DNA of 48,311 nt from an uncultured Bradyrhizobium sp. (GTDB lineage: Bacteria; Pseudomonadota; Alphaproteobacteria; Rhizobiales; Xanthobacteraceae), in the NCBI RefSeq assembly GCF_947648125.1, contig NZ_CANSMR010000042.1, positions 1 through 48,311 on the forward strand, read 5' to 3'. The notes under the pieces are model-generated. The model was not told the DNA's origin. It saw nothing but the letters and a program-made list of their open reading frames with translations, and ran no database searches. Within the stretch, counting starts at the first letter, position 1; the number at the start of each line of letters is the position of its first letter. Positions 1 through 48,311 of this stretch are shown one piece after another. The translations under genes were made by a program, and so were the position numbers.

Positions 1-55
1 GAGGGCTACGAGATGCCCGGCGAGTCGCAGGGTGCCGACGTGATCCAGCTGAATC
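1..55. repeat. Terminal overlap, left copy (contig closure)
   Basis: These 55 bases are identical to the last 55 of the window (48257-48311). The primase/helicase frame entering from the right end continues through this copy without a break, so the two copies represent one locus. A length of 55 is typical of an assembler k-mer overlap rather than of a true phage terminal repeat. The simplest reading is a circular map of 48,256 bp. Confidence 0.95.
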
Positions 56-78
56 CGTTCGCGAAGAAAGCTATTTGA
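1..78 (+). CDS. 3' end of the VapE-like primase/helicase gene
   Basis: This is the last part of the gene that starts near 45848 and runs off the right end. Read in the same frame, it adds the residues ending in NPFAKKAI and stops at TGA 76-78. The joined gene is 829 codons long from the TTG at 45848. The stop codon overlaps the -35 box of the promoter that heads the next small-gene island. Confidence 0.9.
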   Translation, partial: EGYEMPGESQGADVIQLNPFAKKAI

Positions 79-104
79 CAATTCGCAAAGATCACGTTTA
101 GAAT
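75..104 (+). promoter_or_regulatory. Sigma70-type promoter, accessory island 1
   Basis: TTGACA (75-80) and TAGAAT (99-104) are separated by 18 bp, 30 bp ahead of the ATG at 135. The same architecture recurs at 24580, 30038 and 34112. The stretch AAAGATCACG just before the -10 box is shared with the promoter at 34112. Confidence 0.8.
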
Positions 105-134
105 CGTGACACATCAACCCACCAAGGAATCGAG

Positions 135-821
135 ATGCTCTCTTACCTGAACGACCCCGCCGTGAAGGCAAAATACACCGCGCGCTTCGCGGATCACCGC
201 GCCGCGGATGAAGTGATCCAGGGCACTGGCTTCGACAATGGCCGCGGCTGCTTCGTGGGCTGTACGCTGGACGACTACAACCACTCGCGATTCCCGGTGG
301 AATTGGGTTGGCCCGAATGGCTCGCGCATCTGGCTGATGCAATCTTCGAAGGCGTCCCCAAGACCGAAGCTGCGCAGTTCGGCACCGATCTGCTCGAAGC
401 TGTGCCGATTGGTGTAGACCTGGAACCACTTCGCCATCGTTTTGCGCTCACGGTACAGCAGCGAAACCTCGCACGACTTGCAGGTAACGATGAACCCTAT
501 GCGGTCGAGTGTCGTGCTGCAATTGAAGGGGTCATTGCGTATCTTCAGGCCGAAGATAAAGCGGAATCGGCGGCGGAGTCGGCGGCGCGGTCGGCGTGGT
601 CGGCGGCGTGGTCGGCGGAGTCGGCGGCGCGGTCGGCGCGGTCGGCGGCGCGGTCGGCGGCGTGGTCGGCGGAGTCGGCGGTGTCGGCGGCGGAGTCGGC
701 GGAGTCGGCGGTGTCGGCGGCGGCGCGGTCGGCGGCGTGGTCGGCGGAGTCGGCGGTGTCGGAACACCAAACCCAACGCGACGACCTGCTCGCCATGTTG
801 CGCGAACTGGGAAATGTATGA
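135..821 (+). CDS. Phage protein with conserved N-terminal domain and Ala/Ser-rich tandem repeats
   Basis: This 228-aa protein has two parts. Residues 1-140 form a conserved phage domain of unknown function (YLNDPAVKAKY, GRGCFVGCT and IFEGVP are recognisable landmarks recalled from other phage proteins). Residues about 140-212 are a low-complexity tandem repeat of SAA/SAW/SAE/SAR units, probably helical, followed by a short charged tail. The ATG at 135 is preceded by AAGGA at 124-128, and the gene follows its own promoter at 75-104. It is the first gene of an island of small, translationally coupled genes. The repeat length is likely to vary between relatives through slippage. The function is unknown. 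Confidence 0.85.
   Translation: MLSYLNDPAVKAKYTARFADHRAADEVIQGTGFDNGRGCFVGCTLDDYNHSRFPVELGWPEWLAHLADAIFEGVPKTEAAQFGTDLLEAVPIGVDLEPLRHRFALTVQQRNLARLAGNDEPYAVECRAAIEGVIAYLQAEDKAESAAESAARSAWSAAWSAESAARSARSAARSAAWSAESAVSAAESAESAVSAAARSAAWSAESAVSEHQTQRDDLLAMLRELGNV
553..767 (+). repeat. Tandem TCGGCGG-type repeat within a coding region
   Basis: Short in-frame units based on TCGGCGG plus a variable codon pair (GCGTGG, GAGTCG, GCGCGG or GTG) repeat for about 210 bp. They encode the Ser-Ala repeats of the 135-821 product. The repeat opens long reading frames on both strands, which are artefacts. It is prone to slippage and assembly error. Confidence 0.9.
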
Positions 822-1306
822 CCATGACCACACAAACCCACTTCACCGTCGAGCAGGCGAGCCGCTGGCTCACCTGCGCGCAACCGGTCCCGCTGCCACT
901 GCTGCAGCGCCTGGGCAAGGACTGCTCCATGGTCTGCCGCATCCGCGGTGCCACGTTCGTCGACGTGCCCGTGCAGGGCAAGAACTGGCCCACCGAGCGC
1001 GGTTACCCGGCCGCGATCCTGCAGGAAGTCTTCCTGGCCAATCCGGACACGCGGCCCTTCGTGCCGGGCGTGGCCACCACCTCGCAGCAGGTAGCTGCTT
1101 CGTCGTTGCAGCCGGCCGCACCTGCGCCCGCGCCGAAGCCTGCGCCTGTGGTATATCCGCCGCCCCTCGCCGCCATCGTGTTCGCGCTGGAGACCACTGA
1201 AGGGCTGGAGTTCCTGCGAGCGTGGATGTGCGGCGACTGGGACGTCATCCGTCGCGAGTGGCCCGATGCGCCGAGCAGCGTGTTCGTGTCGGCAGGTGCT
1301 GCATGA
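818..1306 (+). CDS. Hypothetical phage protein, 162 aa
   Basis: The ATG at 818 overlaps the TGA of the previous gene (ATGA), so the start fits translational coupling; a second ATG lies at 824. The protein has an N-terminal region with VEQASRWL, a middle segment ending NPDTRPFVPG, an Ala/Pro-rich linker (about residues 88-112), and a C-terminal part with FALETTEGLEFLRAW. No catalytic motif or membrane segment is evident. The frame is open further upstream through the repeat of the previous gene, but that part is a shadow of the repeat. The function is unknown. Confidence 0.75.
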   Translation: MTMTTQTHFTVEQASRWLTCAQPVPLPLLQRLGKDCSMVCRIRGATFVDVPVQGKNWPTERGYPAAILQEVFLANPDTRPFVPGVATTSQQVAASSLQPAAPAPAPKPAPVVYPPPLAAIVFALETTEGLEFLRAWMCGDWDVIRREWPDAPSSVFVSAGAA

Positions 1307-1590
1307 GCGCGCCGCTGCAAGCCGGCGACCCGGCCGAAGTCGTGGGCGGCCTGGGCCGCGGCAAGTCGCCGAACATCGGCCAGCGCGTCAAGGTGGTGTC
1401 GTTCCAGGGCGAGCACAGCCAGCACGGCCGCATCTGGCGCTGCACCGGCGACAACGTGCAACAGCTGACCGACGCCGGCGGCTACGCGGTCACGGGCTGG
1501 GCTGACTTCGCGCAGTCCTGGCTGCGCAAGATCAAGCCGGATGCACCGCCACCGAAGGCCGTCGAGCGCGATCGTGAGGTGACGACGTGA
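1303..1590 (+). CDS. Small conserved phage protein, 95 aa
   Basis: The ATG at 1303 overlaps the preceding TGA. The product carries GLGRGKSPNIGQRVKVVS, then HGRIWRC, then GGYAVTGWADFAQSWLRKI, a pattern recalled from small proteins of Burkholderia and Pseudomonas phages. The repeated Gly and beta-prone stretches suggest a compact SH3-like barrel, but this is a guess. The gene belongs to the coupled run from 135 to 2766. Confidence 0.75.
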   Translation: MSAPLQAGDPAEVVGGLGRGKSPNIGQRVKVVSFQGEHSQHGRIWRCTGDNVQQLTDAGGYAVTGWADFAQSWLRKIKPDAPPPKAVERDREVTT

Positions 1591-1757
1591 GCGCGGACGC
1601 CTTGCAATCGCTGGCGGTTCGGGCGCGTGCACTGAGTGACGCACTGTGGGCCGTGGACTCGCGCGCGGACGCCGTCGATTGGATGGCGACTGCCGATGCA
1701 TTATTGGGCGAGATGGCTCGCGCGCTCCAGATCGCAGCGGAAACTACAAAGCCATGA
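1587..1757 (+). CDS. Very small phage protein, 56 aa
   Basis: A GTG at 1587 overlaps the TGA of the previous gene (GTGA), and the frame ends at TGA 1755-1757, which in turn overlaps the next ATG. The product is Ala/Leu-rich and probably all helical, with central residues WAVDSRADAVDWMATADALL. The tight four-base overlaps at both ends are the main evidence that it is a gene. No family was recognised. Confidence 0.65.
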   Translation: MSADALQSLAVRARALSDALWAVDSRADAVDWMATADALLGEMARALQIAAETTKP

Positions 1758-1960
1758 TCGCGCCAGGACAGGCCCAGCAGGGCCACCGCTACCGCTGGTG
1801 CAACCTCTACGACGTGCTCGCACTGGAAGCTGGACGCGGATGGGTGCGTGTCGCACTGCTCACGCCCGGCCCGCCCTGGCTCGGCCCGCAGCACATAGCC
1901 GACGCGGCGGACCTGACGCCGCTGCCGATGCGCTATTTCCACGGCGAGGTGCCGCAGTGA
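1754..1960 (+). CDS. Small phage protein, 68 aa
   Basis: The ATG at 1754 overlaps the stop of the 1587 gene, and the TGA at 1958-1960 overlaps the GTG start of the methyltransferase. The product reads GHRYRWCNLYDVLALE, then GWVRVALLTPGPPWLGPQ, a short beta-rich protein resembling small phage proteins that sit next to DNA modification genes. The function is unknown. The longer frame upstream lies inside the previous gene and is ignored. Confidence 0.7.
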   Translation: MIAPGQAQQGHRYRWCNLYDVLALEAGRGWVRVALLTPGPPWLGPQHIADAADLTPLPMRYFHGEVPQ

Positions 1961-2766
1961 GCGTCAAACCCGCCTACTACAACGAGATCGACGAGTTCGT
2001 TGCCCAGTGGCTGCGCAACCTCATCGCCGCCGGCCACATCGCACCAGGCGACGTCGACACCCGCTCCATCGAAGACGTGAAACCCGATGACCTACGACCT
2101 TACACACAGTGCCATTTCTTCACCGGCATTGGTGGCTGGCCCCTCGCTTTGCGACGAGCAGGATGGGCTGACGACCGGCACATCTGGACCGCCTCATGCC
2201 CTTGCCAGCCTTTCAGCCAGACAGGTGAAGGCGCTGGGTTTGCTGATGAGCGGCATTTGTGGCCCCACCTCTACCACCTCATCGACCAGCGCCGTCCTGG
2301 AATCGTCACTGGTGAGCAGGTTGCAAGCAAGGACGCAGAGCGCTGGCTCGACCTTGTACACACTGACCTGGAAGCCCTGGGTTATGCCTTCGGGGCGGTC
2401 GCGTTTCCGTCTGCGGGCATCGGTGCGCCGCACATCCGGGACCGCACGTACTGGATGGGTCACGCCGACGACACGGGACCACAAGGACACACCGGGCATG
2501 ACGGCGCAGCGGGACGGGAAGGCACGAGTGGATCAACTCCCGCGGCAGGCCTATCTGGCGACCGCACAGAGGTCAACGGCTTCTGGCGTGATGCTGACTG
2601 GCTCTGTCACACTGACAACATCTGGCGGCCAGTTGAACCCGGCACATTCCCGCTGGCTCATGGGATTTCCTCCCGAGTGGGACGCCTGCGCGCCTACGGC
2701 AATGCCGTAAACGTCGAAGCGGCACGCGTCTGGATCGAAACCGTGATGGACTGCATTCCGGCCTGA
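1957..2766 (+). CDS. C5-cytosine DNA methyltransferase
   Basis: This 269-aa enzyme is predicted to transfer a methyl group from S-adenosylmethionine to carbon 5 of cytosine. Visible motifs in order are I (HFFTGIGGW, about residues 51-59), IV (CPCQPFS with the catalytic Cys), a VI-like GEQV in place of the usual ENV, VIII (GAPHIRDRTYW) and X (YGNAV near the C terminus). The GTG start overlaps the previous stop (GTGA). The protein is short for the family and has a small target-recognition region, as seen in phage versions. It may protect phage DNA from host restriction. A second long frame (2087-2710) is embedded within it in another phase. Confidence 0.9.
   Translation: MSVKPAYYNEIDEFVAQWLRNLIAAGHIAPGDVDTRSIEDVKPDDLRPYTQCHFFTGIGGWPLALRRAGWADDRHIWTASCPCQPFSQTGEGAGFADERHLWPHLYHLIDQRRPGIVTGEQVASKDAERWLDLVHTDLEALGYAFGAVAFPSAGIGAPHIRDRTYWMGHADDTGPQGHTGHDGAAGREGTSGSTPAAGLSGDRTEVNGFWRDADWLCHTDNIWRPVEPGTFPLAHGISSRVGRLRAYGNAVNVEAARVWIETVMDCIPA
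2087..2710 (+). CDS. Overlapping ORF embedded in the methyltransferase gene, 207 aa
   Basis: This frame lies wholly inside the methyltransferase gene, shifted by one base. It is not just an open frame: its product contains SRLQARTQSAGSTLYTLTWK, then PSGRSRFRLRASVRRTSG, then WVTPTTRDHKD, and ends with GGQLNPAHSRWLMGFPPEW. I recognise these landmarks from phage proteins annotated beside or overlapping Dcm-like methylases. Both frames therefore seem to be under selection. The start is uncertain; the ATG at 2087 (MTYDLT) is the first available and has no strong ribosome binding site. The function is unknown and could be an accessory factor for the methylase. Confidence 0.6.
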   Translation: MTYDLTHSAISSPALVAGPSLCDEQDGLTTGTSGPPHALASLSARQVKALGLLMSGICGPTSTTSSTSAVLESSLVSRLQARTQSAGSTLYTLTWKPWVMPSGRSRFRLRASVRRTSGTARTGWVTPTTRDHKDTPGMTAQRDGKARVDQLPRQAYLATAQRSTASGVMLTGSVTLTTSGGQLNPAHSRWLMGFPPEWDACAPTAMP

Positions 2767-2773
2767 CGCGCGC

Positions 2774-2808
2774 TTGCAGCGGCACAAAGGCGCGCTTATA
2801 ATAAGCGC
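2774..2808 (+). promoter_or_regulatory. Promoter with overlapping palindromic operator upstream of the helicase gene
   Basis: TTGCAG (2774-2779) and a perfect TATAAT (2797-2802) are 17 bp apart. The -10 box lies inside a perfect inverted repeat, GCGCTTA-TAA-TAAGCGC (2792-2808), which suggests an operator that could block RNA polymerase. The ATG of the helicase gene follows at 2834. Confidence 0.75.
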
Positions 2809-2833
2809 TCCATTTTCTTAAGTTCACACTAAC

Positions 2834-4675
2834 ATGCCAAAACTCGTCCCTCGCTGGTATCAGGCCGAGGCGCGCGACGCCGTGCTGTCCGCGCTGATGG
2901 CTGCGCAGAACACAAACCCGCTGGCTGCCATCGTCACGGGTGGTGGCAAGGCGCTGCTCGCAGCGATGTTGATGGAGTCGCTGTGTCAGCTCCAGCCCGG
3001 CGCGCGCGTCATGTGCTTGGCCCCGTCGATGGAGCTCGTGAAGCAGAACGTCGAGGAAGCGATCGGCTACCTGCCGGCAGCGCTGGCTGCACGCGTGGGC
3101 GTCTACTGTGCGGGGCTCGGCATGAAGGAACGCCTGTCGCAGCTCACGATCGGCACGCCGCAGTCGGTGGCTCGGCAGGTGAAGCGCTTCGGGCGGCAGG
3201 ACTACGTCGTCATCGACGAGGCGCACACCGCGAACATCGACCTCAAGACTTGGAAGTCAATCGTCAACAGCCTGCGCGAGAACAACCCGCACGTGCGCTT
3301 CATCGGCATGACCGCGACGCCCTTCCAGATGAAAGGGCTGCGTGTCGTGCCGTTGACCGAGTGCGGCCTGTTCGATACGAAGGTCTACGACCTGACCGCG
3401 GGCCGCAACTTCAACCGCCTGGTGCGCGAAGCGTTCATCTCGCCGGTGGTAGCCCCCGCCATCCGCTTCCCGCAGATCGACACCGACAACGTAAAGACCA
3501 AAGGCGGCGACTTCGACGAAGCCGCCCTGGCCCTGGAAGCCATGAAGGTCACGCGTGAGTGCGTGCGCGTCGCGCTGGACAATGCGCGCGACCGCAAGCA
3601 CTTCATGTGGTTCGCGGTGAACATCGAGCACGCGCACATGATCGAGAGCGCCCTGCGCGAGGCTGGCGAGTCGGTCGTGACCATCCACGGCGAACTCGAG
3701 AAGTCGGAGCGCGTCACCGGCGTGGCTGAATACCTGAAGAAGATGCACCGGCACGTGGTGTCGGTAGCTATGCTGACGACCGGCTTCAACGCAAAGTTCG
3801 TCGACTGCATCGTCGGGCTGCGCCCCACGCGCTCGCTTGTGCTGTGGCACCAGATCGTCGGGCGCGGCCTGCGCCCTTACCCGGGCAAAGACAACATCTT
3901 GGTGCTGGACGCCGGCGGCAACTTCGCGCGGCACGGCGCCATCAACGCCGAAATCGGTTCAGGCGACTCGCGCGCCGGACTGTGGGACTGCACCGATGCC
4001 GTCGTGCGCTCGCCGTTCAAGAAGGGCAGCAAGGACGGCACGCCCGTGCCCGACCGCGAGCGCAGCGCCATTCGGTTCCCTGTCCACAGCGCCGCGCAGC
4101 CCGAATACGACCTGCGCATTGCGCTGGGCCTGATGGCACCCGACGCGGAACCCTGCGGCTTTCTGAACGATGCCGAGCACCTCACGTGCCGCCAGTGCGG
4201 GCGGCCGCGCCAGGGCTTCCTGACCGTGCGCACGCACCGTGAGGCCGGCGAGCGCGGCATCGGCGACGATGACAGCTACGAGATCCACGACGAGGCCAAT
4301 GTGGTGCTGGCCGACGAAGTGTGCCGCGAGACACGCACGCTGCCCGTGCACGACATGCAGATCGAGCCCGAGGGCAATGGCATCCTGAACTTCAAGTTCG
4401 TCACCGACTTCGGCGCGCACCCGTTGCGACTGGACTTCGACCGGGCCAGCGCCGACCCGAAGTTCTATGCCATGGCGCGCAAGATGTACGAGCGCTCGAC
4501 CGGCCGCAAGGCGCCCGGCGAGGGCTACCGCGTGCTGCTGTCGCGCGAGCTTATTCCGAAGCCCGTCGATATCACACTCACGAAGTGGGACGATGGTCAG
4601 GTGTTCCTGACCGAAGTGCGCTGGGTGCGCGAGGGCAAGATGGAAGCATTCCGCTATGACCCCGAGTACTCCTGA
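2834..4675 (+). CDS. Superfamily 2 DEAH-box helicase
   Basis: This 613-aa protein has the layout of a phage SF2 helicase that would unwind DNA during replication or recombination. A Q-motif-like RWYQAEA is at residues 7-13, motif I TGGGK at 35-39, motif II DEAH at 128-131, motif III GMTATPF, and motif VI QIVGRGLRPYPG. A CxxC pair (CRQCG) sits near residue 455. One oddity is that motif I reads GGGKA, with alanine where Ser or Thr normally coordinates magnesium. The C-terminal 150 residues form an extra domain of unknown role. The gene has its own promoter/operator at 2774-2808 and overlaps the next gene by 20 bp. Confidence 0.9.
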   Translation: MPKLVPRWYQAEARDAVLSALMAAQNTNPLAAIVTGGGKALLAAMLMESLCQLQPGARVMCLAPSMELVKQNVEEAIGYLPAALAARVGVYCAGLGMKERLSQLTIGTPQSVARQVKRFGRQDYVVIDEAHTANIDLKTWKSIVNSLRENNPHVRFIGMTATPFQMKGLRVVPLTECGLFDTKVYDLTAGRNFNRLVREAFISPVVAPAIRFPQIDTDNVKTKGGDFDEAALALEAMKVTRECVRVALDNARDRKHFMWFAVNIEHAHMIESALREAGESVVTIHGELEKSERVTGVAEYLKKMHRHVVSVAMLTTGFNAKFVDCIVGLRPTRSLVLWHQIVGRGLRPYPGKDNILVLDAGGNFARHGAINAEIGSGDSRAGLWDCTDAVVRSPFKKGSKDGTPVPDRERSAIRFPVHSAAQPEYDLRIALGLMAPDAEPCGFLNDAEHLTCRQCGRPRQGFLTVRTHREAGERGIGDDDSYEIHDEANVVLADEVCRETRTLPVHDMQIEPEGNGILNFKFVTDFGAHPLRLDFDRASADPKFYAMARKMYERSTGRKAPGEGYRVLLSRELIPKPVDITLTKWDDGQVFLTEVRWVREGKMEAFRYDPEYS

Positions 4676-4895
4676 GACCAAAGCCGAGCGCGCTGCGAAG
4701 TGTCGTGCCAAGGTGCGTCACGTGTCGGCGGCCGCGGCCAAGGCGGCAGGACTGCGCCGCGTGCAGCTTGGTCACGCCGACGCGCTGTGGGTCTATCACT
4801 GCAACGTGTGCTTCGGGTGGCACCTGACGAAGCGTAACCGCGGCTTCGAATTCGCTGTGCACGATCCGAATCCCTTTGCTACAATCGTGAAATAA
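4656..4895 (+). CDS. Small zinc-ribbon-like phage protein, 79 aa
   Basis: The ATG at 4656 lies inside the end of the helicase gene, giving a 20-bp overlap. The product is basic, with a helical N terminus rich in Ala, Lys and Arg and a C-terminal half containing YHCNVCFGWHLTKR. One CxxC followed by a His is a common signature of small phage zinc-binding proteins. The 3' end of the gene also contains the -10 box used for the polymerase gene. The function is unknown. Confidence 0.75.
   Translation: MTPSTPETKAERAAKCRAKVRHVSAAAAKAAGLRRVQLGHADALWVYHCNVCFGWHLTKRNRGFEFAVHDPNPFATIVK
4877..4885 (+). promoter_or_regulatory. Extended -10 promoter upstream of DNA polymerase
   Basis: TGCTACAAT (4877-4885) is an extended -10 element 26 bp before the polymerase ATG at 4911. 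No convincing -35 box lies upstream, consistent with an extended -10 or activator-dependent promoter. Confidence 0.5.
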
Positions 4896-4910
4896 ACTCT
4901 TAAGCTCGCA

Positions 4911-6875
4911 ATGACTGAAAACATACTCGGATTGGACTTCGAAACCACCTCGAAAACCGACCTGCCCGCCGAAGGGCTCGGCAAATATCTCGTCGACCCG
5001 ACGACGCGTGCTTACTGTTTCACTTGGCGGTTTCCCGACATGTCGACCGCAGACCTTTGGATCGAGGGCCAGCCTGTGCCGGCGCGCGTCGTTGCGCACA
5101 TCCGCGCCGGGGGTCTAGTCATGGCGCACAACGCACCGTTTGACTACCACATTTGGAATGAGATTTTGTGCCGCGACAACCCGCAGTTGCCCGAGATCAA
5201 GCCCTCGCAGGTGCGCTGCAGCGCCGCGCGCGCCCGCTACAACGGCCTGCCGGGCTCGCTGGCCGGCGCGTGCGCCGCGCTGGGCCTGCCGGTACAGAAA
5301 GACACGGCCGGCGGCGACGTGATGAAGCAGATCGCGGCGCACCCCGAGTGGACCATCGACGACCATCCTGAAGAATTCGCCCGGGTCTTCAAGTACGCGA
5401 TCATCGACACCGACGCGATGATCGGCCTGTGGGACGCAACAGTCCCGTTGCCGGCGCGCGAACAGGCCTTCTTCGAGCTCGACATGGAGATCAACGCGCG
5501 CGGCTTCGGCGTGGACATCGAGGGCGCCGAGGCCGTCGAAGAACTGAAGCAGCTGGCCGAGGTGCAGATCGACTACCAGGTCGCGGTGCTCACCGGTGGC
5601 GGCGTGTTGGCCGCAACCGAAATTGCCAAGATCAAGGAATTCGCGCACAACATCGGCACCGAGGTGGATGACGCGAGCAAGGAGGCGCTGAAGAAGCTCA
5701 TCGCGCGCGACGACCTGCCGTCCGACCTGCGCGACCTGCTGGCCCTGCGCCTGGACGCCTCACGCGCTCCGAAGAAGTCGGCAGCCATCCTGCGCGCGCA
5801 CGTGAACCGCCGCCTGCAGCACTCGACCGTCTGGCACGGCGCGCTGTCGGGCCGCTCCACCGCACGCGGTGCCGGCGGCGCGCAGACACTCAACGTCGCG
5901 CGGCCGCGCCCAGGCAAGACCGCAGAGCAGTGCGAAGCCTTCCTAGACGCAGCCAAGCGCCGGGACATCGAGTTCCTGACGCGACCCGGGCACGGGCCCA
6001 TCCTGGCCGCCCTGGCCGATGCGCAGCGTCCACTGTTCTGCGCGACGCTGCCCGGGCACACGCTGGTCGGCGCCGACCTCACAGGCATCGAAACGCGCAT
6101 GGTGCCGTGGTTGGCCAACGACGAGGCCATGTTGGCCGAAATCGAGTCCGGTGTGGACGGCTACAAGGTCGAGGCGGCGAACATCTTCGGGGTACCTTAC
6201 GAGGCCGTCGACAAGGACCAGCGGCAGGTCGGCAAGGTCGTGCGCCTGTCCCTGGGCTTCGGCGGCGGCGTGGGGGCCTTTACGTCCATGGCCGCGAACT
6301 ACGGCGTCTACGTGGAGCCCGTCGAATCTGAACGCATCGTGTGGAAGTTCCGCGAGGCGCACGCGGCGTTCGAACGCTGGTGGGCCATGCTGGAGTACGC
6401 AGTGCTGATCGCGCTGGATACGCCCGGACGCGCTGTCGATGTACCTATCGGTCGCGGTGAGTGCACGAAGGCGACGTTCATGCGCGATGACCGCGCGCTG
6501 CGCATGGCGCTGCCCTCGGGGCGCTCTATCAGCTACCACAATGCACGCCTGCACCTGGAACCGGGTGCCAGCGTGCCGCAGGCGGTCTACGACAAGCCCG
6601 AAGGCTACGTCGAGACGCTGGACCGCAAGATCCTGTCCAACAACCAGACGCAGGGCCTGGCTCGCGATCTGTTCTGGGAGGCGATGGTGGACGTGGGCCG
6701 CGTCGAGAACATCGTGCACCACGTCTATGACGAATTGCTGCTCGAGCTGCCCGTCGAGCGCGCTGCGCTGCGTCTGGAGCAACTGCTGGGCCGCCTGCGC
6801 ATGAACCCCGCATGGTGCCCGGGCCTGCCGCTGGACGCCGCCGGCTACGTCAATCCGCGCTGGCGCAAAGATTGA
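4911..6875 (+). CDS. Family A DNA polymerase with 3'-5' exonuclease
   Basis: This 654-aa enzyme should be the phage replicative polymerase. The N-terminal proofreading domain has Exo I LDFET (residues 8-12), Exo II HNAPFDYHIWN (from about 74) and an Exo III-like YAIIDTDAMIG (about 163-173). The polymerase domain has motif A GADLTGIETRM (about 387-397), motif B with KDQRQVGKVVRLSLGFG (from about 435) and motif C HHVYDELL (about 603-610), all with the expected acidic residues. There is no 5'-3' exonuclease domain, as usual in phage PolA proteins. The ATG at 4911 follows an extended -10 promoter; the ribosome binding site is weak. Confidence 0.95.
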   Translation: MTENILGLDFETTSKTDLPAEGLGKYLVDPTTRAYCFTWRFPDMSTADLWIEGQPVPARVVAHIRAGGLVMAHNAPFDYHIWNEILCRDNPQLPEIKPSQVRCSAARARYNGLPGSLAGACAALGLPVQKDTAGGDVMKQIAAHPEWTIDDHPEEFARVFKYAIIDTDAMIGLWDATVPLPAREQAFFELDMEINARGFGVDIEGAEAVEELKQLAEVQIDYQVAVLTGGGVLAATEIAKIKEFAHNIGTEVDDASKEALKKLIARDDLPSDLRDLLALRLDASRAPKKSAAILRAHVNRRLQHSTVWHGALSGRSTARGAGGAQTLNVARPRPGKTAEQCEAFLDAAKRRDIEFLTRPGHGPILAALADAQRPLFCATLPGHTLVGADLTGIETRMVPWLANDEAMLAEIESGVDGYKVEAANIFGVPYEAVDKDQRQVGKVVRLSLGFGGGVGAFTSMAANYGVYVEPVESERIVWKFREAHAAFERWWAMLEYAVLIALDTPGRAVDVPIGRGECTKATFMRDDRALRMALPSGRSISYHNARLHLEPGASVPQAVYDKPEGYVETLDRKILSNNQTQGLARDLFWEAMVDVGRVENIVHHVYDELLLELPVERAALRLEQLLGRLRMNPAWCPGLPLDAAGYVNPRWRKD

Positions 6876-6897
6876 CGATCAACCACAGGAGAATATT

Positions 6898-7476
6898 TTG
6901 AGCACTGTTCTTTACTACCTTGCATGCACGGCGCTCGGCGCGTGCGCCTATGCAGCTTTCTGGCCCATCGTGGCGTGGTTCGTGGCCACCCCGCGAATCT
7001 TTCGCGCACTGCAGGCGCGCGCGTTCAAGACGCCCTACTGGCATCTGGAGGGGTACATGGAGCGTTGGTGGCTGTTCAATCCGATCAAGACGAGCTATGT
7101 GCAGGACAACCCTGCGCTTAACACCGTACGGGTCGTAAAGTCAGCCAAGTATCCCTGGTGCCCGGTGTCGATACGCATGCATCACATCTTGCGCGCCGAT
7201 CTTGCGCGCGACCCGCATAACCACCCGGGCTCATTCAGGACGATCATCGGCCAAGGTTGGTATTTCGAAAGCCGCGAGCGCGGCCCGCGCAAACTACGCG
7301 CACGAGGCGACACGAGTGTGCTTCGCCACGGCGAATTTCACCACGTCGACCAAGTGTCACCTGGAGGTGTGTGGACCATCTTCATCATGTGGAACTGGCA
7401 AACGACCTGGGGATTCAAGCTGGCTGACGGAACCGTCGTCGATCATCGCGAGTACAAGGACGGCGGTGCATCGTGA
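6898..7476 (+). CDS. Membrane-anchored cupin-like phage protein, 192 aa
   Basis: The start is TTG at 6898, chosen because AGGAG at 6887-6891 is ideally spaced. Residues about 4-30 form a hydrophobic segment (LYYLACTALGACAYAAFWPIV split by few polar residues), predicted to be a membrane anchor or signal. The rest resembles small phage proteins with a cupin-like fold, with landmarks YMERWWLFNP, RMHHILRADL, DPHNHPGSFRTIIGQGWYFE, and a later HGEFHHVDQV. The clustered histidines suggest a metal site. The membrane anchor is an unusual addition. The substrate is unknown. Confidence 0.7.
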   Translation: MSTVLYYLACTALGACAYAAFWPIVAWFVATPRIFRALQARAFKTPYWHLEGYMERWWLFNPIKTSYVQDNPALNTVRVVKSAKYPWCPVSIRMHHILRADLARDPHNHPGSFRTIIGQGWYFESRERGPRKLRARGDTSVLRHGEFHHVDQVSPGGVWTIFIMWNWQTTWGFKLADGTVVDHREYKDGGAS

Positions 7477-7501
7477 TACGTCGCTCGTGCACGACAAACC
7501 A

Positions 7502-7530
7502 TTGACACCCGATTGACAAATAGGCATACT
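7502..7530 (+). promoter_or_regulatory. Promoter for the HTH-like gene and downstream genes
   Basis: TTGACA (7502-7507) lies 17 bp before CATACT (7525-7530). A second TTGACA at 7513-7518 has only poor -10 partners. The ATG of the next gene is at 7563. Confidence 0.5.
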
Positions 7531-7562
7531 GGCCGAACGTTAACGCTGACACGGAACAAACC

Positions 7563-7832
7563 ATGACCGAACCTCTCGACTTTACGACCTGCCAGCTGGA
7601 GCAGCTGAGCGTGAAGGACCTCACCGACGCGCTCGGCATTGCCGAGTCGGCTGCGCTGCTCAATACCAGCGCCCGGGCTATCTACACGGTGCGCAACACG
7701 AGCGCGCTGTCCGCCGACCGCATGCTGCAGCTCATCGCTGCGGTGCGTGCCGACGAAGAAAATTGCCGTCGCCGGCTCGTCGTGACGCGCCGCCTGCAGG
7801 CCGAGCGCGAGCGTCGCGCCGAAGCCGCCTGA
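7563..7832 (+). CDS. Small putative DNA-binding protein, 89 aa
   Basis: The product may fold as a small helix-turn-helix protein. Residues about 17-62 read VKDLTDALGIAESAALLN, then TSARAIYTVRN, then LSADRMLQLIAAV, similar in plan to Cro-like domains. The C-terminal third is a very basic, probably helical segment (RRRLVVTRRLQAERERR). It is preceded by GGAA near 7553 and by its own promoter. In this position, after the replication genes and ahead of the last genes of the unit, it could be a transcriptional regulator. No family was recognised with certainty. Confidence 0.6.
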   Translation: MTEPLDFTTCQLEQLSVKDLTDALGIAESAALLNTSARAIYTVRNTSALSADRMLQLIAAVRADEENCRRRLVVTRRLQAERERRAEAA

Positions 7833-7862
7833 TTCCCTCTCACCACTCTGAAACTCAACACC

Positions 7863-8648
7863 ATGAAACTCGAATTCAACGATCTGTCCGAGCTCGACGC
7901 CTTTCTGCACTGGGCCGAAAACTACCGCAGCCAGCCGGTCCAAATAGTGCACGTCGCTGGCGGCTCGGGCGGCACGTTTTCGCACGTTTTTGGCGGCTCG
8001 GGCGGCGGTGTTGGCGGTGCCGGGCAACCGACCGGCGATGCCGCGCGGATCGTCGTGCACGGCTACGACACGCCGCCCCAAGGCACCAGCACTTTCACGC
8101 AAGGCGATGGCAGTCCCGCGGACCTCGAAGCGCGAGACCTGAAGATCGGCCCGTATGCAGGCACCGACGACAAGGAAGCACCTGCACAGCCAGCGGCCGA
8201 GCCTGCGAAGCGCAAGCGCCGCACCAAGGCCGAGATCGAAGCTGACGAGAAGGCCGAGACTGCGCGCATTGCTGCTACGAAGGCTGCCTACGAAGCGGCC
8301 GAAGCTTGCCGGGCCGAAAACTTCGAGGAAGCCGGTGCAGCCATGAAACAGGCAGCACAGCCGGCCGCCGAGGCCGCCAAGCAGCCCGAAGGTACCAACC
8401 CCTTCGAGATGGTCGACAACGCTCTCAGCACGCCGCCCGCTGATGCGCAGGGTGACGGTGCCGGCGAGTCGGAAGTCATCACGCCGTTCCAGCACCTGAC
8501 ACGCGCACGCGAATTCATCGCGAAGCACGGCATGCCGAAGTACAACGAGACGTTTGCCAAGGCCGGGCTCGACGCGAACGTGATGGCCTACTCGGCTTAC
8601 CAGCGCGCGGTCCACGTGGCTGCCCTGGACGAGATGGACAAGGCTTGA
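7863..8648 (+). CDS. Hypothetical phage protein, 261 aa, with Gly-rich and Ala/Lys-rich linkers
   Basis: The protein starts with a short conserved segment (MKLEFNDLSELDAFLHWAEN). A Gly-rich stretch (about 33-58) and a long Ala/Glu/Lys region that is probably helical and partly disordered (about 105-190) follow. The C-terminal domain is globular, with HLTRAREFIAKHGMPKYNET and GLDANVMAYSAYQRA. I recall this C-terminal block in proteins of Burkholderia phages, where it has no assigned role. Neighbours are in the same direction with short gaps. Confidence 0.7.
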   Translation: MKLEFNDLSELDAFLHWAENYRSQPVQIVHVAGGSGGTFSHVFGGSGGGVGGAGQPTGDAARIVVHGYDTPPQGTSTFTQGDGSPADLEARDLKIGPYAGTDDKEAPAQPAAEPAKRKRRTKAEIEADEKAETARIAATKAAYEAAEACRAENFEEAGAAMKQAAQPAAEAAKQPEGTNPFEMVDNALSTPPADAQGDGAGESEVITPFQHLTRAREFIAKHGMPKYNETFAKAGLDANVMAYSAYQRAVHVAALDEMDKA

Positions 8649-8658
8649 GGCTCGCGCC

Positions 8659-9000
8659 ATGTGGCTCATCGCGATCATGATCCTGCTGATGCTGCCCATG
8701 ACGGCGGCAGCCATCGTGTACTTGGTCACGGCGGCGTGGCGCATGCTCGACGCGCTGCTGCAGGGCACGATCGGCGCGGTGCGCTTCACGTGGCGCGCCA
8801 GCGTCTGGACCGCGCGCATGACGGTGCGCGCGACGCATCTGGCCCAGCGCGGTGCGCACCGGCTGCGGCATTGGCACTACGCCGGTACGACCTGGGCTGG
8901 GCAGTACCTGGAGAGCTCGTGGCGTGCGTGGGCCAACATGGCACGCCGGCGCTACGTCGCGGGGCAGCTGCGGCGGTTGCGCCGCCAGCGTCACCACTGA
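8659..9000 (+). CDS. Small inner-membrane protein, 113 aa
   Basis: Residues about 3-27 are a strong hydrophobic segment (IAIMILLMLPMTAAAIVYLV and following). The remainder is very basic (about 20 Arg) with Trp and His, and should face the cytoplasm. The gene begins 10 bp after the previous stop. No family was recognised; a role in altering the host envelope is possible but not shown. Confidence 0.65.
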   Translation: MWLIAIMILLMLPMTAAAIVYLVTAAWRMLDALLQGTIGAVRFTWRASVWTARMTVRATHLAQRGAHRLRHWHYAGTTWAGQYLESSWRAWANMARRRYVAGQLRRLRRQRHH

Positions 9001-9049
9001 AGGCGTCGCAGCCCCGCCACCCGGGCTGCATCATCCAACCGAGTCCGTT

Positions 9050-9352
9050 ATGAACTTCAACGAAAACACCGCGAAATCTCGCGAAGTCCCCGCCAGCGAC
9101 AGCTCGCCTGTAGACATCGAATTGCACGCGCTCCACTGCGAGATGGTGCGTTTTGAAGCCCTGTTGGCCAACGTCGACGATCAGCTCGCCCCTGTGAAGA
9201 ATGGGGTGCGTCTGCCCGCAGCGGGTCCGGAAGCACCCCGCGCACCCGACGATGCCCTGAGCCCTCTAGGTGACGCGTTGCGCACGTTCACGCGCCGCAT
9301 CGAGAGTGCGCGGCTGCGACTGACCAACTTGCAGATGTCACTCGAAGTCTGA
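9050..9352 (+). CDS. Hypothetical phage protein, 100 aa
   Basis: The ATG at 9050 is chosen because coding character starts there; the open frame upstream lies antiphase to the 8659 gene. The product has a polar N terminus, helical segments (IELHALHCEMVRFEALLANV and FTRRIESARLRLTNLQMSL) and a Pro/Ala-rich middle, so it may form a coiled coil. It is the last gene of the rightward unit, and a terminator follows 18 bp later. The function is unknown. Confidence 0.65.
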   Translation: MNFNENTAKSREVPASDSSPVDIELHALHCEMVRFEALLANVDDQLAPVKNGVRLPAAGPEAPRAPDDALSPLGDALRTFTRRIESARLRLTNLQMSLEV

Positions 9353-9370
9353 CTGCGGCCCGCCAATGAG

Positions 9371-9394
9371 AAAGGCCCGCTTCGGCGGGCCTTT
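9371..9394. terminator. Bidirectional intrinsic terminator at convergent junction
   Basis: A perfect 10-bp stem (AAAGGCCCGC with GCGGGCCTTT) closes on a TTCG tetraloop, with a T tract on the plus strand and an A tract on its left side. It sits between the end of the rightward early unit (9352) and the end of the leftward structural unit (9416) and should stop both. Confidence 0.93.
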
Positions 9395-9415
9395 TTGCAT
9401 GGAGCGCAGATGCGC

Positions 9416-9847
9416 TTACAGGTTCGACATTTCCTGGCGCGCGAACACGAAGGCCACGACACCGGGCTGCAGGATCTTCTGGCCGGCAGGCGCCTTGTAG
9501 CTGCGCATGAAGCCCTTCTTCAGGTCGTAGCGCCGGCCCAGCGCGGGCAGCGTGATCGTGAGATTGTTGGTCAGCTTGGTGCGGTTGGCTACCTCGTAGC
9601 CGTAGATCTGTTCGAACAGCTTGAGCGCCGGGCTGTCGGCTTGCAGCGTGAGCGTGAAGGGGATTTCGTTGTAGACGAAACCCGCCGACAGGTTGCCGTC
9701 GATGCCCATCGAGTACTCGCCGTTCTCGACGGCGTCGGTCTCGAAGATGTTGTCCGCGGCGTAGCCGGTGAGCACCTGCGCGGCGGGGAACAGCGCCTCG
9801 GTGGTGAGTGCCAGAACCGAGTTGGCCGTCGTGAGAGTTGCGGGCAT
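9416..9847 (-). CDS. Tail tube protein
   Basis: This 143-aa protein lies directly downstream of the tail sheath gene, the usual place of the tube subunit. It is beta-rich with few charged clusters (ENGEYSMGIDGNLSAGF, then FTLTLQADSPALKLFEQIYG, then NNLTITLPALGRRYDLKKGF), which fits a tail tube fold. The start at 9847 is preceded by AGGAG with eight bases of spacing. It should polymerise into the inner tube through which DNA passes. The assignment rests on context and character; the family name was not certain. Confidence 0.75.
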   Translation of the reverse strand: MPATLTTANSVLALTTEALFPAAQVLTGYAADNIFETDAVENGEYSMGIDGNLSAGFVYNEIPFTLTLQADSPALKLFEQIYGYEVANRTKLTNNLTITLPALGRRYDLKKGFMRSYKAPAGQKILQPGVVAFVFARQEMSNL

Positions 9848-9859
9848 GTTGCGTGCTCC

Positions 9860-11350
9860 TTAGATGACGGCGATGGAACGCACGGTGAGCTGTTGGATGG
9901 AGCCCCCGTCCGTGTACCAGAGGTACGCGAGCGGCGACGTGCGGTTCTGACGCGCCTGCGCGAAGTTCGCGGCGTTGTCGATGAGCAGGTACCAGCCCCG
10001 GGTCTGCAGCACGTCGGAGACCGTGCGGCCAGCCTGCGAATCGACCTGCGCCTGCTGGCTCTGCGACAGCGGCACAGCCGCGCGGATGATGCCGGAGGTG
10101 ACTGCGGCGTCGATCACGTCCACGCCGGCCCGGTACAGCTTCGTGTAGCCGTCCTGGTTGTACGGCAGCGAGTTGTAGGCCAGCAGCGCCTCGAAGAAGG
10201 CACGTTGCAGCTCGCGGTTGAGGTAGATCTGGTCGAGGTACGTGTCGACCCACAGGAAGGCGCCCGACAGCGCGCCGTTGTAGGCGACGGTGTAGGTGTT
10301 TGCGGCGTTGGCGTAGGCGCCCAGGTAGGTGTAGTGGTTCGACAGCAGCGCGTTGGCCGTGGCCAGGTCGGAGACCGTCGCGCTCGGCGCGCCGTTGAAT
10401 TGGCGGAAAGCCAGGTTCGTGCGGCCGTTCGGGATCTGGAAGTTGATCGAGGCGGCGTAGCCCATGAAGGCACCGACCAGCTCGTAGGTGCCGTATACCG
10501 GGACCGTGCCCTGGTAGGGCTGCGCGAAGACCGTGGCGCCGAACGACGCGGTATTGTTCGGCACGATGCTGGCCGCCTCGGTGTCCCAGGCCCAGTACAG
10601 GAACTGGTACGCCTGGCCGCTGTTCCACGCGGCGTAGGCGGTGCGTTCGTCGATTGGCGCAGCGTAGGTCGTGGAGAACGTGCCCCAGTTCATGTCCTGC
10701 GCGACGACACGGGCCATCGCGGTAGCGGGCGTGTCGGCGGCCACGCCGGCAGCGACCGTCGCGCCGGCGGCCGCCGACAGTCCGACACCGGTGGCCAGCG
10801 TGCCGGTGACCGCCGAGATGGTCGCCGTGGCCCCCGTGGCGGTGGTCGCGAACGTGAAGCGCTTGCGCTGCGCGTCGTAGCCGATGACGAAGTCGGGGGA
10901 CGTGAAGCCGGCCAGCATGAGCGCCGCGGCATTCGCGAAGCTTGTGGCCGTCGCGAGGTTGATCGGCGCCGACGTCTTCTGCGTCGTGGTGGTCACGATG
11001 AGCGTGCCAGCCGGCAGCGCCTGCAGCTGCGCGAGCGTCATGTTGCCGAGCTGCGCGCCGAAGACCTGGGCGGGCGTGTCGACCGCGGCGTAGCGGGCGA
11101 ACTTGAGCACGAAGGGCAGCTGCCCGGCATTCACGATGCCCGGGAAGTACTGGTTCGCCATCACGGTCTCGGGCGCGGCGGGTCCGAACCAGTTGGAGAC
11201 GTCGGTCGGCGTGAAGAAGTTCAGGATCTGGCCGGGAGGGACAGACGTATCCTTGGTCACGACCAGGCCGGACAGCTTGGAGGCTTGCCCTCCGCCGGCG
11301 ATAGTCCCGGGAAGCATCTGCACGACTTGACTGATGGGAATGGTGCTCAT
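9860..11350 (-). CDS. Contractile tail sheath protein (DUF3383-like)
   Basis: This 496-aa protein matches the DUF3383 sheath type. The N-terminal part is MSTIPISQVVQMLPGTI, followed by LNFFTPTDVSNWFGP and ANQYFPGIVNAGQLPFVLKF. A variable Ala/Thr-rich middle follows (from about residue 105), then a conserved C-terminal half with QIYLNRELQRAFFEALLAYNS and YTKLYRAGVDVIDAAVTSGI. It would form the contractile outer tube and shows that the virion is a myovirus. The start at 11350 follows GGAG, and a promoter lies at 11412-11439. Confidence 0.9.
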   Translation of the reverse strand: MSTIPISQVVQMLPGTIAGGGQASKLSGLVVTKDTSVPPGQILNFFTPTDVSNWFGPAAPETVMANQYFPGIVNAGQLPFVLKFARYAAVDTPAQVFGAQLGNMTLAQLQALPAGTLIVTTTTQKTSAPINLATATSFANAAALMLAGFTSPDFVIGYDAQRKRFTFATTATGATATISAVTGTLATGVGLSAAAGATVAAGVAADTPATAMARVVAQDMNWGTFSTTYAAPIDERTAYAAWNSGQAYQFLYWAWDTEAASIVPNNTASFGATVFAQPYQGTVPVYGTYELVGAFMGYAASINFQIPNGRTNLAFRQFNGAPSATVSDLATANALLSNHYTYLGAYANAANTYTVAYNGALSGAFLWVDTYLDQIYLNRELQRAFFEALLAYNSLPYNQDGYTKLYRAGVDVIDAAVTSGIIRAAVPLSQSQQAQVDSQAGRTVSDVLQTRGWYLLIDNAANFAQARQNRTSPLAYLWYTDGGSIQQLTVRSIAVI

Positions 11351-11411
11351 GTGCGAGACTCCAATGTGAGCGCCGACAAGGCGCGATTGACTGCCACTAT
11401 CGGCTCACCGG

Positions 11412-11439
11412 ATTCTATCAGCGCCTGCGCCTACGGCAA
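11412..11439 (-). promoter_or_regulatory. Minus-strand promoter upstream of the sheath gene
   Basis: On the minus strand TTGCCG (11439-11434) is 16 bp from TAGAAT (11417-11412), about 60 bp before the sheath ATG at 11350. It overlaps the last codons of the upstream gene. It could boost expression of the two abundant tail proteins. Confidence 0.5.
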
Positions 11440-11982
11440 GTCGGGCCACATGTCCACCGGCGTTTCGACGTGCACCTCGACGGCGTCGAAGAAGTCCTGC
11501 GGCAGCGCGACGACCTGATTCACCTGGGCGTAGAGCTTGAGCATGAAGCGCTGCTCGTACTGGTTCTCGCTGTTCGCGATGTTCAGCTGCACGGGCTCGT
11601 CGGCGTACAGCGGCGTGATGGCCGCGCCTTCGAGCTGATCGCAGCCCCAGAGCGAGCGCCATGCGATGGCGACGATGTCGGCCACGTCCGGGCCAAGCTG
11701 GCCGTAACAGTCCACCTGGTAGCTGTAGGTCGTGTGCCGCTCGACGTTCACGACGCCCGTGAGCGGGTCGATGCTGTCGCGCGTGTAGCTGCGGCGCCCC
11801 TGGTCCTGGCGCGTCTTGATGCCGGGCGACAGCACCACGTAGTTGCCGGTCGCCGTGGCCGTCGTGTTCTGGAAGCCCTTGAACACCTGGTCGCTGTCCG
11901 GGATCTGCGTCACGACGAGCGCCGACAACCACGCCCACAGGGCGTCGAAGACGAGGTTCTCGGAGAGGGCAATGGTGGCCAT
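11431..11982 (-). CDS. Tail/neck terminator protein (LIC_12616-like)
   Basis: This 183-aa protein resembles the phage neck or tail-terminator family. It starts ENLVFDALWAWLSALV, continues GNYVVLSPGIKTRQDQGRRSYT, TYSYQVDCYGQLGPDVADI and WRSLWGCDQL, and ends with QYEQRFMLKLYAQVNQVV. Such proteins cap the tail and join it to the head connector. The ATG at 11982 overlaps the stop of the upstream gene (ATGA). It lies between head-joining genes and the sheath gene, which fits the role. Confidence 0.75.
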   Translation of the reverse strand: MATIALSENLVFDALWAWLSALVVTQIPDSDQVFKGFQNTTATATGNYVVLSPGIKTRQDQGRRSYTRDSIDPLTGVVNVERHTTYSYQVDCYGQLGPDVADIVAIAWRSLWGCDQLEGAAITPLYADEPVQLNIANSENQYEQRFMLKLYAQVNQVVALPQDFFDAVEVHVETPVDMWPDLP

Positions 11983-12422
11983 CAGGGCGTGGGCGGTGTG
12001 CCGTTGGCAGTCTTGGCGATGTAGTCCTGGATCGTAGCGTAGTCGAGCTGCGTGGTCACCTCAAAACAACACCAATTGGGCCACCATTCCGTGACCATCG
12101 TGATCATGTACCAGCCCGCGCGCGGCCCCGTGGGGATGTTCACGATGTCGCCGCCCTTGCCGTCGCGCCGCTCGATGTCCGAGAAGTTGCCGAAGGCGTA
12201 CATCGTCAGCAGCCCGTTGTTGTACTGCAGGCTGCGCTCGTGCGTGATGTCGGTGTGCTTCTGCGCCTGCACCTGCAGGCGGGCCACCACGGGCGCGAAC
12301 GTGGGCGTCAGGATGCCGCGCACGCTGGTGCGCCCGGTGCTGATGTAGACCGTGCCGTCGACGTCTTCGTTGACGAGCTGGATCGCGCCGCGCGTGAGGC
12401 CGTGGAGGTTCAGGCCCATCAT
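11982..12422 (-). CDS. Conserved structural protein, 146 aa
   Basis: The start is taken as the ATG at 12422 (MMGLNLHG; the ATG at 12419 is equally possible), preceded by GGAAGG. It overlaps the stop of the 49-aa gene upstream. The open frame extends further but only as a shadow of that gene. The product contains YISTGRTSVRGILTPTF, QVQAQKHTDITHERSLQYN and PTGPRAGWYMITMVTEWWP. I recall it as a conserved protein of the head-to-tail region in related phages, without a known role. Confidence 0.7.
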   Translation of the reverse strand: MMGLNLHGLTRGAIQLVNEDVDGTVYISTGRTSVRGILTPTFAPVVARLQVQAQKHTDITHERSLQYNNGLLTMYAFGNFSDIERRDGKGGDIVNIPTGPRAGWYMITMVTEWWPNWCCFEVTTQLDYATIQDYIAKTANGTPPTP

Positions 12423-12568
12423 GCACCGCCTTCCAGAGGGCCGAATACGATTGCATCGCAGGGGCCAGGGAGCACTTCGATGTACTGCAGCCCATCCGCA
12501 CGACGCTCGACTCGCACGCGCATGGCGACAAAGCGAAATCGCATGAATAGGGGGCCCAGGCGCTTCAC
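12419..12568 (-). CDS. Very small protein, 49 aa, in the head-tail joining cluster
   Basis: A GTG at 12568 overlaps the TGA of the upstream gene (GTGA), and its own TGA overlaps the next ATG, so it is coupled at both ends like its neighbours. The product begins VKRLGPLFMRFRFVAM, then ERRADGLQYIEVLPGP and ends FGPLEGGA. An internal ATG at 12544 would give 41 aa. No family was recognised. The coupling and the otherwise unexplained 140-bp gap argue for a real gene. Confidence 0.6.
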   Translation of the reverse strand: MKRLGPLFMRFRFVAMRVRVERRADGLQYIEVLPGPCDAIVFGPLEGGA

Positions 12569-13056
12569 GTTGCACCGCCTTCAGCCGCGTCGCCCTGCAC
12601 GACCTCGGACTCGATCGACTTGAGCAGATGACCCGTGAAGCGAAGCCCGGCATTGAAGCCTTTCACCTCGGCCCACTGCTTCGAGTTGTCGGCGGGCCAG
12701 TCCGTAATCGTCTTTTGGATGTCTTCTTTCATAGCCTGGCCGATGCTGCCGACGGCCTGCTCGGGCGTCTGGCCCGACTGCACCAGCTTGACGACACCGT
12801 CCGTCCATTCCTTGCGCCGCTCGGCGACGGTCTGCTGCATGAACGGCCGTGGGTGGTTCTGCCCTTCGCCGTATTCGAGCGCCATTGCGATCGCAGCTAC
12901 CGGCATGCCGGCGCGCGGGTCGGGGTATTCGCGCCCCGTGCGCGCGTCGCGGATCATGTCCGAGGGGTAGGTAGCCCCGGCCAGCACGCCGGCCTTCACG
13001 ACCGCGGACGACCAGTCCCTGTCGGGCATGCGAAGGCCGCGGCGCGTGACGGTCAT
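12565..13056 (-). CDS. HK97 gp10-like head-tail joining protein
   Basis: This 163-aa protein starts at the ATG at 13056, overlapping the stop of the upstream gene. It contains AMALEYGEGQNHPRPFMQQT followed by helical VAERRKEWTDGVVKLV, and near the end RFTGHLLKSIESEVV. The pattern of an HPRPFM segment followed by a late 'TGxLLxSI' is characteristic of gp10-type tail-completion proteins. It should act at the neck. The frame is open upstream, but the longer version overlaps the DUF4054 gene and lacks family character. Confidence 0.75.
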   Translation of the reverse strand: MTVTRRGLRMPDRDWSSAVVKAGVLAGATYPSDMIRDARTGREYPDPRAGMPVAAIAMALEYGEGQNHPRPFMQQTVAERRKEWTDGVVKLVQSGQTPEQAVGSIGQAMKEDIQKTITDWPADNSKQWAEVKGFNAGLRFTGHLLKSIESEVVQGDAAEGGAT

Positions 13057-13523
13057 GGGTTGATGACGCCAGCGGGCACGTTGAAGGGTGCCGCGCGGAA
13101 ATCGCGCGAGAAACCCACGCCGCTGTCGCCCGCGACGAAATACTTCATGCTGCGGAATTGCGCGGTCATCATCCAGTACAGCGCGCCGTACTTGGTCTGG
13201 TTGAACCACGCAGCCATGGCCGAGCCCTGTGGCAGCTCATAGGCGAAGCCGACCGACACCGAGCCTTCGGTGGCCGTATCGACGCGCCCCACGGGCCGCT
13301 CGGAGCCGTCGGCGCCGACGGCGAACAGTGTGAGCAGGTGTGCCACGAGCAGCCAGAACAGCTGCGTGCGGTAATCCAGGGCCATCACCGGCGAGTTGTC
13401 GGTGTTGTCGAGAATCCCCGCCGCGGCCATGGTGAACATGGCCGTGCAGCGCGCGTCCGACGTCGTGACGAACTCGGGATAGGCAGCCTTGAAGGCTACC
13501 GGGTCGAAAGCGACAATGGCCAT
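13053..13523 (-). CDS. Head-tail adaptor protein (DUF4054-like)
   Basis: This 156-aa protein opens with FDPVAFKAAYPEFVTTSDAR, the typical DUF4054 beginning. It has a helical core (DYRTQLFWLLVAHLLTLF), a VSVGFAYELPQGSAMAAW segment, and TKYGALYWMMTAQFRSMKYF. The family consists of connector or head-completion proteins that bind below the portal. The gene is coupled to the next one by ATGA. Confidence 0.85.
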   Translation of the reverse strand: MAIVAFDPVAFKAAYPEFVTTSDARCTAMFTMAAAGILDNTDNSPVMALDYRTQLFWLLVAHLLTLFAVGADGSERPVGRVDTATEGSVSVGFAYELPQGSAMAAWFNQTKYGALYWMMTAQFRSMKYFVAGDSGVGFSRDFRAAPFNVPAGVINP

Positions 13524-13544
13524 GGTAGTGCGGCGCGGTAGCGC

Positions 13545-13883
13545 TTAGTCGGCGGCCGTGATGCCCTTGGCGGCGGCAGCCTTCGGGTCGACCGGATCGA
13601 AGCCGGTCTTCTCGCCCTGGCGTTCTTCGGCCTTCTCGACGGCGCTGTCCTTGTCGCCCATCGCGAAGACCAGCTCGTTCACGAGCCACGCAGCATCCGC
13701 GAACTTGTCTTCGACGATGTTCCAGGTCGAGGCCTTGACGTCGGTCATGCCGTGACCCGCGAGGGCGTACGGCGAGTGCGTGCCGTGCAGCTTCAGGACC
13801 GAGCCGTCGGGCAGCGGGATGTGCAGGCCCTGCGGCAGCTTGCAGGCGATGGTGAGCATGTCGGCGGAACGTTTGCGAGCCAT
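13545..13883 (-). CDS. Small conserved structural-cluster protein, 112 aa
   Basis: The ATG at 13883 has GGAG eight bases upstream. The product reads MARKRSADMLTIACKLPQGL, then VKASTWNIVEDKFADAAWLV, with a charged C terminus. It is recalled from relatives as a conserved protein next to the capsid genes, possibly a decoration or head-completion factor. The frame runs open far upstream, antisense to the homing endonuclease gene, and that extension is spurious. Because that gene sits between it and the capsid gene, it probably relies on the promoter at 13918-13932. Confidence 0.7.
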   Translation of the reverse strand: MARKRSADMLTIACKLPQGLHIPLPDGSVLKLHGTHSPYALAGHGMTDVKASTWNIVEDKFADAAWLVNELVFAMGDKDSAVEKAEERQGEKTGFDPVDPKAAAAKGITAAD

Positions 13884-13917
13884 GGAATTCTCCGTTGATT
13901 GTGGTAGGCAAGGGTGC

Positions 13918-13932
13918 GCGCTAGTGTAGCGC
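13918..13932 (-). promoter_or_regulatory. Palindromic -10 element (GCGCTACACTAGCGC) upstream of the 13545 gene
   Basis: On the minus strand GCGCTACACTAGCGC is a perfect palindrome with 6-bp arms around a TACACT -10 box (13928-13923). The box is about 40 bp before the ATG at 13883. The GCGCTACACT core recurs ahead of other genes. It may restart transcription after the homing endonuclease insertion. Confidence 0.6.
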
Positions 13933-13994
13933 AGGGTTAAGCGGGCGTCACGTGCGTCGCGGCACGGTGACGACGAACCCACAACTTCCCGCAG

Positions 13995-14000
13995 TAGAAT
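13995..14000 (+). promoter_or_regulatory. -10 element of the homing endonuclease gene, probably leaderless
   Basis: TAGAAT ends six bases before the ATG at 14007, so the transcript would start at or next to the start codon. No clear -35 box lies at the right distance. Confidence 0.45.
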
Positions 14001-14006
14001 TACCGC

Positions 14007-15509
14007 ATGACACCTATCACGCTCGAAACCTGGCTCGCACGCTTTCACGCCGCGCACGGCGAGCGATACGACTATCGTGACGTAACCGCTTTTCGTGGCG
14101 GCAAAACGGCGCTCACCATCCGCTGCGTTGCGCACGGCCCCTTTCAGCAGACTGCGCAAAAGCACGCCCTGGGCCAGGGCTGCCCCGCGTGCGGTTACGT
14201 GGCACGCAGCGAAACACAGTTGTTCGACACGCCCCAGTGGGTAGCCAAGGCGCGCGAAGTGCACGGCGACCGGTACGACTACGCGAAAAGTGTGTACCGC
14301 GGGGACCGTGAGAACGTCACGATCACCTGCACGGCACACGGCGACTTCGAGCAAGGCGCAGGCACGCACACGCAGGGGCGCGGTTGCCCGAAATGTGGTA
14401 ACGCGGCGAAGGCGCGAGGCCGGCGGAAAGACGCCTCGCACTTCATCCGCCGGGCGCGCGCGGTACATGGCGACGTCTACGATTACACGAAGGTCGAGTA
14501 CCGCAGCGCCTTGGAGAAAGTCGAGATTGTCTGTCCGAAGCATGGCGCGTTCTGGCAGTCCCCCGCGAACCACGCGTGGGGTTACGGGTGCCAGCGGTGC
14601 GTGCACGGTGCGCCCTCGAAGCGCGAGGATGAGTTGTTCGCGCTGGTGCGCACCATCCGCCCGGACGCCGAGCAGTCGAACCGGAAGCTCATCGCGCCGA
14701 AAGAACTGGACATCGTCGTGCCGAGCCTGAAGCTGGCCATCGAGTTCAATGGGGTGTACTGGCACTCGGACCGCCGCACGGCCATTGACGCGGCACACTT
14801 CAAGCATGCTGCGTGCGCTGCCCAAGGCTGGCGACTGCTCAGCATCGCCTGTGAAGACTGGAAGACGCGCCGTCCGCAGTTCGAGCGGCTCGTGCGGCAC
14901 GCACTCGGCGCGAGTGATCTGCCGCGCGTGCATGCGCGTGAGTGCGAGGTGCGCAGCGTACCTAACGGCGACGCCGTGGCATTCCTCGACGAGCACCACC
15001 CGCAGCAGCCTGGCGCGATCTACGCGCAGCGCTTCGGGCTCTACCACCCGACGCTCGGGCTCGTGGCGTTGATGACTTTTGGACGGGACGTCTACAGCCG
15101 AAATCGCGAAGGGTCGCCCGTGTGGGATCTGTCGAGGTTCGCAACTTCTGCACAAGTGCGCGGCGGCGCGTCGAAGCTGTTTGCGGCCGCTCGGCGCGAG
15201 CTAGGCTTCGCGGAGGTCATCTCGTACTCGGCAAACGACTGGTTCGGCGGTGGCCTGTACGAGCAGCTCGGGTTCGTGCGTGTAGCACAGGTGCCGCCGG
15301 ACTATCGTGTCTACCACCATGCAACCGGCTTCCGCCCGAAGAGCGCGTGGGCGCGCAAGCACATCCCGGCGCGGTTGGTGCAGATCGACCGCGCGGACGT
15401 GGTGTTCGACCCTGCGACCGACCCGCGCACCGAGTGGGAGATCGAGGACACGGTGAACGCCTTTCGAGTGTGGGACAGCGGCAAGGTGAAGTGGCGGTGG
15501 CAGGCGTAA
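14007..15509 (+). CDS. Free-standing homing endonuclease, Vsr/EDxHD-like, with GNAT-like C terminus
   Basis: This 500-aa protein has three tandem zinc-binding repeats of about 55-65 residues (roughly 11-63, 79-132 and 146-197). Each runs HGxxYDY...C..HGxFxQ...H..GxGCPxC, as in DUF723-type regions of homing enzymes. A Vsr-like nuclease domain follows, with KREDELF, KELDIVVPSLKLAIEFNG and YWHSD, which fits the EDxHD catalytic pattern. The C-terminal 190 residues (PGAIYAQRFGLYHPTLG, WDLSRFAT, YSANDWFGGGLYEQLGF) look like an acetyltransferase-fold domain. The gene runs against its neighbours inside the head operon, as expected for a selfish insertion. Confidence 0.85.
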   Translation: MTPITLETWLARFHAAHGERYDYRDVTAFRGGKTALTIRCVAHGPFQQTAQKHALGQGCPACGYVARSETQLFDTPQWVAKAREVHGDRYDYAKSVYRGDRENVTITCTAHGDFEQGAGTHTQGRGCPKCGNAAKARGRRKDASHFIRRARAVHGDVYDYTKVEYRSALEKVEIVCPKHGAFWQSPANHAWGYGCQRCVHGAPSKREDELFALVRTIRPDAEQSNRKLIAPKELDIVVPSLKLAIEFNGVYWHSDRRTAIDAAHFKHAACAAQGWRLLSIACEDWKTRRPQFERLVRHALGASDLPRVHARECEVRSVPNGDAVAFLDEHHPQQPGAIYAQRFGLYHPTLGLVALMTFGRDVYSRNREGSPVWDLSRFATSAQVRGGASKLFAAARRELGFAEVISYSANDWFGGGLYEQLGFVRVAQVPPDYRVYHHATGFRPKSAWARKHIPARLVQIDRADVVFDPATDPRTEWEIEDTVNAFRVWDSGKVKWRWQA

Positions 15510-15513
15510 GAAA

Positions 15514-15529
15514 GCCCGCCGATGCGGGC
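15514..15529 (-). terminator. Intrinsic terminator after the capsid gene
   Basis: The stem GCCCGC with GCGGGC around a four-base loop is followed on the minus strand by TTTCTT. It lies 27 bp past the capsid stop codon and just beyond the convergent end of the homing endonuclease gene. It would limit leftward transcription from the capsid gene. Confidence 0.75.
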
Positions 15530-15555
15530 CTCCTGTGAGCGTCAAGCCGAAGGGC

Positions 15556-16563
15556 TTATACGCCGAGCTGGGCGGCCATGCAGGCCGGGCGCCAGACGAT
15601 TGCACCCCACGTCCCTGCGCTTTTCTTCTGGCGGAAGTAGCTGGAGTAGCGCTCGATGGCATGGGCGCGCATCTTCTCGGTGAAGCCGCAGGTCGCGGTG
15701 TCCTGGCCTTCGACGCGCGGTGCCCACATCTGCACGAGGCGACCGCCGGCGGTGTCGTACTCGGGCACCGTGATGATCTTCAGCTTCGGGACTGCGTCGA
15801 GCAGCAGCTTGGCCGCCGAGAGGCCGTAGGTGTTCACGCGGTTCAGGTCGGCCGACGCGGTCGGCGGCATGGCCAGGTGCAGCTCGGTCTCCTGGTCGAC
15901 GATGCCTTGCGTCTGCGACTGCAGCTGCTTGAACTGCGTCACGACCGAGTTGAAGATGTCCTCGGGCACGCCCGTGGCCCAGTTCACGGTGGCAGCCACC
16001 GGCGCGATGAGACGCGGATCGTTGGTCAGACCGTAATTCTGCAAGCCCGACACGCCGAACAGGTACGACGCGTTCAGGAACTTCGACAGGCCCAGGGCCG
16101 ACGAGTAGTTCAGCTGCGCGGCCAGGTCGACGCGGCCGGCGCCGGCCATTTCCAGTTCGCGCTCGCCCCAGCGGGTCCACGTCTGGAAGTGGTAGCTCTG
16201 GCGCTGCGGGTAGTTCACGTTCGCACCGCTGGAGCCGTCGGCCGAGTAGTCGCCATAGGTGGCGACCTCGGTGGTCGGCTCGGCCTGGATGAACGCAGCC
16301 GTCAGGGTCGTCCAGTCGCCTTTCTTCGACTCGCCGACGATCTCGGCGGCCTTCATCGGTGCGACCAGCACCTCGATGACCTTCGGGTCGACGTAGGTCG
16401 TCAGGTATGCCGGGATGCCGGCATTGGGCGTGCCGATCAGCGTGGGCGTGAGGTCCGCCGCGTCCATGGCGAACTGTGCCAGGGGCGTCGTGACGTTCTT
16501 CACGCCGGGCGCCAGGATGACGCCCTTGGCCGCCAGTTGGGCGATGACTTGGGAATCGCGCAT
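15556..16563 (-). CDS. Major capsid protein (DUF2184-like)
   Basis: This 335-aa protein is the main head subunit by position (after protease/scaffold and cement) and sequence. It contains VDPKVIEVLVAPMKAAEIVG and GDWTTLTAAFIQAEP early, YHFQTWTRWGERELE and SYLFGVSGLQNYGLTNDP in the middle, and RLVQMWAPRV and a late YSSYFRQKKSAGTWGAIVWRP. This is the DUF2184 capsid type with an HK97-like fold expected. There is no obvious N-terminal delta domain, in line with a separate scaffold. A terminator follows at 15514-15529. Confidence 0.9.
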   Translation of the reverse strand: MRDSQVIAQLAAKGVILAPGVKNVTTPLAQFAMDAADLTPTLIGTPNAGIPAYLTTYVDPKVIEVLVAPMKAAEIVGESKKGDWTTLTAAFIQAEPTTEVATYGDYSADGSSGANVNYPQRQSYHFQTWTRWGERELEMAGAGRVDLAAQLNYSSALGLSKFLNASYLFGVSGLQNYGLTNDPRLIAPVAATVNWATGVPEDIFNSVVTQFKQLQSQTQGIVDQETELHLAMPPTASADLNRVNTYGLSAAKLLLDAVPKLKIITVPEYDTAGGRLVQMWAPRVEGQDTATCGFTEKMRAHAIERYSSYFRQKKSAGTWGAIVWRPACMAAQLGV

Positions 16564-16590
16564 GTTCGTTTCTCCTTCGTTCTGCGCGAG

Positions 16591-17094
16591 TTAGGCGCCG
16601 GTGTTGCTGATCTTGACGACGGCGCCGACAGTGGCGGCCTCGGACACGAGAATGAAGCCCGTGTCGATGGTGGTGGCGGGCGGCGAGCCCGGTGCACCGA
16701 TGATGGTGTTGCCGGTCAGCACATCCCAGAAGACCGCCGCGCCGCGCGTCGGGGTGCCCGTGATCACGTCGGTGCGTACCCAGAAGTCGCCCTTGCCGAA
16801 CAGCGCGACGGGTTGGCCACCCTGGATGACCATGCTGGACTCGGCCAGGTAGGTCGTGATCTGGGCATTGTTCTCGCGGTGCACGAAGCCCACACGGGAT
16901 GCTTGCGGCGCGGCGGCAAGGATCGAATCCACAGTGCCGTCCGCCAGCAGCGCGGCGAACTTGCCGACCGTCACGCCCTTGGCAACGGCGACCATCTTGC
17001 CGTTGCCCGAGAGCTTGTAGATCATCGGATTGGACGACGCGAAGTCGCCGGCGACCGCTTGCGCGGGGTTGATGTAGACCTGATTCTGGAACAT
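16591..17094 (-). CDS. Structural cement (decoration) protein, gp24-like
   Basis: This 167-aa protein starts at 17094 after a strong AGGAG site. It begins MFQNQVYINPAQAVAGDFAS, which is typical of phage structural cement proteins. It is beta-rich (VGFVHRENNAQITTYLAESS, VIQGGQPVALFGKGDFWV) and ends in a small beta domain (TGFILVSEAATVGAVVKIS). Cement proteins bind the outer capsid surface and stabilise the expanded head. Location between scaffold and capsid genes supports the call. Confidence 0.85.
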   Translation of the reverse strand: MFQNQVYINPAQAVAGDFASSNPMIYKLSGNGKMVAVAKGVTVGKFAALLADGTVDSILAAAPQASRVGFVHRENNAQITTYLAESSMVIQGGQPVALFGKGDFWVRTDVITGTPTRGAAVFWDVLTGNTIIGAPGSPPATTIDTGFILVSEAATVGAVVKISNTGA

Positions 17095-17136
17095 GGGAGA
17101 CTCCTTTTCCGTTCCGGGGTGAAACCGTTTGAGGCG

Positions 17137-17940
17137 TTAGCCCCGCACGGAAATCTTGTCGACGTGCTTCATGTACGAAGGCACGTTGTCGGGTGCGGCG
17201 CCGGCGGCGTCCGCCGCATGCGCTGCCGTGCTGTGGCGGCCCGGGCGCACGCCGGCGGCGGCGCCGGCGGCGACCTTGTAGGCGTCCCACGCGACGCGCT
17301 CAGCGCCCTTGCCGATCTTGTCCACGTCGACGCCCACCTGGGCCAACGCCTCGCGGTAGATCGCGCCGGCGTCGTCCATGGCCACGTCGCCGAGCACGCC
17401 CTGCACCGAGCGGCGCGCTTCCTGCACGCTGGCTGCGCGTTCGCGCTCGGCACGCACGGCAGCGGCCACGACGGTCTGCACGGCCTTGGCGTCCATGGCG
17501 GCATGCGGCGTTGCGGCGCCACGGGCGGGCGTGCCTTCCTGGTTGGAGGGCGGCAGCACGGGATTGCCGTCTGCGTCGAGTTCGGGATCTTCGTCGTCGG
17601 CGCCTTTGACCTTGGCGGTCGGAGCCAGCGTGAAGCCCGGGCCTTCCTTGCCTTCATTCTCGGGGCCGACTTCACCCGAGGGCTGGCCGCCTTCGTCTTC
17701 AGCACCAGGTGCGGCCGCTGCGGCTGCAGGTGCAGCTGCGGCAGGCACCGCTTCGGGTGCAGCGCCGGGCAGGCGTGTCAGGACGGTCTCGAGCAGCGTC
17801 GCAATGTGCTTCAGCGCGGCGCCGATGTCGGCTCCGGGTGCTGCGGCGGCGGGGACTGCCGGAGCAGCCGCAGCAGGTGCTGCAGCAGCTGGGGCGGCAG
17901 CGGCGGGGGCTGCGCTCGGGTCTTTCTCGGGGAAGGCCAT
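17137..17940 (-). CDS. Nested in-frame scaffold protein, 267 aa
   Basis: Inside the protease gene the ATG at 17940 (codon 196) is preceded by AGGAG with a 5-nt spacer (AGGAGATACC), the best ribosome binding site in this region. Translation from it would give the scaffold part alone, MAFPEKDPSAAP onward. It has long Ala/Pro-rich segments, an acidic stretch (DDEDPELDADGNP) and a helical end (RAERERAASVQEARRSVQGV). This is the arrangement of lambda C and Nu3. The scaffold would guide capsid assembly and be removed by the protease. Confidence 0.7.
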   Translation of the reverse strand: MAFPEKDPSAAPAAAAPAAAAPAAAAPAVPAAAAPGADIGAALKHIATLLETVLTRLPGAAPEAVPAAAAPAAAAAAPGAEDEGGQPSGEVGPENEGKEGPGFTLAPTAKVKGADDEDPELDADGNPVLPPSNQEGTPARGAATPHAAMDAKAVQTVVAAAVRAERERAASVQEARRSVQGVLGDVAMDDAGAIYREALAQVGVDVDKIGKGAERVAWDAYKVAAGAAAGVRPGRHSTAAHAADAAGAAPDNVPSYMKHVDKISVRG

Positions 17941-18525
17941 GGTATCTCCTTGCAAAGATGGGTCGGGATGCTGCGAAGGTTGCAGCGCTGCGTCGGCGAC
18001 GTGAGCGTCCGAAGCGCGCCCCTCGTCCACCAGTGCTACGTGGTTGCCCTGGATTTTAGCCATGCGGCCATCGAATTTGTTGCCGTCCTTCGTGCCGGAC
18101 GTCATGACCGGGTCGTAGCGGTAGCTGCACGACAGGTCGGACTGCTCGTCGGACTCGATGAGATCGATGGCGTAGCCGTCCCACACGAGCAGGTCGCCGC
18201 GCAGGTACTTGCCATCGAACGTCACGCCGTGCACCGAGCCGCCGATGTACTCCTTGCGGGGCTCGTCGGCGGACTGCGCGATGTGCTTGACCATGAGCGG
18301 CACGCCCTCGAAGGACTTGATCGACTCACGCAGCGCCTCGGGGTCGCGGTACAGGTCATAGACCGTGTCGGCGTTCAGGCCAAGACCTTTCCAGCCGGGG
18401 ATTTCCTGCCCGCGGTACGGGTTCACCTCTGCCGTGGACAGGATGCAATTCTTCACGCGGAGACGGCCATCCGAATCCACCGAGCGGGCGGACTGGCGGT
18501 CAAAGGCGTGGTGCAGCTGCGTCAT
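17137..18525 (-). CDS. Prohead protease-scaffold fusion (DUF2213-like)
   Basis: This 462-aa protein starts at ATG 18525 (MTQLHHAFDRQS). Residues 1-185 form the DUF2213-type protease domain, with RVKNCILSTAEVNPYRGQEI, GVPLMVKHIAQSADEP, YIGGSVHGV, DLSCSYRYDP and GNHVALVDEGR. The His in VKHI and the Ser in LSCSY are plausible catalytic residues. Residues 196-462 are an Ala/Pro-rich, acidic and then helical scaffold region. A strong internal start for the scaffold alone lies at 17940. The frame is open further upstream across the tRNA-like sequence, which is a shadow. A minus-strand promoter is at 18550-18578. Confidence 0.85.
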   Translation of the reverse strand: MTQLHHAFDRQSARSVDSDGRLRVKNCILSTAEVNPYRGQEIPGWKGLGLNADTVYDLYRDPEALRESIKSFEGVPLMVKHIAQSADEPRKEYIGGSVHGVTFDGKYLRGDLLVWDGYAIDLIESDEQSDLSCSYRYDPVMTSGTKDGNKFDGRMAKIQGNHVALVDEGRASDAHVADAALQPSQHPDPSLQGDTMAFPEKDPSAAPAAAAPAAAAPAAAAPAVPAAAAPGADIGAALKHIATLLETVLTRLPGAAPEAVPAAAAPAAAAAAPGAEDEGGQPSGEVGPENEGKEGPGFTLAPTAKVKGADDEDPELDADGNPVLPPSNQEGTPARGAATPHAAMDAKAVQTVVAAAVRAERERAASVQEARRSVQGVLGDVAMDDAGAIYREALAQVGVDVDKIGKGAERVAWDAYKVAAGAAAGVRPGRHSTAAHAADAAGAAPDNVPSYMKHVDKISVRG

Positions 18526-18549
18526 GTTGGGCGGAATTGTACTCGCGCG

Positions 18550-18578
18550 ATGATAGCTGCCTATGGGCGTGTGCGCAA
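18550..18578 (-). promoter_or_regulatory. Minus-strand promoter for protease/scaffold and capsid genes
   Basis: On the minus strand TTGCGC (18578-18573) and TATCAT (18555-18550) are 17 bp apart, 25 bp before the ATG at 18525. The 12-base string GCTATCATCGCG around the -10 box also occurs at 36221-36232, upstream of the baseplate J gene. Confidence 0.6.
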
Positions 18579-18593
18579 CGATAGCGACATTCG

Positions 18594-18623
18594 TTGAACA
18601 CCTTGTGCGCCGCTCGCTATACT
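18594..18623 (+). promoter_or_regulatory. Plus-strand promoter of the candidate structured RNA
   Basis: TTGAAC (18594-18599) and TATACT (18618-18623) are 18 bp apart. It points away from the protease promoter and into a region with no plus-strand gene, so an RNA product is the likely output, beginning near 18630. Confidence 0.6.
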
Positions 18624-18629
18624 GGCACC

Positions 18630-18831
18630 AATCGCGGCGAGGTTCGATTCCTCGGTCTGGTGCCAACGCGCCGGACTTCATGGTGTACAACGCGGTACGA
18701 AAGCAAAGAGCGGAAAGCGCGGGGTGCACCAGCCGAGGCGACGGTCTCGGATTCCGACTCGGGACTAGTAGGCGACAAAGCCGCGTTTCTTAGGAGTCAA
18801 ACCCGAAGGCCTCGCGGCTTTGTCGTTTCTG
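18630..18831 (+). ncRNA. Candidate structured RNA with tRNA-like T-arm and CCA
   Basis: The predicted transcript starts at about 18630. It opens with a perfect T-arm (CGAGG-TTCGATT-CCTCG, 18638-18654), then seven bases GTCTGGT, a discriminator G and CCA (18663-18665), exactly as at the 3' end of a tRNA. No matching 5' acceptor strand lies upstream. A near match, ACCAGCC (6 of 7 pairs), lies about 65 bases downstream, followed by GGATTCCGAC, reminiscent of the tmRNA D-loop. That order recalls permuted two-piece tmRNA genes, but no tag reading frame was found. The RNA may end at the 13-bp hairpin followed by TTGTCGTTTCT. A tRNA remnant is the main alternative. Confidence 0.4.
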
Positions 18832-18927
18832 GCACAATCGTCACACTTTGGTCGGGGATGAAACGACCCTTCGGAGCCTGAGCGGGTCTGCTTCATTGCG
18901 CGCTGCTCGGGCTTTGTCGTTTCTGAA

Positions 18928-19938
18928 CTAGCTGTAGACGACAGGCGAACCGGCTGGCGAACGGGTGTGCACGACGTCCTGCTTCTGCTTTTCACCAGCG
19001 TTGCGGCCGGCCTTCGCGCGATAGGCACCCGGGAAGCCGGGCACGGGCTCCAGATCGTCGGCGGACTGCACGTCGCCACGACCCAGCGCCGGAATGATCG
19101 TGCGGCTGTGGCACCGACAGTTGATGGCCTCGCCCGGCAGCACCTGGCCGAAGCTGTCGCCGAAGTCGATCCCCGCCTGCGTGTCGAAGATCCACTGTTC
19201 GCGGCCGGCCTTGGTGTGCGTGGCGCGCGGCTCCTTGCCGGCACTCGAATGGATCCAGGTTGCCCAGTTTAAGCCGAGTTCCTGCTGGCGCGCGGCGTTC
19301 ATCTGCGCGGTGGCCTTGTTCGACTGGTCGCGTGCAATAAGCGCCGCGCGACGTGCCGACACGCCGCCGCGCTCCTTGATCTCGTCGGCCATGGTGGACA
19401 GGTCGCGGCCCTTCAGGAAGTTGCGCGAGACGATGCCCTCGATGTCCTTGTGGTAGTCCTGCTGGATCGACCGGATGAGCGCGACGTTCTCAGGCAGCTT
19501 GGCCTTCAGAATCAGCCGCTGCGCGGGTGTCAGCTGCAAATCGATGTCGAAACCGGCTCGCTTGAGCTTGCTGCCCCACGACAACGCGTTGTCGCGGTAC
19601 ATCGCCTGCAGCATCTGCGAGGCAAGTTTCTGCGACAGCGTCTCGAAGTGCTTCTCCCAGTGCGCGCGCAGGCGCGCCAGCTCGTCGAACATGTCGCCGG
19701 CCGATTCGCTCGGGCCCGGCAGGTCAGCGTCCTGTGCACGCTCTGGGTCGGGCAGGCGCCCGGCGGCCATGTTCGTATCGAGTGCGCGCCGGTACTTGGC
19801 CCGCAGCCAGTACTCGTAGCTCGCCGACATGTTAGTTATGGCCTTGGCCAGATCGCGGCGATAGGCGGCCTCGGTCTGCACGTTCGGCACGACCGCACCG
19901 AGCACGATGTCACGCTTGCCCGGGTTGCGCAGCTCCAT
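18928..19938 (-). CDS. SPP1 gp7 / Mu F-like head morphogenesis protein
   Basis: This 336-aa minor head protein follows the portal gene, as usual. The helical N-terminal half includes ELARLRAHWEKHFETLSQKL. The conserved core has LIARDQSNKATAQMNAARQQELG, TWIHSSAGKEPRATHTKAG with the expected His and Arg residues, and GEAINCRCHSRTIIP, the Cys-rich signature of this family. It joins the portal inside the prohead and may take part in DNA ejection. The gene begins just 3 bp after the portal gene ends. Confidence 0.88.
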   Translation of the reverse strand: MELRNPGKRDIVLGAVVPNVQTEAAYRRDLAKAITNMSASYEYWLRAKYRRALDTNMAAGRLPDPERAQDADLPGPSESAGDMFDELARLRAHWEKHFETLSQKLASQMLQAMYRDNALSWGSKLKRAGFDIDLQLTPAQRLILKAKLPENVALIRSIQQDYHKDIEGIVSRNFLKGRDLSTMADEIKERGGVSARRAALIARDQSNKATAQMNAARQQELGLNWATWIHSSAGKEPRATHTKAGREQWIFDTQAGIDFGDSFGQVLPGEAINCRCHSRTIIPALGRGDVQSADDLEPVPGFPGAYRAKAGRNAGEKQKQDVVHTRSPAGSPVVYS

Positions 19939-19940
19939 GC

Positions 19941-21572
19941 TCAGGCCTCGAGCGGATGTTCAACGCCGGATTGCGCGCCGGGCGGCAGGCCCGCTGTACC
20001 CAATGCCGCAGGGGCTGCCGGTGCCGCGGGTTCTGGCACCGGTGGCTGAATGCCCAGGATCGCCTCGGTGATGGACGCGATGTCGTCATCCGGGATTGCG
20101 TCGATGTTGCCATCCGCGATGCCCGAGTAGGGCGAGTCGGGATCGGACGACAGGCGCTGCGCGACCTGCTCGGCAGTGACCACGCCAGCCTCGATGTAGC
20201 CGCGGTCGGTCTCCATCTGCTCGCGGTCCATCGTGGCCTGTTCGACCTCGGTCGCCTCGTGCAGTTTCTCCCACTGCCAGGTGATGTCTTCGTCGACGAC
20301 ACCGAACAGGGACAGCTGCACCAGCTGCAGCACCACCTGCATGAGCGGCGACAGCGTCGCGCCCTGGTAGCCGTGGACGTAGTCGTACCAGACGCGGATC
20401 TCGCCGTCGCTCGACGCGTTCAGGCCCGAAGGCGTGATGCCGAGCAGCTTCACGAGCGGCGTGTGCGAGACGGCGCCCATCTGCTCCTGGGCCTGAGCTT
20501 GCAAGGCATCGAGGCCCGACAGTGGCGTGTTGACCTGGAAGAATTCCTCGGTGGCCTTGTCGAGCAGCAGCAGATTGCGATTGTCGCGGTACAGGTTCAG
20601 CAGCTGCGCCCGGTAGTCGAGCGACGTGCCGGCACCAGGCAGCAGCGACTGCTGCAGGTCCATCAGCACGCCCGAGACGGAGAACTGCTTGACGGTGTCC
20701 GACACCGACTGGCGCGTGCGCAGCCAGTTGTCGACGTAGGGAATCGCAAGCTGCGTCATGCTGATGCCGCGGAAGGAGTACGCCGGCTTGAGCATGTCCG
20801 CGACGGGGCGGCTCACGATCGTGAAAAGGCGCGTCGCATGCACCTCGGTGCCGATCAGCCACCAGGACGAGGGCTTGTAGAAATTCTCCTTGGTCGGGTC
20901 GATCGAGTTGTAGTCGTTCGGCGTGACCCAGTAGGGCTCGACCACGCGCAGGCCCTGGAACGCGCCGCGGCGCACCGAGTAGGGCTTGAGCAGCAGCGGC
21001 AGCTTGCGCATGCCGTCATCGTCCTTGAGCTTGATATACGCGTGCGCACCGCCGAAGGCCTGGTCGTGCACGACCAGTTGGCGCACGGCGGCGCGGATAT
21101 TCAGGCGCTTCAGCTCGGCTTCGATCTGCGTGCAGCGATCGTCATCCCCGTCGCCCGAGGATGCAACGACGCCCCAGCAGCGCACGCACTCATCGGCGAG
21201 CGTCTCGTGCATGGAGCGGTACTCGGCGAGCTGGCTCAGCAGTGAAAGGGTCGGAAAGCCCGGCCAGCCTGCATTTTCGACGAACGACAGCGCGCTGCGC
21301 GACTGTCCGGCCCAATCCATTGCGTGACTGGCGGCGCGTCGCTCCTTGGGCGTGTAATTGGCCTCATCGACGGCGTGCGCCCGGGCTAGCTGCAGGCTCG
21401 GCGAGGGCTCGGCGACCGGCGCCTGCGTCACCGCCGAGGACAGCGCCGTAGCTCGGTCGCGCCGGGTCTTCTCGTCGGCGGTCTCTGCCGGCAGGGCACT
21501 GGGCGCTGTCGTGGCTGCTGCGGCTTTGGTGGCGGGCGTGCGGCGGGTAGGGGGCAGGCGGCTTCGGGCCAT
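19941..21572 (-). CDS. Portal protein (DUF1073-like)
   Basis: This 543-aa protein would form the dodecameric DNA channel at the portal vertex. Landmarks are MHETLADECVRCWGVVASSG, DQAFGGAHAYIKLKDD, the block KENFYKPSSWWLIGTEVHAT, RLFTIVSRPVADMLKPAY with FRGISMTQLAIPYVDNWLRT, and a C-terminal GLNASSDGEIRVWYDYV typical of phage portals. The first 75 residues are a low-complexity Ala/Pro/Thr tail. It sits between the large terminase and head morphogenesis genes. Confidence 0.9.
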   Translation of the reverse strand: MARSRLPPTRRTPATKAAAATTAPSALPAETADEKTRRDRATALSSAVTQAPVAEPSPSLQLARAHAVDEANYTPKERRAASHAMDWAGQSRSALSFVENAGWPGFPTLSLLSQLAEYRSMHETLADECVRCWGVVASSGDGDDDRCTQIEAELKRLNIRAAVRQLVVHDQAFGGAHAYIKLKDDDGMRKLPLLLKPYSVRRGAFQGLRVVEPYWVTPNDYNSIDPTKENFYKPSSWWLIGTEVHATRLFTIVSRPVADMLKPAYSFRGISMTQLAIPYVDNWLRTRQSVSDTVKQFSVSGVLMDLQQSLLPGAGTSLDYRAQLLNLYRDNRNLLLLDKATEEFFQVNTPLSGLDALQAQAQEQMGAVSHTPLVKLLGITPSGLNASSDGEIRVWYDYVHGYQGATLSPLMQVVLQLVQLSLFGVVDEDITWQWEKLHEATEVEQATMDREQMETDRGYIEAGVVTAEQVAQRLSSDPDSPYSGIADGNIDAIPDDDIASITEAILGIQPPVPEPAAPAAPAALGTAGLPPGAQSGVEHPLEA

Positions 21573-21605
21573 GTTGGAATACCTTATTCGGTTGTCGCGC
21601 GAAGT

Positions 21606-23102
21606 TTAACCCGCTGCGCGCAGGATGTCCTGCGTGATGAGCTGCGAAATGGGGGTGCGCAGGAGCAATTGTTGCAGTGCGATGGCCATGCAGTCCGCGG
21701 TGTCGTCGTTCTTCGCATCGGGCACCGTCGTGATTTCAGCGACCCACGGCACGATCCAAGGCGCCTCTTCGGGATGCGGCAGGTAGACCTGACCGTTCGC
21801 CCATGCCCACGACACGGCGTGCCAGCGCGATTCTTTCGAGCCGAGCGGCGGCACGCCGACGATGCCCGGGTAGTGCTTGCGCAGCATGTCGATGAGCGCC
21901 GCGCCGTTGGCTGCCTCTTCGATGAAGATCTTCAGCGCGCGCGGATGCTTGCGCTTCAGATCCGCGATGGCCTGCGCCGTGGCCATGAAGGCGAGCTGTT
22001 CGCGGCGGCCCGTCAGCAGGTACACGTCGTTCTCGGTGGTCTTGGCCCAGACGCCGGCGGCGACGAAGTCCGATGCAGCACCGTCCTTGAACGTCGCGTC
22101 CACGCTGATGACCTCCTGCACGAAACGCAGGTTGGCCAAATCGGCGCGGCGGTAGTAGCGCACGCAGTCCCGTTTGAAGATCGCGCCCACGTCCGCGAGC
22201 GGCGACTGCTGGTACATGCTCGCCCACCACATGAGCGACATGTGCAGCTTGAGCTCGCGCAGCTTCGTCTCGTCGTGCAGGTGCGGCACCAGCGCGCCTG
22301 CGGGCAAATCGGGGTTGTAGCCGATCTCGTCGGGCAGGTTGAGCGCGGCAAAGGACAGCACCGTCAGGCGCGAGTCGCCCTTCATGGTCTTGCGCACATA
22401 CGCGAGCAGGTCGTTTGCGGACCATGGCGTGCCGATGATGACGGTCCCCGAGCGCGCCTGCAGCCGGGTCGTGAACACCGCGTCGTACCAGTCGCGGTGC
22501 GTCTGCTGGGTCAGCTCCGACAGGGCCTCCTGCGCATTCTTCACGGCATCGTCGATCAGGCCGATATCGACGCTGAAGCCCGTCAGCGGGCCGCCGACAC
22601 CGACACCACGCAGCCAGCCCTCGCCAGGCACCTCGAGGCCTTCGGACGCGTTGTCGATGCCCTTGAACCCGATCAGTGACACCTCAGGAAAGATCTCGCG
22701 ATAGATCGGCTCCAGCATGATGTTTTGCGCATCGCGGCGATTGCGCTGGGCCAGCGCGTGCGCGTAGCTGGCGCTCGCGATACGCACTGCCGGCAGCTCG
22801 CCCGTCAGGCGCCCGAACAGGTACGGCGGCAGGCAGCGCGAGATCAGCGAGGACTTGCCATGCTGTGGCGGCGCCGTCAGCACTAGCACCGGGCGCTTGC
22901 CGGCCAGCACGTCCTCGACAAACTGGTCGATAGCGCGGCACACGCGCAGCGAAAACCCCGAGTGCTTGAAGCGTGGCCGGTGCGTCGCGCTGACGAAGGC
23001 CGCGAAGTTGGTCCGGGCCAACTCGACCAGCACCTGCACCGGATCGGGCGCCGGCGGGCCCGCTGCGACCTCTGGGCGTTCCAGGACCGCAGCGTCAGCC
23101 AT
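21606..23102 (-). CDS. Terminase large subunit
   Basis: This 498-aa packaging motor has an ATPase domain with Walker A PPQHGKS (residues 78-84) and Walker B LIDDAVK (182-188), and the coupling motif GTPWSANDLL at about 224-233. The C-terminal nuclease domain has SVDATFKDG (from 333, Asp335), IFIEEAANG (about 394) and NDDTADCMAIAL near the end. It should cut and package concatemeric DNA. Circular permutation of the map suggests headful packaging. It overlaps the small subunit gene by 8 bp. Confidence 0.95.
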   Translation of the reverse strand: MADAAVLERPEVAAGPPAPDPVQVLVELARTNFAAFVSATHRPRFKHSGFSLRVCRAIDQFVEDVLAGKRPVLVLTAPPQHGKSSLISRCLPPYLFGRLTGELPAVRIASASYAHALAQRNRRDAQNIMLEPIYREIFPEVSLIGFKGIDNASEGLEVPGEGWLRGVGVGGPLTGFSVDIGLIDDAVKNAQEALSELTQQTHRDWYDAVFTTRLQARSGTVIIGTPWSANDLLAYVRKTMKGDSRLTVLSFAALNLPDEIGYNPDLPAGALVPHLHDETKLRELKLHMSLMWWASMYQQSPLADVGAIFKRDCVRYYRRADLANLRFVQEVISVDATFKDGAASDFVAAGVWAKTTENDVYLLTGRREQLAFMATAQAIADLKRKHPRALKIFIEEAANGAALIDMLRKHYPGIVGVPPLGSKESRWHAVSWAWANGQVYLPHPEEAPWIVPWVAEITTVPDAKNDDTADCMAIALQQLLLRTPISQLITQDILRAAG

Positions 23103-23607
23103 CGAGCGCGCCCATGGTGGCCAACTCCTTGAGCTGCTCGACGTACGTGTCGCGCTGTTCCTGCGACAGCGCCTGCGCGAAGGTCGCCCCCTGAGCGATC
23201 TCCAACACGGCTTTGTCGAAGCCGAGCAGCTTGGTCAGCATCGCAAAGGCCTTGTCCTTGGAGCGCATCTTCGGGACGAGCTGGCCCTGCTTGACCTCGA
23301 AGCCCTCGACCAGGCGTCCGTAGCGGTAGGTCTTGAGCTGCTCCATGTCGACCACGTAGCGCTCGATCGCGCCCACGCCGCCGCAGGTGCCGCAGGTCTC
23401 GCCCGTGCCAGCCACCGGGCGCGAACCGTCGAGCGGGCCGCCGTGACCGCCGGCGTAGGCCGCTCGGCCGCCGACCTCCCCATGCCCACCGCATTCCGTG
23501 CAGGTCTGAACCGTCGAGCGCAGCAACTCGGCCAGGTTGATGTTTATCAACTCGACGAGGTCAGCAATGAGGGACGCCTTGACGGGCGCGAGGCGGTAGT
23601 CGGTCAC
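23095..23607 (-). CDS. Terminase small subunit with zinc finger
   Basis: This 170-aa protein lies just upstream of the large subunit gene and overlaps it. It carries two zinc-binding pairs of DnaJ-like type (CTECGGHG and CGTCGGVG, about residues 36-75) separated by a Gly-rich loop. A basic segment VPKMRSKDKAFAMLTKLLGF follows, of the kind found at the C-terminal end of small terminases. The start is GTG at 23607; with TACACT only seven bases upstream, the message may be leaderless. It should recognise the packaging site. Confidence 0.8.
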   Translation of the reverse strand: MTDYRLAPVKASLIADLVELININLAELLRSTVQTCTECGGHGEVGGRAAYAGGHGGPLDGSRPVAGTGETCGTCGGVGAIERYVVDMEQLKTYRYGRLVEGFEVKQGQLVPKMRSKDKAFAMLTKLLGFDKAVLEIAQGATFAQALSQEQRDTYVEQLKELATMGALDG

Positions 23608-23614
23608 GCGTGCA

Positions 23615-23620
23615 AGTGTA
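23615..23620 (-). promoter_or_regulatory. -10 element for the leftward head unit, leaderless start
   Basis: TACACT on the minus strand ends seven bases before the GTG at 23607. The opposite-strand gene at 23879 has the same box with the same spacing. No good -35 is visible, so an activator binding the AT-rich hub upstream is plausible. Confidence 0.5.
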
Positions 23621-23677
23621 CCGCCCGAGGGTCATTTAGCCCAAATTCCGGCAATGAGTACTTTCGACTTAACGTCC

Positions 23678-23833
23678 ATGACAGAATGACGCCCATGTCG
23701 CGTCATTTCTAGGAAGCTCTCCAATACTACAAACACTACCTAAATCCTTATTAATATATATTCTTTATTTCTAGATATAAGTTCAAAAGTAGTGTCATAT
23801 TGTCATTCTGTCATCTAGCAAGATTCGTGCCAA
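23678..23833. repeat. Hub 1: AT-rich element with inverted GTCAT iterons (copy 1)
   Basis: ATGAC occurs at 23678 and 23686, with a variant at 23695. GTCAT occurs at 23702 and then at 23794, 23802 and 23810 with an exact 8-bp period. Between the arrays is an AT-rich core (23742-23780) containing TTATTAATATATATTC and TTTCTAGATATAAGT. The part from 23702 to 23833 is repeated at 45600-45731 with about 85% identity by eye and no gaps. It lies between divergent units (terminase leftward, baseplate rightward). It could be a shared activator site, a replication origin or both. The whole gap 23608-23878 has no gene. Confidence 0.85.
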
Positions 23834-23865
23834 ATTGCGCAGTAGATCGAAATAAGCCCGTGCGC

Positions 23866-23871
23866 TACACT
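23866..23871 (+). promoter_or_regulatory. -10 element for the rightward tail unit, leaderless start
   Basis: TACACT ends seven bases before the ATG at 23879 and lies within GTGCGCTACACTG (23860-23872), a 13-bp string found again at 26517-26529. No ribosome binding site fits in the remaining leader. Confidence 0.55.
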
Positions 23872-23878
23872 GCGCCGT

Positions 23879-24265
23879 ATGGACACGCTGGCACTTGACT
23901 ACGGCAACTGGGATCTCGACGTGGATTCCCGGGGCAACTGGCGTACGGTGGGTTCATCGACGCCCAAGAGCGATGAGACCGGCCCAGGCATGCGCCTGGC
24001 ACAGGACGTGGCCACCCGATGCGTATCCTGGCGCGGCGAGGTCTACTACGACACAACGCAGGGCATCCGCTACGAGACGATCATGGGCGAGGCACCGAAC
24101 ATGGCCCTCCTGCAGAGCGCCTACAACACCGAAGCCCTGAAGGTGCCGGAGTGCCGCACGGCACTGGTGGACTTCGCCTTCGCGGGGCGCGATCAGCGCG
24201 TGCTGTCGGGCAACCTGACCGTCGCCGATTTCAACGGCGCTTCAGGCGCAGTGCAACTCACGTAG
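23879..24265 (+). CDS. Baseplate wedge-like protein (gp25/W type)
   Basis: This 128-aa protein starts the rightward tail unit. The C-terminal two thirds resemble the small gp25-like baseplate family, with QDVATRCVSWRGEVYYDTTQ, then GIRYETIMGEAP, and SAYNTEALKVPECRTALVDF. Related phage proteins sit next to the sheath initiator in the baseplate. The start at 23879 follows the -10 box so closely that a leaderless transcript is likely. Confidence 0.75.
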   Translation: MDTLALDYGNWDLDVDSRGNWRTVGSSTPKSDETGPGMRLAQDVATRCVSWRGEVYYDTTQGIRYETIMGEAPNMALLQSAYNTEALKVPECRTALVDFAFAGRDQRVLSGNLTVADFNGASGAVQLT

Positions 24266-24269
24266 CGCG

Positions 24270-24575
24270 ATGCCGTACACGATCATTCCGTGCCAGCAGG
24301 TCGCAAACCAGGAGTTGTCTTGCATCCTGGACGGCCAACTCGCGCGGATCACGCTCACCACGACCAACTACGGCCTCTTCGCCGACGTGCTCTACAACGA
24401 AGTGCCTGTCGCGAGCGGCCGGCTGTGCCTCGACCGCACGGACATCAACCCGGACCGCTACCGCGGACTACCGCAGTTCCTCGGCTTCGCCGACCTGCAA
24501 GGCGTAGACGATCCGACGTTCGACGGGTTCGGCACACGCTTCCTGCTGATCTACGGAGACCCTCCGGGCAACTAG
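24270..24575 (+). CDS. Baseplate plug-like protein, 101 aa
   Basis: The product resembles small 'baseplate plug' proteins of phages with contractile tails. A beta-rich start (YTIIPCQQVANQELSCILDG) and LARITLTTTNYGLFADVLYN are followed by GLPQFLGFADLQGVDDPTFD and FGTRFLLIYGD at the end. It begins 4 bp after the previous stop. It is the last structural gene before accessory island 2. Confidence 0.75.
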   Translation: MPYTIIPCQQVANQELSCILDGQLARITLTTTNYGLFADVLYNEVPVASGRLCLDRTDINPDRYRGLPQFLGFADLQGVDDPTFDGFGTRFLLIYGDPPGN

Positions 24576-24579
24576 GTTA

Positions 24580-24609
24580 TTGACATTTGCGAAACATCTT
24601 GGTTAGAAT
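24580..24609 (+). promoter_or_regulatory. Sigma70-type promoter, accessory island 2
   Basis: TTGACA (24580-24585) and TAGAAT (24604-24609) are 18 bp apart, the same design as at 75, 30038 and 34112. It begins 5 bp after the baseplate plug gene. Confidence 0.82.
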
Positions 24610-24638
24610 TGCTCCAACGATTCAACCGGAGAACGCAA

Positions 24639-24824
24639 ATGACCTATCAGCGCAATGAGACACCTGAGCCGCTTGCGGCGACGCGCCCGGACACTGACTA
24701 CCCGCTACTGCGCTTGCGCGTAACGACTCCCGGCAACGCACGGCTGGAGATGGGCGCTGTCGTCGCCGGCGTCCTGCAATGGCAGGACGTGCCCATCGTT
24801 CAGCCCACTGACGTTCTCGGCTGA
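24639..24824 (+). CDS. Small island protein, 61 aa
   Basis: The ATG at 24639 follows GGAG at 24628-24631. The product has a polar N terminus (YQRNETPEPLAATRPDTDY) and a beta-rich C-terminal half (LLRLRVTTPGNARLEMGAVV, VLQWQDVPIV). It is the first gene after the island promoter. The leader shares AACCGGAG with the leader of island 4. No family was recognised. Confidence 0.65.
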   Translation: MTYQRNETPEPLAATRPDTDYPLLRLRVTTPGNARLEMGAVVAGVLQWQDVPIVQPTDVLG

Positions 24825-24837
24825 ACCGGAGACCATC

Positions 24838-25071
24838 ATGGGAACCCTGCTCGCCAAACTTCACCCACAGTGGGCCGCGCACGTCGTCATCGACGCGCAG
24901 ACCGGTGCGATCCTGCTGTCGGGCGCTACCGACATGCAGTTCGACGACTGGTACGACCGGCACGAAGCGTGGCGCAAGCCGCGCACCATCGACGAGGTGC
25001 GACCCGACCTGCGCCCGGCCTACTTCCAGGCCGACACCTGCACACACTACCTGGTGGAGGATGCGTCGTGA
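24838..25071 (+). CDS. Small island protein, 77 aa
   Basis: The ATG at 24838 is preceded by CCGGAGA. The product contains HVVIDAQTGAILLSGATDMQ, DWYDRHEAWRKPRTIDEVRP and ends TCTHYLVEDAS. No catalytic or metal-binding motif is clear. The next gene overlaps its end by 4 bp (GTGA). Confidence 0.65.
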   Translation: MGTLLAKLHPQWAAHVVIDAQTGAILLSGATDMQFDDWYDRHEAWRKPRTIDEVRPDLRPAYFQADTCTHYLVEDAS

Positions 25072-25319
25072 GCGCGCAGCACGCGCTCGGGCCGTCCATT
25101 GCGCAAATGCGCGCACGCATGAATAGCGGGCATCGCCAAGTACTCGAAGCTGCGCGCGACGGCCGCAAGCTGACTTCGTCCCGCATCGGGGACGCTCGCG
25201 GACTGATGACCTGCCGCGCCACGCTGATCGGCTGGGGTGCAATCGATGGCGAGTCCCTGACCGACACCGGCCGCAGCTTGCTTGCCGACCTTGCCGAGGC
25301 GCAGGAGGCTGCATCGTGA
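25068..25319 (+). CDS. Small winged-helix-like island protein, 83 aa
   Basis: The GTG at 25068 overlaps the previous stop. The product is basic and helical, with IAQMRARMNSGHRQVLEAAR, then LTSSRIGDARGLMTCRATLI and a short beta turn GWGAIDGESLTDTGRSLLAD. This resembles a winged helix in which 'LTDTGR' follows the wing, as in small phage DNA-binding proteins. The function is inferred only from shape. The stop overlaps the next ATG. Confidence 0.6.
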   Translation: MSAQHALGPSIAQMRARMNSGHRQVLEAARDGRKLTSSRIGDARGLMTCRATLIGWGAIDGESLTDTGRSLLADLAEAQEAAS

Positions 25320-25654
25320 AGTGCCGTTGCTGCGACAGCGACGACCTGCGCGTGCTGGAAAGCCGCGAAGGTCCGCACGATACCGTGCGCCGGCGGCGGG
25401 AGTGCGGCAACGGCCATCGTTTCACCACCATCGAGATGCATACGGACGTGGCCAGCCAGGCACCGCACGCCAAGCAGTTCGCCCGCCGGACCACGAAGCG
25501 CGTAGCCTACGCACGAGACATCGAGATCGCGCAGGCCCTCTACAACGGCAGGCACGTTCTGGCTGAAAAGTACGGACTGAAAATCGCGTCCGTCTACGCC
25601 GCCGCACGGCGCGGCCGCGCGTCCCTTGCACTCCAACGAAAGGCAGCAGCATGA
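25316..25654 (+). CDS. NrdR-like zinc ribbon joined to a helix-turn-helix segment, 112 aa
   Basis: Residues 1-40 match the NrdR zinc ribbon closely: CRCCDSDDLRVLESREG, then RRRRECGNGHRFTTIEMH, with the Cys pairs at 3-6 and a Cys/His pair near 30-34. NrdR continues with an ATP cone, but this protein does not. Instead it ends with ARDIEIAQALYNGRHVLAEK and YGLKIASVYAAARRG, a probable helix-turn-helix. A related C-terminal segment occurs in the 25902 gene (AEKYHVKPTAIDVARRG). It may be a phage transcription factor built from a host-like ribbon. The ATG overlaps the previous stop. Confidence 0.7.
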   Translation: MKCRCCDSDDLRVLESREGPHDTVRRRRECGNGHRFTTIEMHTDVASQAPHAKQFARRTTKRVAYARDIEIAQALYNGRHVLAEKYGLKIASVYAAARRGRASLALQRKAAA

Positions 25655-25905
25655 GCCCCGAATACCTCGAGCACTTGGCAAACTGGATCGATCCTCACGG
25701 GCTGTGGCGCAAGTCGCCGCTCGACGAACTGACGGTTGAGCAGTCGCAGCAGCGCGACGCCGGCATCGCGTTGCGCAGGCATGCCGCGCACGTTCGGAAC
25801 CTGAACAGTCTGCTCGGCACGGAGTACAGCCTGCTCATCACCCCGCTGGCACACAACGTGACGCGCACGACCTCGTGGCCAACACCGGAACGGAGTGCAT
25901 CATGA
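25651..25905 (+). CDS. Small island protein, 84 aa
   Basis: The ATG at 25651 overlaps the TGA of the NrdR-like gene. The product reads MSPEYLEHLANWIDPHGLWR, then DELTVEQSQQRDAGIALRRH and LNSLLGTEYSLLITP. It appears helical, with no recognised motif. The stop overlaps the next ATG. Confidence 0.6.
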   Translation: MSPEYLEHLANWIDPHGLWRKSPLDELTVEQSQQRDAGIALRRHAAHVRNLNSLLGTEYSLLITPLAHNVTRTTSWPTPERSAS

Positions 25906-26210
25906 TCCACCTGTACATCGACATCACCGAGGACGAGGCTGCAAAGCTGCACGCACTCGGCGGCGGATCCTGGATCCGGCTGCAGGTGCAAGCTGCGCCC
26001 GCTCCGACGGGCCTTCGCGGCCTGTACGGGCTTACGGCGACCGAGCGTCAGCAGATGCTGGAAGACCTGCCGCGGCTGGGCCGCGCAGCAACCGCCGAGA
26101 AGTACCACGTCAAGCCAACAGCTATCGACGTAGCCCGGCGCGGCGTAGACCTGCCGCAGGACCTGCGCCGGCGCAAGCGGCGCGACAACTCTGCGCAGGC
26201 GGCAACATGA
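25902..26210 (+). CDS. Small island protein with C-terminal helix-turn-helix-like segment, 102 aa
   Basis: The ATG at 25902 has GGAG eight bases upstream and overlaps the previous TGA; an earlier ATG at 25875 is less likely. The N-terminal part is MIHLYIDITEDEAAKLHALG. The C-terminal half, GLTATERQQMLEDLPRLGRA then AEKYHVKPTAIDVARRG, looks like a DNA-binding helix-turn-helix similar to that of the 25316 gene. The tail is very basic. The two proteins may bind related DNA sites. Confidence 0.6.
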   Translation: MIHLYIDITEDEAAKLHALGGGSWIRLQVQAAPAPTGLRGLYGLTATERQQMLEDLPRLGRAATAEKYHVKPTAIDVARRGVDLPQDLRRRKRRDNSAQAAT

Positions 26211-26497
26211 TTCGCGATCTCGGGGCACTGGTCATCGACATCGTGTTGTTCTGTCCTGCTTGCGGCCTGCAACACATCGACGCACCGGAACGCTCGCTCG
26301 GACCTGGGAACACCGAACGTATCGATTGGGACAACCCACCTCATCGCTCGCACTTGTGCTCTGGGTGCGGTCACAAGTGGCGCCCGAGTGATGTGCACAC
26401 CAACGGCGTGAAAACCATACGTTCCAGAGGGGTGAACGACAGTCCTGCGATCCGTCCGTTGCGCTCAACGGGCCGCGGTGAGCTGCCCGATGAATGA
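26207..26497 (+). CDS. Small zinc-ribbon protein, 96 aa
   Basis: The ATG at 26207 overlaps the previous stop. The product has two zinc-binding pairs: LFCPACGLQHID near residue 16 and HRSHLCSGCGHKWRPSDV near 47-60. This two-part ribbon, with 'HID' after the first pair and 'KWRPS' after the second, is common in small phage proteins of unknown role. It is the last gene of island 2; a promoter-like box and a terminator follow. Confidence 0.75.
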   Translation: MIRDLGALVIDIVLFCPACGLQHIDAPERSLGPGNTERIDWDNPPHRSHLCSGCGHKWRPSDVHTNGVKTIRSRGVNDSPAIRPLRSTGRGELPDE

Positions 26498-26516
26498 CCT
26501 TGTACGGCGACGACCT

Positions 26517-26529
26517 GTGCGCTACACTG
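26517..26529 (+). promoter_or_regulatory. GTGCGCTACACTG promoter-like element
   Basis: This 13-bp string, with -10 box TACACT at 26523-26528, is identical to the one at 23860-23872 that heads the tail unit. Here it is followed by an 80-base leader containing a terminator hairpin, then the tail gene at 26612. It may restart transcription of the tail unit after island 2. Confidence 0.5.
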
Positions 26530-26569
26530 GCTGGGCTTTCTTTGCGGGTCTCGTCCCTTGGTGGGGATT

Positions 26570-26606
26570 AGGGCGCACCGATACCCTGTCGGTGCGCCCT
26601 TTATTT
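26570..26606 (+). terminator. Intrinsic terminator directly upstream of a tail gene
   Basis: A perfect 12-bp stem (AGGGCGCACCGA with TCGGTGCGCCCT, 7-nt loop) is followed by TTTATTT. It ends only five bases before the ATG at 26612, so it lies between the promoter-like box at 26517 and the gene. It ends island 2 transcripts and may also attenuate the tail gene. Confidence 0.9.
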
Positions 26607-26611
26607 CGTCC

Positions 26612-27193
26612 ATGCTGAAAACCTACACCCTGAACCTCACCGGCCGCGATGCCGGCACCGCGCTACGACTGACCGAGCTGCCGGCACTGGTCGCCGACCG
26701 CGCTGCGCGCGCTGCGCTGCGCGCCGTGGGCGAGTCCGAAGACGGCGGTGTCATCACGCTGGTATTCAAGCACTTGAAACAGGTGCGCGACCTGGGTGAG
26801 CGCGGTCTGCGGCTGTTGAGCCCGTTCGTTGACGCCCGCCTGCCTGACGGCACCGCGCTTGACCTGGGCGCTACCGGTGCGCACGGCGTGCGCGATTGGC
26901 GCAACATCGAGAAGATCCAGCAGCAGGCGCTCTACCTGCACACCGGCTTCATCATCGAGCGCGAATCGGTCGACATCCCCGTAGCCATGGTGGGTGACCA
27001 CATCCTGCACGGCAGCACGGAGGCACGCGTCACGTTCTGTTCGCCGCTACTGGCCGCTGTACTAGAATCAAAACTGGCGACCTACCATGAGCTGGAGACC
27101 GTCCTGAGCACCGAGGATTGCTTCAATTTGCAGGAAGTAAACAACGTCCGCGCCATCCGCAACTGGCACGAATCGCAGAAAGCACCACCATGA
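26612..27193 (+). CDS. Tail assembly chaperone-like protein, 193 aa
   Basis: The ATG at 26612 is chosen because the product then begins MLKTYTLNLTGRDAGTALRL with LTELPALVADRAARAALRAV, a typical start for phage tail assembly chaperones. No ribosome binding site fits between the terminator and the ATG. The middle part includes RDWRNIEKIQQQALYLHTGF and the C terminus LATYHELETVLSTEDCFNLQ. The motif TGRDAG recurs in the next gene, so the two may be paralogues. Chaperones coat the tape measure protein before tube assembly. Confidence 0.7.
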   Translation: MLKTYTLNLTGRDAGTALRLTELPALVADRAARAALRAVGESEDGGVITLVFKHLKQVRDLGERGLRLLSPFVDARLPDGTALDLGATGAHGVRDWRNIEKIQQQALYLHTGFIIERESVDIPVAMVGDHILHGSTEARVTFCSPLLAAVLESKLATYHELETVLSTEDCFNLQEVNNVRAIRNWHESQKAPP

Positions 27194-27603
27194 ATCCACT
27201 CGACGACGCCCTGACCTCGACCATCATCGCCGCGACCGGCCGCGATGCCGGCAAGCAGTTCACGCTGCTCGAAATCGATCCGATGACGAAGGCGGGCTAC
27301 GTGCTGCGCTTCAATTCGGCGCTGCGCATCGACTCGTACCAGGCGCTGATCGACCAGTGGCGCCAGAGCACTGAAGAGGCCGAAGAGCCGCCCATCGACA
27401 CGATCATGAAGACGATGCAGGGCGCGGACCCCCTGGTGCTGCACACGCTGCTCAACGAACTGCTCGACTACGTGCGCATCTCACCCGACCCGCAACATCC
27501 CGGCGTCAACCGCAAGCTGCTGCCGAACGACATCCGCGAGATGAAGACGCTCGGCGAAGTGCTGCTCGCCCTTGTGAAGCTCAACTTCATCGGCGAGGCA
27601 TGA
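27190..27603 (+). CDS. Tail assembly chaperone-like protein, 137 aa
   Basis: The ATG at 27190 overlaps the previous stop. The product has ATGRDAGKQFTLLEIDPMTK near its start, ALIDQWRQSTEEAEEPPIDT, and ends LGEVLLALVKLNFIGEA. Position just before the baseplate and tape measure genes fits a tail chaperone. I saw no slippery heptamer at its end joining it to the next frame. It shares TGRDAG and general plan with the 26612 product. Confidence 0.65.
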   Translation: MNPLDDALTSTIIAATGRDAGKQFTLLEIDPMTKAGYVLRFNSALRIDSYQALIDQWRQSTEEAEEPPIDTIMKTMQGADPLVLHTLLNELLDYVRISPDPQHPGVNRKLLPNDIREMKTLGEVLLALVKLNFIGEA

Positions 27604-27604
27604 G

Positions 27605-28198
27605 ATGGTGGCCACGGTCACGGGGTTGAACATCCTCTCGGCGATCGCCTCGCGGCTGCCGAGGCTGAACCCACCGCGGCCGATCTATGCCATCGTCGAC
27701 AGCGAGACCTTCGAGCCTCTGACCGTGCCTGACTCGTGGGGCGAATTCGCCCCGCGCTACGAGAGCCAGACATCCGACTACCCGGTCGAAAAGGGCGCGT
27801 TCGCGACCTACAACAAGGTGCGTCGCCCGACCGGTGTGTCCGTGACGCTCATCAAGACCGGTTCCGACGTTGCGCGCTTCACGTGGCTCGCGGCCATCCG
27901 ACAGGCTGAAACACAGGCCCCGACGACCCTCTACACGCTCATCTCGCCACAGGGCGTGTTCGTCGACTACACGCTGAAGGATATGGCGTACGAAACGCGC
28001 CAGGACCGCGGCAGCAACATCCTGTACCTGACCGTACAGTTCGTGGAGATTCCGCAGATCCCGTCGAGCGACGATTCGAAGACCAACGTGCAGGAGCCCA
28101 AAAGCAGCCCCATCGACCGCATCGGCCAGGTCTATACGAACGCCGCGAACAGCGTGCAGACCGCGCTGATCGACGCGAAGAACTTCATCCTGCAGTGA
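27605..28198 (+). CDS. Baseplate/tail-tip protein, 197 aa
   Basis: The start codon is 2 bp after the previous stop codon. The product contains RPIYAIVDSETFEPLTVPDS, then WGEFAPRYESQTSDYPVEKG and FATYNKVRRPTGVSVTLIKT, which resembles the N-terminal domain of Dit-like or baseplate hub-connecting proteins. It ends with a Ser/Asn-rich linker and a helix. It precedes the tape measure gene. The precise baseplate role is uncertain. Confidence 0.7.
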   Translation: MVATVTGLNILSAIASRLPRLNPPRPIYAIVDSETFEPLTVPDSWGEFAPRYESQTSDYPVEKGAFATYNKVRRPTGVSVTLIKTGSDVARFTWLAAIRQAETQAPTTLYTLISPQGVFVDYTLKDMAYETRQDRGSNILYLTVQFVEIPQIPSSDDSKTNVQEPKSSPIDRIGQVYTNAANSVQTALIDAKNFILQ

Positions 28199-28209
28199 GG
28201 CATTGACCC

Positions 28210-30033
28210 ATGGCCAACGCGAACATCGTCGATGAACTGCTGGTCCTGCTGCGCCTGGACACGTCGCAATACAAGAAGGCCGACAAGGAGGTCGAAAAGC
28301 AGGTCACGACCACCGAGAAGAAGCTGAAGAAGGTCGACGACGCACGCAACAAGCGCATGAAGGAAAGCTCGGCAGCGGTGAAGCAGTTCGCCGGCCAGCT
28401 GCGCTCGTTCGCGCTCACGGTGGGTTCGGTGCTCGGCATCGGCGGCGGGGCCGCCGGGCTGGTGCAGGCCGTCGTCGCCCTCACGAATTTCGAGACCGGC
28501 TTGCGGCGCGCGAGCGTGTCCACAGGCCTGTCGAACCGCGAAATGCAGGCCTGGGGTTCGGCGGCACGCCGCCTGGGCGCTGATGCCGAAGCGGGCCGCG
28601 CGGCCATCGCCGACCTGGCGCGTGAGCAGAAACAATTCCACCTGACCGGCAGCGCGCCGACCATGCAGGCCTTTGCCCGCATGGGTATCAACGTCTCGCC
28701 AGATGCCAGCATCACGGACATTCTAGCCAACGCACAGCGGGTCTACCGCGGCTCGTCGGCTGCGCAGCAGGGGCAGATCGAATCGGGCCTGTCGGCCTCC
28801 GGTGTATCGAATGACCTGATCCTGCTCATCAAGTCCGAAAAGAACGTGCGCGAAGAGTTCGCGCGCTCCTATGCCGAGTCCGCCACCGAGAACCGCAAGG
28901 CGCTCGACAGCGTGACGAACGCGCTCGAGGCGGCCAAGAATTCCGCGCTCAATATTGCCAACGCGCTCGCCTCCGCGCTGCAGCCGCAGATCGAGCAATT
29001 CGCGCAGTGGCTGAGCAAGGGCGCGCAGCAGGTCAGCGCCTTCGTTGACAAGGTGATTGCTGCCGGCGGCGGCGTGCAGGGCTTCACGAAAGTACTGGAC
29101 GCCGAAGCCCCAGAGCTCGCACGTCTGATGCGCGCCTTGGGGACTGCCATTGGCTTCCTCGGTGAAGGCCTCGACGTGGTGATCTTCGGCTTCAAGAAAC
29201 TGGCCGCCGCCGCCGAGGCGCTCTACAACTGGATCGACGAGAAGGTCGGCTACGTCATCGGCGGCCCTGGCAAGGTGAAGGGCGCCGTGGCCGACTTCGG
29301 CGAAGGCGTCGCAAAGGGCTGGCGCATGCTCGTGGGCGAGGCGCGCACAGGCTCGCCCGGTGGCGGGGTGATCCTCACGCCTGAAGCGCAGGCACGGCTC
29401 GCGGCGGGCGCTTCAGGCGGCTCGACGGCGGGCAGCACCGCAGCCGCTGCGCCGACCGGCTCTGCACCCGTTGCACCACGGGGCGGCAGCGGGCAGGACG
29501 ACGTCATGCGCGGCCTGATCGCGCGCGGCTTCACGGTGGACCAGGCCGCTGCGGTCGCCGCGAACATCAAACACGAGTCCAACTACAACCCGGCGGCCTA
29601 CAACCCGGCCGGCGGGGGCATTGGTGCGCACGGCCTGTTCCAGCTGCGCGGCGACCGCGCCAAGGCCTTTCAGGCGCGCTACGGCAAGTTGCCGAGCCAG
29701 GCCACGATCGACGAGCAGCTCGACTTCTTCGCGAGCAATGATCCTGAGGAAGCGCGCTCACGCCGCGCAGCCTTTGCCAGCGGCGGTACTGCCGCGCAGC
29801 TCGGCACCGCCGTGTCGGCCAAGTACGAACGGCACGGCAACGTCGCCGAAGACCTGCGCCGCGGGCAGACGGCAGCGACCATCGCCGGCCAGTACGGCCA
29901 GCAGCAGGCCTCGGTCGGCCAACAGATCAACCTCAATGGCCCGATCACCGTGCAGGCAAACAACCCGCAGGAGCTGGTCGGAGGGATCCAACGCGTCGGC
30001 GGGGCCACAAATTACAACTCAGCGGTGCGATAA
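28210..30033 (+). CDS. Tail tape measure protein with C-terminal tail lysozyme domain
   Basis: This 607-aa protein sets tail length. The N-terminal region is coiled coil (EKQVTTTEKKLKKVDDARNK), followed by a hydrophobic segment (LTVGSVLGIGGGAAGLVQAV) and long helices. Residues from about 430 to 545 match a phage tail lysozyme domain, with MRGLIARGFTVDQAAAVAAN, IKHESNYNPAAYNPAGGG with the probable catalytic Glu, and AHGLFQLRGDRAKAF. This domain would help cross the peptidoglycan at injection. The last residues, rich in Gln and Asn, resemble chaperone- or hub-binding tails. Confidence 0.9.
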   Translation: MANANIVDELLVLLRLDTSQYKKADKEVEKQVTTTEKKLKKVDDARNKRMKESSAAVKQFAGQLRSFALTVGSVLGIGGGAAGLVQAVVALTNFETGLRRASVSTGLSNREMQAWGSAARRLGADAEAGRAAIADLAREQKQFHLTGSAPTMQAFARMGINVSPDASITDILANAQRVYRGSSAAQQGQIESGLSASGVSNDLILLIKSEKNVREEFARSYAESATENRKALDSVTNALEAAKNSALNIANALASALQPQIEQFAQWLSKGAQQVSAFVDKVIAAGGGVQGFTKVLDAEAPELARLMRALGTAIGFLGEGLDVVIFGFKKLAAAAEALYNWIDEKVGYVIGGPGKVKGAVADFGEGVAKGWRMLVGEARTGSPGGGVILTPEAQARLAAGASGGSTAGSTAAAAPTGSAPVAPRGGSGQDDVMRGLIARGFTVDQAAAVAANIKHESNYNPAAYNPAGGGIGAHGLFQLRGDRAKAFQARYGKLPSQATIDEQLDFFASNDPEEARSRRAAFASGGTAAQLGTAVSAKYERHGNVAEDLRRGQTAATIAGQYGQQQASVGQQINLNGPITVQANNPQELVGGIQRVGGATNYNSAVR

Positions 30034-30037
30034 ACGC

Positions 30038-30067
30038 TTGACATAGCGTTTAGGTTTGCGTTAGATT
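30038..30067 (+). promoter_or_regulatory. Sigma70-type promoter, accessory island 3
   Basis: TTGACA (30038-30043) and TAGATT (30062-30067) are 18 bp apart, 4 bp after the tape measure stop. The design matches the promoters at 75, 24580 and 34112. Confidence 0.8.
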
Positions 30068-30100
30068 CGTAACCACTGAATCAACTGCAAAGGAAGCACC

Positions 30101-30382
30101 ATGCGCAAGTTTTTGGACATTCCACCCACGCCCGGTCCGTGGCACGTCGGTGCGGGCCTTATGGTCTGCGCGGAAGACGGCAGCCCTATCGCACGCTGCG
30201 CGTCGACCCGCGGCAAGTACGAATTCGAAGAGCCGAACGTTTATGTGCTGGCTGCCGCCCGGGAAATGCTGGAAATGCTCGAAGCGGTCTACGAGTTCGA
30301 ATACGGCCACGGCTCGGGCATCGGCTGCACTGAGCGTGCCATGCGCGAATTGATCGCCAAGGCAAAAGGCGGTGCGGTATGA
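30101..30382 (+). CDS. Small island protein, 93 aa
   Basis: The ATG at 30101 follows AAGGAAG. The product starts with PPTPGPWHVGAGLMVCAEDG and contains NVYVLAAAREMLEMLEAVYE. The 'TPGPW' start with a later 'LAAAREMLEMLE' helix is common in small phage proteins of unknown function. The TGA overlaps the next ATG. Confidence 0.75.
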   Translation: MRKFLDIPPTPGPWHVGAGLMVCAEDGSPIARCASTRGKYEFEEPNVYVLAAAREMLEMLEAVYEFEYGHGSGIGCTERAMRELIAKAKGGAV

Positions 30383-31113
30383 CTGTCGAACTTGTCCCCG
30401 GACCGGGCCCGGCCGCCGAAGATCATCACGTGCGCCAGCGCGCTGCCGATGATTTCCAAGAGGGCTACGAGGCTGGTTACAACGCGCGCGCTGAGCACCG
30501 GACAGTGCTCGGCTCACCGGCCTATCGCCAGGGACACGCCTACGGCGTGGAACAGCGTGCATCGGAGCGTCGCGCCGCAGCCTATCGAGTCGCTTCTGGC
30601 GCGGGCCGCCTTTGGCGCGGCGTCATTATCGGCCTTGTGCTGGGCCTGCTGCTTGGCTGGGGGCTCGTGGGCGTCGCCAAGGCCGACACGCTCGCGGATT
30701 GGCAACAGCTGAACGAGCTGTGCCAGGGCGGTAGCGGCGCTACGTCGGACAAGGCGTGCGCGCAGCGTTCGCGCACGACCGCGCAACTGCGTCGCGAGGG
30801 CTGGTTCGAAGGCGCCCATGGCGTGTGGGTGTCGCCCGAGCACGTCGCGACCTTCAACCGCATCATGCGCAGCTACGACGCCATCGCCCGCGAGAACACC
30901 GGCATGCTCGACAAGGTGATGGAAGGCATGATGACCGACCTGCGCCGCGCGCTGCCGCCCGAGGCCATCTTTGCGCTGTGGAATGGTGGTGCAGGAACCA
31001 TCCTCACCCATACGCCGTACGCCGCCTCGATGCTGATGTACGGCCTGCCGTACCTCGAGCGCATGCTGTCGGGCAAGAACGATCCGCGCTTCGTGATGGT
31101 GCTACGGCCATGA
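30379..31113 (+). CDS. Island membrane protein, 244 aa
   Basis: The ATG at 30379 overlaps the previous stop. Residues 1-75 are polar, with QEGYEAGYNARAEH and SPAYRQGHAYGVEQRA. A membrane segment (VIIGLVLGLLLGWGLVGV, about 78-97) is followed by a periplasmic or soluble part with TLADWQQLNELCQGG, two Cys that could form a disulphide, and VWVSPEHVATFNRIMRSY. No family was recognised. Membrane location and island context make a role at the host envelope possible. Confidence 0.65.
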   Translation: MTVELVPGPGPAAEDHHVRQRAADDFQEGYEAGYNARAEHRTVLGSPAYRQGHAYGVEQRASERRAAAYRVASGAGRLWRGVIIGLVLGLLLGWGLVGVAKADTLADWQQLNELCQGGSGATSDKACAQRSRTTAQLRREGWFEGAHGVWVSPEHVATFNRIMRSYDAIARENTGMLDKVMEGMMTDLRRALPPEAIFALWNGGAGTILTHTPYAASMLMYGLPYLERMLSGKNDPRFVMVLRP

Positions 31114-31388
31114 GCGCGACTGAACGATTCAACATGGAAGTGCGAGACGCCAGTGACCCAGGCAAGTTGCTTGGTTGGTTGTTGGTGCCGTTGGACGTGT
31201 ACCGAGGCGAGGGTGGTCACTCGTGGGCATTCGAGCTGCGCCATCGCTACGGTGATTCGCACGTTCGCCATGTGAGACTACCGATCGGTCGTTACAAGGC
31301 GCCCGGCGGACGTGACTGGTTTGCGTTTCAGGCCACTCCAGCCGACATGCCGCTGCTTCGCGAAGTAGTTGTGTTCGCGAGCGCCTGA
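31110..31388 (+). CDS. Small island protein, 92 aa
   Basis: The ATG at 31110 overlaps the stop of the membrane protein gene. The product is beta-rich, with LLGWLLVPLDVYRGEGGHSW, HRYGDSHVRHVRLPIGRYK and RDWFAFQATPADMP. No motif was recognised. The stop shares a base with the next ATG. Confidence 0.6.
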   Translation: MSATERFNMEVRDASDPGKLLGWLLVPLDVYRGEGGHSWAFELRHRYGDSHVRHVRLPIGRYKAPGGRDWFAFQATPADMPLLREVVVFASA

Positions 31389-31690
31389 TGATCCTGCGCT
31401 GCCCTGACTGCCGCACCCGGCGCACGACGCGCGGCCTGTTCATGCGCCACGTGCAGGCCACTGGGCACAAGCTGTGCAGGTGCGGCGGGTACCACTACGC
31501 ACACAGGCCCGGCTCGCCGCTGTGCGCCTACAATCCCCTGTCCGCGCTGCGGTTGGCCGACCGTGACGGTGCCGACGAGGACGACCTGATCCGCTGCGCG
31601 CTCTACATCATCAGCGAAACGCCGGCACTGGCGCCCAAGGTGCAGGCGCTGCTGGAAGACTGGAAAATCGATGTTCAATCCATTCGTTGA
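31388..31690 (+). CDS. Small zinc-finger protein, 100 aa
   Basis: The product begins MILRCPDCRTRRTTRGLFMR then HVQATGHKLCRCGGYHYAHR and PGSPLC, giving three Cys pairs or Cys/His clusters in the first 50 residues. The C-terminal half is helical and acidic (DRDGADEDDLIRCALYIISE). Similar 'CRCGGYHYAHRPGS' proteins are recalled from other phages, without known function. It ends island 3 and overlaps the baseplate hub gene by 20 bp. Confidence 0.75.
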   Translation: MILRCPDCRTRRTTRGLFMRHVQATGHKLCRCGGYHYAHRPGSPLCAYNPLSALRLADRDGADEDDLIRCALYIISETPALAPKVQALLEDWKIDVQSIR

Positions 31691-32570
31691 GCGACGTGCA
31701 CGCACCATCGTGAAGGTCACGCGGCCCGACAACGCCGGCAAGCAGACGCAGCACAGCTACACGTTCGAACAGCACCGCCAGCGCATCAGCGTGCGTCAGG
31801 GCGGCAAGCAATACGGCAATGCCAAGGTCGAGATCTTCGGTGTGCCGCTGTCGTCCATGAACCAGATTGCGCGGCTGTGGATGGAGACGCTGACACCGCA
31901 GAACGACGACACGCTGTCGATCGACGTGTGGGACGGTAAAGACTTTGTACCGCTGTTCCAAGGTGTCATCACCTGGTCGGCAGTGGACGCGTCGGGCATG
32001 CCGCAGGTGAAGCTGGTGATCGAGGCCAATGCGTCGATGATCCTGATGAACACCACCGCGAGCCCCTATGCCTCGGGCACTGGCCCCGTCGCGCTGCCGG
32101 ACGCGCTCACGAACATCATCAAGCCCCAGGGGTTCTCGCTCGACTACAGCGAGACGGCGCCACGCTACCCGATCACCGACGTACACGTGTCAGGCTCGCC
32201 GCTGGAGCAGATCTCGACGCTGATGCGCCACTACGATGACCTGACGTGGTTTTGCAACCTGCAGCGTCTGATCGTGCGCAAGGCACGCACACCGTTCAAC
32301 GAGGACGCCATCCGCATCGCAGCCGATACCGGCCTGCAGGGCTACCCGGTCTATTCGAGCAGCGGCTTGCAGCTATCGACCGTCTTCAATGCACGTCTGC
32401 GCCCCGGTGCGCCGCTCGACGTGCACGTGACGGATTTTCAATTTATAAATAAAACCAAATGGGTAACTGCCGTAATTGCACATCAGCTCGACGTGAACTA
32501 CCCGAGTGGTCAGTGGACGACCGCGCTGGCGGCAAATAGTTTTGGTGCAAAAGGCAATGGAAACGATTGA
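31671..32570 (+). CDS. Baseplate hub protein (gpD-like)
   Basis: This 299-aa protein resembles hub proteins of simple contractile tails. It contains GGKQYGNAKVEIFGVPLSSM, VWDGKDFVPLFQGVITWSAV, then SETAPRYPITDVHVSGSPLE and MRHYDDLTWFCNLQRLIVRK. The hub forms the central ring to which the spike attaches; the spike gene lies two genes downstream. The 3' end (32433-32486) is unusually AT-rich, with many A/T-ending codons, and abuts the HNH endonuclease gene. It may mark a gene-conversion tract. Confidence 0.8.
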   Translation: MFNPFVERRARTIVKVTRPDNAGKQTQHSYTFEQHRQRISVRQGGKQYGNAKVEIFGVPLSSMNQIARLWMETLTPQNDDTLSIDVWDGKDFVPLFQGVITWSAVDASGMPQVKLVIEANASMILMNTTASPYASGTGPVALPDALTNIIKPQGFSLDYSETAPRYPITDVHVSGSPLEQISTLMRHYDDLTWFCNLQRLIVRKARTPFNEDAIRIAADTGLQGYPVYSSSGLQLSTVFNARLRPGAPLDVHVTDFQFINKTKWVTAVIAHQLDVNYPSGQWTTALAANSFGAKGNGND

Positions 32571-33249
32571 TGCTGCTACGGCCAAACGCCGCGAATATGC
32601 AAGAAACTGGTACGCAAAGAACGCCGCTCACGTAGCTGCGCAGCGCGCCGAAAAGTTATTGGACGCCGCTCGGGCTGATACTGTCCAACAATATCGCCGC
32701 GAGTATTACGCGAAGAATTCGACGAAGGCGCAGCAAATGAACGCTGCGCGATATTTAGCCAATAAAGACGCACGCAAAGCCTACCAGATCGCCTATCGCC
32801 AAACTCACACTGAGCAGTTGAGAGCTGCGGACGCGCGGTGGCGTGCGGCCAATCCCGAGCGGGTGAAGCGTAACAAAGAGGCTTGGTATGTTGCAAATGC
32901 GGAGAAGATGCGCGAGCTCGCCCGCGTCGCGGGGCCTAAATGGCGTGCGGAGAATCCGGACAAGGTTAACGCTTACGCATCAAAGAAACGTGCGAAGCGG
33001 CAATTAAGGGTGCCGGGGTGGTTCGGAGAATTCGACGAGTTAGTTGCCCAGGAAGCTAGCGCACTAGCCATTGCACGCTCCGCGTACGGTATGGAGTGGC
33101 ACGTCGACCATCTAATTCCTTTGCAAGGCCGAAAAGCGTCAGGTCTTCATTGCGGACTTAATCTGCAAGTGATTCCCGCAATTCTGAATATGCAGAAGTA
33201 CAATAAGATGCAATTGATTCAACTGCTGGAGTGGCTAAACCATATCTGA
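32557..33249 (+). CDS. HNH homing endonuclease, free-standing
   Basis: This 230-aa protein starts at ATG 32557, overlapping the end of the hub gene by 14 bp. The N-terminal 150 residues are repeated short basic helices (RREYARNWYAKN, QQYRREYYAKN, RWRAANPERVK, WRAENPDKVN), a DNA-binding pattern seen in phage HNH enzymes. The C-terminal nuclease has EWHVDHLIPLQGRKASGLHC and GLNLQVIPAILNMQKYNK, with the His/Asn residues expected for HNH. Base composition is more AT-rich than in the neighbouring genes, suggesting later acquisition. It splits hub and spike genes. Confidence 0.85.
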   Translation: METIDAATAKRREYARNWYAKNAAHVAAQRAEKLLDAARADTVQQYRREYYAKNSTKAQQMNAARYLANKDARKAYQIAYRQTHTEQLRAADARWRAANPERVKRNKEAWYVANAEKMRELARVAGPKWRAENPDKVNAYASKKRAKRQLRVPGWFGEFDELVAQEASALAIARSAYGMEWHVDHLIPLQGRKASGLHCGLNLQVIPAILNMQKYNKMQLIQLLEWLNHI

Positions 33250-33251
33250 CC

Positions 33252-34100
33252 ATGAGCGCATATCCCTACCTCCCCAGCTTCGAAGACCAGTTCGACGAAG
33301 GCCGTCAGCAGGAATTCATCATCGGCCGCATGCTCGGGCGCGTGCACACAACGCAGTTGGTGCGCGTGCAGGCTGTGCGACCCACCGCCGGCAAGGTGGG
33401 TTTCGTGGACGTGCTGCCCATGGTGCAGGAGGCCGACACGGCGCGCAAGGTCATCGAACAGTCGCCCGTCTACAACGTCCCGTACATGCGCTACCAAGGC
33501 GGCCCGTCTGCGGTGGTGCTCGACCCAGCTGTGGGCGACCTTGGCCTGGTGAATTTCGCCGAACGCGACATCACCAGTGTCAAGTCGACGACGACGACGC
33601 AGGGGCCGCCAGCTACGGACCGGCGCCACGACATTGCCGACGCGCTGTACATCGGCGGCGTACTCAATCCCGAGCCGACACAATACGTGCGGTTCCAGCC
33701 CGAGGCAGGCGGCATCGACATCCACTCACCTGCATCGATCAACATCACCGCTGACGAAGACATCACCATCGATGCCGGTGGCGCTGTGCTCATCAAGGCC
33801 GGTACGCGCATCGACCTGCAGGCGCCGATCATCCAGAACACCGCGACGACGTCCTTCGGAGCCACGGCGCCGACCCTTTCGTTCCTGGGCAACATGAGCT
33901 GGCTCGGCTATGGCGGCGGGGCGGGCACGGTCACGATGGCCAACATGAACTGGTCCGTCACCGGCGGGACCATGAACTTCAGCGGCGTCGCAGTGGCCTA
34001 CACGGGCGGGACGTTCACCTACAACGGCAAGAACTTGACCGATACGCACACCCATGGCGGCGTGACGACGGGTGGCGGCACTTCCGGCGGCGTGACCTGA
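33252..34100 (+). CDS. Baseplate spike protein (Gp138/gpV-like)
   Basis: This 282-aa protein forms the membrane-piercing tip. The N-terminal OB-like domain has RVHTTQLVRVQAVRPTAGKV and GFVDVLPMVQEADTA, ending near LVNFAERDITSV. The C-terminal half has repetitive beta strands (INITADEDITIDAGGAVLIK, RIDLQAPIIQN) typical of a trimeric beta-helix. It ends with LTDTHTHGGVTTGGGTSG, where the His-x-His pair matches the iron-binding apex of such spikes. The ATG at 33252 follows the HNH stop by 2 bp. Confidence 0.9.
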   Translation: MSAYPYLPSFEDQFDEGRQQEFIIGRMLGRVHTTQLVRVQAVRPTAGKVGFVDVLPMVQEADTARKVIEQSPVYNVPYMRYQGGPSAVVLDPAVGDLGLVNFAERDITSVKSTTTTQGPPATDRRHDIADALYIGGVLNPEPTQYVRFQPEAGGIDIHSPASINITADEDITIDAGGAVLIKAGTRIDLQAPIIQNTATTSFGATAPTLSFLGNMSWLGYGGGAGTVTMANMNWSVTGGTMNFSGVAVAYTGGTFTYNGKNLTDTHTHGGVTTGGGTSGGVT

Positions 34101-34111
34101 TTCGCAACTAG

Positions 34112-34141
34112 TTGACATTGTTGAAAGATCACGGTTAGAAT
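34112..34141 (+). promoter_or_regulatory. Sigma70-type promoter, accessory island 4
   Basis: TTGACA (34112-34117) and TAGAAT (34136-34141) are 18 bp apart, 11 bp after the spike gene. The sequence AAAGATCACG before the -10 box is shared with the promoter at 75-104. Confidence 0.83.
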
Positions 34142-34168
34142 TCGTCTACCAACTAACCGGAGTCCTGA

Positions 34169-34381
34169 ATGTCTCAACAACCCGCAATGCTCGATGAACT
34201 CGCAGGGCAGCGCACGCATGTGGATCTGCGCGATTTCCTGCGCGGTGTCGATGTGGTCACATACACCGGTGCGCAGGCCGAAGAACTGCTGCGCACCGTC
34301 TTCCGGGACCGCCAGGCCCAGCAGACCGCGTTCGTCGCGCTCGCGGATTGTGGCCTGGAACTCGTACCCCTCGAATACTGA
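34169..34381 (+). CDS. Small island protein, 70 aa
   Basis: The ATG at 34169 follows CCGGAG at 34157-34162. The product reads MLDELAGQRTHVDLRDFLRG, then VVTYTGAQAEELLRTVFRD and ends GLELVPLEY. It is probably alpha/beta with no recognised motif. It is the first gene after the island promoter. Confidence 0.65.
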   Translation: MSQQPAMLDELAGQRTHVDLRDFLRGVDVVTYTGAQAEELLRTVFRDRQAQQTAFVALADCGLELVPLEY

Positions 34382-34390
34382 AAGCCCACC

Positions 34391-34696
34391 ATGACCGATC
34401 ACAACATTTGCGACGCCTGCGAGACTGTCGCCCATTGCCGCAAGCACGGCTGTATCCCTTTCACCACCCCCAGCAAAGAGCCGGCCGGGGCGGTGACGGA
34501 CATTTTGCAATTCGCGCCCAAGTTCTCGCGCGAGCAGGAGGCGAATGACCGTGCTGCTTGGGCAAAGCTGGCCGCGAAGTCGCATGGCTGGGCCGACAAC
34601 AGCGCGCCGCCAATGGCGGACGGTCGATTCGAGACTGGCTGGCACGAATCCGAATTCCAAACGTTCATGCAGGGGGTGCGTCATGGGCGTTCGTAG
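34391..34696 (+). CDS. Small Cys-rich island protein, 101 aa
   Basis: The N terminus carries a compact metal-binding cluster, ICDACETVAHCRKHGC, with four Cys and two His in the first 21 residues. The rest is polar, with DILQFAPKFSREQEANDRAA and GWHESEFQTFMQGV. No family was recognised. It overlaps the next gene by 14 bp. Confidence 0.65.
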   Translation: MTDHNICDACETVAHCRKHGCIPFTTPSKEPAGAVTDILQFAPKFSREQEANDRAAWAKLAAKSHGWADNSAPPMADGRFETGWHESEFQTFMQGVRHGRS

Positions 34697-35015
34697 AGGA
34701 CAGGGCTACAACGTGCCTAAGCCCAAGCGCGCGCACTGCCCTGAGTGCGGCAAGAAGGGTGTGAAGCAGTGGTATTCGCATCACGGCGCCCTCTGGCGTG
34801 ATTGCCAGTACTGCATGCATACGTGGGGCGAAATCAGTTGGTCAACTGCAATGGCCGAGATGAAACGCGAGCCAGCGCCGTTGTCAGAGCCTCCGAATGA
34901 AGGGGAAGACTATTGGCGACGTACCGAATCCGGGAAGTGGCTCTACACATGGGTCGGCGACAGCGAAGACCTTAAGGCATTCAAAAGCGGTAACGCATTT
35001 AAGGCGACAGCATGA
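34683..35015 (+). CDS. Small zinc-ribbon island protein, 110 aa
   Basis: The ATG at 34683 lies inside the end of the previous gene. The product has a clear zinc ribbon, AHCPECGKKGVKQWYSHHG then WRDCQYCMHTWGE, with two CxxC pairs (about residues 19-22 and 40-43). The C-terminal part is polar, with YWRRTESGKWLYTWVGDSED. The function is unknown. Its TGA overlaps the next ATG. Confidence 0.7.
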   Translation: MGVRRGQGYNVPKPKRAHCPECGKKGVKQWYSHHGALWRDCQYCMHTWGEISWSTAMAEMKREPAPLSEPPNEGEDYWRRTESGKWLYTWVGDSEDLKAFKSGNAFKATA

Positions 35016-36202
35016 TCCCCAAGAACTACAGCAACTACGAGCTCGCCCAAGAACTGCTAAGGCTCAGAACGCATAGCCCTGAGCTCATGGCTGAAGCGGC
35101 CGCACGGCTCACCGCCCTCGCATCCCGCGATGAACCCCCTGCGGTCGATGCGGGGGAGAAGGAAACCTGGCTGATTGAAGATCAAGACCACTTCCCGCGC
35201 CATCGTTGGTTGCGTATTGTGGACACCGGCAAAACCGCGCATCTCCAGTGGGAAAACGACGCCAACACTGCCACACACTTTGGCCGACGCGACGATGCCG
35301 TTGCATTCCAAAAACTGCACGTCGATTTCTGCGCCCTGTCCATCGTGACCGGGCATACGTTTCTGAACACGCCGCCCGCCCTCGCATCCCGCCCCGAACC
35401 ACCTGCGGTCGATGCGGGGGAGAAGGAGACCTTCGAGCAATGGTGGTCGCAGCAACAGGCCGTAGCGAAAGAGCGACTGCCGGGCGACGACTTCCTGATG
35501 CTGGACGAGGACAACAAGAGCCAGTACGAGGCCGCATTCAATGCCGGCCAGCGCCTCGCATCGCGCGAGGAAGCACCAGCAGAGAGCGCGCCGGCCGCAG
35601 AGGCTTTCTCGCCGGCGTTTGGCAATGACTTGCTGCATAGCAGCCGTCTGCACGAGCTTTGGGCCAAGTGCGCGCCTACGCCAAAAGGTGACGCAGCGGG
35701 TGAACTGAAGTGGCAACTCGGCTTTTTCACGGCCAAGGTGCAGGAGGAAGTGCAGGCCGCGCTAGCTGCCGCCCCCGCAACGGTAGCGCAGCCGGTGGCA
35801 CTGTTCGATGACCTGAAGTTGTCCAACACGACCGCTCCCCACACGGCAGTTTCTGCGCCTGTTGCATGGCTCCACTACGCCGCCAAGAAGCCTAGCTTGC
35901 GCCGCGTGGACTTCCATTCGGCCCCCGGTGTTGTCGAACAAGCGAATGGCTGGAAGACCATCCCGCTCGGGCCTATCGCTGCAGCCGCCCAGCGCTGCCC
36001 CTCTCAGGGATGCGCCTTGAGCGATGTTCAGTGCCGCGAGATCTACTGGTCACTGGACAAGTTCGGCAGGGAAATCGATAACTACGACTTCGGCCTTCCG
36101 ATGCTGAGCTTCGAAGATCGCGAAGAGCAGGTATTCAAGATCATCCGCGCCATCGCCGCTCTCAAGGGCACTACTCCTGGCGGGGAGGACATCGAGAAGT
36201 AG
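35012..36202 (+). CDS. Large mosaic island protein, 396 aa, with internal repeats
   Basis: The protein alternates short domains and linkers. A linker, ALASRDEPPAVDAGEKET, recurs almost exactly about 88 residues later (ALASRPEPPAVDAGEKET), and a third, weaker copy is RLASREEAPAES. Segments between them include HRWLRIVDTGKTAHLQWEND and EQWWSQQQAVAKERLPGDDF. A later Pro/Ala-rich region leads to VAWLHYAAKKPSLRRVDFHS, which resembles small domains found in many phage hypothetical proteins. The layout suggests assembly by recombination at the repeated linkers. The function is unknown. Confidence 0.65.
   Translation: MIPKNYSNYELAQELLRLRTHSPELMAEAAARLTALASRDEPPAVDAGEKETWLIEDQDHFPRHRWLRIVDTGKTAHLQWENDANTATHFGRRDDAVAFQKLHVDFCALSIVTGHTFLNTPPALASRPEPPAVDAGEKETFEQWWSQQQAVAKERLPGDDFLMLDEDNKSQYEAAFNAGQRLASREEAPAESAPAAEAFSPAFGNDLLHSSRLHELWAKCAPTPKGDAAGELKWQLGFFTAKVQEEVQAALAAAPATVAQPVALFDDLKLSNTTAPHTAVSAPVAWLHYAAKKPSLRRVDFHSAPGVVEQANGWKTIPLGPIAAAAQRCPSQGCALSDVQCREIYWSLDKFGREIDNYDFGLPMLSFEDREEQVFKIIRAIAALKGTTPGGEDIEK
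35114..35432 (+). repeat. Pair of 55-bp direct repeats within the mosaic gene
   Basis: Copies at 35114-35168 and 35378-35432 differ at only a few positions and encode the linker ALASR-x-EPPAVDAGEKET. A shorter degenerate copy begins near 35553. They lie 264 bp apart and in the same frame, so recombination would delete or duplicate one domain without a frameshift. Confidence 0.85.
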
Positions 36203-36222
36203 CCCGGCACGCACGTGCCTGC

Positions 36223-36228
36223 TATCAT
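36223..36228 (+). promoter_or_regulatory. -10 element upstream of baseplate J, leaderless start
   Basis: TATCAT ends seven bases before the ATG at 36236 and lies within GCTATCATCGCG (36221-36232), a string also used by the minus-strand promoter at 18546-18557. No convincing -35 box or ribosome binding site is present. Confidence 0.5.
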
Positions 36229-36235
36229 CGCGGCC

Positions 36236-37498
36236 ATGTCGACCACGAGCGTGCCCCTTCCGCAGTTTACGCCGACTGGCCTGGTCACGGCCAGCGAACA
36301 GGCGATTCTCCAAGGTGTGCTGGCCGACTACGTTGCAGCCTTCGCGGCGACCGGCAAGGTGCTCAATACCGAGCTGACGACGCCTCAGGGGCAGCTCGCG
36401 AGCTCGCAGGCCTACATGGTGGCCGCGTTTCAGGCGATGCTCGCGCAGCTCATCGCGAATGTTGACCCGCTGACCAGCTCGGGGGCCTACCAGGACGCGC
36501 TGGGCCGCATCTATTTCCTGACCCGGCAACAGGCGACCTATGCCTACGTTGCCGCGACCGTGGGTGGCGTGGTGGGCGCTACGCTGCCCGCAGGTTCGCA
36601 AGTGCGCTCCAGTGACGGCACCATCTGGGCCTCCGTGCTGCCGATCGTCTTTGACGGCGTGGGCGCAGGTGCTGTCGCATTCCAGGCGACAACGCCCGGC
36701 GCACTGCCCGCGGCAGGCGTGGACGACCTGAGCATCTACCAGCAGGTGCCCGGGTGGGAAAGCGTCACCAACGCAGCGCCCAGCGTGCCGGGCCGCGATG
36801 TCGAAGGCCGCGCAGACTTCGAGACGCGGCGCGCTGACAGCGTGCAGATCGGCGGCAAGGGCACACCCCAGGCCATCCGCGCGGCCGTGGCGAATGTGAC
36901 CGGTGTGTCGGACGTCTACGTCTACAACAACGGGTCTGACAGCGCTATCGTGGCGGGCTCGACGAACTATCCGATTCCTGCGCACTCGATCGCCATCAAC
37001 GTGACCGGCGGCGACGTCGAAGCCATTGCGCAGGCCATCTGGTCGAAGATCGACTGCGGCTGCGGCTTCTCGACGCAGACGACGGTCACGGTGAACATCC
37101 TAGACAGCGAGGGCTACAGCGAGCCCTTCCCGGTTTACCCGATCCGCTTCATGCACGACCGTCCGCCCACGCAGGTCTACTTCACCGTCAACGTTGCCGA
37201 CCGCGCGTCTTTGCCGGCGAACTACATCACGCTCGTGCAGCAGGCCGTCGCGACGGCCTTCGCTAGCGGCTATTCGTCGCCAGACGGTTCGATCAACATC
37301 AGCCGCGCACGCATCGGTGGCCAGGTCATCGCCGACACCTACGCCGCGCCGCTGCTCACCATCCAGAACATCACGCCCGTGTCGATCTTCATCGGGCTCA
37401 GCGCTGCACCTGCCTCGGGCGCCGCATTGACCTTCGGCATCGATCAGCAGCCCGTGTGTGCGCAGCTGAATGTTTCAGTGAACCGCGTCGCCGTGTAG
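36236..37498 (+). CDS. Baseplate J-like protein
   Basis: This 420-aa protein is a baseplate wedge component. It has LITSSGAYQDALGRIYFLTR-like features early (DPLTSSGAYQDALGRIYFLT), TPGALPAAGVDDLSIYQQVP, the block GRDVEGRADFETRRADSVQI with GGKGTPQAIRAAVANVTGV, typical of gpJ, and YITLVQQAVATAFASGYSS. The ATG at 36236 is preferred over an earlier ATG at 36215. The -10 box seven bases upstream suggests a leaderless message. It follows island 4 and restarts the tail unit. Confidence 0.88.
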   Translation: MSTTSVPLPQFTPTGLVTASEQAILQGVLADYVAAFAATGKVLNTELTTPQGQLASSQAYMVAAFQAMLAQLIANVDPLTSSGAYQDALGRIYFLTRQQATYAYVAATVGGVVGATLPAGSQVRSSDGTIWASVLPIVFDGVGAGAVAFQATTPGALPAAGVDDLSIYQQVPGWESVTNAAPSVPGRDVEGRADFETRRADSVQIGGKGTPQAIRAAVANVTGVSDVYVYNNGSDSAIVAGSTNYPIPAHSIAINVTGGDVEAIAQAIWSKIDCGCGFSTQTTVTVNILDSEGYSEPFPVYPIRFMHDRPPTQVYFTVNVADRASLPANYITLVQQAVATAFASGYSSPDGSINISRARIGGQVIADTYAAPLLTIQNITPVSIFIGLSAAPASGAALTFGIDQQPVCAQLNVSVNRVAV

Positions 37499-37511
37499 CG
37501 GAGGTTCGACC

Positions 37512-38198
37512 ATGACCACCGGCTACCTCGGTCCAACCGTCCAAAAGCAGTACTCAAATAGTGCTACTTTGCTGCAACTACTTGACTCGTTCGACCAGTG
37601 GGTCGACCTGACCCAGTTCACTGCCGACTTTCTATACAACGTCTGGGATATCTCAACGGCGGTAGGTTTCGGCCTGGACATCTGGGGGCGGATCCTCGGA
37701 CGTTCACGCTACCTGCAGGTCACGCCTACGCCCGGCGAAAACTTCGGCTTCGACAAGGGCGCCGCGCCCGGCACCAACTGGTGGCCCTGGAGTACGAAGC
37801 CGTTCTACGGCGGCCAGGCTGGCGGTACTGTTTCCTATGCACTGGACGACATTTCCTATCGCAAACTGCTGCTCGTGAAGGCTGCGGCCAACATCGCTTC
37901 GTGCGACTGCGGTTCGCTCAACTCGCTCATGCGCGCGATGTTCGGCGACCGCGGGAAGTGCTATGTCGGCTACGACATTGACCATCCGATGAACATCGGA
38001 TACCACTTCGAGTTTTCCCCTACGCCCGTCGAGCGCGCCATCATAGAATCAGGGTTGTTCCCGCAGCCGGCCGGCACTGACGCGAGCTTCATCTACGGCG
38101 TGCCGGCAGGGTTCTTCGGGTTCGCCACTGCAAACATCGGGGCAAATCCGAACTACGTCACGCCGTGGTCAGTGGCGCCCTTCTACCGGCACAGCTAG
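37512..38198 (+). CDS. Baseplate protein (DUF2612-like)
   Basis: This 228-aa protein follows gpJ, the usual place of the DUF2612 or gpI-like tail protein that connects fibres to the baseplate. Landmarks are FLYNVWDISTAVGFGLDIWG, RILGRSRYLQV, DDISYRKLLLVKAAANIASC and LNSLMRAMFGDRGKCYVGYD. The ATG at 37512 follows CGGAGG. Confidence 0.85.
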   Translation: MTTGYLGPTVQKQYSNSATLLQLLDSFDQWVDLTQFTADFLYNVWDISTAVGFGLDIWGRILGRSRYLQVTPTPGENFGFDKGAAPGTNWWPWSTKPFYGGQAGGTVSYALDDISYRKLLLVKAAANIASCDCGSLNSLMRAMFGDRGKCYVGYDIDHPMNIGYHFEFSPTPVERAIIESGLFPQPAGTDASFIYGVPAGFFGFATANIGANPNYVTPWSVAPFYRHS

Positions 38199-38207
38199 GA
38201 TACGCAC

Positions 38208-39560
38208 ATGCAAAACTCACAACGCCCCGCAAAATGGCTCAAGCCGTTTGCCGCGGATGATGCCAACAAGGTCGAGATTCCGCTGACCTCGGCGGATCCC
38301 ACCCGTGCGAGCCAGTCCGCAGGTTTTCCGCCGCTGACGATGCAGCCGCCCGAATCGGGCGGCGTGCCGCCACAGGGCGAAGACTTCAATGGTGCAATGA
38401 ACCAGGTCGCGCGCATCGCCTGGTGGCTCATGGGCGGCGGCTCGCTGCCCTACGATGCTACGTGGGCAGGGAATGTCGCCATCGGCGGCTACCCGAACGG
38501 CGCACAGATCCCCGCAGCTGACCTGCGCGGCACCTGGTTCAGCACCGCCGACAACAACGCGAACGACCCGGATGCGACCGGTACGAACTGGGTGCCCGGC
38601 TACGCCTACGGTGCGACGACTATCGGCACGGTGGGCGTCAACCTCGCCACCTCGGTGACGCTCACGCCTGCACAGGCAGCCAAGGGCATCATCTTCATCC
38701 AGGGCAACCTGACCGCCGCAACGACCATCATCTTCCCGGCATGGGTCAAGAATTGGCTCGTGGTCAACAACACCGGCACGGGTGCATTTGCACTGACCGT
38801 GAAAACGGCTGCCGGTGTGGGCGTCGTCGTCAACCGTGGTGACGTCGTGCCTATCCTTTGCGATGGCACGAACATGAGCGCCGCGCAGCGCGCGCAGTCT
38901 GCGAACATCGCACGTTTCACGGCCAATGGCAGTTTCACCGTGCCGCCCGGCGTCTCAACGATCTACGTCAGCGCCTGTGCCGCTGGCTCCGGCGGCGGTG
39001 GCGGTGGCGGTGCCACAAACTCGCTGGGCGTCGGCGCTGGTGGTGCGGGCGGTGGCGCCGGTCAAGCGATCATTCGCCAGCCGTACACGGTGACTCCGGG
39101 CACGGTCATCGCCCTGACCGTCCCATCCACTGGCGGCACGGGCGGTGCGGCCGGCACGCCTACCGTGCCGGGCGTACAGGGGGCGGCCGGCGCCAATACG
39201 GTCGTCGGTTCGCTCGTGACGTTGACTGGCGCCGGCCTGACCGGCGGCGGCTTCAACTTCTCGTCGGGCGTTCCTGCAGGTGGGGCTGCGGGTACAGGCT
39301 TCCCGAGCGGCACGTCCGGCGCTGACGGCGCGTCCGGTTTCAACGGCGGCGTTGGCGTTGGCGGCGTGGGTGCTTCAGGTCCTTTCGGCGGCGGTGGCGG
39401 GGGTGGCCGGTCAGGCTCTACGGGTGTCGGCGGCGCGGCAGCTGGTGGGTTTGGTGCAGGTGGTGGCGGTGCAGGCGGAAGTTACGGCAGCGGCGGCGGC
39501 GGCTCCAACGGGGGCGTCGGGGGCACGGGTTCTGGCGGCCTGGTCATCATCGAATGGTAA
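38208..39560 (+). CDS. Tail fibre protein with glycine-rich tip
   Basis: This 450-aa protein probably recognises the host surface. The N-terminal part (KWLKPFAADDANKVEIPLTS, PPLTMQPPESGGVPPQGEDF) is conserved in phage fibres and attaches to the baseplate. The middle part forms beta structures. From about residue 262 the sequence is very Gly-rich, with GGGGGGGATN, GGAGGGAG and a final block ending GSGGLVIIEW, as in polyglycine-type adhesin tips. The Gly-rich part should vary quickly between relatives. The assembly protein gene follows. Confidence 0.88.
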   Translation: MQNSQRPAKWLKPFAADDANKVEIPLTSADPTRASQSAGFPPLTMQPPESGGVPPQGEDFNGAMNQVARIAWWLMGGGSLPYDATWAGNVAIGGYPNGAQIPAADLRGTWFSTADNNANDPDATGTNWVPGYAYGATTIGTVGVNLATSVTLTPAQAAKGIIFIQGNLTAATTIIFPAWVKNWLVVNNTGTGAFALTVKTAAGVGVVVNRGDVVPILCDGTNMSAAQRAQSANIARFTANGSFTVPPGVSTIYVSACAAGSGGGGGGGATNSLGVGAGGAGGGAGQAIIRQPYTVTPGTVIALTVPSTGGTGGAAGTPTVPGVQGAAGANTVVGSLVTLTGAGLTGGGFNFSSGVPAGGAAGTGFPSGTSGADGASGFNGGVGVGGVGASGPFGGGGGGGRSGSTGVGGAAAGGFGAGGGGAGGSYGSGGGGSNGGVGGTGSGGLVIIEW

Positions 39561-39580
39561 GTTGAACGGGTACAAACGTC

Positions 39581-40165
39581 ATGAAATACATCCTCTACGA
39601 CATCAACACCAAAGCCGTAGTCCAATGGCAGGACACGGACGTCTACAGCTACAACGAGCCAACTTCGACCCAGTCGCGGGTCATTGTTCCCGAGGATGCC
39701 GTGCCCGCAGCGTTCGATCCGTACAACTGGCCCTCGGGGTGGTGGTACGTCGATGGAGCGCTCACGCAGGTGGCGCCACCCCCGCCGCTGAGCGAAGTTG
39801 CCATGTACAAGCGCTGGGCCGTGACTGCGCGGCGTGCGCAGGCCGAAGAGGTAGGTGTCGTGCTGGATGACAACTCGACCTTTGCGCCCGTCCCTGCGCA
39901 GATGGGGCGTATCGCGTCGCTTGCACTGGGGCACGCATTCATCGGCGTGACGGAAGTCGACATCGAGCTCGGCGGCGAATGGCGACACTTCGCAGCGGCT
40001 GACCTAGCTGACGCCTATGCCAAGTACGTGCGCCAGCGCGAGGCCTCCTACGCGGCCGAGCGCGTGCACCTGGAGGCAATCGCGGTGCTGCTGACCGCGG
40101 GCGATCGTCCCGCACTCGAAGCCTACGACACCACGGCCGGCTGGCCGGCGCCGGAAGCGCCGTGA
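39581..40165 (+). CDS. Tail fibre assembly-like protein (DUF4376-like)
   Basis: This 194-aa protein follows the fibre gene. The N-terminal part, YILYDINTKAVVQWQDTDVY then PYNWPSGWWYVDGALTQVAP, resembles Tfa-like proteins. The C-terminal helical part has ARRAQAEEVGVVLDDNSTFA and RREASYAAERVHLEA-like helices (RQREASYAAERVHLEAIAVL), matching DUF4376. It may assist fibre folding or form part of the fibre. Its stop overlaps the holin start (GTGA). Confidence 0.8.
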   Translation: MKYILYDINTKAVVQWQDTDVYSYNEPTSTQSRVIVPEDAVPAAFDPYNWPSGWWYVDGALTQVAPPPPLSEVAMYKRWAVTARRAQAEEVGVVLDDNSTFAPVPAQMGRIASLALGHAFIGVTEVDIELGGEWRHFAAADLADAYAKYVRQREASYAAERVHLEAIAVLLTAGDRPALEAYDTTAGWPAPEAP

Positions 40166-40551
40166 AGATCGACTTCGACGAGATCTATGCGAGTGTCGCG
40201 CAGGCGGCGCTCGCATTCTTCGGCGGCCTCATCGGCGCGCTGATGCGCCGCGAGGTCTCCAGCTGGCAAACCGCGTTGCTGGCCGCCTGCGGCGCCGGCT
40301 TCGTGGGCTTCCTGGTGGCCAAGTTCTGCCGGGCCACAGGTGTGAGCGAGGATCTGACCTACGCCTTCGTGGGCGTCTCGGGCTGGCTCGGCGCGGCACG
40401 CACCATCGACTATCTCGAAAAGCTCATCGAGGCGCGGCTGGGCGCACGGTTTCCGCGACGTACGACTGATACACCATCTAACGTGCCGGCGGCGTCGGAC
40501 GGTGCTAAGGTGGAAACCCTACCCGACGACAAGAAAGCGAACTCGCAATGA
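40162..40551 (+). CDS. Holin-like protein (LydA type)
   Basis: The GTG at 40162 overlaps the previous stop. The 129-aa product has three likely membrane segments: AQAALAFFGGLIGALM, ALLAACGAGFVGFLVAKFC and AFVGVSGWLGAARTI. A charged, disordered C terminus of about 45 residues follows. This matches phage holins of the LydA group, which open the inner membrane at lysis time. It lies at the end of the tail unit, facing the endolysin gene on the other strand. Confidence 0.8.
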   Translation: MKIDFDEIYASVAQAALAFFGGLIGALMRREVSSWQTALLAACGAGFVGFLVAKFCRATGVSEDLTYAFVGVSGWLGAARTIDYLEKLIEARLGARFPRRTTDTPSNVPAASDGAKVETLPDDKKANSQ

Positions 40552-40787
40552 GCGTCGACACACAACGCAGTCTGGCCGGCTTCCTGCTGGTCCTCACCTT
40601 GGCGAACCTGTTCGCCTCGGGTGCAATCTTCCTCACAACGCGCAACCTGCGCGCTGATGCCCATGCACAGCTCGAGCAGGTATCGAAGACCGTCGAACGC
40701 CTGGACGACGCCGTCACACGCTTGTGCGACAAGTCCGCTGGAGTCTGTGCACCGCCAGTAGCGATGCAGCCCCTGTCGAAGCCCTGA
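40548..40787 (+). CDS. Small lysis-cluster membrane protein, 79 aa (spanin- or antiholin-like)
   Basis: The ATG at 40548 overlaps the holin stop. A single membrane segment (LAGFLLVLTLANLFASGAIF, residues 9-28) is followed by a short helical region with heptads (AHAQLEQVSKTVERLDDAV) and two Cys. The topology fits a short inner-membrane spanin or an antiholin, but no lipoprotein partner was found. The stop is 3 bp from the end of the convergent 3TM holin gene. Confidence 0.6.
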   Translation: MSVDTQRSLAGFLLVLTLANLFASGAIFLTTRNLRADAHAQLEQVSKTVERLDDAVTRLCDKSAGVCAPPVAMQPLSKP

Positions 40788-40790
40788 GGC

Positions 40791-41354
40791 TCAGCCCTTT
40801 CCGGGCTGTTCCGCAATCTTGCGCAGCGAGTCACCTGCACGCTTCGAGCCGGCCGAACTGCCGAGCCAGTAGTTCGCCACCTGCGTGAAGCTGACGGTCA
40901 GTGCACCAAACAGCACATTCAACAGGTTGGCCGTGCGCTCATCCCAATTGCGTTCCACAAGGAACAGCATGTACACGCAGGTGAAGAAGCCGCCCACGAT
41001 GAGCGCGCTGATGACCACTGGCGCCCACGAGATGCCGCTGCCGGCCTGGGCCAGCGCTACGGTCTGCTTGCGCGCGCTGTCGGTGTCGGCAAGGTAGGCC
41101 GCGTCGCTCGCCTGGTCGATGCGGGCCATCTCGACTTGCATCGAGATCTCGGCCTGCTTCAGCGCCGATATCTGCTCACCAGTCAGCGTACCTGATGCGA
41201 GCGCCGCAGCCAGGTCGGCCTCAGACGCATTGGGGTTGCCGAACACCTTGTCGGCGATGACCTTGACGGCCGCGCCGGCCAGCGGGCCGCCGAGGGCCGC
41301 CGCGAGGCCCGGCGCTACGGCACCGATAGTTGCTTTCCAGTCGAAGTCGCTCAT
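40791..41354 (-). CDS. 3TM-type holin
   Basis: This 187-aa protein resembles the 3TM holins of gene transfer agents and phages. Hydrophobic stretches are IGAVAPGLAAALGGPLAGAA, WAPVVISALIVGGFFTCVYM with LFLV, and TANLLNVLFGALTVSFTQVA. The middle has the typical ISALKQAEISMQVEMARIDQ helix. The final residues are basic. It is on the minus strand with the endolysin, so the phage has two holin-like proteins in convergent units. The ATG overlaps the stop of the upstream gene. Confidence 0.82.
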   Translation of the reverse strand: MSDFDWKATIGAVAPGLAAALGGPLAGAAVKVIADKVFGNPNASEADLAAALASGTLTGEQISALKQAEISMQVEMARIDQASDAAYLADTDSARKQTVALAQAGSGISWAPVVISALIVGGFFTCVYMLFLVERNWDERTANLLNVLFGALTVSFTQVANYWLGSSAGSKRAGDSLRKIAEQPGKG

Positions 41355-41551
41355 AGCGGACCTCCTGCACGGCAGGTGATCGTGCCCGGCGGCAACGGCC
41401 CCGTTTGCACGTACTGCGGGGATCCGATCTGCACGGGCTTTGACCAGTCAATAACGCCTAGTGGACGACTGCGTGCAGCCTCGACTTCCAGCACAGCGAC
41501 ACGTTCGCGCAACTTGGCGATCTCTTCGCGTAGGGCTTTGATCTCATCCAT
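41351..41551 (-). CDS. Small coiled-coil protein in the lysis cluster, 66 aa
   Basis: The ATG at 41551 follows GGAGA. The first 25 residues (MDEIKALREEIAKLRERVAV) are a strong coiled coil with leucine/isoleucine heptads. The remainder is a short Pro/Gly-rich tail with one Cys. It lacks a membrane segment. It overlaps the endolysin gene by 8 bp and the holin gene by 4 bp, so it belongs to the lysis operon. The function is unknown; such coiled coils may be structural or regulatory. Confidence 0.65.
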   Translation of the reverse strand: MDEIKALREEIAKLRERVAVLEVEAARSRPLGVIDWSKPVQIGSPQYVQTGPLPPGTITCRAGGPL

Positions 41552-42227
41552 GGTTGGTCTCCAGTACAGGGCGCACAAGGCGCGTGAGTCGTTGAACCTC
41601 GGCAAGTCCCAGCGTGCCGCCGTTGACGCGCTTACGCAGCGCCGTTGTCTCGCCGAGCATGCTGTCGGGAATTCGATCCTCCCACCACTCGATGCCGGCT
41701 TCGAGTGCGAAGCGTGGCTGCGCGAGCAGGTCGGGAATACCTTCGAGGTTCTGGCCTACCAGGTCGCCCACGCGCCGGTAGTTGTCGGCGCCCGTGATGC
41801 CTGGGATGCCGCGGCCGCGGTAGCGCCAGCCATCGTCGGGCAGGATGTTGCCGAGGTTCTTCCGACCCCACTCGCCGCCGTAGACGATGTTCGCGATGGC
41901 CCGCTGGTCGGCGGCGTGCTTGCCCGGCACGCGCCCGACTGCCTGCGCTTGCTCGGGCGTGATGCGGTGCGCGCCGAACGTGGCCAGCAGCGCATCGGGC
42001 GTGTAGTTCAGGTTCTCTTCGAGCTGCGTGAGCATCGTGCTTTCGTGCAGCGCGTTCGGTAGGAAATCTTCGAGATCGTCATCGCCCCGCGAGAACGAGT
42101 CGGGCTTGAGCGTGTCGGCGAAGACCTGCGCCCAGAGCTGTGCGGTCGCGGCGTCGACGCCGCAGGCGGTCAGGATGGCGAGCCAGTGAGCGGTGGTACG
42201 TGGAGGCATGAGAACGCGATCGGTCAT
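41544..42227 (-). CDS. Endolysin, GH19 chitinase-like
   Basis: This 227-aa enzyme should cleave peptidoglycan glycan strands. It matches the GH19 phage lysin group: FLPNALHESTMLTQLEENLN with the probable catalytic Glu in HES, then YTPDALLATFGAHRITPEQA, ANIVYGGEWGRKNLGN, DDGWRYRGRGIPGITGADNY and the late IEWWEDRIPD. No signal peptide is evident, so it depends on a holin to reach the periplasm. Its ATG overlaps the stop of the homing endonuclease gene. Confidence 0.92.
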   Translation of the reverse strand: MTDRVLMPPRTTAHWLAILTACGVDAATAQLWAQVFADTLKPDSFSRGDDDLEDFLPNALHESTMLTQLEENLNYTPDALLATFGAHRITPEQAQAVGRVPGKHAADQRAIANIVYGGEWGRKNLGNILPDDGWRYRGRGIPGITGADNYRRVGDLVGQNLEGIPDLLAQPRFALEAGIEWWEDRIPDSMLGETTALRKRVNGGTLGLAEVQRLTRLVRPVLETNHG

Positions 42228-42934
42228 TCTGGTATCTCCTGCTTGGCCGTCTGGATGGCCGCTAAGGCGGATTGTAGGCTGTCGAAGCGGCCTAAGTGTC
42301 GGTACTTTCCGGCGATACTGACGCGTGCCGCAAACTTCGTACCCACGATCGATACACCCCGCACGCCTGTCTTGTTGTCTCGTCGCACGGTATCGGCTAG
42401 CGCGTTTTTGACTTTTTGAATGTGCGCCGCTGTCTGCGGCTTTCCGAGCTTGGCTTTCCGTTGCTTTTCCCGCGTCTCGGCGCTTGCTGTTTTGCCTGTC
42501 AACGCCGCGGCGAGTTTAGCCAGGTGCTGCGTGCTGCGCGCTTTTGAGTACGCGGACATTCGCTGGCGTGTCTCCGGAGATTTTGTCAGACCTAACTTGA
42601 CGGCAGACTGCTTGGCTCGCGTTTCTGCGCTGTGCGTGCGGCCTTCCATGGCGGCGCCTGCAACCAACGCGGAGTTGTAGCGCACCCGCGCCGGCGTTGC
42701 GTCGATGAAATTTTGTTCACGCGCGATCAGTTTGTCGCGTGGGCAGAGTTCGAGCACGACGAACTGCAGTGTTGCAATGCCGTATTTATTGGCCGCGAGT
42801 TGTAACGCCCGACAGTGATGCGTGCCGCGCTGCAAATCCGTGCGGTGCTTACTCCACCGCTTCGGGATGTGTGCAGAACTGCCGATATACCGCTTGCCGG
42901 ACGGCGCGACGATCGCGTAAACCCCACAGTTCAA
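42224..42934 (-). CDS. GIY-YIG homing endonuclease with AP2-like C terminus
   Basis: This 236-aa protein opens with GVYAIVAPSGKRYIGSSAHI, the GIY-YIG motif, followed by RWSKHRTDLQRGTHHCRALQ and the catalytic Glu region (EQNFIDATP). The middle has NUMOD3-like repeats (GRTHSAETRAKQSAVKLG, GKTASAETREKQRKAKLGKP) that bind DNA. The C terminus, TGVRGVSIVGTKFAARVSIA then GKYRHLGRFDSLQSALAAI, is AP2-like. It lies between the resolvase and endolysin genes with ATGA overlaps on both sides, an unusually neat fit for a mobile gene. Confidence 0.9.
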   Translation of the reverse strand: MNCGVYAIVAPSGKRYIGSSAHIPKRWSKHRTDLQRGTHHCRALQLAANKYGIATLQFVVLELCPRDKLIAREQNFIDATPARVRYNSALVAGAAMEGRTHSAETRAKQSAVKLGLTKSPETRQRMSAYSKARSTQHLAKLAAALTGKTASAETREKQRKAKLGKPQTAAHIQKVKNALADTVRRDNKTGVRGVSIVGTKFAARVSIAGKYRHLGRFDSLQSALAAIQTAKQEIPE

Positions 42935-43311
42935 GGAAGCTCCGTTATGTCCAGTATCGCGGCACCCGCACCCTGCGGCGTGCCGCGCAATATCATCAAT
43001 CCGTCTATCTGGCTGTCATCCACCCAGACGCGCTGTCTCGTGAGAACATCAAAAACGTGCTTCTCACGATTAGCGATATCATAGCACCTATTCGCAAGTG
43101 CTGCGGGAGCTTGTAGTGTCATCACCACCTGCAGCCGACCGCGCAGGGGGTCGACAGGGCCCGTAGGCAGCGCGTTTGCACACGTCACGGCGTACTTGCG
43201 CGCCGATTCCGATAGCACGACACGGCCCGCCACGGCGCGCCAGATCCGGTTGACCGATGGGGGCCAAGGAAGGACCAGCGAGAGCGAGCGCGTAGGGTTG
43301 TAGCGGGTCAT
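42931..43311 (-). CDS. rusA: RusA-like Holliday junction resolvase
   Basis: This 126-aa protein is taken from ATG 43311 (MTRYNPTRS); an ATG at 43326 lies inside the terminator stem. It has LVLPWPPSVNRIWRAVAGRV early, then CYDIANREKHVFDVLTRQRV and WVDDSQIDGLMI, the aspartate-rich core in which RusA binds metal. It would resolve branched DNA before packaging. The gene sits directly after a minus-strand terminator, with no ribosome binding site visible. Its stop overlaps the next ATG. Confidence 0.88.
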   Translation of the reverse strand: MTRYNPTRSLSLVLPWPPSVNRIWRAVAGRVVLSESARKYAVTCANALPTGPVDPLRGRLQVVMTLQAPAALANRCYDIANREKHVFDVLTRQRVWVDDSQIDGLMILRGTPQGAGAAILDITELP

Positions 43312-43346
43312 ATGAGAAAAGCCCACCAGCGAGGCGCTGGCGGGCT
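43312..43346 (-). terminator. Intrinsic terminator just upstream of the resolvase gene
   Basis: On the minus strand a 12-bp stem (one G-U pair, 3-nt loop; 43346-43320) is followed by TTTTCTCAT (43320-43312 region) and then immediately by the resolvase ATG at 43311. It separates the 50-aa gene from the resolvase gene. The layout repeats the one at 26570-26612. Confidence 0.8.
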
Positions 43347-43359
43347 TGCTGCGGCTATT

Positions 43360-43512
43360 TCAGAACTGTACCTCGTCCTCGAAATCGTCCCATTCGTTGA
43401 TCCAGTCCGCCGCTTCACGCAACCGTCGCAATTTGGCACGCGAGCGGGAAGCGGCAAGCGCTTGGTTCACTCCCCGAGAGAAATGATCCGCCGGTGTCGC
43501 CGTTTCGTTCAC
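43360..43512 (-). CDS. Very small acidic-tailed phage protein, 50 aa
   Basis: A GTG at 43512 overlaps the TGA of the ssDNA-binding protein gene (GTGA), and the frame stops at 43360. The product reads VNETATPADHFSRGVNQALA, then RAKLRRLREAADWINEWDDF and ends EDEVQF. The basic helix followed by 'EAADWINEWDDFED' is recalled from small proteins of Burkholderia phages. Its acidic aromatic C terminus resembles those by which ssDNA-binding proteins dock partners. Function unknown. Confidence 0.7.
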   Translation of the reverse strand: MNETATPADHFSRGVNQALAASRSRAKLRRLREAADWINEWDDFEDEVQF

Positions 43513-44192
43513 GCGGCCGTGGCGAAAGGGTTCGCGCCGGCGGTGGCCGCGGCGGCGAAGGGGTTCGCGTTGGCTGCCGGTGCGGGCGCGGCAGCAGGTG
43601 CTGCGGCGTTGCCCGTCGACGCGCCTGCGAAGGGGTTCGCACTGCCAGCCACGGCACCAGCCGCTGCAGGTTGCGCGAACTTCTCGAAGGCGTTCACCAT
43701 GGCACCGTTGCCGATGGCCAGGCGCTCGCCGTCTTCGACGGCCATCACGCCATCGATGTTGAACGAGACACCCTTACCGCCGGTCGCGTGGCTCCATGCG
43801 AAGGCGCTCAGGGCGGCACGCACGCGCTTGCCGGCGTAGAAGCACTGGCGGATCTTCGCGGCATCGGTGGGAACGTCCTGCATGAGCTGCTTGCCCGATT
43901 CGTCGGCCACGTAGGGCGCGTACTGCGTCGAGGCGCGCACGATGAGCCAGTCGGGCGGAATGCCGACGATGGGCTTCTTTGTGGAGGCGTTGGGCTTGAC
44001 GTTGACTTGAATGTCCGCGGTCAGCGTCGCGACTTGCAGGCACAGCGCATGGAGCGCAGCGCCGGCTGCTGGCGGGAAGGCGATGACGGCGTAGAACTCG
44101 GGGCCGCGACCGGGCTTGAGCTTGTTCACCTGGGCGCTCGCGAGGGCCGAGCTGGTGAGGATGGCAACGTGGTCGATGAGATTTTGAGACAT
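43509..44192 (-). CDS. ssDNA-binding protein-like (DUF2815-like)
   Basis: This 227-aa protein resembles the DUF2815 group, thought to act as phage single-stranded DNA-binding proteins. It has FYAVIAFPPAAGAALHALCL, IPPDWLIVRASTQYAPYVAD, the core KIRQCFYAGKRVRAALSAFA with WSHATGGKGVSFNIDGVMAV, and GERLAIGNGAMVNAFEKFAQ. The C-terminal 55 residues are Ala/Pro-rich, with three copies of NPFA near the end. It sits with the nuclease and resolvase genes in the recombination segment. The start at 44192 is supported by the family pattern. Confidence 0.78.
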   Translation of the reverse strand: MSQNLIDHVAILTSSALASAQVNKLKPGRGPEFYAVIAFPPAAGAALHALCLQVATLTADIQVNVKPNASTKKPIVGIPPDWLIVRASTQYAPYVADESGKQLMQDVPTDAAKIRQCFYAGKRVRAALSAFAWSHATGGKGVSFNIDGVMAVEDGERLAIGNGAMVNAFEKFAQPAAAGAVAGSANPFAGASTGNAAAPAAAPAPAANANPFAAAATAGANPFATAA

Positions 44193-44288
44193 GTTGAAGA
44201 TTCCATTCAGGTTGAGATTTGAAGAACCCCCGTATAGCGCCGGGAGGCACGCGCTGGATTTGATTGTAGGTAGCGGGTTATCGAAGTG

Positions 44289-45482
44289 TCAAGCGCCTTT
44301 CGCATAATTCTTGAACATTGTCGCGATGGCACTCGGCGCCTGCACGTCGACAACCTGGATCGTGCGCGAGTTTGCCGAGCGCTTCACGAGCTCGGCATGG
44401 AACTCGACCGGAAGCACGGGCAGCGCGTTGGAGATGGCCACGGGCTGCAGCAGGTCGAGCCGGTTCATGGCCAGCAGCGTCTCGGCCGCGGCCTTCGGGT
44501 CTTTCCACATCTGGCGCCCCTGCGTCTCCTTGACCCGCAGGTTCTTGTGTCCGGCCTTCACGAGCTGCTCGATGCGTTCTTCGATGTCCTCCCAAAACGC
44601 TTTAAAGGCGGTGCGCGCGGCGAACAACTGCACGATGTCGTCTTCGGGCATATCGAGCAGGTTCTTTTCGCCAGCATAGGCCGCCAAAGCGGTACTGAGC
44701 GAGCTGTGCACCGCCGGGCACTTCGGCTTGCCTTTGCAGTACCGGCAGTGGTCGCCCGGCACTGGCGCGCCCGGGTTCGCGACGGCGGCCACCTCGCGGA
44801 CCAGCTTGGCGCGCTCGATCGCAAGCCAGGCAGCGTCGAGCGCCAGGGTTTGCGATGGCGCGGCCAGCGGCCGGCGGGGCTGGTACACCGCAAGCGCGAG
44901 CTTCTCGGGGCGGATGCCCTTCTCGCCCAGCGCTTCGGCTGCTGCGACGGCATAGGCTGCCAGTTGCTCGTTGGGCTCGTCGTAGGTGCCCACGTCCACG
45001 TCGGCGAAGCCGTACTTGTAGTCGACCACGATGAGGTGCCACACACCGTCGAGACGGTACAGCACCAGGCAATCGGCAGTGCCGAACAGGTCCGGCGAGA
45101 TCGAGCCGATGGCTACGCGCATCTCGACCACCACGGCGACGTCCGTCGCACCGGCCGGGATCCGCGATTTGATGAAGTCGCGGTAGCCGCGGCCGTGGTG
45201 GCGCAGCGTCTCGTTCCAACGTTGCGGCGTGTCGCCCTTCAGGTCGAGCCCAGGCGGCGGGACCTGGTCGGGCGCAACGGCGCCAGCCGCCGGCGCGCCG
45301 GGTAGCGCAAAGTGCTGCTTGACGTAGTGCTCGGCCACGGTGTGGGCGCAAGTTCCCTCGGCGGCTGCGGGGCCGGATGAATCGGACATGCCTTTGGACA
45401 TTTGGACGCTGATGGGGCAGCTTTTCCAGCGTTTGCGCCCGGAGAATGAGAGAATTGAGTGCGAAACTTGCGGGTTTGTCAT
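44289..45482 (-). CDS. PD-(D/E)XK nuclease (DUF2800, RecB/Cas4-like)
   Basis: This 397-aa protein has AEGTCAHTVAEHYVKQHF early, then VAIGSISPDLFGTADCLVLY with the catalytic Asp and WHLIVVDYKYGFADVDVGTY with the DxK pair, plus PNEQLAAYAVAAAEALGEKG. A Cys cluster, GDHCRYCKGKPKCPAVHSS, may bind iron-sulphur or zinc as in Cas4/AddB-like nucleases. The C-terminal part is helical. It starts the leftward unit from hub 2. A role in recombination or host DNA breakdown is likely. Confidence 0.85.
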   Translation of the reverse strand: MTNPQVSHSILSFSGRKRWKSCPISVQMSKGMSDSSGPAAAEGTCAHTVAEHYVKQHFALPGAPAAGAVAPDQVPPPGLDLKGDTPQRWNETLRHHGRGYRDFIKSRIPAGATDVAVVVEMRVAIGSISPDLFGTADCLVLYRLDGVWHLIVVDYKYGFADVDVGTYDEPNEQLAAYAVAAAEALGEKGIRPEKLALAVYQPRRPLAAPSQTLALDAAWLAIERAKLVREVAAVANPGAPVPGDHCRYCKGKPKCPAVHSSLSTALAAYAGEKNLLDMPEDDIVQLFAARTAFKAFWEDIEERIEQLVKAGHKNLRVKETQGRQMWKDPKAAAETLLAMNRLDLLQPVAISNALPVLPVEFHAELVKRSANSRTIQVVDVQAPSAIATMFKNYAKGA

Positions 45483-45515
45483 GGCTTTCTTGCGCTCGGT
45501 CGTGAATGTGGCACG

Positions 45516-45526
45516 AATGTAGCGCG
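45516..45526 (-). promoter_or_regulatory. GCGCTACATT -10 element for the leftward replication/lysis unit
   Basis: On the minus strand GCGCTACATT carries the -10 box TACATT, about 35 bp before the ATG at 45482. It resembles GCGCTACACT at 13918, 23863 and 26519. A TAGACT about 17 bp upstream could serve as a weak -35 box. Confidence 0.4.
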
Positions 45527-45576
45527 AATCGAAAGCAAAGTCTAGCTATTTATCGGAGAGTGCCCACTAACCTGCC

Positions 45577-45731
45577 ATGACGGATGACATGACTGACGTG
45601 TCATTTCTAGGAAGCTCTACCAACTACTAAACGGTACCTTAATCCTTATTAATATACATTCTCTATTTCTAGATATAAGTCATAAAGTACTGTCATAGTG
45701 TCATTCTGTCATCTAGCAAGATTCGTGCCAA
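45577..45731. repeat. Hub 2: AT-rich element with inverted GTCAT iterons (copy 2)
   Basis: ATGAC occurs at 45577, 45584 and 45589. GTCAT occurs at 45600, 45679, 45692, 45700 and 45708, the last three with an exact 8-bp period. The AT-rich core (about 45641-45680) contains TTATTAATATACATTC and TTTCTAGATATAAGT. The segment 45600-45731 is the counterpart of 23702-23833. It lies between the divergent nuclease (leftward) and primase (rightward) genes. The rest of the 365-bp gap 45483-45847 holds the minus-strand -10 element and no supported gene. Confidence 0.85.
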
Positions 45732-45847
45732 TGCGAAACGACTTGAATGGCCTAACTATCAGGCCCGTGCGGCGATAGCGCATTTCAATGTGCAACCGTG
45801 CGCGACTGGTAGGAGAATACTCACACCTCCAAAGAAAGCCGCGAATC

Positions 45848-48311
45848 TTGATCGACATTCGATTTACACAAATCACGTCGCACTCGTGCGACCTCACCAA
45901 ACGCTTCGCCCCGGACGAACACGGAAGGGTTACCAGCAGTGCCATCGCGCACATGACCGAAGGCGCCGCACGCGTGCTGCACATCGAGGACGTATCGCAT
46001 CTCGATTCGGCTTTGCGCAACCTGACGCCCAATCAGGCCATCACCTGCGGGCTGCCGCGCGCCGGCGATTCGGAGCTGACCACACGAGCGCGTGCCGACT
46101 TCAACCCGCGCGCCGTGGCGCGCACGAACGCCACGTTCGACTGGTCACCCGGTGCCACGCTGTGCCCGATCGATGTGGACGTCGACACCGGCGGCTTCAC
46201 GTCGCTGGACGCCGCGCTCGATGCGCTCGAAGCGTGCCACCCCTGGCTCGCGCACGTCACGCGCATCGCGCGGCCCTCGTCCTCGTCGTACGTGGGCGAC
46301 CGCGGGCTGCGCGGCGTGCATGTCTACTTCGCGGTTACGCGCGGCACGGACATCCCCGCGCTGGCCGTGCGCATGCAGGCCGAGGAATGGCTGGCCGGGC
46401 GGGGGCTCGTGAAAATCTCGAAGTCCGGCGCGCTGCTCGTGCGCCAGCTCTCCGATTCGCTGGTCTACCAGCCCTCACGCCTGATGTTCGAGGCCGAACC
46501 GGTGTGCAGCGAAGACGTGCCGCGCAACATCCCGGACGGCGGGCGCGTGCTGGTGCGCGCCGAGCGCCCCAAGGGCGCGCCGCTGCGCGCACGCACGCCG
46601 GAAGGGCTGCTCGACGTGGGCGCGCTCACGCCACTGCGCGAAATCGACGTGCGCCGCTTCGAGACGATGAAGCGCCAGGCCCGGGACGCACGCCGGCGCG
46701 AGGCGAAGAAGATAGCCATCAACTATCAACGAGAGAACGCCATAGCGAACGGCCTGGAGATCGCCGACGGCGAGCGCCTGGGCCTGATCGCCACGCGCGC
46801 GCTGGGTGACAAGAAGCTGCCCGCGACCTGGGAGCTGGCCATCAAGGACATCGGACGGCAGACCGTGCAGCAGGTGGTCGACGCACTGCCGCTGTCCCTG
46901 GGCTTCAACTGCGCAGACCCGTTTGACACGTGGAACCCCAACCTCGAGCCGAAGCACTACGACAAGGCCGAGATCGTCATGATGGGCGACCGCCCGGGCG
47001 TCTGGTCCCACAAGCTGCAGGAGTTCTTCGAGTTCACCGATGACCGCGCTGCCGACCTCGACACACCGCTGTCGCTGGCCGCCGAGAAGCTGTGCGGTTT
47101 GGTCGAATATCCCGAGCCGGCCGGCAAGAAGTCCGCGCCGCTCGTGAACATCACGCACGGCCTGACGGTGCTGCTCGACGAGCTCGACGCGCTGCCCTCG
47201 TACAACGCCAGCACGGGCACCATGGACCGCGACGACGTGCCCGACACGGGCGACCTGCTCGACGCGCTGTCGCGCATCGGCTGCCACAACGTCACGAAGA
47301 AGCCGATCGAAGACGCCATCGACACCCTGGCCTACCGCCGCACGGTCGACCCGTGGCGCGACGCCGTGCTGGGCCTGCCGAAGTGGGACGGTACGCCGCG
47401 GCTGGATAACTTCTTTCCCGAGTTGTGCGGCGCGATGCCCTCTGAGGCGCTCATGCTGTCGACGCAGCTGTTCTTCGCCGGCGTGCTCATGCGCCAGCTC
47501 AAGCCCGGCGCGCCGTGCCCGGTGGTACCGGTGCTGATCGGCCAGGGCGGTCTCGGCAAGGGCGTCTTTGTTGCCGACATGGCGCGCGCACTGGGCGTGC
47601 CGCCGCCGGCCTCGCTGAAGTTCGCCGACGAGATCCGCATGACCATGGCCGCCAGCGTGAGCGCCATTGCCGAGCTGGGCGAGATGTCGGGCATGGCGAA
47701 GCGCGACGTGGAGGACATCAAGCAGTGGACGACCGAATGCCAGGACGTGTACCGCGCGCCGTACGAGAAGCGCGCCAGCGCACACCCGCGGCGCTTCGCG
47801 CTCATCGGCACGGCCAACAAGCACGAGATGAACCGCGACGAGACCGGCAACCGCCGGCTGATGCCCGTGGACGTCCTGCGCCCGATCGAGCAGGCATGGG
47901 CCGGCGAGGCGCGCCAGATCTTCGCAGAGGCAAAGGCGCGCTTCGTGGACGACGAAGCGACCTACCTGCGCCTGGTACGCGCAGCGGCCGACGCGGTGTT
48001 CGCGTTCAACCAGGCGCAGATGCGCGACGGTATCGGCGTGCCGGTGTCGGACGTGGACGACGTGCTGCCCGACTTGCTGCGCAAGCTGCTGCGCCAGCAC
48101 AGCGCGACAGGCTTCGTGCCCAGCTCGGCCATCCGTACCGCGCTCGACAGCTTGCCCAGCGGGAAGATGATCCGCACCCGCGAGTACACCCGCTGGCTCC
48201 AGACCCGGGGTTGGCACCCCGCGCGCACGATGGACTCCCGCGGCTGGAAGCCGCCAGAGGGCTACGAGATGCCCGGCGAGTCGCAGGGTGCCGACGTGAT
48301 CCAGCTGAATC
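45848..48311 (+). CDS. Primase/helicase, VapE-like (continues at 1-78)
   Basis: The frame runs off the right end and finishes at position 78 (828 aa in total). The N-terminal third resembles a primase-polymerase domain: LIDIRFTQITSHSCDLTKRF, PIDVDVDTGGFTSLDAALDA with metal-binding Asp residues, and GLRGVHVYFAVTRGTD. The C-terminal part is a VapE-type ATPase with VDPWRDAVLGLPKWDGTPRL, Walker A VLIGQGGLGKGVF (about residues 564-576), LGEMSGMAKRDVEDIKQWTT and RRFALIGTANKHE. The start is uncertain: TTG 45848 gives the usual family beginning, while ATG 45788 and ATG 45953 are alternatives. It should prime and unwind DNA for the PolA enzyme. Confidence 0.88.
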   Translation, partial: MIDIRFTQITSHSCDLTKRFAPDEHGRVTSSAIAHMTEGAARVLHIEDVSHLDSALRNLTPNQAITCGLPRAGDSELTTRARADFNPRAVARTNATFDWSPGATLCPIDVDVDTGGFTSLDAALDALEACHPWLAHVTRIARPSSSSYVGDRGLRGVHVYFAVTRGTDIPALAVRMQAEEWLAGRGLVKISKSGALLVRQLSDSLVYQPSRLMFEAEPVCSEDVPRNIPDGGRVLVRAERPKGAPLRARTPEGLLDVGALTPLREIDVRRFETMKRQARDARRREAKKIAINYQRENAIANGLEIADGERLGLIATRALGDKKLPATWELAIKDIGRQTVQQVVDALPLSLGFNCADPFDTWNPNLEPKHYDKAEIVMMGDRPGVWSHKLQEFFEFTDDRAADLDTPLSLAAEKLCGLVEYPEPAGKKSAPLVNITHGLTVLLDELDALPSYNASTGTMDRDDVPDTGDLLDALSRIGCHNVTKKPIEDAIDTLAYRRTVDPWRDAVLGLPKWDGTPRLDNFFPELCGAMPSEALMLSTQLFFAGVLMRQLKPGAPCPVVPVLIGQGGLGKGVFVADMARALGVPPPASLKFADEIRMTMAASVSAIAELGEMSGMAKRDVEDIKQWTTECQDVYRAPYEKRASAHPRRFALIGTANKHEMNRDETGNRRLMPVDVLRPIEQAWAGEARQIFAEAKARFVDDEATYLRLVRAAADAVFAFNQAQMRDGIGVPVSDVDDVLPDLLRKLLRQHSATGFVPSSAIRTALDSLPSGKMIRTREYTRWLQTRGWHPARTMDSRGWKPPEGYEMPGESQGADVIQLN
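48257..48311. repeat. Terminal overlap, right copy (contig closure)
   Basis: This is identical to bases 1-55. See the left copy: the two are one locus on the circular map, within the 3' part of the primase/helicase gene. Confidence 0.95.

What the first reader, a model, noticed from the sequence alone, without database searches (positions are those of the whole stretch)
23678..45731. Two copies of an AT-rich, GTCAT-iteron element sit at the two divergent hubs of the genome
Seen directly: 23702-23833 and 45600-45731 align without gaps over 132 bp at about 85% identity by eye, in a GC-rich genome. Each has ATGAC copies on the left and three GTCAT copies at exact 8-bp steps on the right, around a TTATTAATATA core. 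Each separates a leftward from a rightward unit, so all four units of the phage start at one or other copy. Inference: they could be binding sites for one phage regulator that coordinates the units, or replication origins (iterons plus an easily melted core), or both. Conservation of the left and right ends with divergence between them points to protein-bound ends.
Basis: partly seen in the sequence, partly recalled or inferred. Interest (0 to 1): 0.82.

Follow-up and report, generated by a model that had tools for sequence, protein, structure and literature searches.

The report
Paired origin-like repeats in a phage
This virus of bacteria carries the same short AT-rich, repeat-flanked element at the two places where its genes start outward; the element looks like a replication starting point kept as a matched pair, and in related viruses the stretch between the two copies lies in either direction.

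Summary
The copies (23676-23833, 45575-45731) are 114/132 identical ungapped, hold the contig's two lowest-GC 130-bp windows, and have no third copy. The contig is a circular, Bcep781-like phage.

The pattern belongs to a lineage. In 37 of 38 genomes or same-sample contig pairs the two divergent hubs share one element. In the window's sister group the copies match better within a genome than between genomes: concerted evolution. Usual anatomy: inverted arrays of ~8-bp iterons around an AT-rich core, the iteron changing by clade.

Both arrangements are common (24 P, 26 Q of 50 labelled), agree at both hubs in 38 of 38, and switch 4-6 times on a TerL tree. Copies lie direct (27) or inverted (10).

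The parts
23676..23833 (+). hub element, copy 1 (between gp19/TerS-like and wedge genes)
   Evidence: alignment; neighbours
45575..45731 (+). hub element, copy 2 (between exonuclease and primase genes), direct orientation to copy 1
23678..23690 (+). left iterons of copy 1 (ATGAC at 23678 and 23686)
   Evidence: 13-bp inverted match to the right array
23794..23814 (-). right iterons of copy 1 (GTCAT at 23794, 23802, 23810)
45577..45593 (+). left iterons of copy 2 (ATGAC at 45577, 45584, 45589)
45692..45712 (-). right iterons of copy 2 (GTCAT at 45692, 45700, 45708)
23748..23758 (.). TTATTAATATA in the AT core, copy 1
45646..45656 (.). TTATTAATATA in the AT core, copy 2
23817..23833 (.). box AGCAAGATTCGTGCCAA beside the right array, copy 1
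   Evidence: conserved in sister phages
45715..45731 (.). same box, copy 2
23866..23871 (+). -10-like TACACT, 7 nt before the wedge gene, outside the element
   Evidence: sequence; for relatives
23615..23620 (-). -10-like TACACT, 7 nt before the gp19/TerS-like gene, outside the element
   Evidence: sequence
23095..23607 (-). gp19/TerS-like gene, first of the head unit
   Evidence: 66% to Bcep781 gp19; phrog_16968, unknown function
23879..24265 (+). baseplate wedge gene (gp51 homologue), first of the tail unit
44289..45482 (-). exonuclease gene (gp20 homologue), first of the recombination/lysis unit
45887..48311 (+). VapE-family primase-helicase gene (gp52 homologue); runs over the circle's junction to about position 75; upstream ATG at 45788 possible
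48050..48250 (+). predicted winged-helix part of the primase (residues 722-788), proposed iteron reader
   Evidence: AlphaFold model; PriRep1 alignment reaches residue 798
23834..45574 (.). segment between the copies, inverted relative to Bcep781 (arrangement Q)

Best explanation
Each hub element is an iteron-type replication origin of the phage. Two facing arrays of ~8-bp iterons hold the phage's own VapE/PriRep-like primase-helicase through its C-terminal winged helix, and the AT-rich core between them is melted so that forks leave both ways, along the direction of the main transcription units. The phage keeps two such origins. Recombination between the copies (perhaps annealing-type: the phage encodes an exonuclease, an ssDNA-binding/annealing-like protein, a RusA resolvase and an SF2 helicase) keeps the pair matched and now and then leaves the segment between them inverted. 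SHOWN by sequence comparison: two copies, anatomy, lineage-wide pairing, concerted change in the sister group, both arrangements of the segment, homology of the primase to PriRep1. INFERRED: primase-iteron binding, melting, origin activity and the recombination route.
Against: No direct evidence of binding or replication. Cumulative GC-skew extremes lie at 1566 and 28567, not at the copies; AT skew changes sign at both hubs but follows the coding strand. No DnaA box in the window hubs. An unbiased 5-mer comparison of 18 hub sets with primase domains did not single out the winged helix (Mantel r 0.09, p 0.18; partial r -0.01); only iterons picked by hand after seeing one search gave partial r 0.27, p 0.012 (17 genomes), and the putative recognition helix alone gave p 0.11. 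13 of 38 hubs show no significant repeated 6-mer. In the four Bcep phages the same hub between genomes (94.8-100%) is closer than the two hubs within a genome (91.2-93.8%), so homogenisation is not continuous. SaPI origins lie directly downstream of rep; here one copy is upstream of the primase and the other ~22 kb away. L064/L112 has the VapE primase but no shared hub element was found. The C-terminal part alone found no PDB or Pfam sequence relative.
Confidence: 0.6

Rival explanations
1. The elements are paired operators of a phage transcription regulator that coordinates the units starting at the hubs; that regulator, not the primase, reads the iterons.
For: They sit between divergent units; -10-like hexamers lie 14-15 nt before the aligned start in 14 of 43 distinct gp19/TerS-side and 17 of 35 wedge-side flanks. 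Relatives are annotated with HTH or sigma-region-4-like proteins and the window has an NrdR-like zinc-ribbon protein at 25316-25651.
Against: Element polarity is not tied to the units: copies are direct in 27 and inverted in 10 of 37 pairs, and an element may lie between two structural units (Q) or between a structural and an early unit (P). No regulator was found whose type follows the iteron type, but this was not searched systematically.
Confidence: 0.22
2. The elements are recombination sites first: they exist to invert or resolve the segment between them.
For: The P/Q breakpoints lie at the hubs. PMC9968065 (section 8 and passages) reports 197-bp inverted repeats in BsXeu269p/3 and similar ones in KPhi1, MYK3 and phiXaf18 and suggests a recombination site.
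Against: Resolvase and Phage_integrase profiles match other contigs of the assembly but not the phage contig. In 27 of 37 pairs the copies are direct, which a simple crossover does not invert. Close relatives share one arrangement and copy orientation (4 of 4 Bcep, 3 of 3 Beograduvirus, 6 of 6 Xap, 6 of 6 Xhv), so flipping is rare.
Confidence: 0.1
3. On the inversion only (this does not compete with the function readings): the elements do not drive it; inversions with both ends in the two divergent gaps are the ones that leave the operons whole, so selection alone puts the breakpoints there, and some P/Q changes may be exchanges of modules between phages.
For: Both gaps are operon-safe; P/Q is stable inside the close groups examined.
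Against: In the sister group the whole element, not only the iterons, is matched within genomes, which points to exchange between the hubs.
Confidence: 0.4

Closest known systems
SaPI origins with PriRep1/Rep helicases, and SCCmec Cch2
   Same: D5/VapE-like initiator helicase whose C-terminal domain reads short iterons (PMC7581432, passages); PriRep1 is the best fold match of the phage primase
   Different: Two copies ~22 kb apart in a phage, between divergent units rather than directly downstream of rep; binding not shown here
Satellite phage P4 alpha protein with ori1 and crr (recalled, no call)
   Same: Primase-helicase that reads iterons at two separate sites
   Different: Relation not tested; iterons and layout differ
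Herpes simplex oriL/oriS (recalled, no call)
   Same: Initiator sites facing each other around an AT spacer, between divergent genes, in more than one copy
   Different: Unrelated virus and initiator; works-like comparison only
197-bp inverted repeats of BsXeu269p/3, KPhi1, MYK3, phiXaf18 (PMC9968065)
   Same: In BsXeu269p/3, KPhi1 and phiXaf18 these are the inverted-orientation members of this element; MYK3 not examined here
   Different: The passages read treat them as a possible recombination site and do not mention iterons, direct-copy relatives, an initiator or the P/Q inversion
Yeast 2-micron plasmid inversion (recalled, no call)
   Same: Two repeats dividing a circle, one arc found in both directions
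   Different: A dedicated recombinase acts there; no such gene matched on this phage contig

Membership tests
SaPI/PriRep-type iteron replicon | VapE/D5-like primase-helicase | tested here: met
SaPI/PriRep-type iteron replicon | C-terminal dsDNA-binding domain on the helicase | tested here: inconclusive
   Winged-helix order predicted and PriRep1 alignment reaches residue 798; no sequence relative for this part alone; binding untested
SaPI/PriRep-type iteron replicon | Iteron arrays with an AT-rich region | tested here: met
   Window. Lineage: 25 of 38 hubs significant
SaPI/PriRep-type iteron replicon | Origin directly downstream of the rep gene (as described for SaPIs) | tested here: not met
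   Copy 2 lies upstream of the primase, copy 1 ~22 kb away; so it is said to work like a SaPI-type replicon, not filed as one
SaPI/PriRep-type iteron replicon | Initiator binds the iterons and replication starts there | not testable with these tools
   needs binding assays and marker frequency
Bcep781-like phages | Homologous terminase, capsid, sheath, polymerase, helicase | tested here: met
   TerL 63%, MCP 70%, sheath 66%, polymerase 66%, helicase 71% to Bcep781
Bcep781-like phages | Bcep781 order of the four gene clusters | tested here: not met
   Segment between hubs inverted (Q) in the window and 25 other labelled rows; a variant within the lineage, genus not assigned
Site-specific invertible segment (Mu G / P1 C kind, recalled) | Phage-encoded serine or tyrosine recombinase | tested here: not met
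   No PF00239 or PF00589 match on contig C42

The most novel reading that the evidence does not exclude
The phage lineage keeps two homologous, initiator-specific origins as a concertedly evolving pair, and crossing-over between them during replication both matches the pair and isomerises the genome (inverted copies flip the ~20-kb arc, direct copies split or join circles), so that origin duplication, arc inversion and the shift to concatemer replication for packaging are one process, with initiator and both origins changing specificity together.
Probability: 0.18. Interest if true: 0.82.

Novelty: new variant of a known kind. Interest (0 to 1): 0.62.

Why it matters
No replication origin is annotated in the eight phage records read in full. 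A paired, fast-changing origin with an identifiable initiator would give a directly testable origin-initiator code across many natural variants, a case of concerted evolution between two distant sites in a small genome, and a reason why two gene orders coexist in one phage lineage.

Tried and rejected
GC-skew support for an origin: none. DnaA boxes (TTATNCACA): none in the window; phiXaf18 has one at 28984 in its primase hub. Sigma-70 scan: one weak minus-strand hit per copy, expected 0.5-0.6. Automated iteron/primase covariation: not supportive for the winged helix (the partial p printed there for the AAA region against itself is meaningless). Hand-picked covariation: exploratory. Rfam and tRNA: none in the window. 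Element in 264 other same-genus host genomes: none. Element DNA against the phage collection: none. Genome-contig scan: only distant TerL relatives (27-46%), not used. Paper searches gave PMC7581432 and PMC7145576 (passages); one search found no paper on PriRep1. Plain Foldseek, and a fold of the C-terminal part alone, could not be run.

Rows dropped or weak: L043, L052, L060 (IMG/VR copies of Bcep1, Bcep43, KPhi1) and loci with TerL scores under 400 bits; loci under 250 bits without a primase; near-duplicates above 85% (21 to 18); Xap, Xhv, L016, L018, L022, BsXeu rows in the 23. The 38 rows are not independent (4 Bcep, 3 Beograduvirus, 6 Xap, 6 Xhv); five pairs join contigs of one sample on the assumption that they are one phage (L011/L094, L004/L095, L029/L113, L050/L103, L053/L100); the L010 match is only 50 bp.

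Not in print: searches (listings; passages read) gave only PMC9968065 on the inverted repeats. The original Bcep781 genome paper was not found in this library, so earlier mention there is not excluded.
Full report
WHAT IS THERE. The window is a 48,311-base contig (C42 of an 8.57-Mb draft bacterial genome) whose ends share 55 identical bases, so it closes to a circle. Its genes are those of a Bcep781-like phage: TerL 63%, major capsid 70%, sheath 66%, DNA polymerase 66% and helicase 71% identical to Bcep781. The two copies are confirmed: 114 of 132 positions identical ungapped, 85.5% over 159 gapped columns, 31% and 34% GC in a 64.8% GC contig, the two lowest-GC 130-bp windows, no third copy. 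Runs of three iterons at 8-bp steps occur twice in the contig and in none of 200 simulated genomes.

THE PAIR IS A LINEAGE TRAIT. I fetched whole genomes of Bcep781, Bcep43, Bcep1, BcepNY3, XapPhi5, phiXaf18, PhiXhv-5 and KPhi1, hub stretches of eleven further named phages, and IMG/VR contigs found by TerL and primase. In 37 of 38 genomes or same-sample contig pairs the TerS-side hub and the primase-side hub share an element; the exception is L064/L112, and the L010 match is only 50 bp. These rows are not independent: four Bcep, three Beograduvirus, six Xap and six Xhv phages are among them, and five pairs rest on joining contigs of one sample. A further genome, L067, also has a shared element (75% over 193 columns). 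In the window's sister group the copies within a genome are 85.5-97.4% alike, while the same hub compared between sisters is 74-84% alike over 75-156 columns, and the other hub is equally distant. L029 and L038, in one supported TerL clade, have elements that do not align with each other although each pair is about 98% alike. In the Bcep phages, by contrast, the same hub between genomes (94.8-100%) is closer than the two hubs within one (91.2-93.8%), so homogenisation is not continuous everywhere.

ANATOMY. In many genomes the element is an AT-rich core between two facing arrays of short repeats: ATGACA-type in the window and others, and CTGACGA-, ACAGACG-, GTACGGAGG- or GGTGGGAT-type elsewhere (names are mine, read by eye). 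25 of 38 TerS-side hubs have a 6-mer repeated beyond shuffles at p<=0.05, often in the order ++ ... -- at 7-9 bp steps; 13 do not, and in L053 the repeated word is an AT microsatellite. 15 of 23 elements have an internal inverted repeat. In seven copies from four sister phages the iterons, most of the box AGCAAGATTCGTGCCA and parts of the core are conserved. In the window -10-like TACACT hexamers lie outside the element, 7 nt before the wedge and the gp19/TerS-like genes; such hexamers sit 14-15 nt before the aligned start in 14 of 43 distinct TerS-side and 17 of 35 wedge-side flanks. In the Bcep phages the shared stretch is longer and takes in the structural-gene side of the hub.

THE INVERSION. 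In Bcep781 the hubs are gp19/exonuclease and wedge/primase (P). In the window they are gp19/wedge and exonuclease/primase (Q): the ~22-kb segment between the hubs is inverted. Of 62 TerL rows 24 are P, 26 Q and 12 have no readable hub (after dropping three duplicate records and weak TerL matches). Where both hubs could be read they agree in 38 of 38 (27 P, 11 Q). On a quick TerL tree the arrangement changes at least 6 times over all rows and 4 times without seven long-branched rows; in that smaller tree well-supported branches alone force 2. Some changes could be exchanges of modules between phages rather than new inversions. The copies are direct in 27 and inverted in 10 of 37 pairs, with at least 4 changes among 26 rows of the tree. 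Close relatives share arrangement and orientation, so switches are recurrent but rare. A published Ralstonia phage, PQ43W, has its exonuclease (-) next to its primase (+) and TerL (-) at the far end of the map, which fits Q (table passages of PMC11324598). PMC2771037 (passages) describes the four alternating clusters of Bcep781. The phage contig has no serine- or tyrosine-recombinase match but has an exonuclease, an ssDNA-binding/annealing-like protein, RusA and an SF2 helicase, so homologous or annealing recombination is the likelier route (inference).

TESTS THAT DID NOT HELP. A 5-mer comparison of 18 hub sets with primase domains did not favour the winged helix. With hand-picked iterons in 17 genomes the winged helix had the highest correlation (0.38) and partial correlation (0.27, p 0.012) among the regions tried, residues 700-735 had 0.21 (p 0.03) and the putative recognition helix alone 0.16 (p 0.11); exploratory only. 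Cumulative GC skew has no extremum at the hubs. The C-terminal part alone had no sequence relative in PDB or Pfam.

VERDICT. Real feature, confirmed and enlarged. Most likely paired iteron-type origins (0.6) read by the phage primase; an operator for a transcription regulator is the main functional rival (0.22). Whether hub recombination or operon-safe selection sets the inversion breakpoints is open. Inverted-copy members were reported before as repeats and a possible recombination site (PMC9968065, section 8 and passages); the lineage-wide pair, its iterons, its concerted change and the two arrangements were not met in the searches made.

Noticed in passing
window 14007-15509 (+), 42224-42934 (-), 32506-33249 (+): Three endonuclease-like genes by PHROG match: HNH/homing (phrog_559), homing (phrog_314, weak GIY-YIG match) and endonuclease VII-like (phrog_1035); the first runs against its unit.
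   Followed up: partly
window 135-821: Low-complexity protein with SAE/WSA repeats and strongly repetitive DNA; only a sub-threshold Pfam match.
   Followed up: no
window 25316-25651 (+): NrdR-like zinc-ribbon N-terminal domain in the tail unit, a possible regulator.
   Followed up: no
window 6898-7473 (+): Protein matching the PHROG family named cysteine dioxygenase.
   Followed up: no
whole contig: A circular phage without a resolvase or integrase match sits as its own contig in a bacterial draft assembly; carrier state or contamination not resolved.
   Followed up: no
L152 1-2181 (-), contig of L067: Primase with the lineage's N-terminal part but a different helicase half.
   Followed up: partly
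hubs of L021, PhiXhv-2, PhiXhv-18, PhiXhv-28: Repeated stretch offset by 127 bp inside one hub, that is a tandem duplication in some phages.
   Followed up: no
IMG/VR contigs of L037/L104 and L056/L110: Contigs that begin and end within about 30-440 bp of the TerS-like and primase genes, probably inside the hubs, as expected for assembly breaks at repeats.
   Followed up: no
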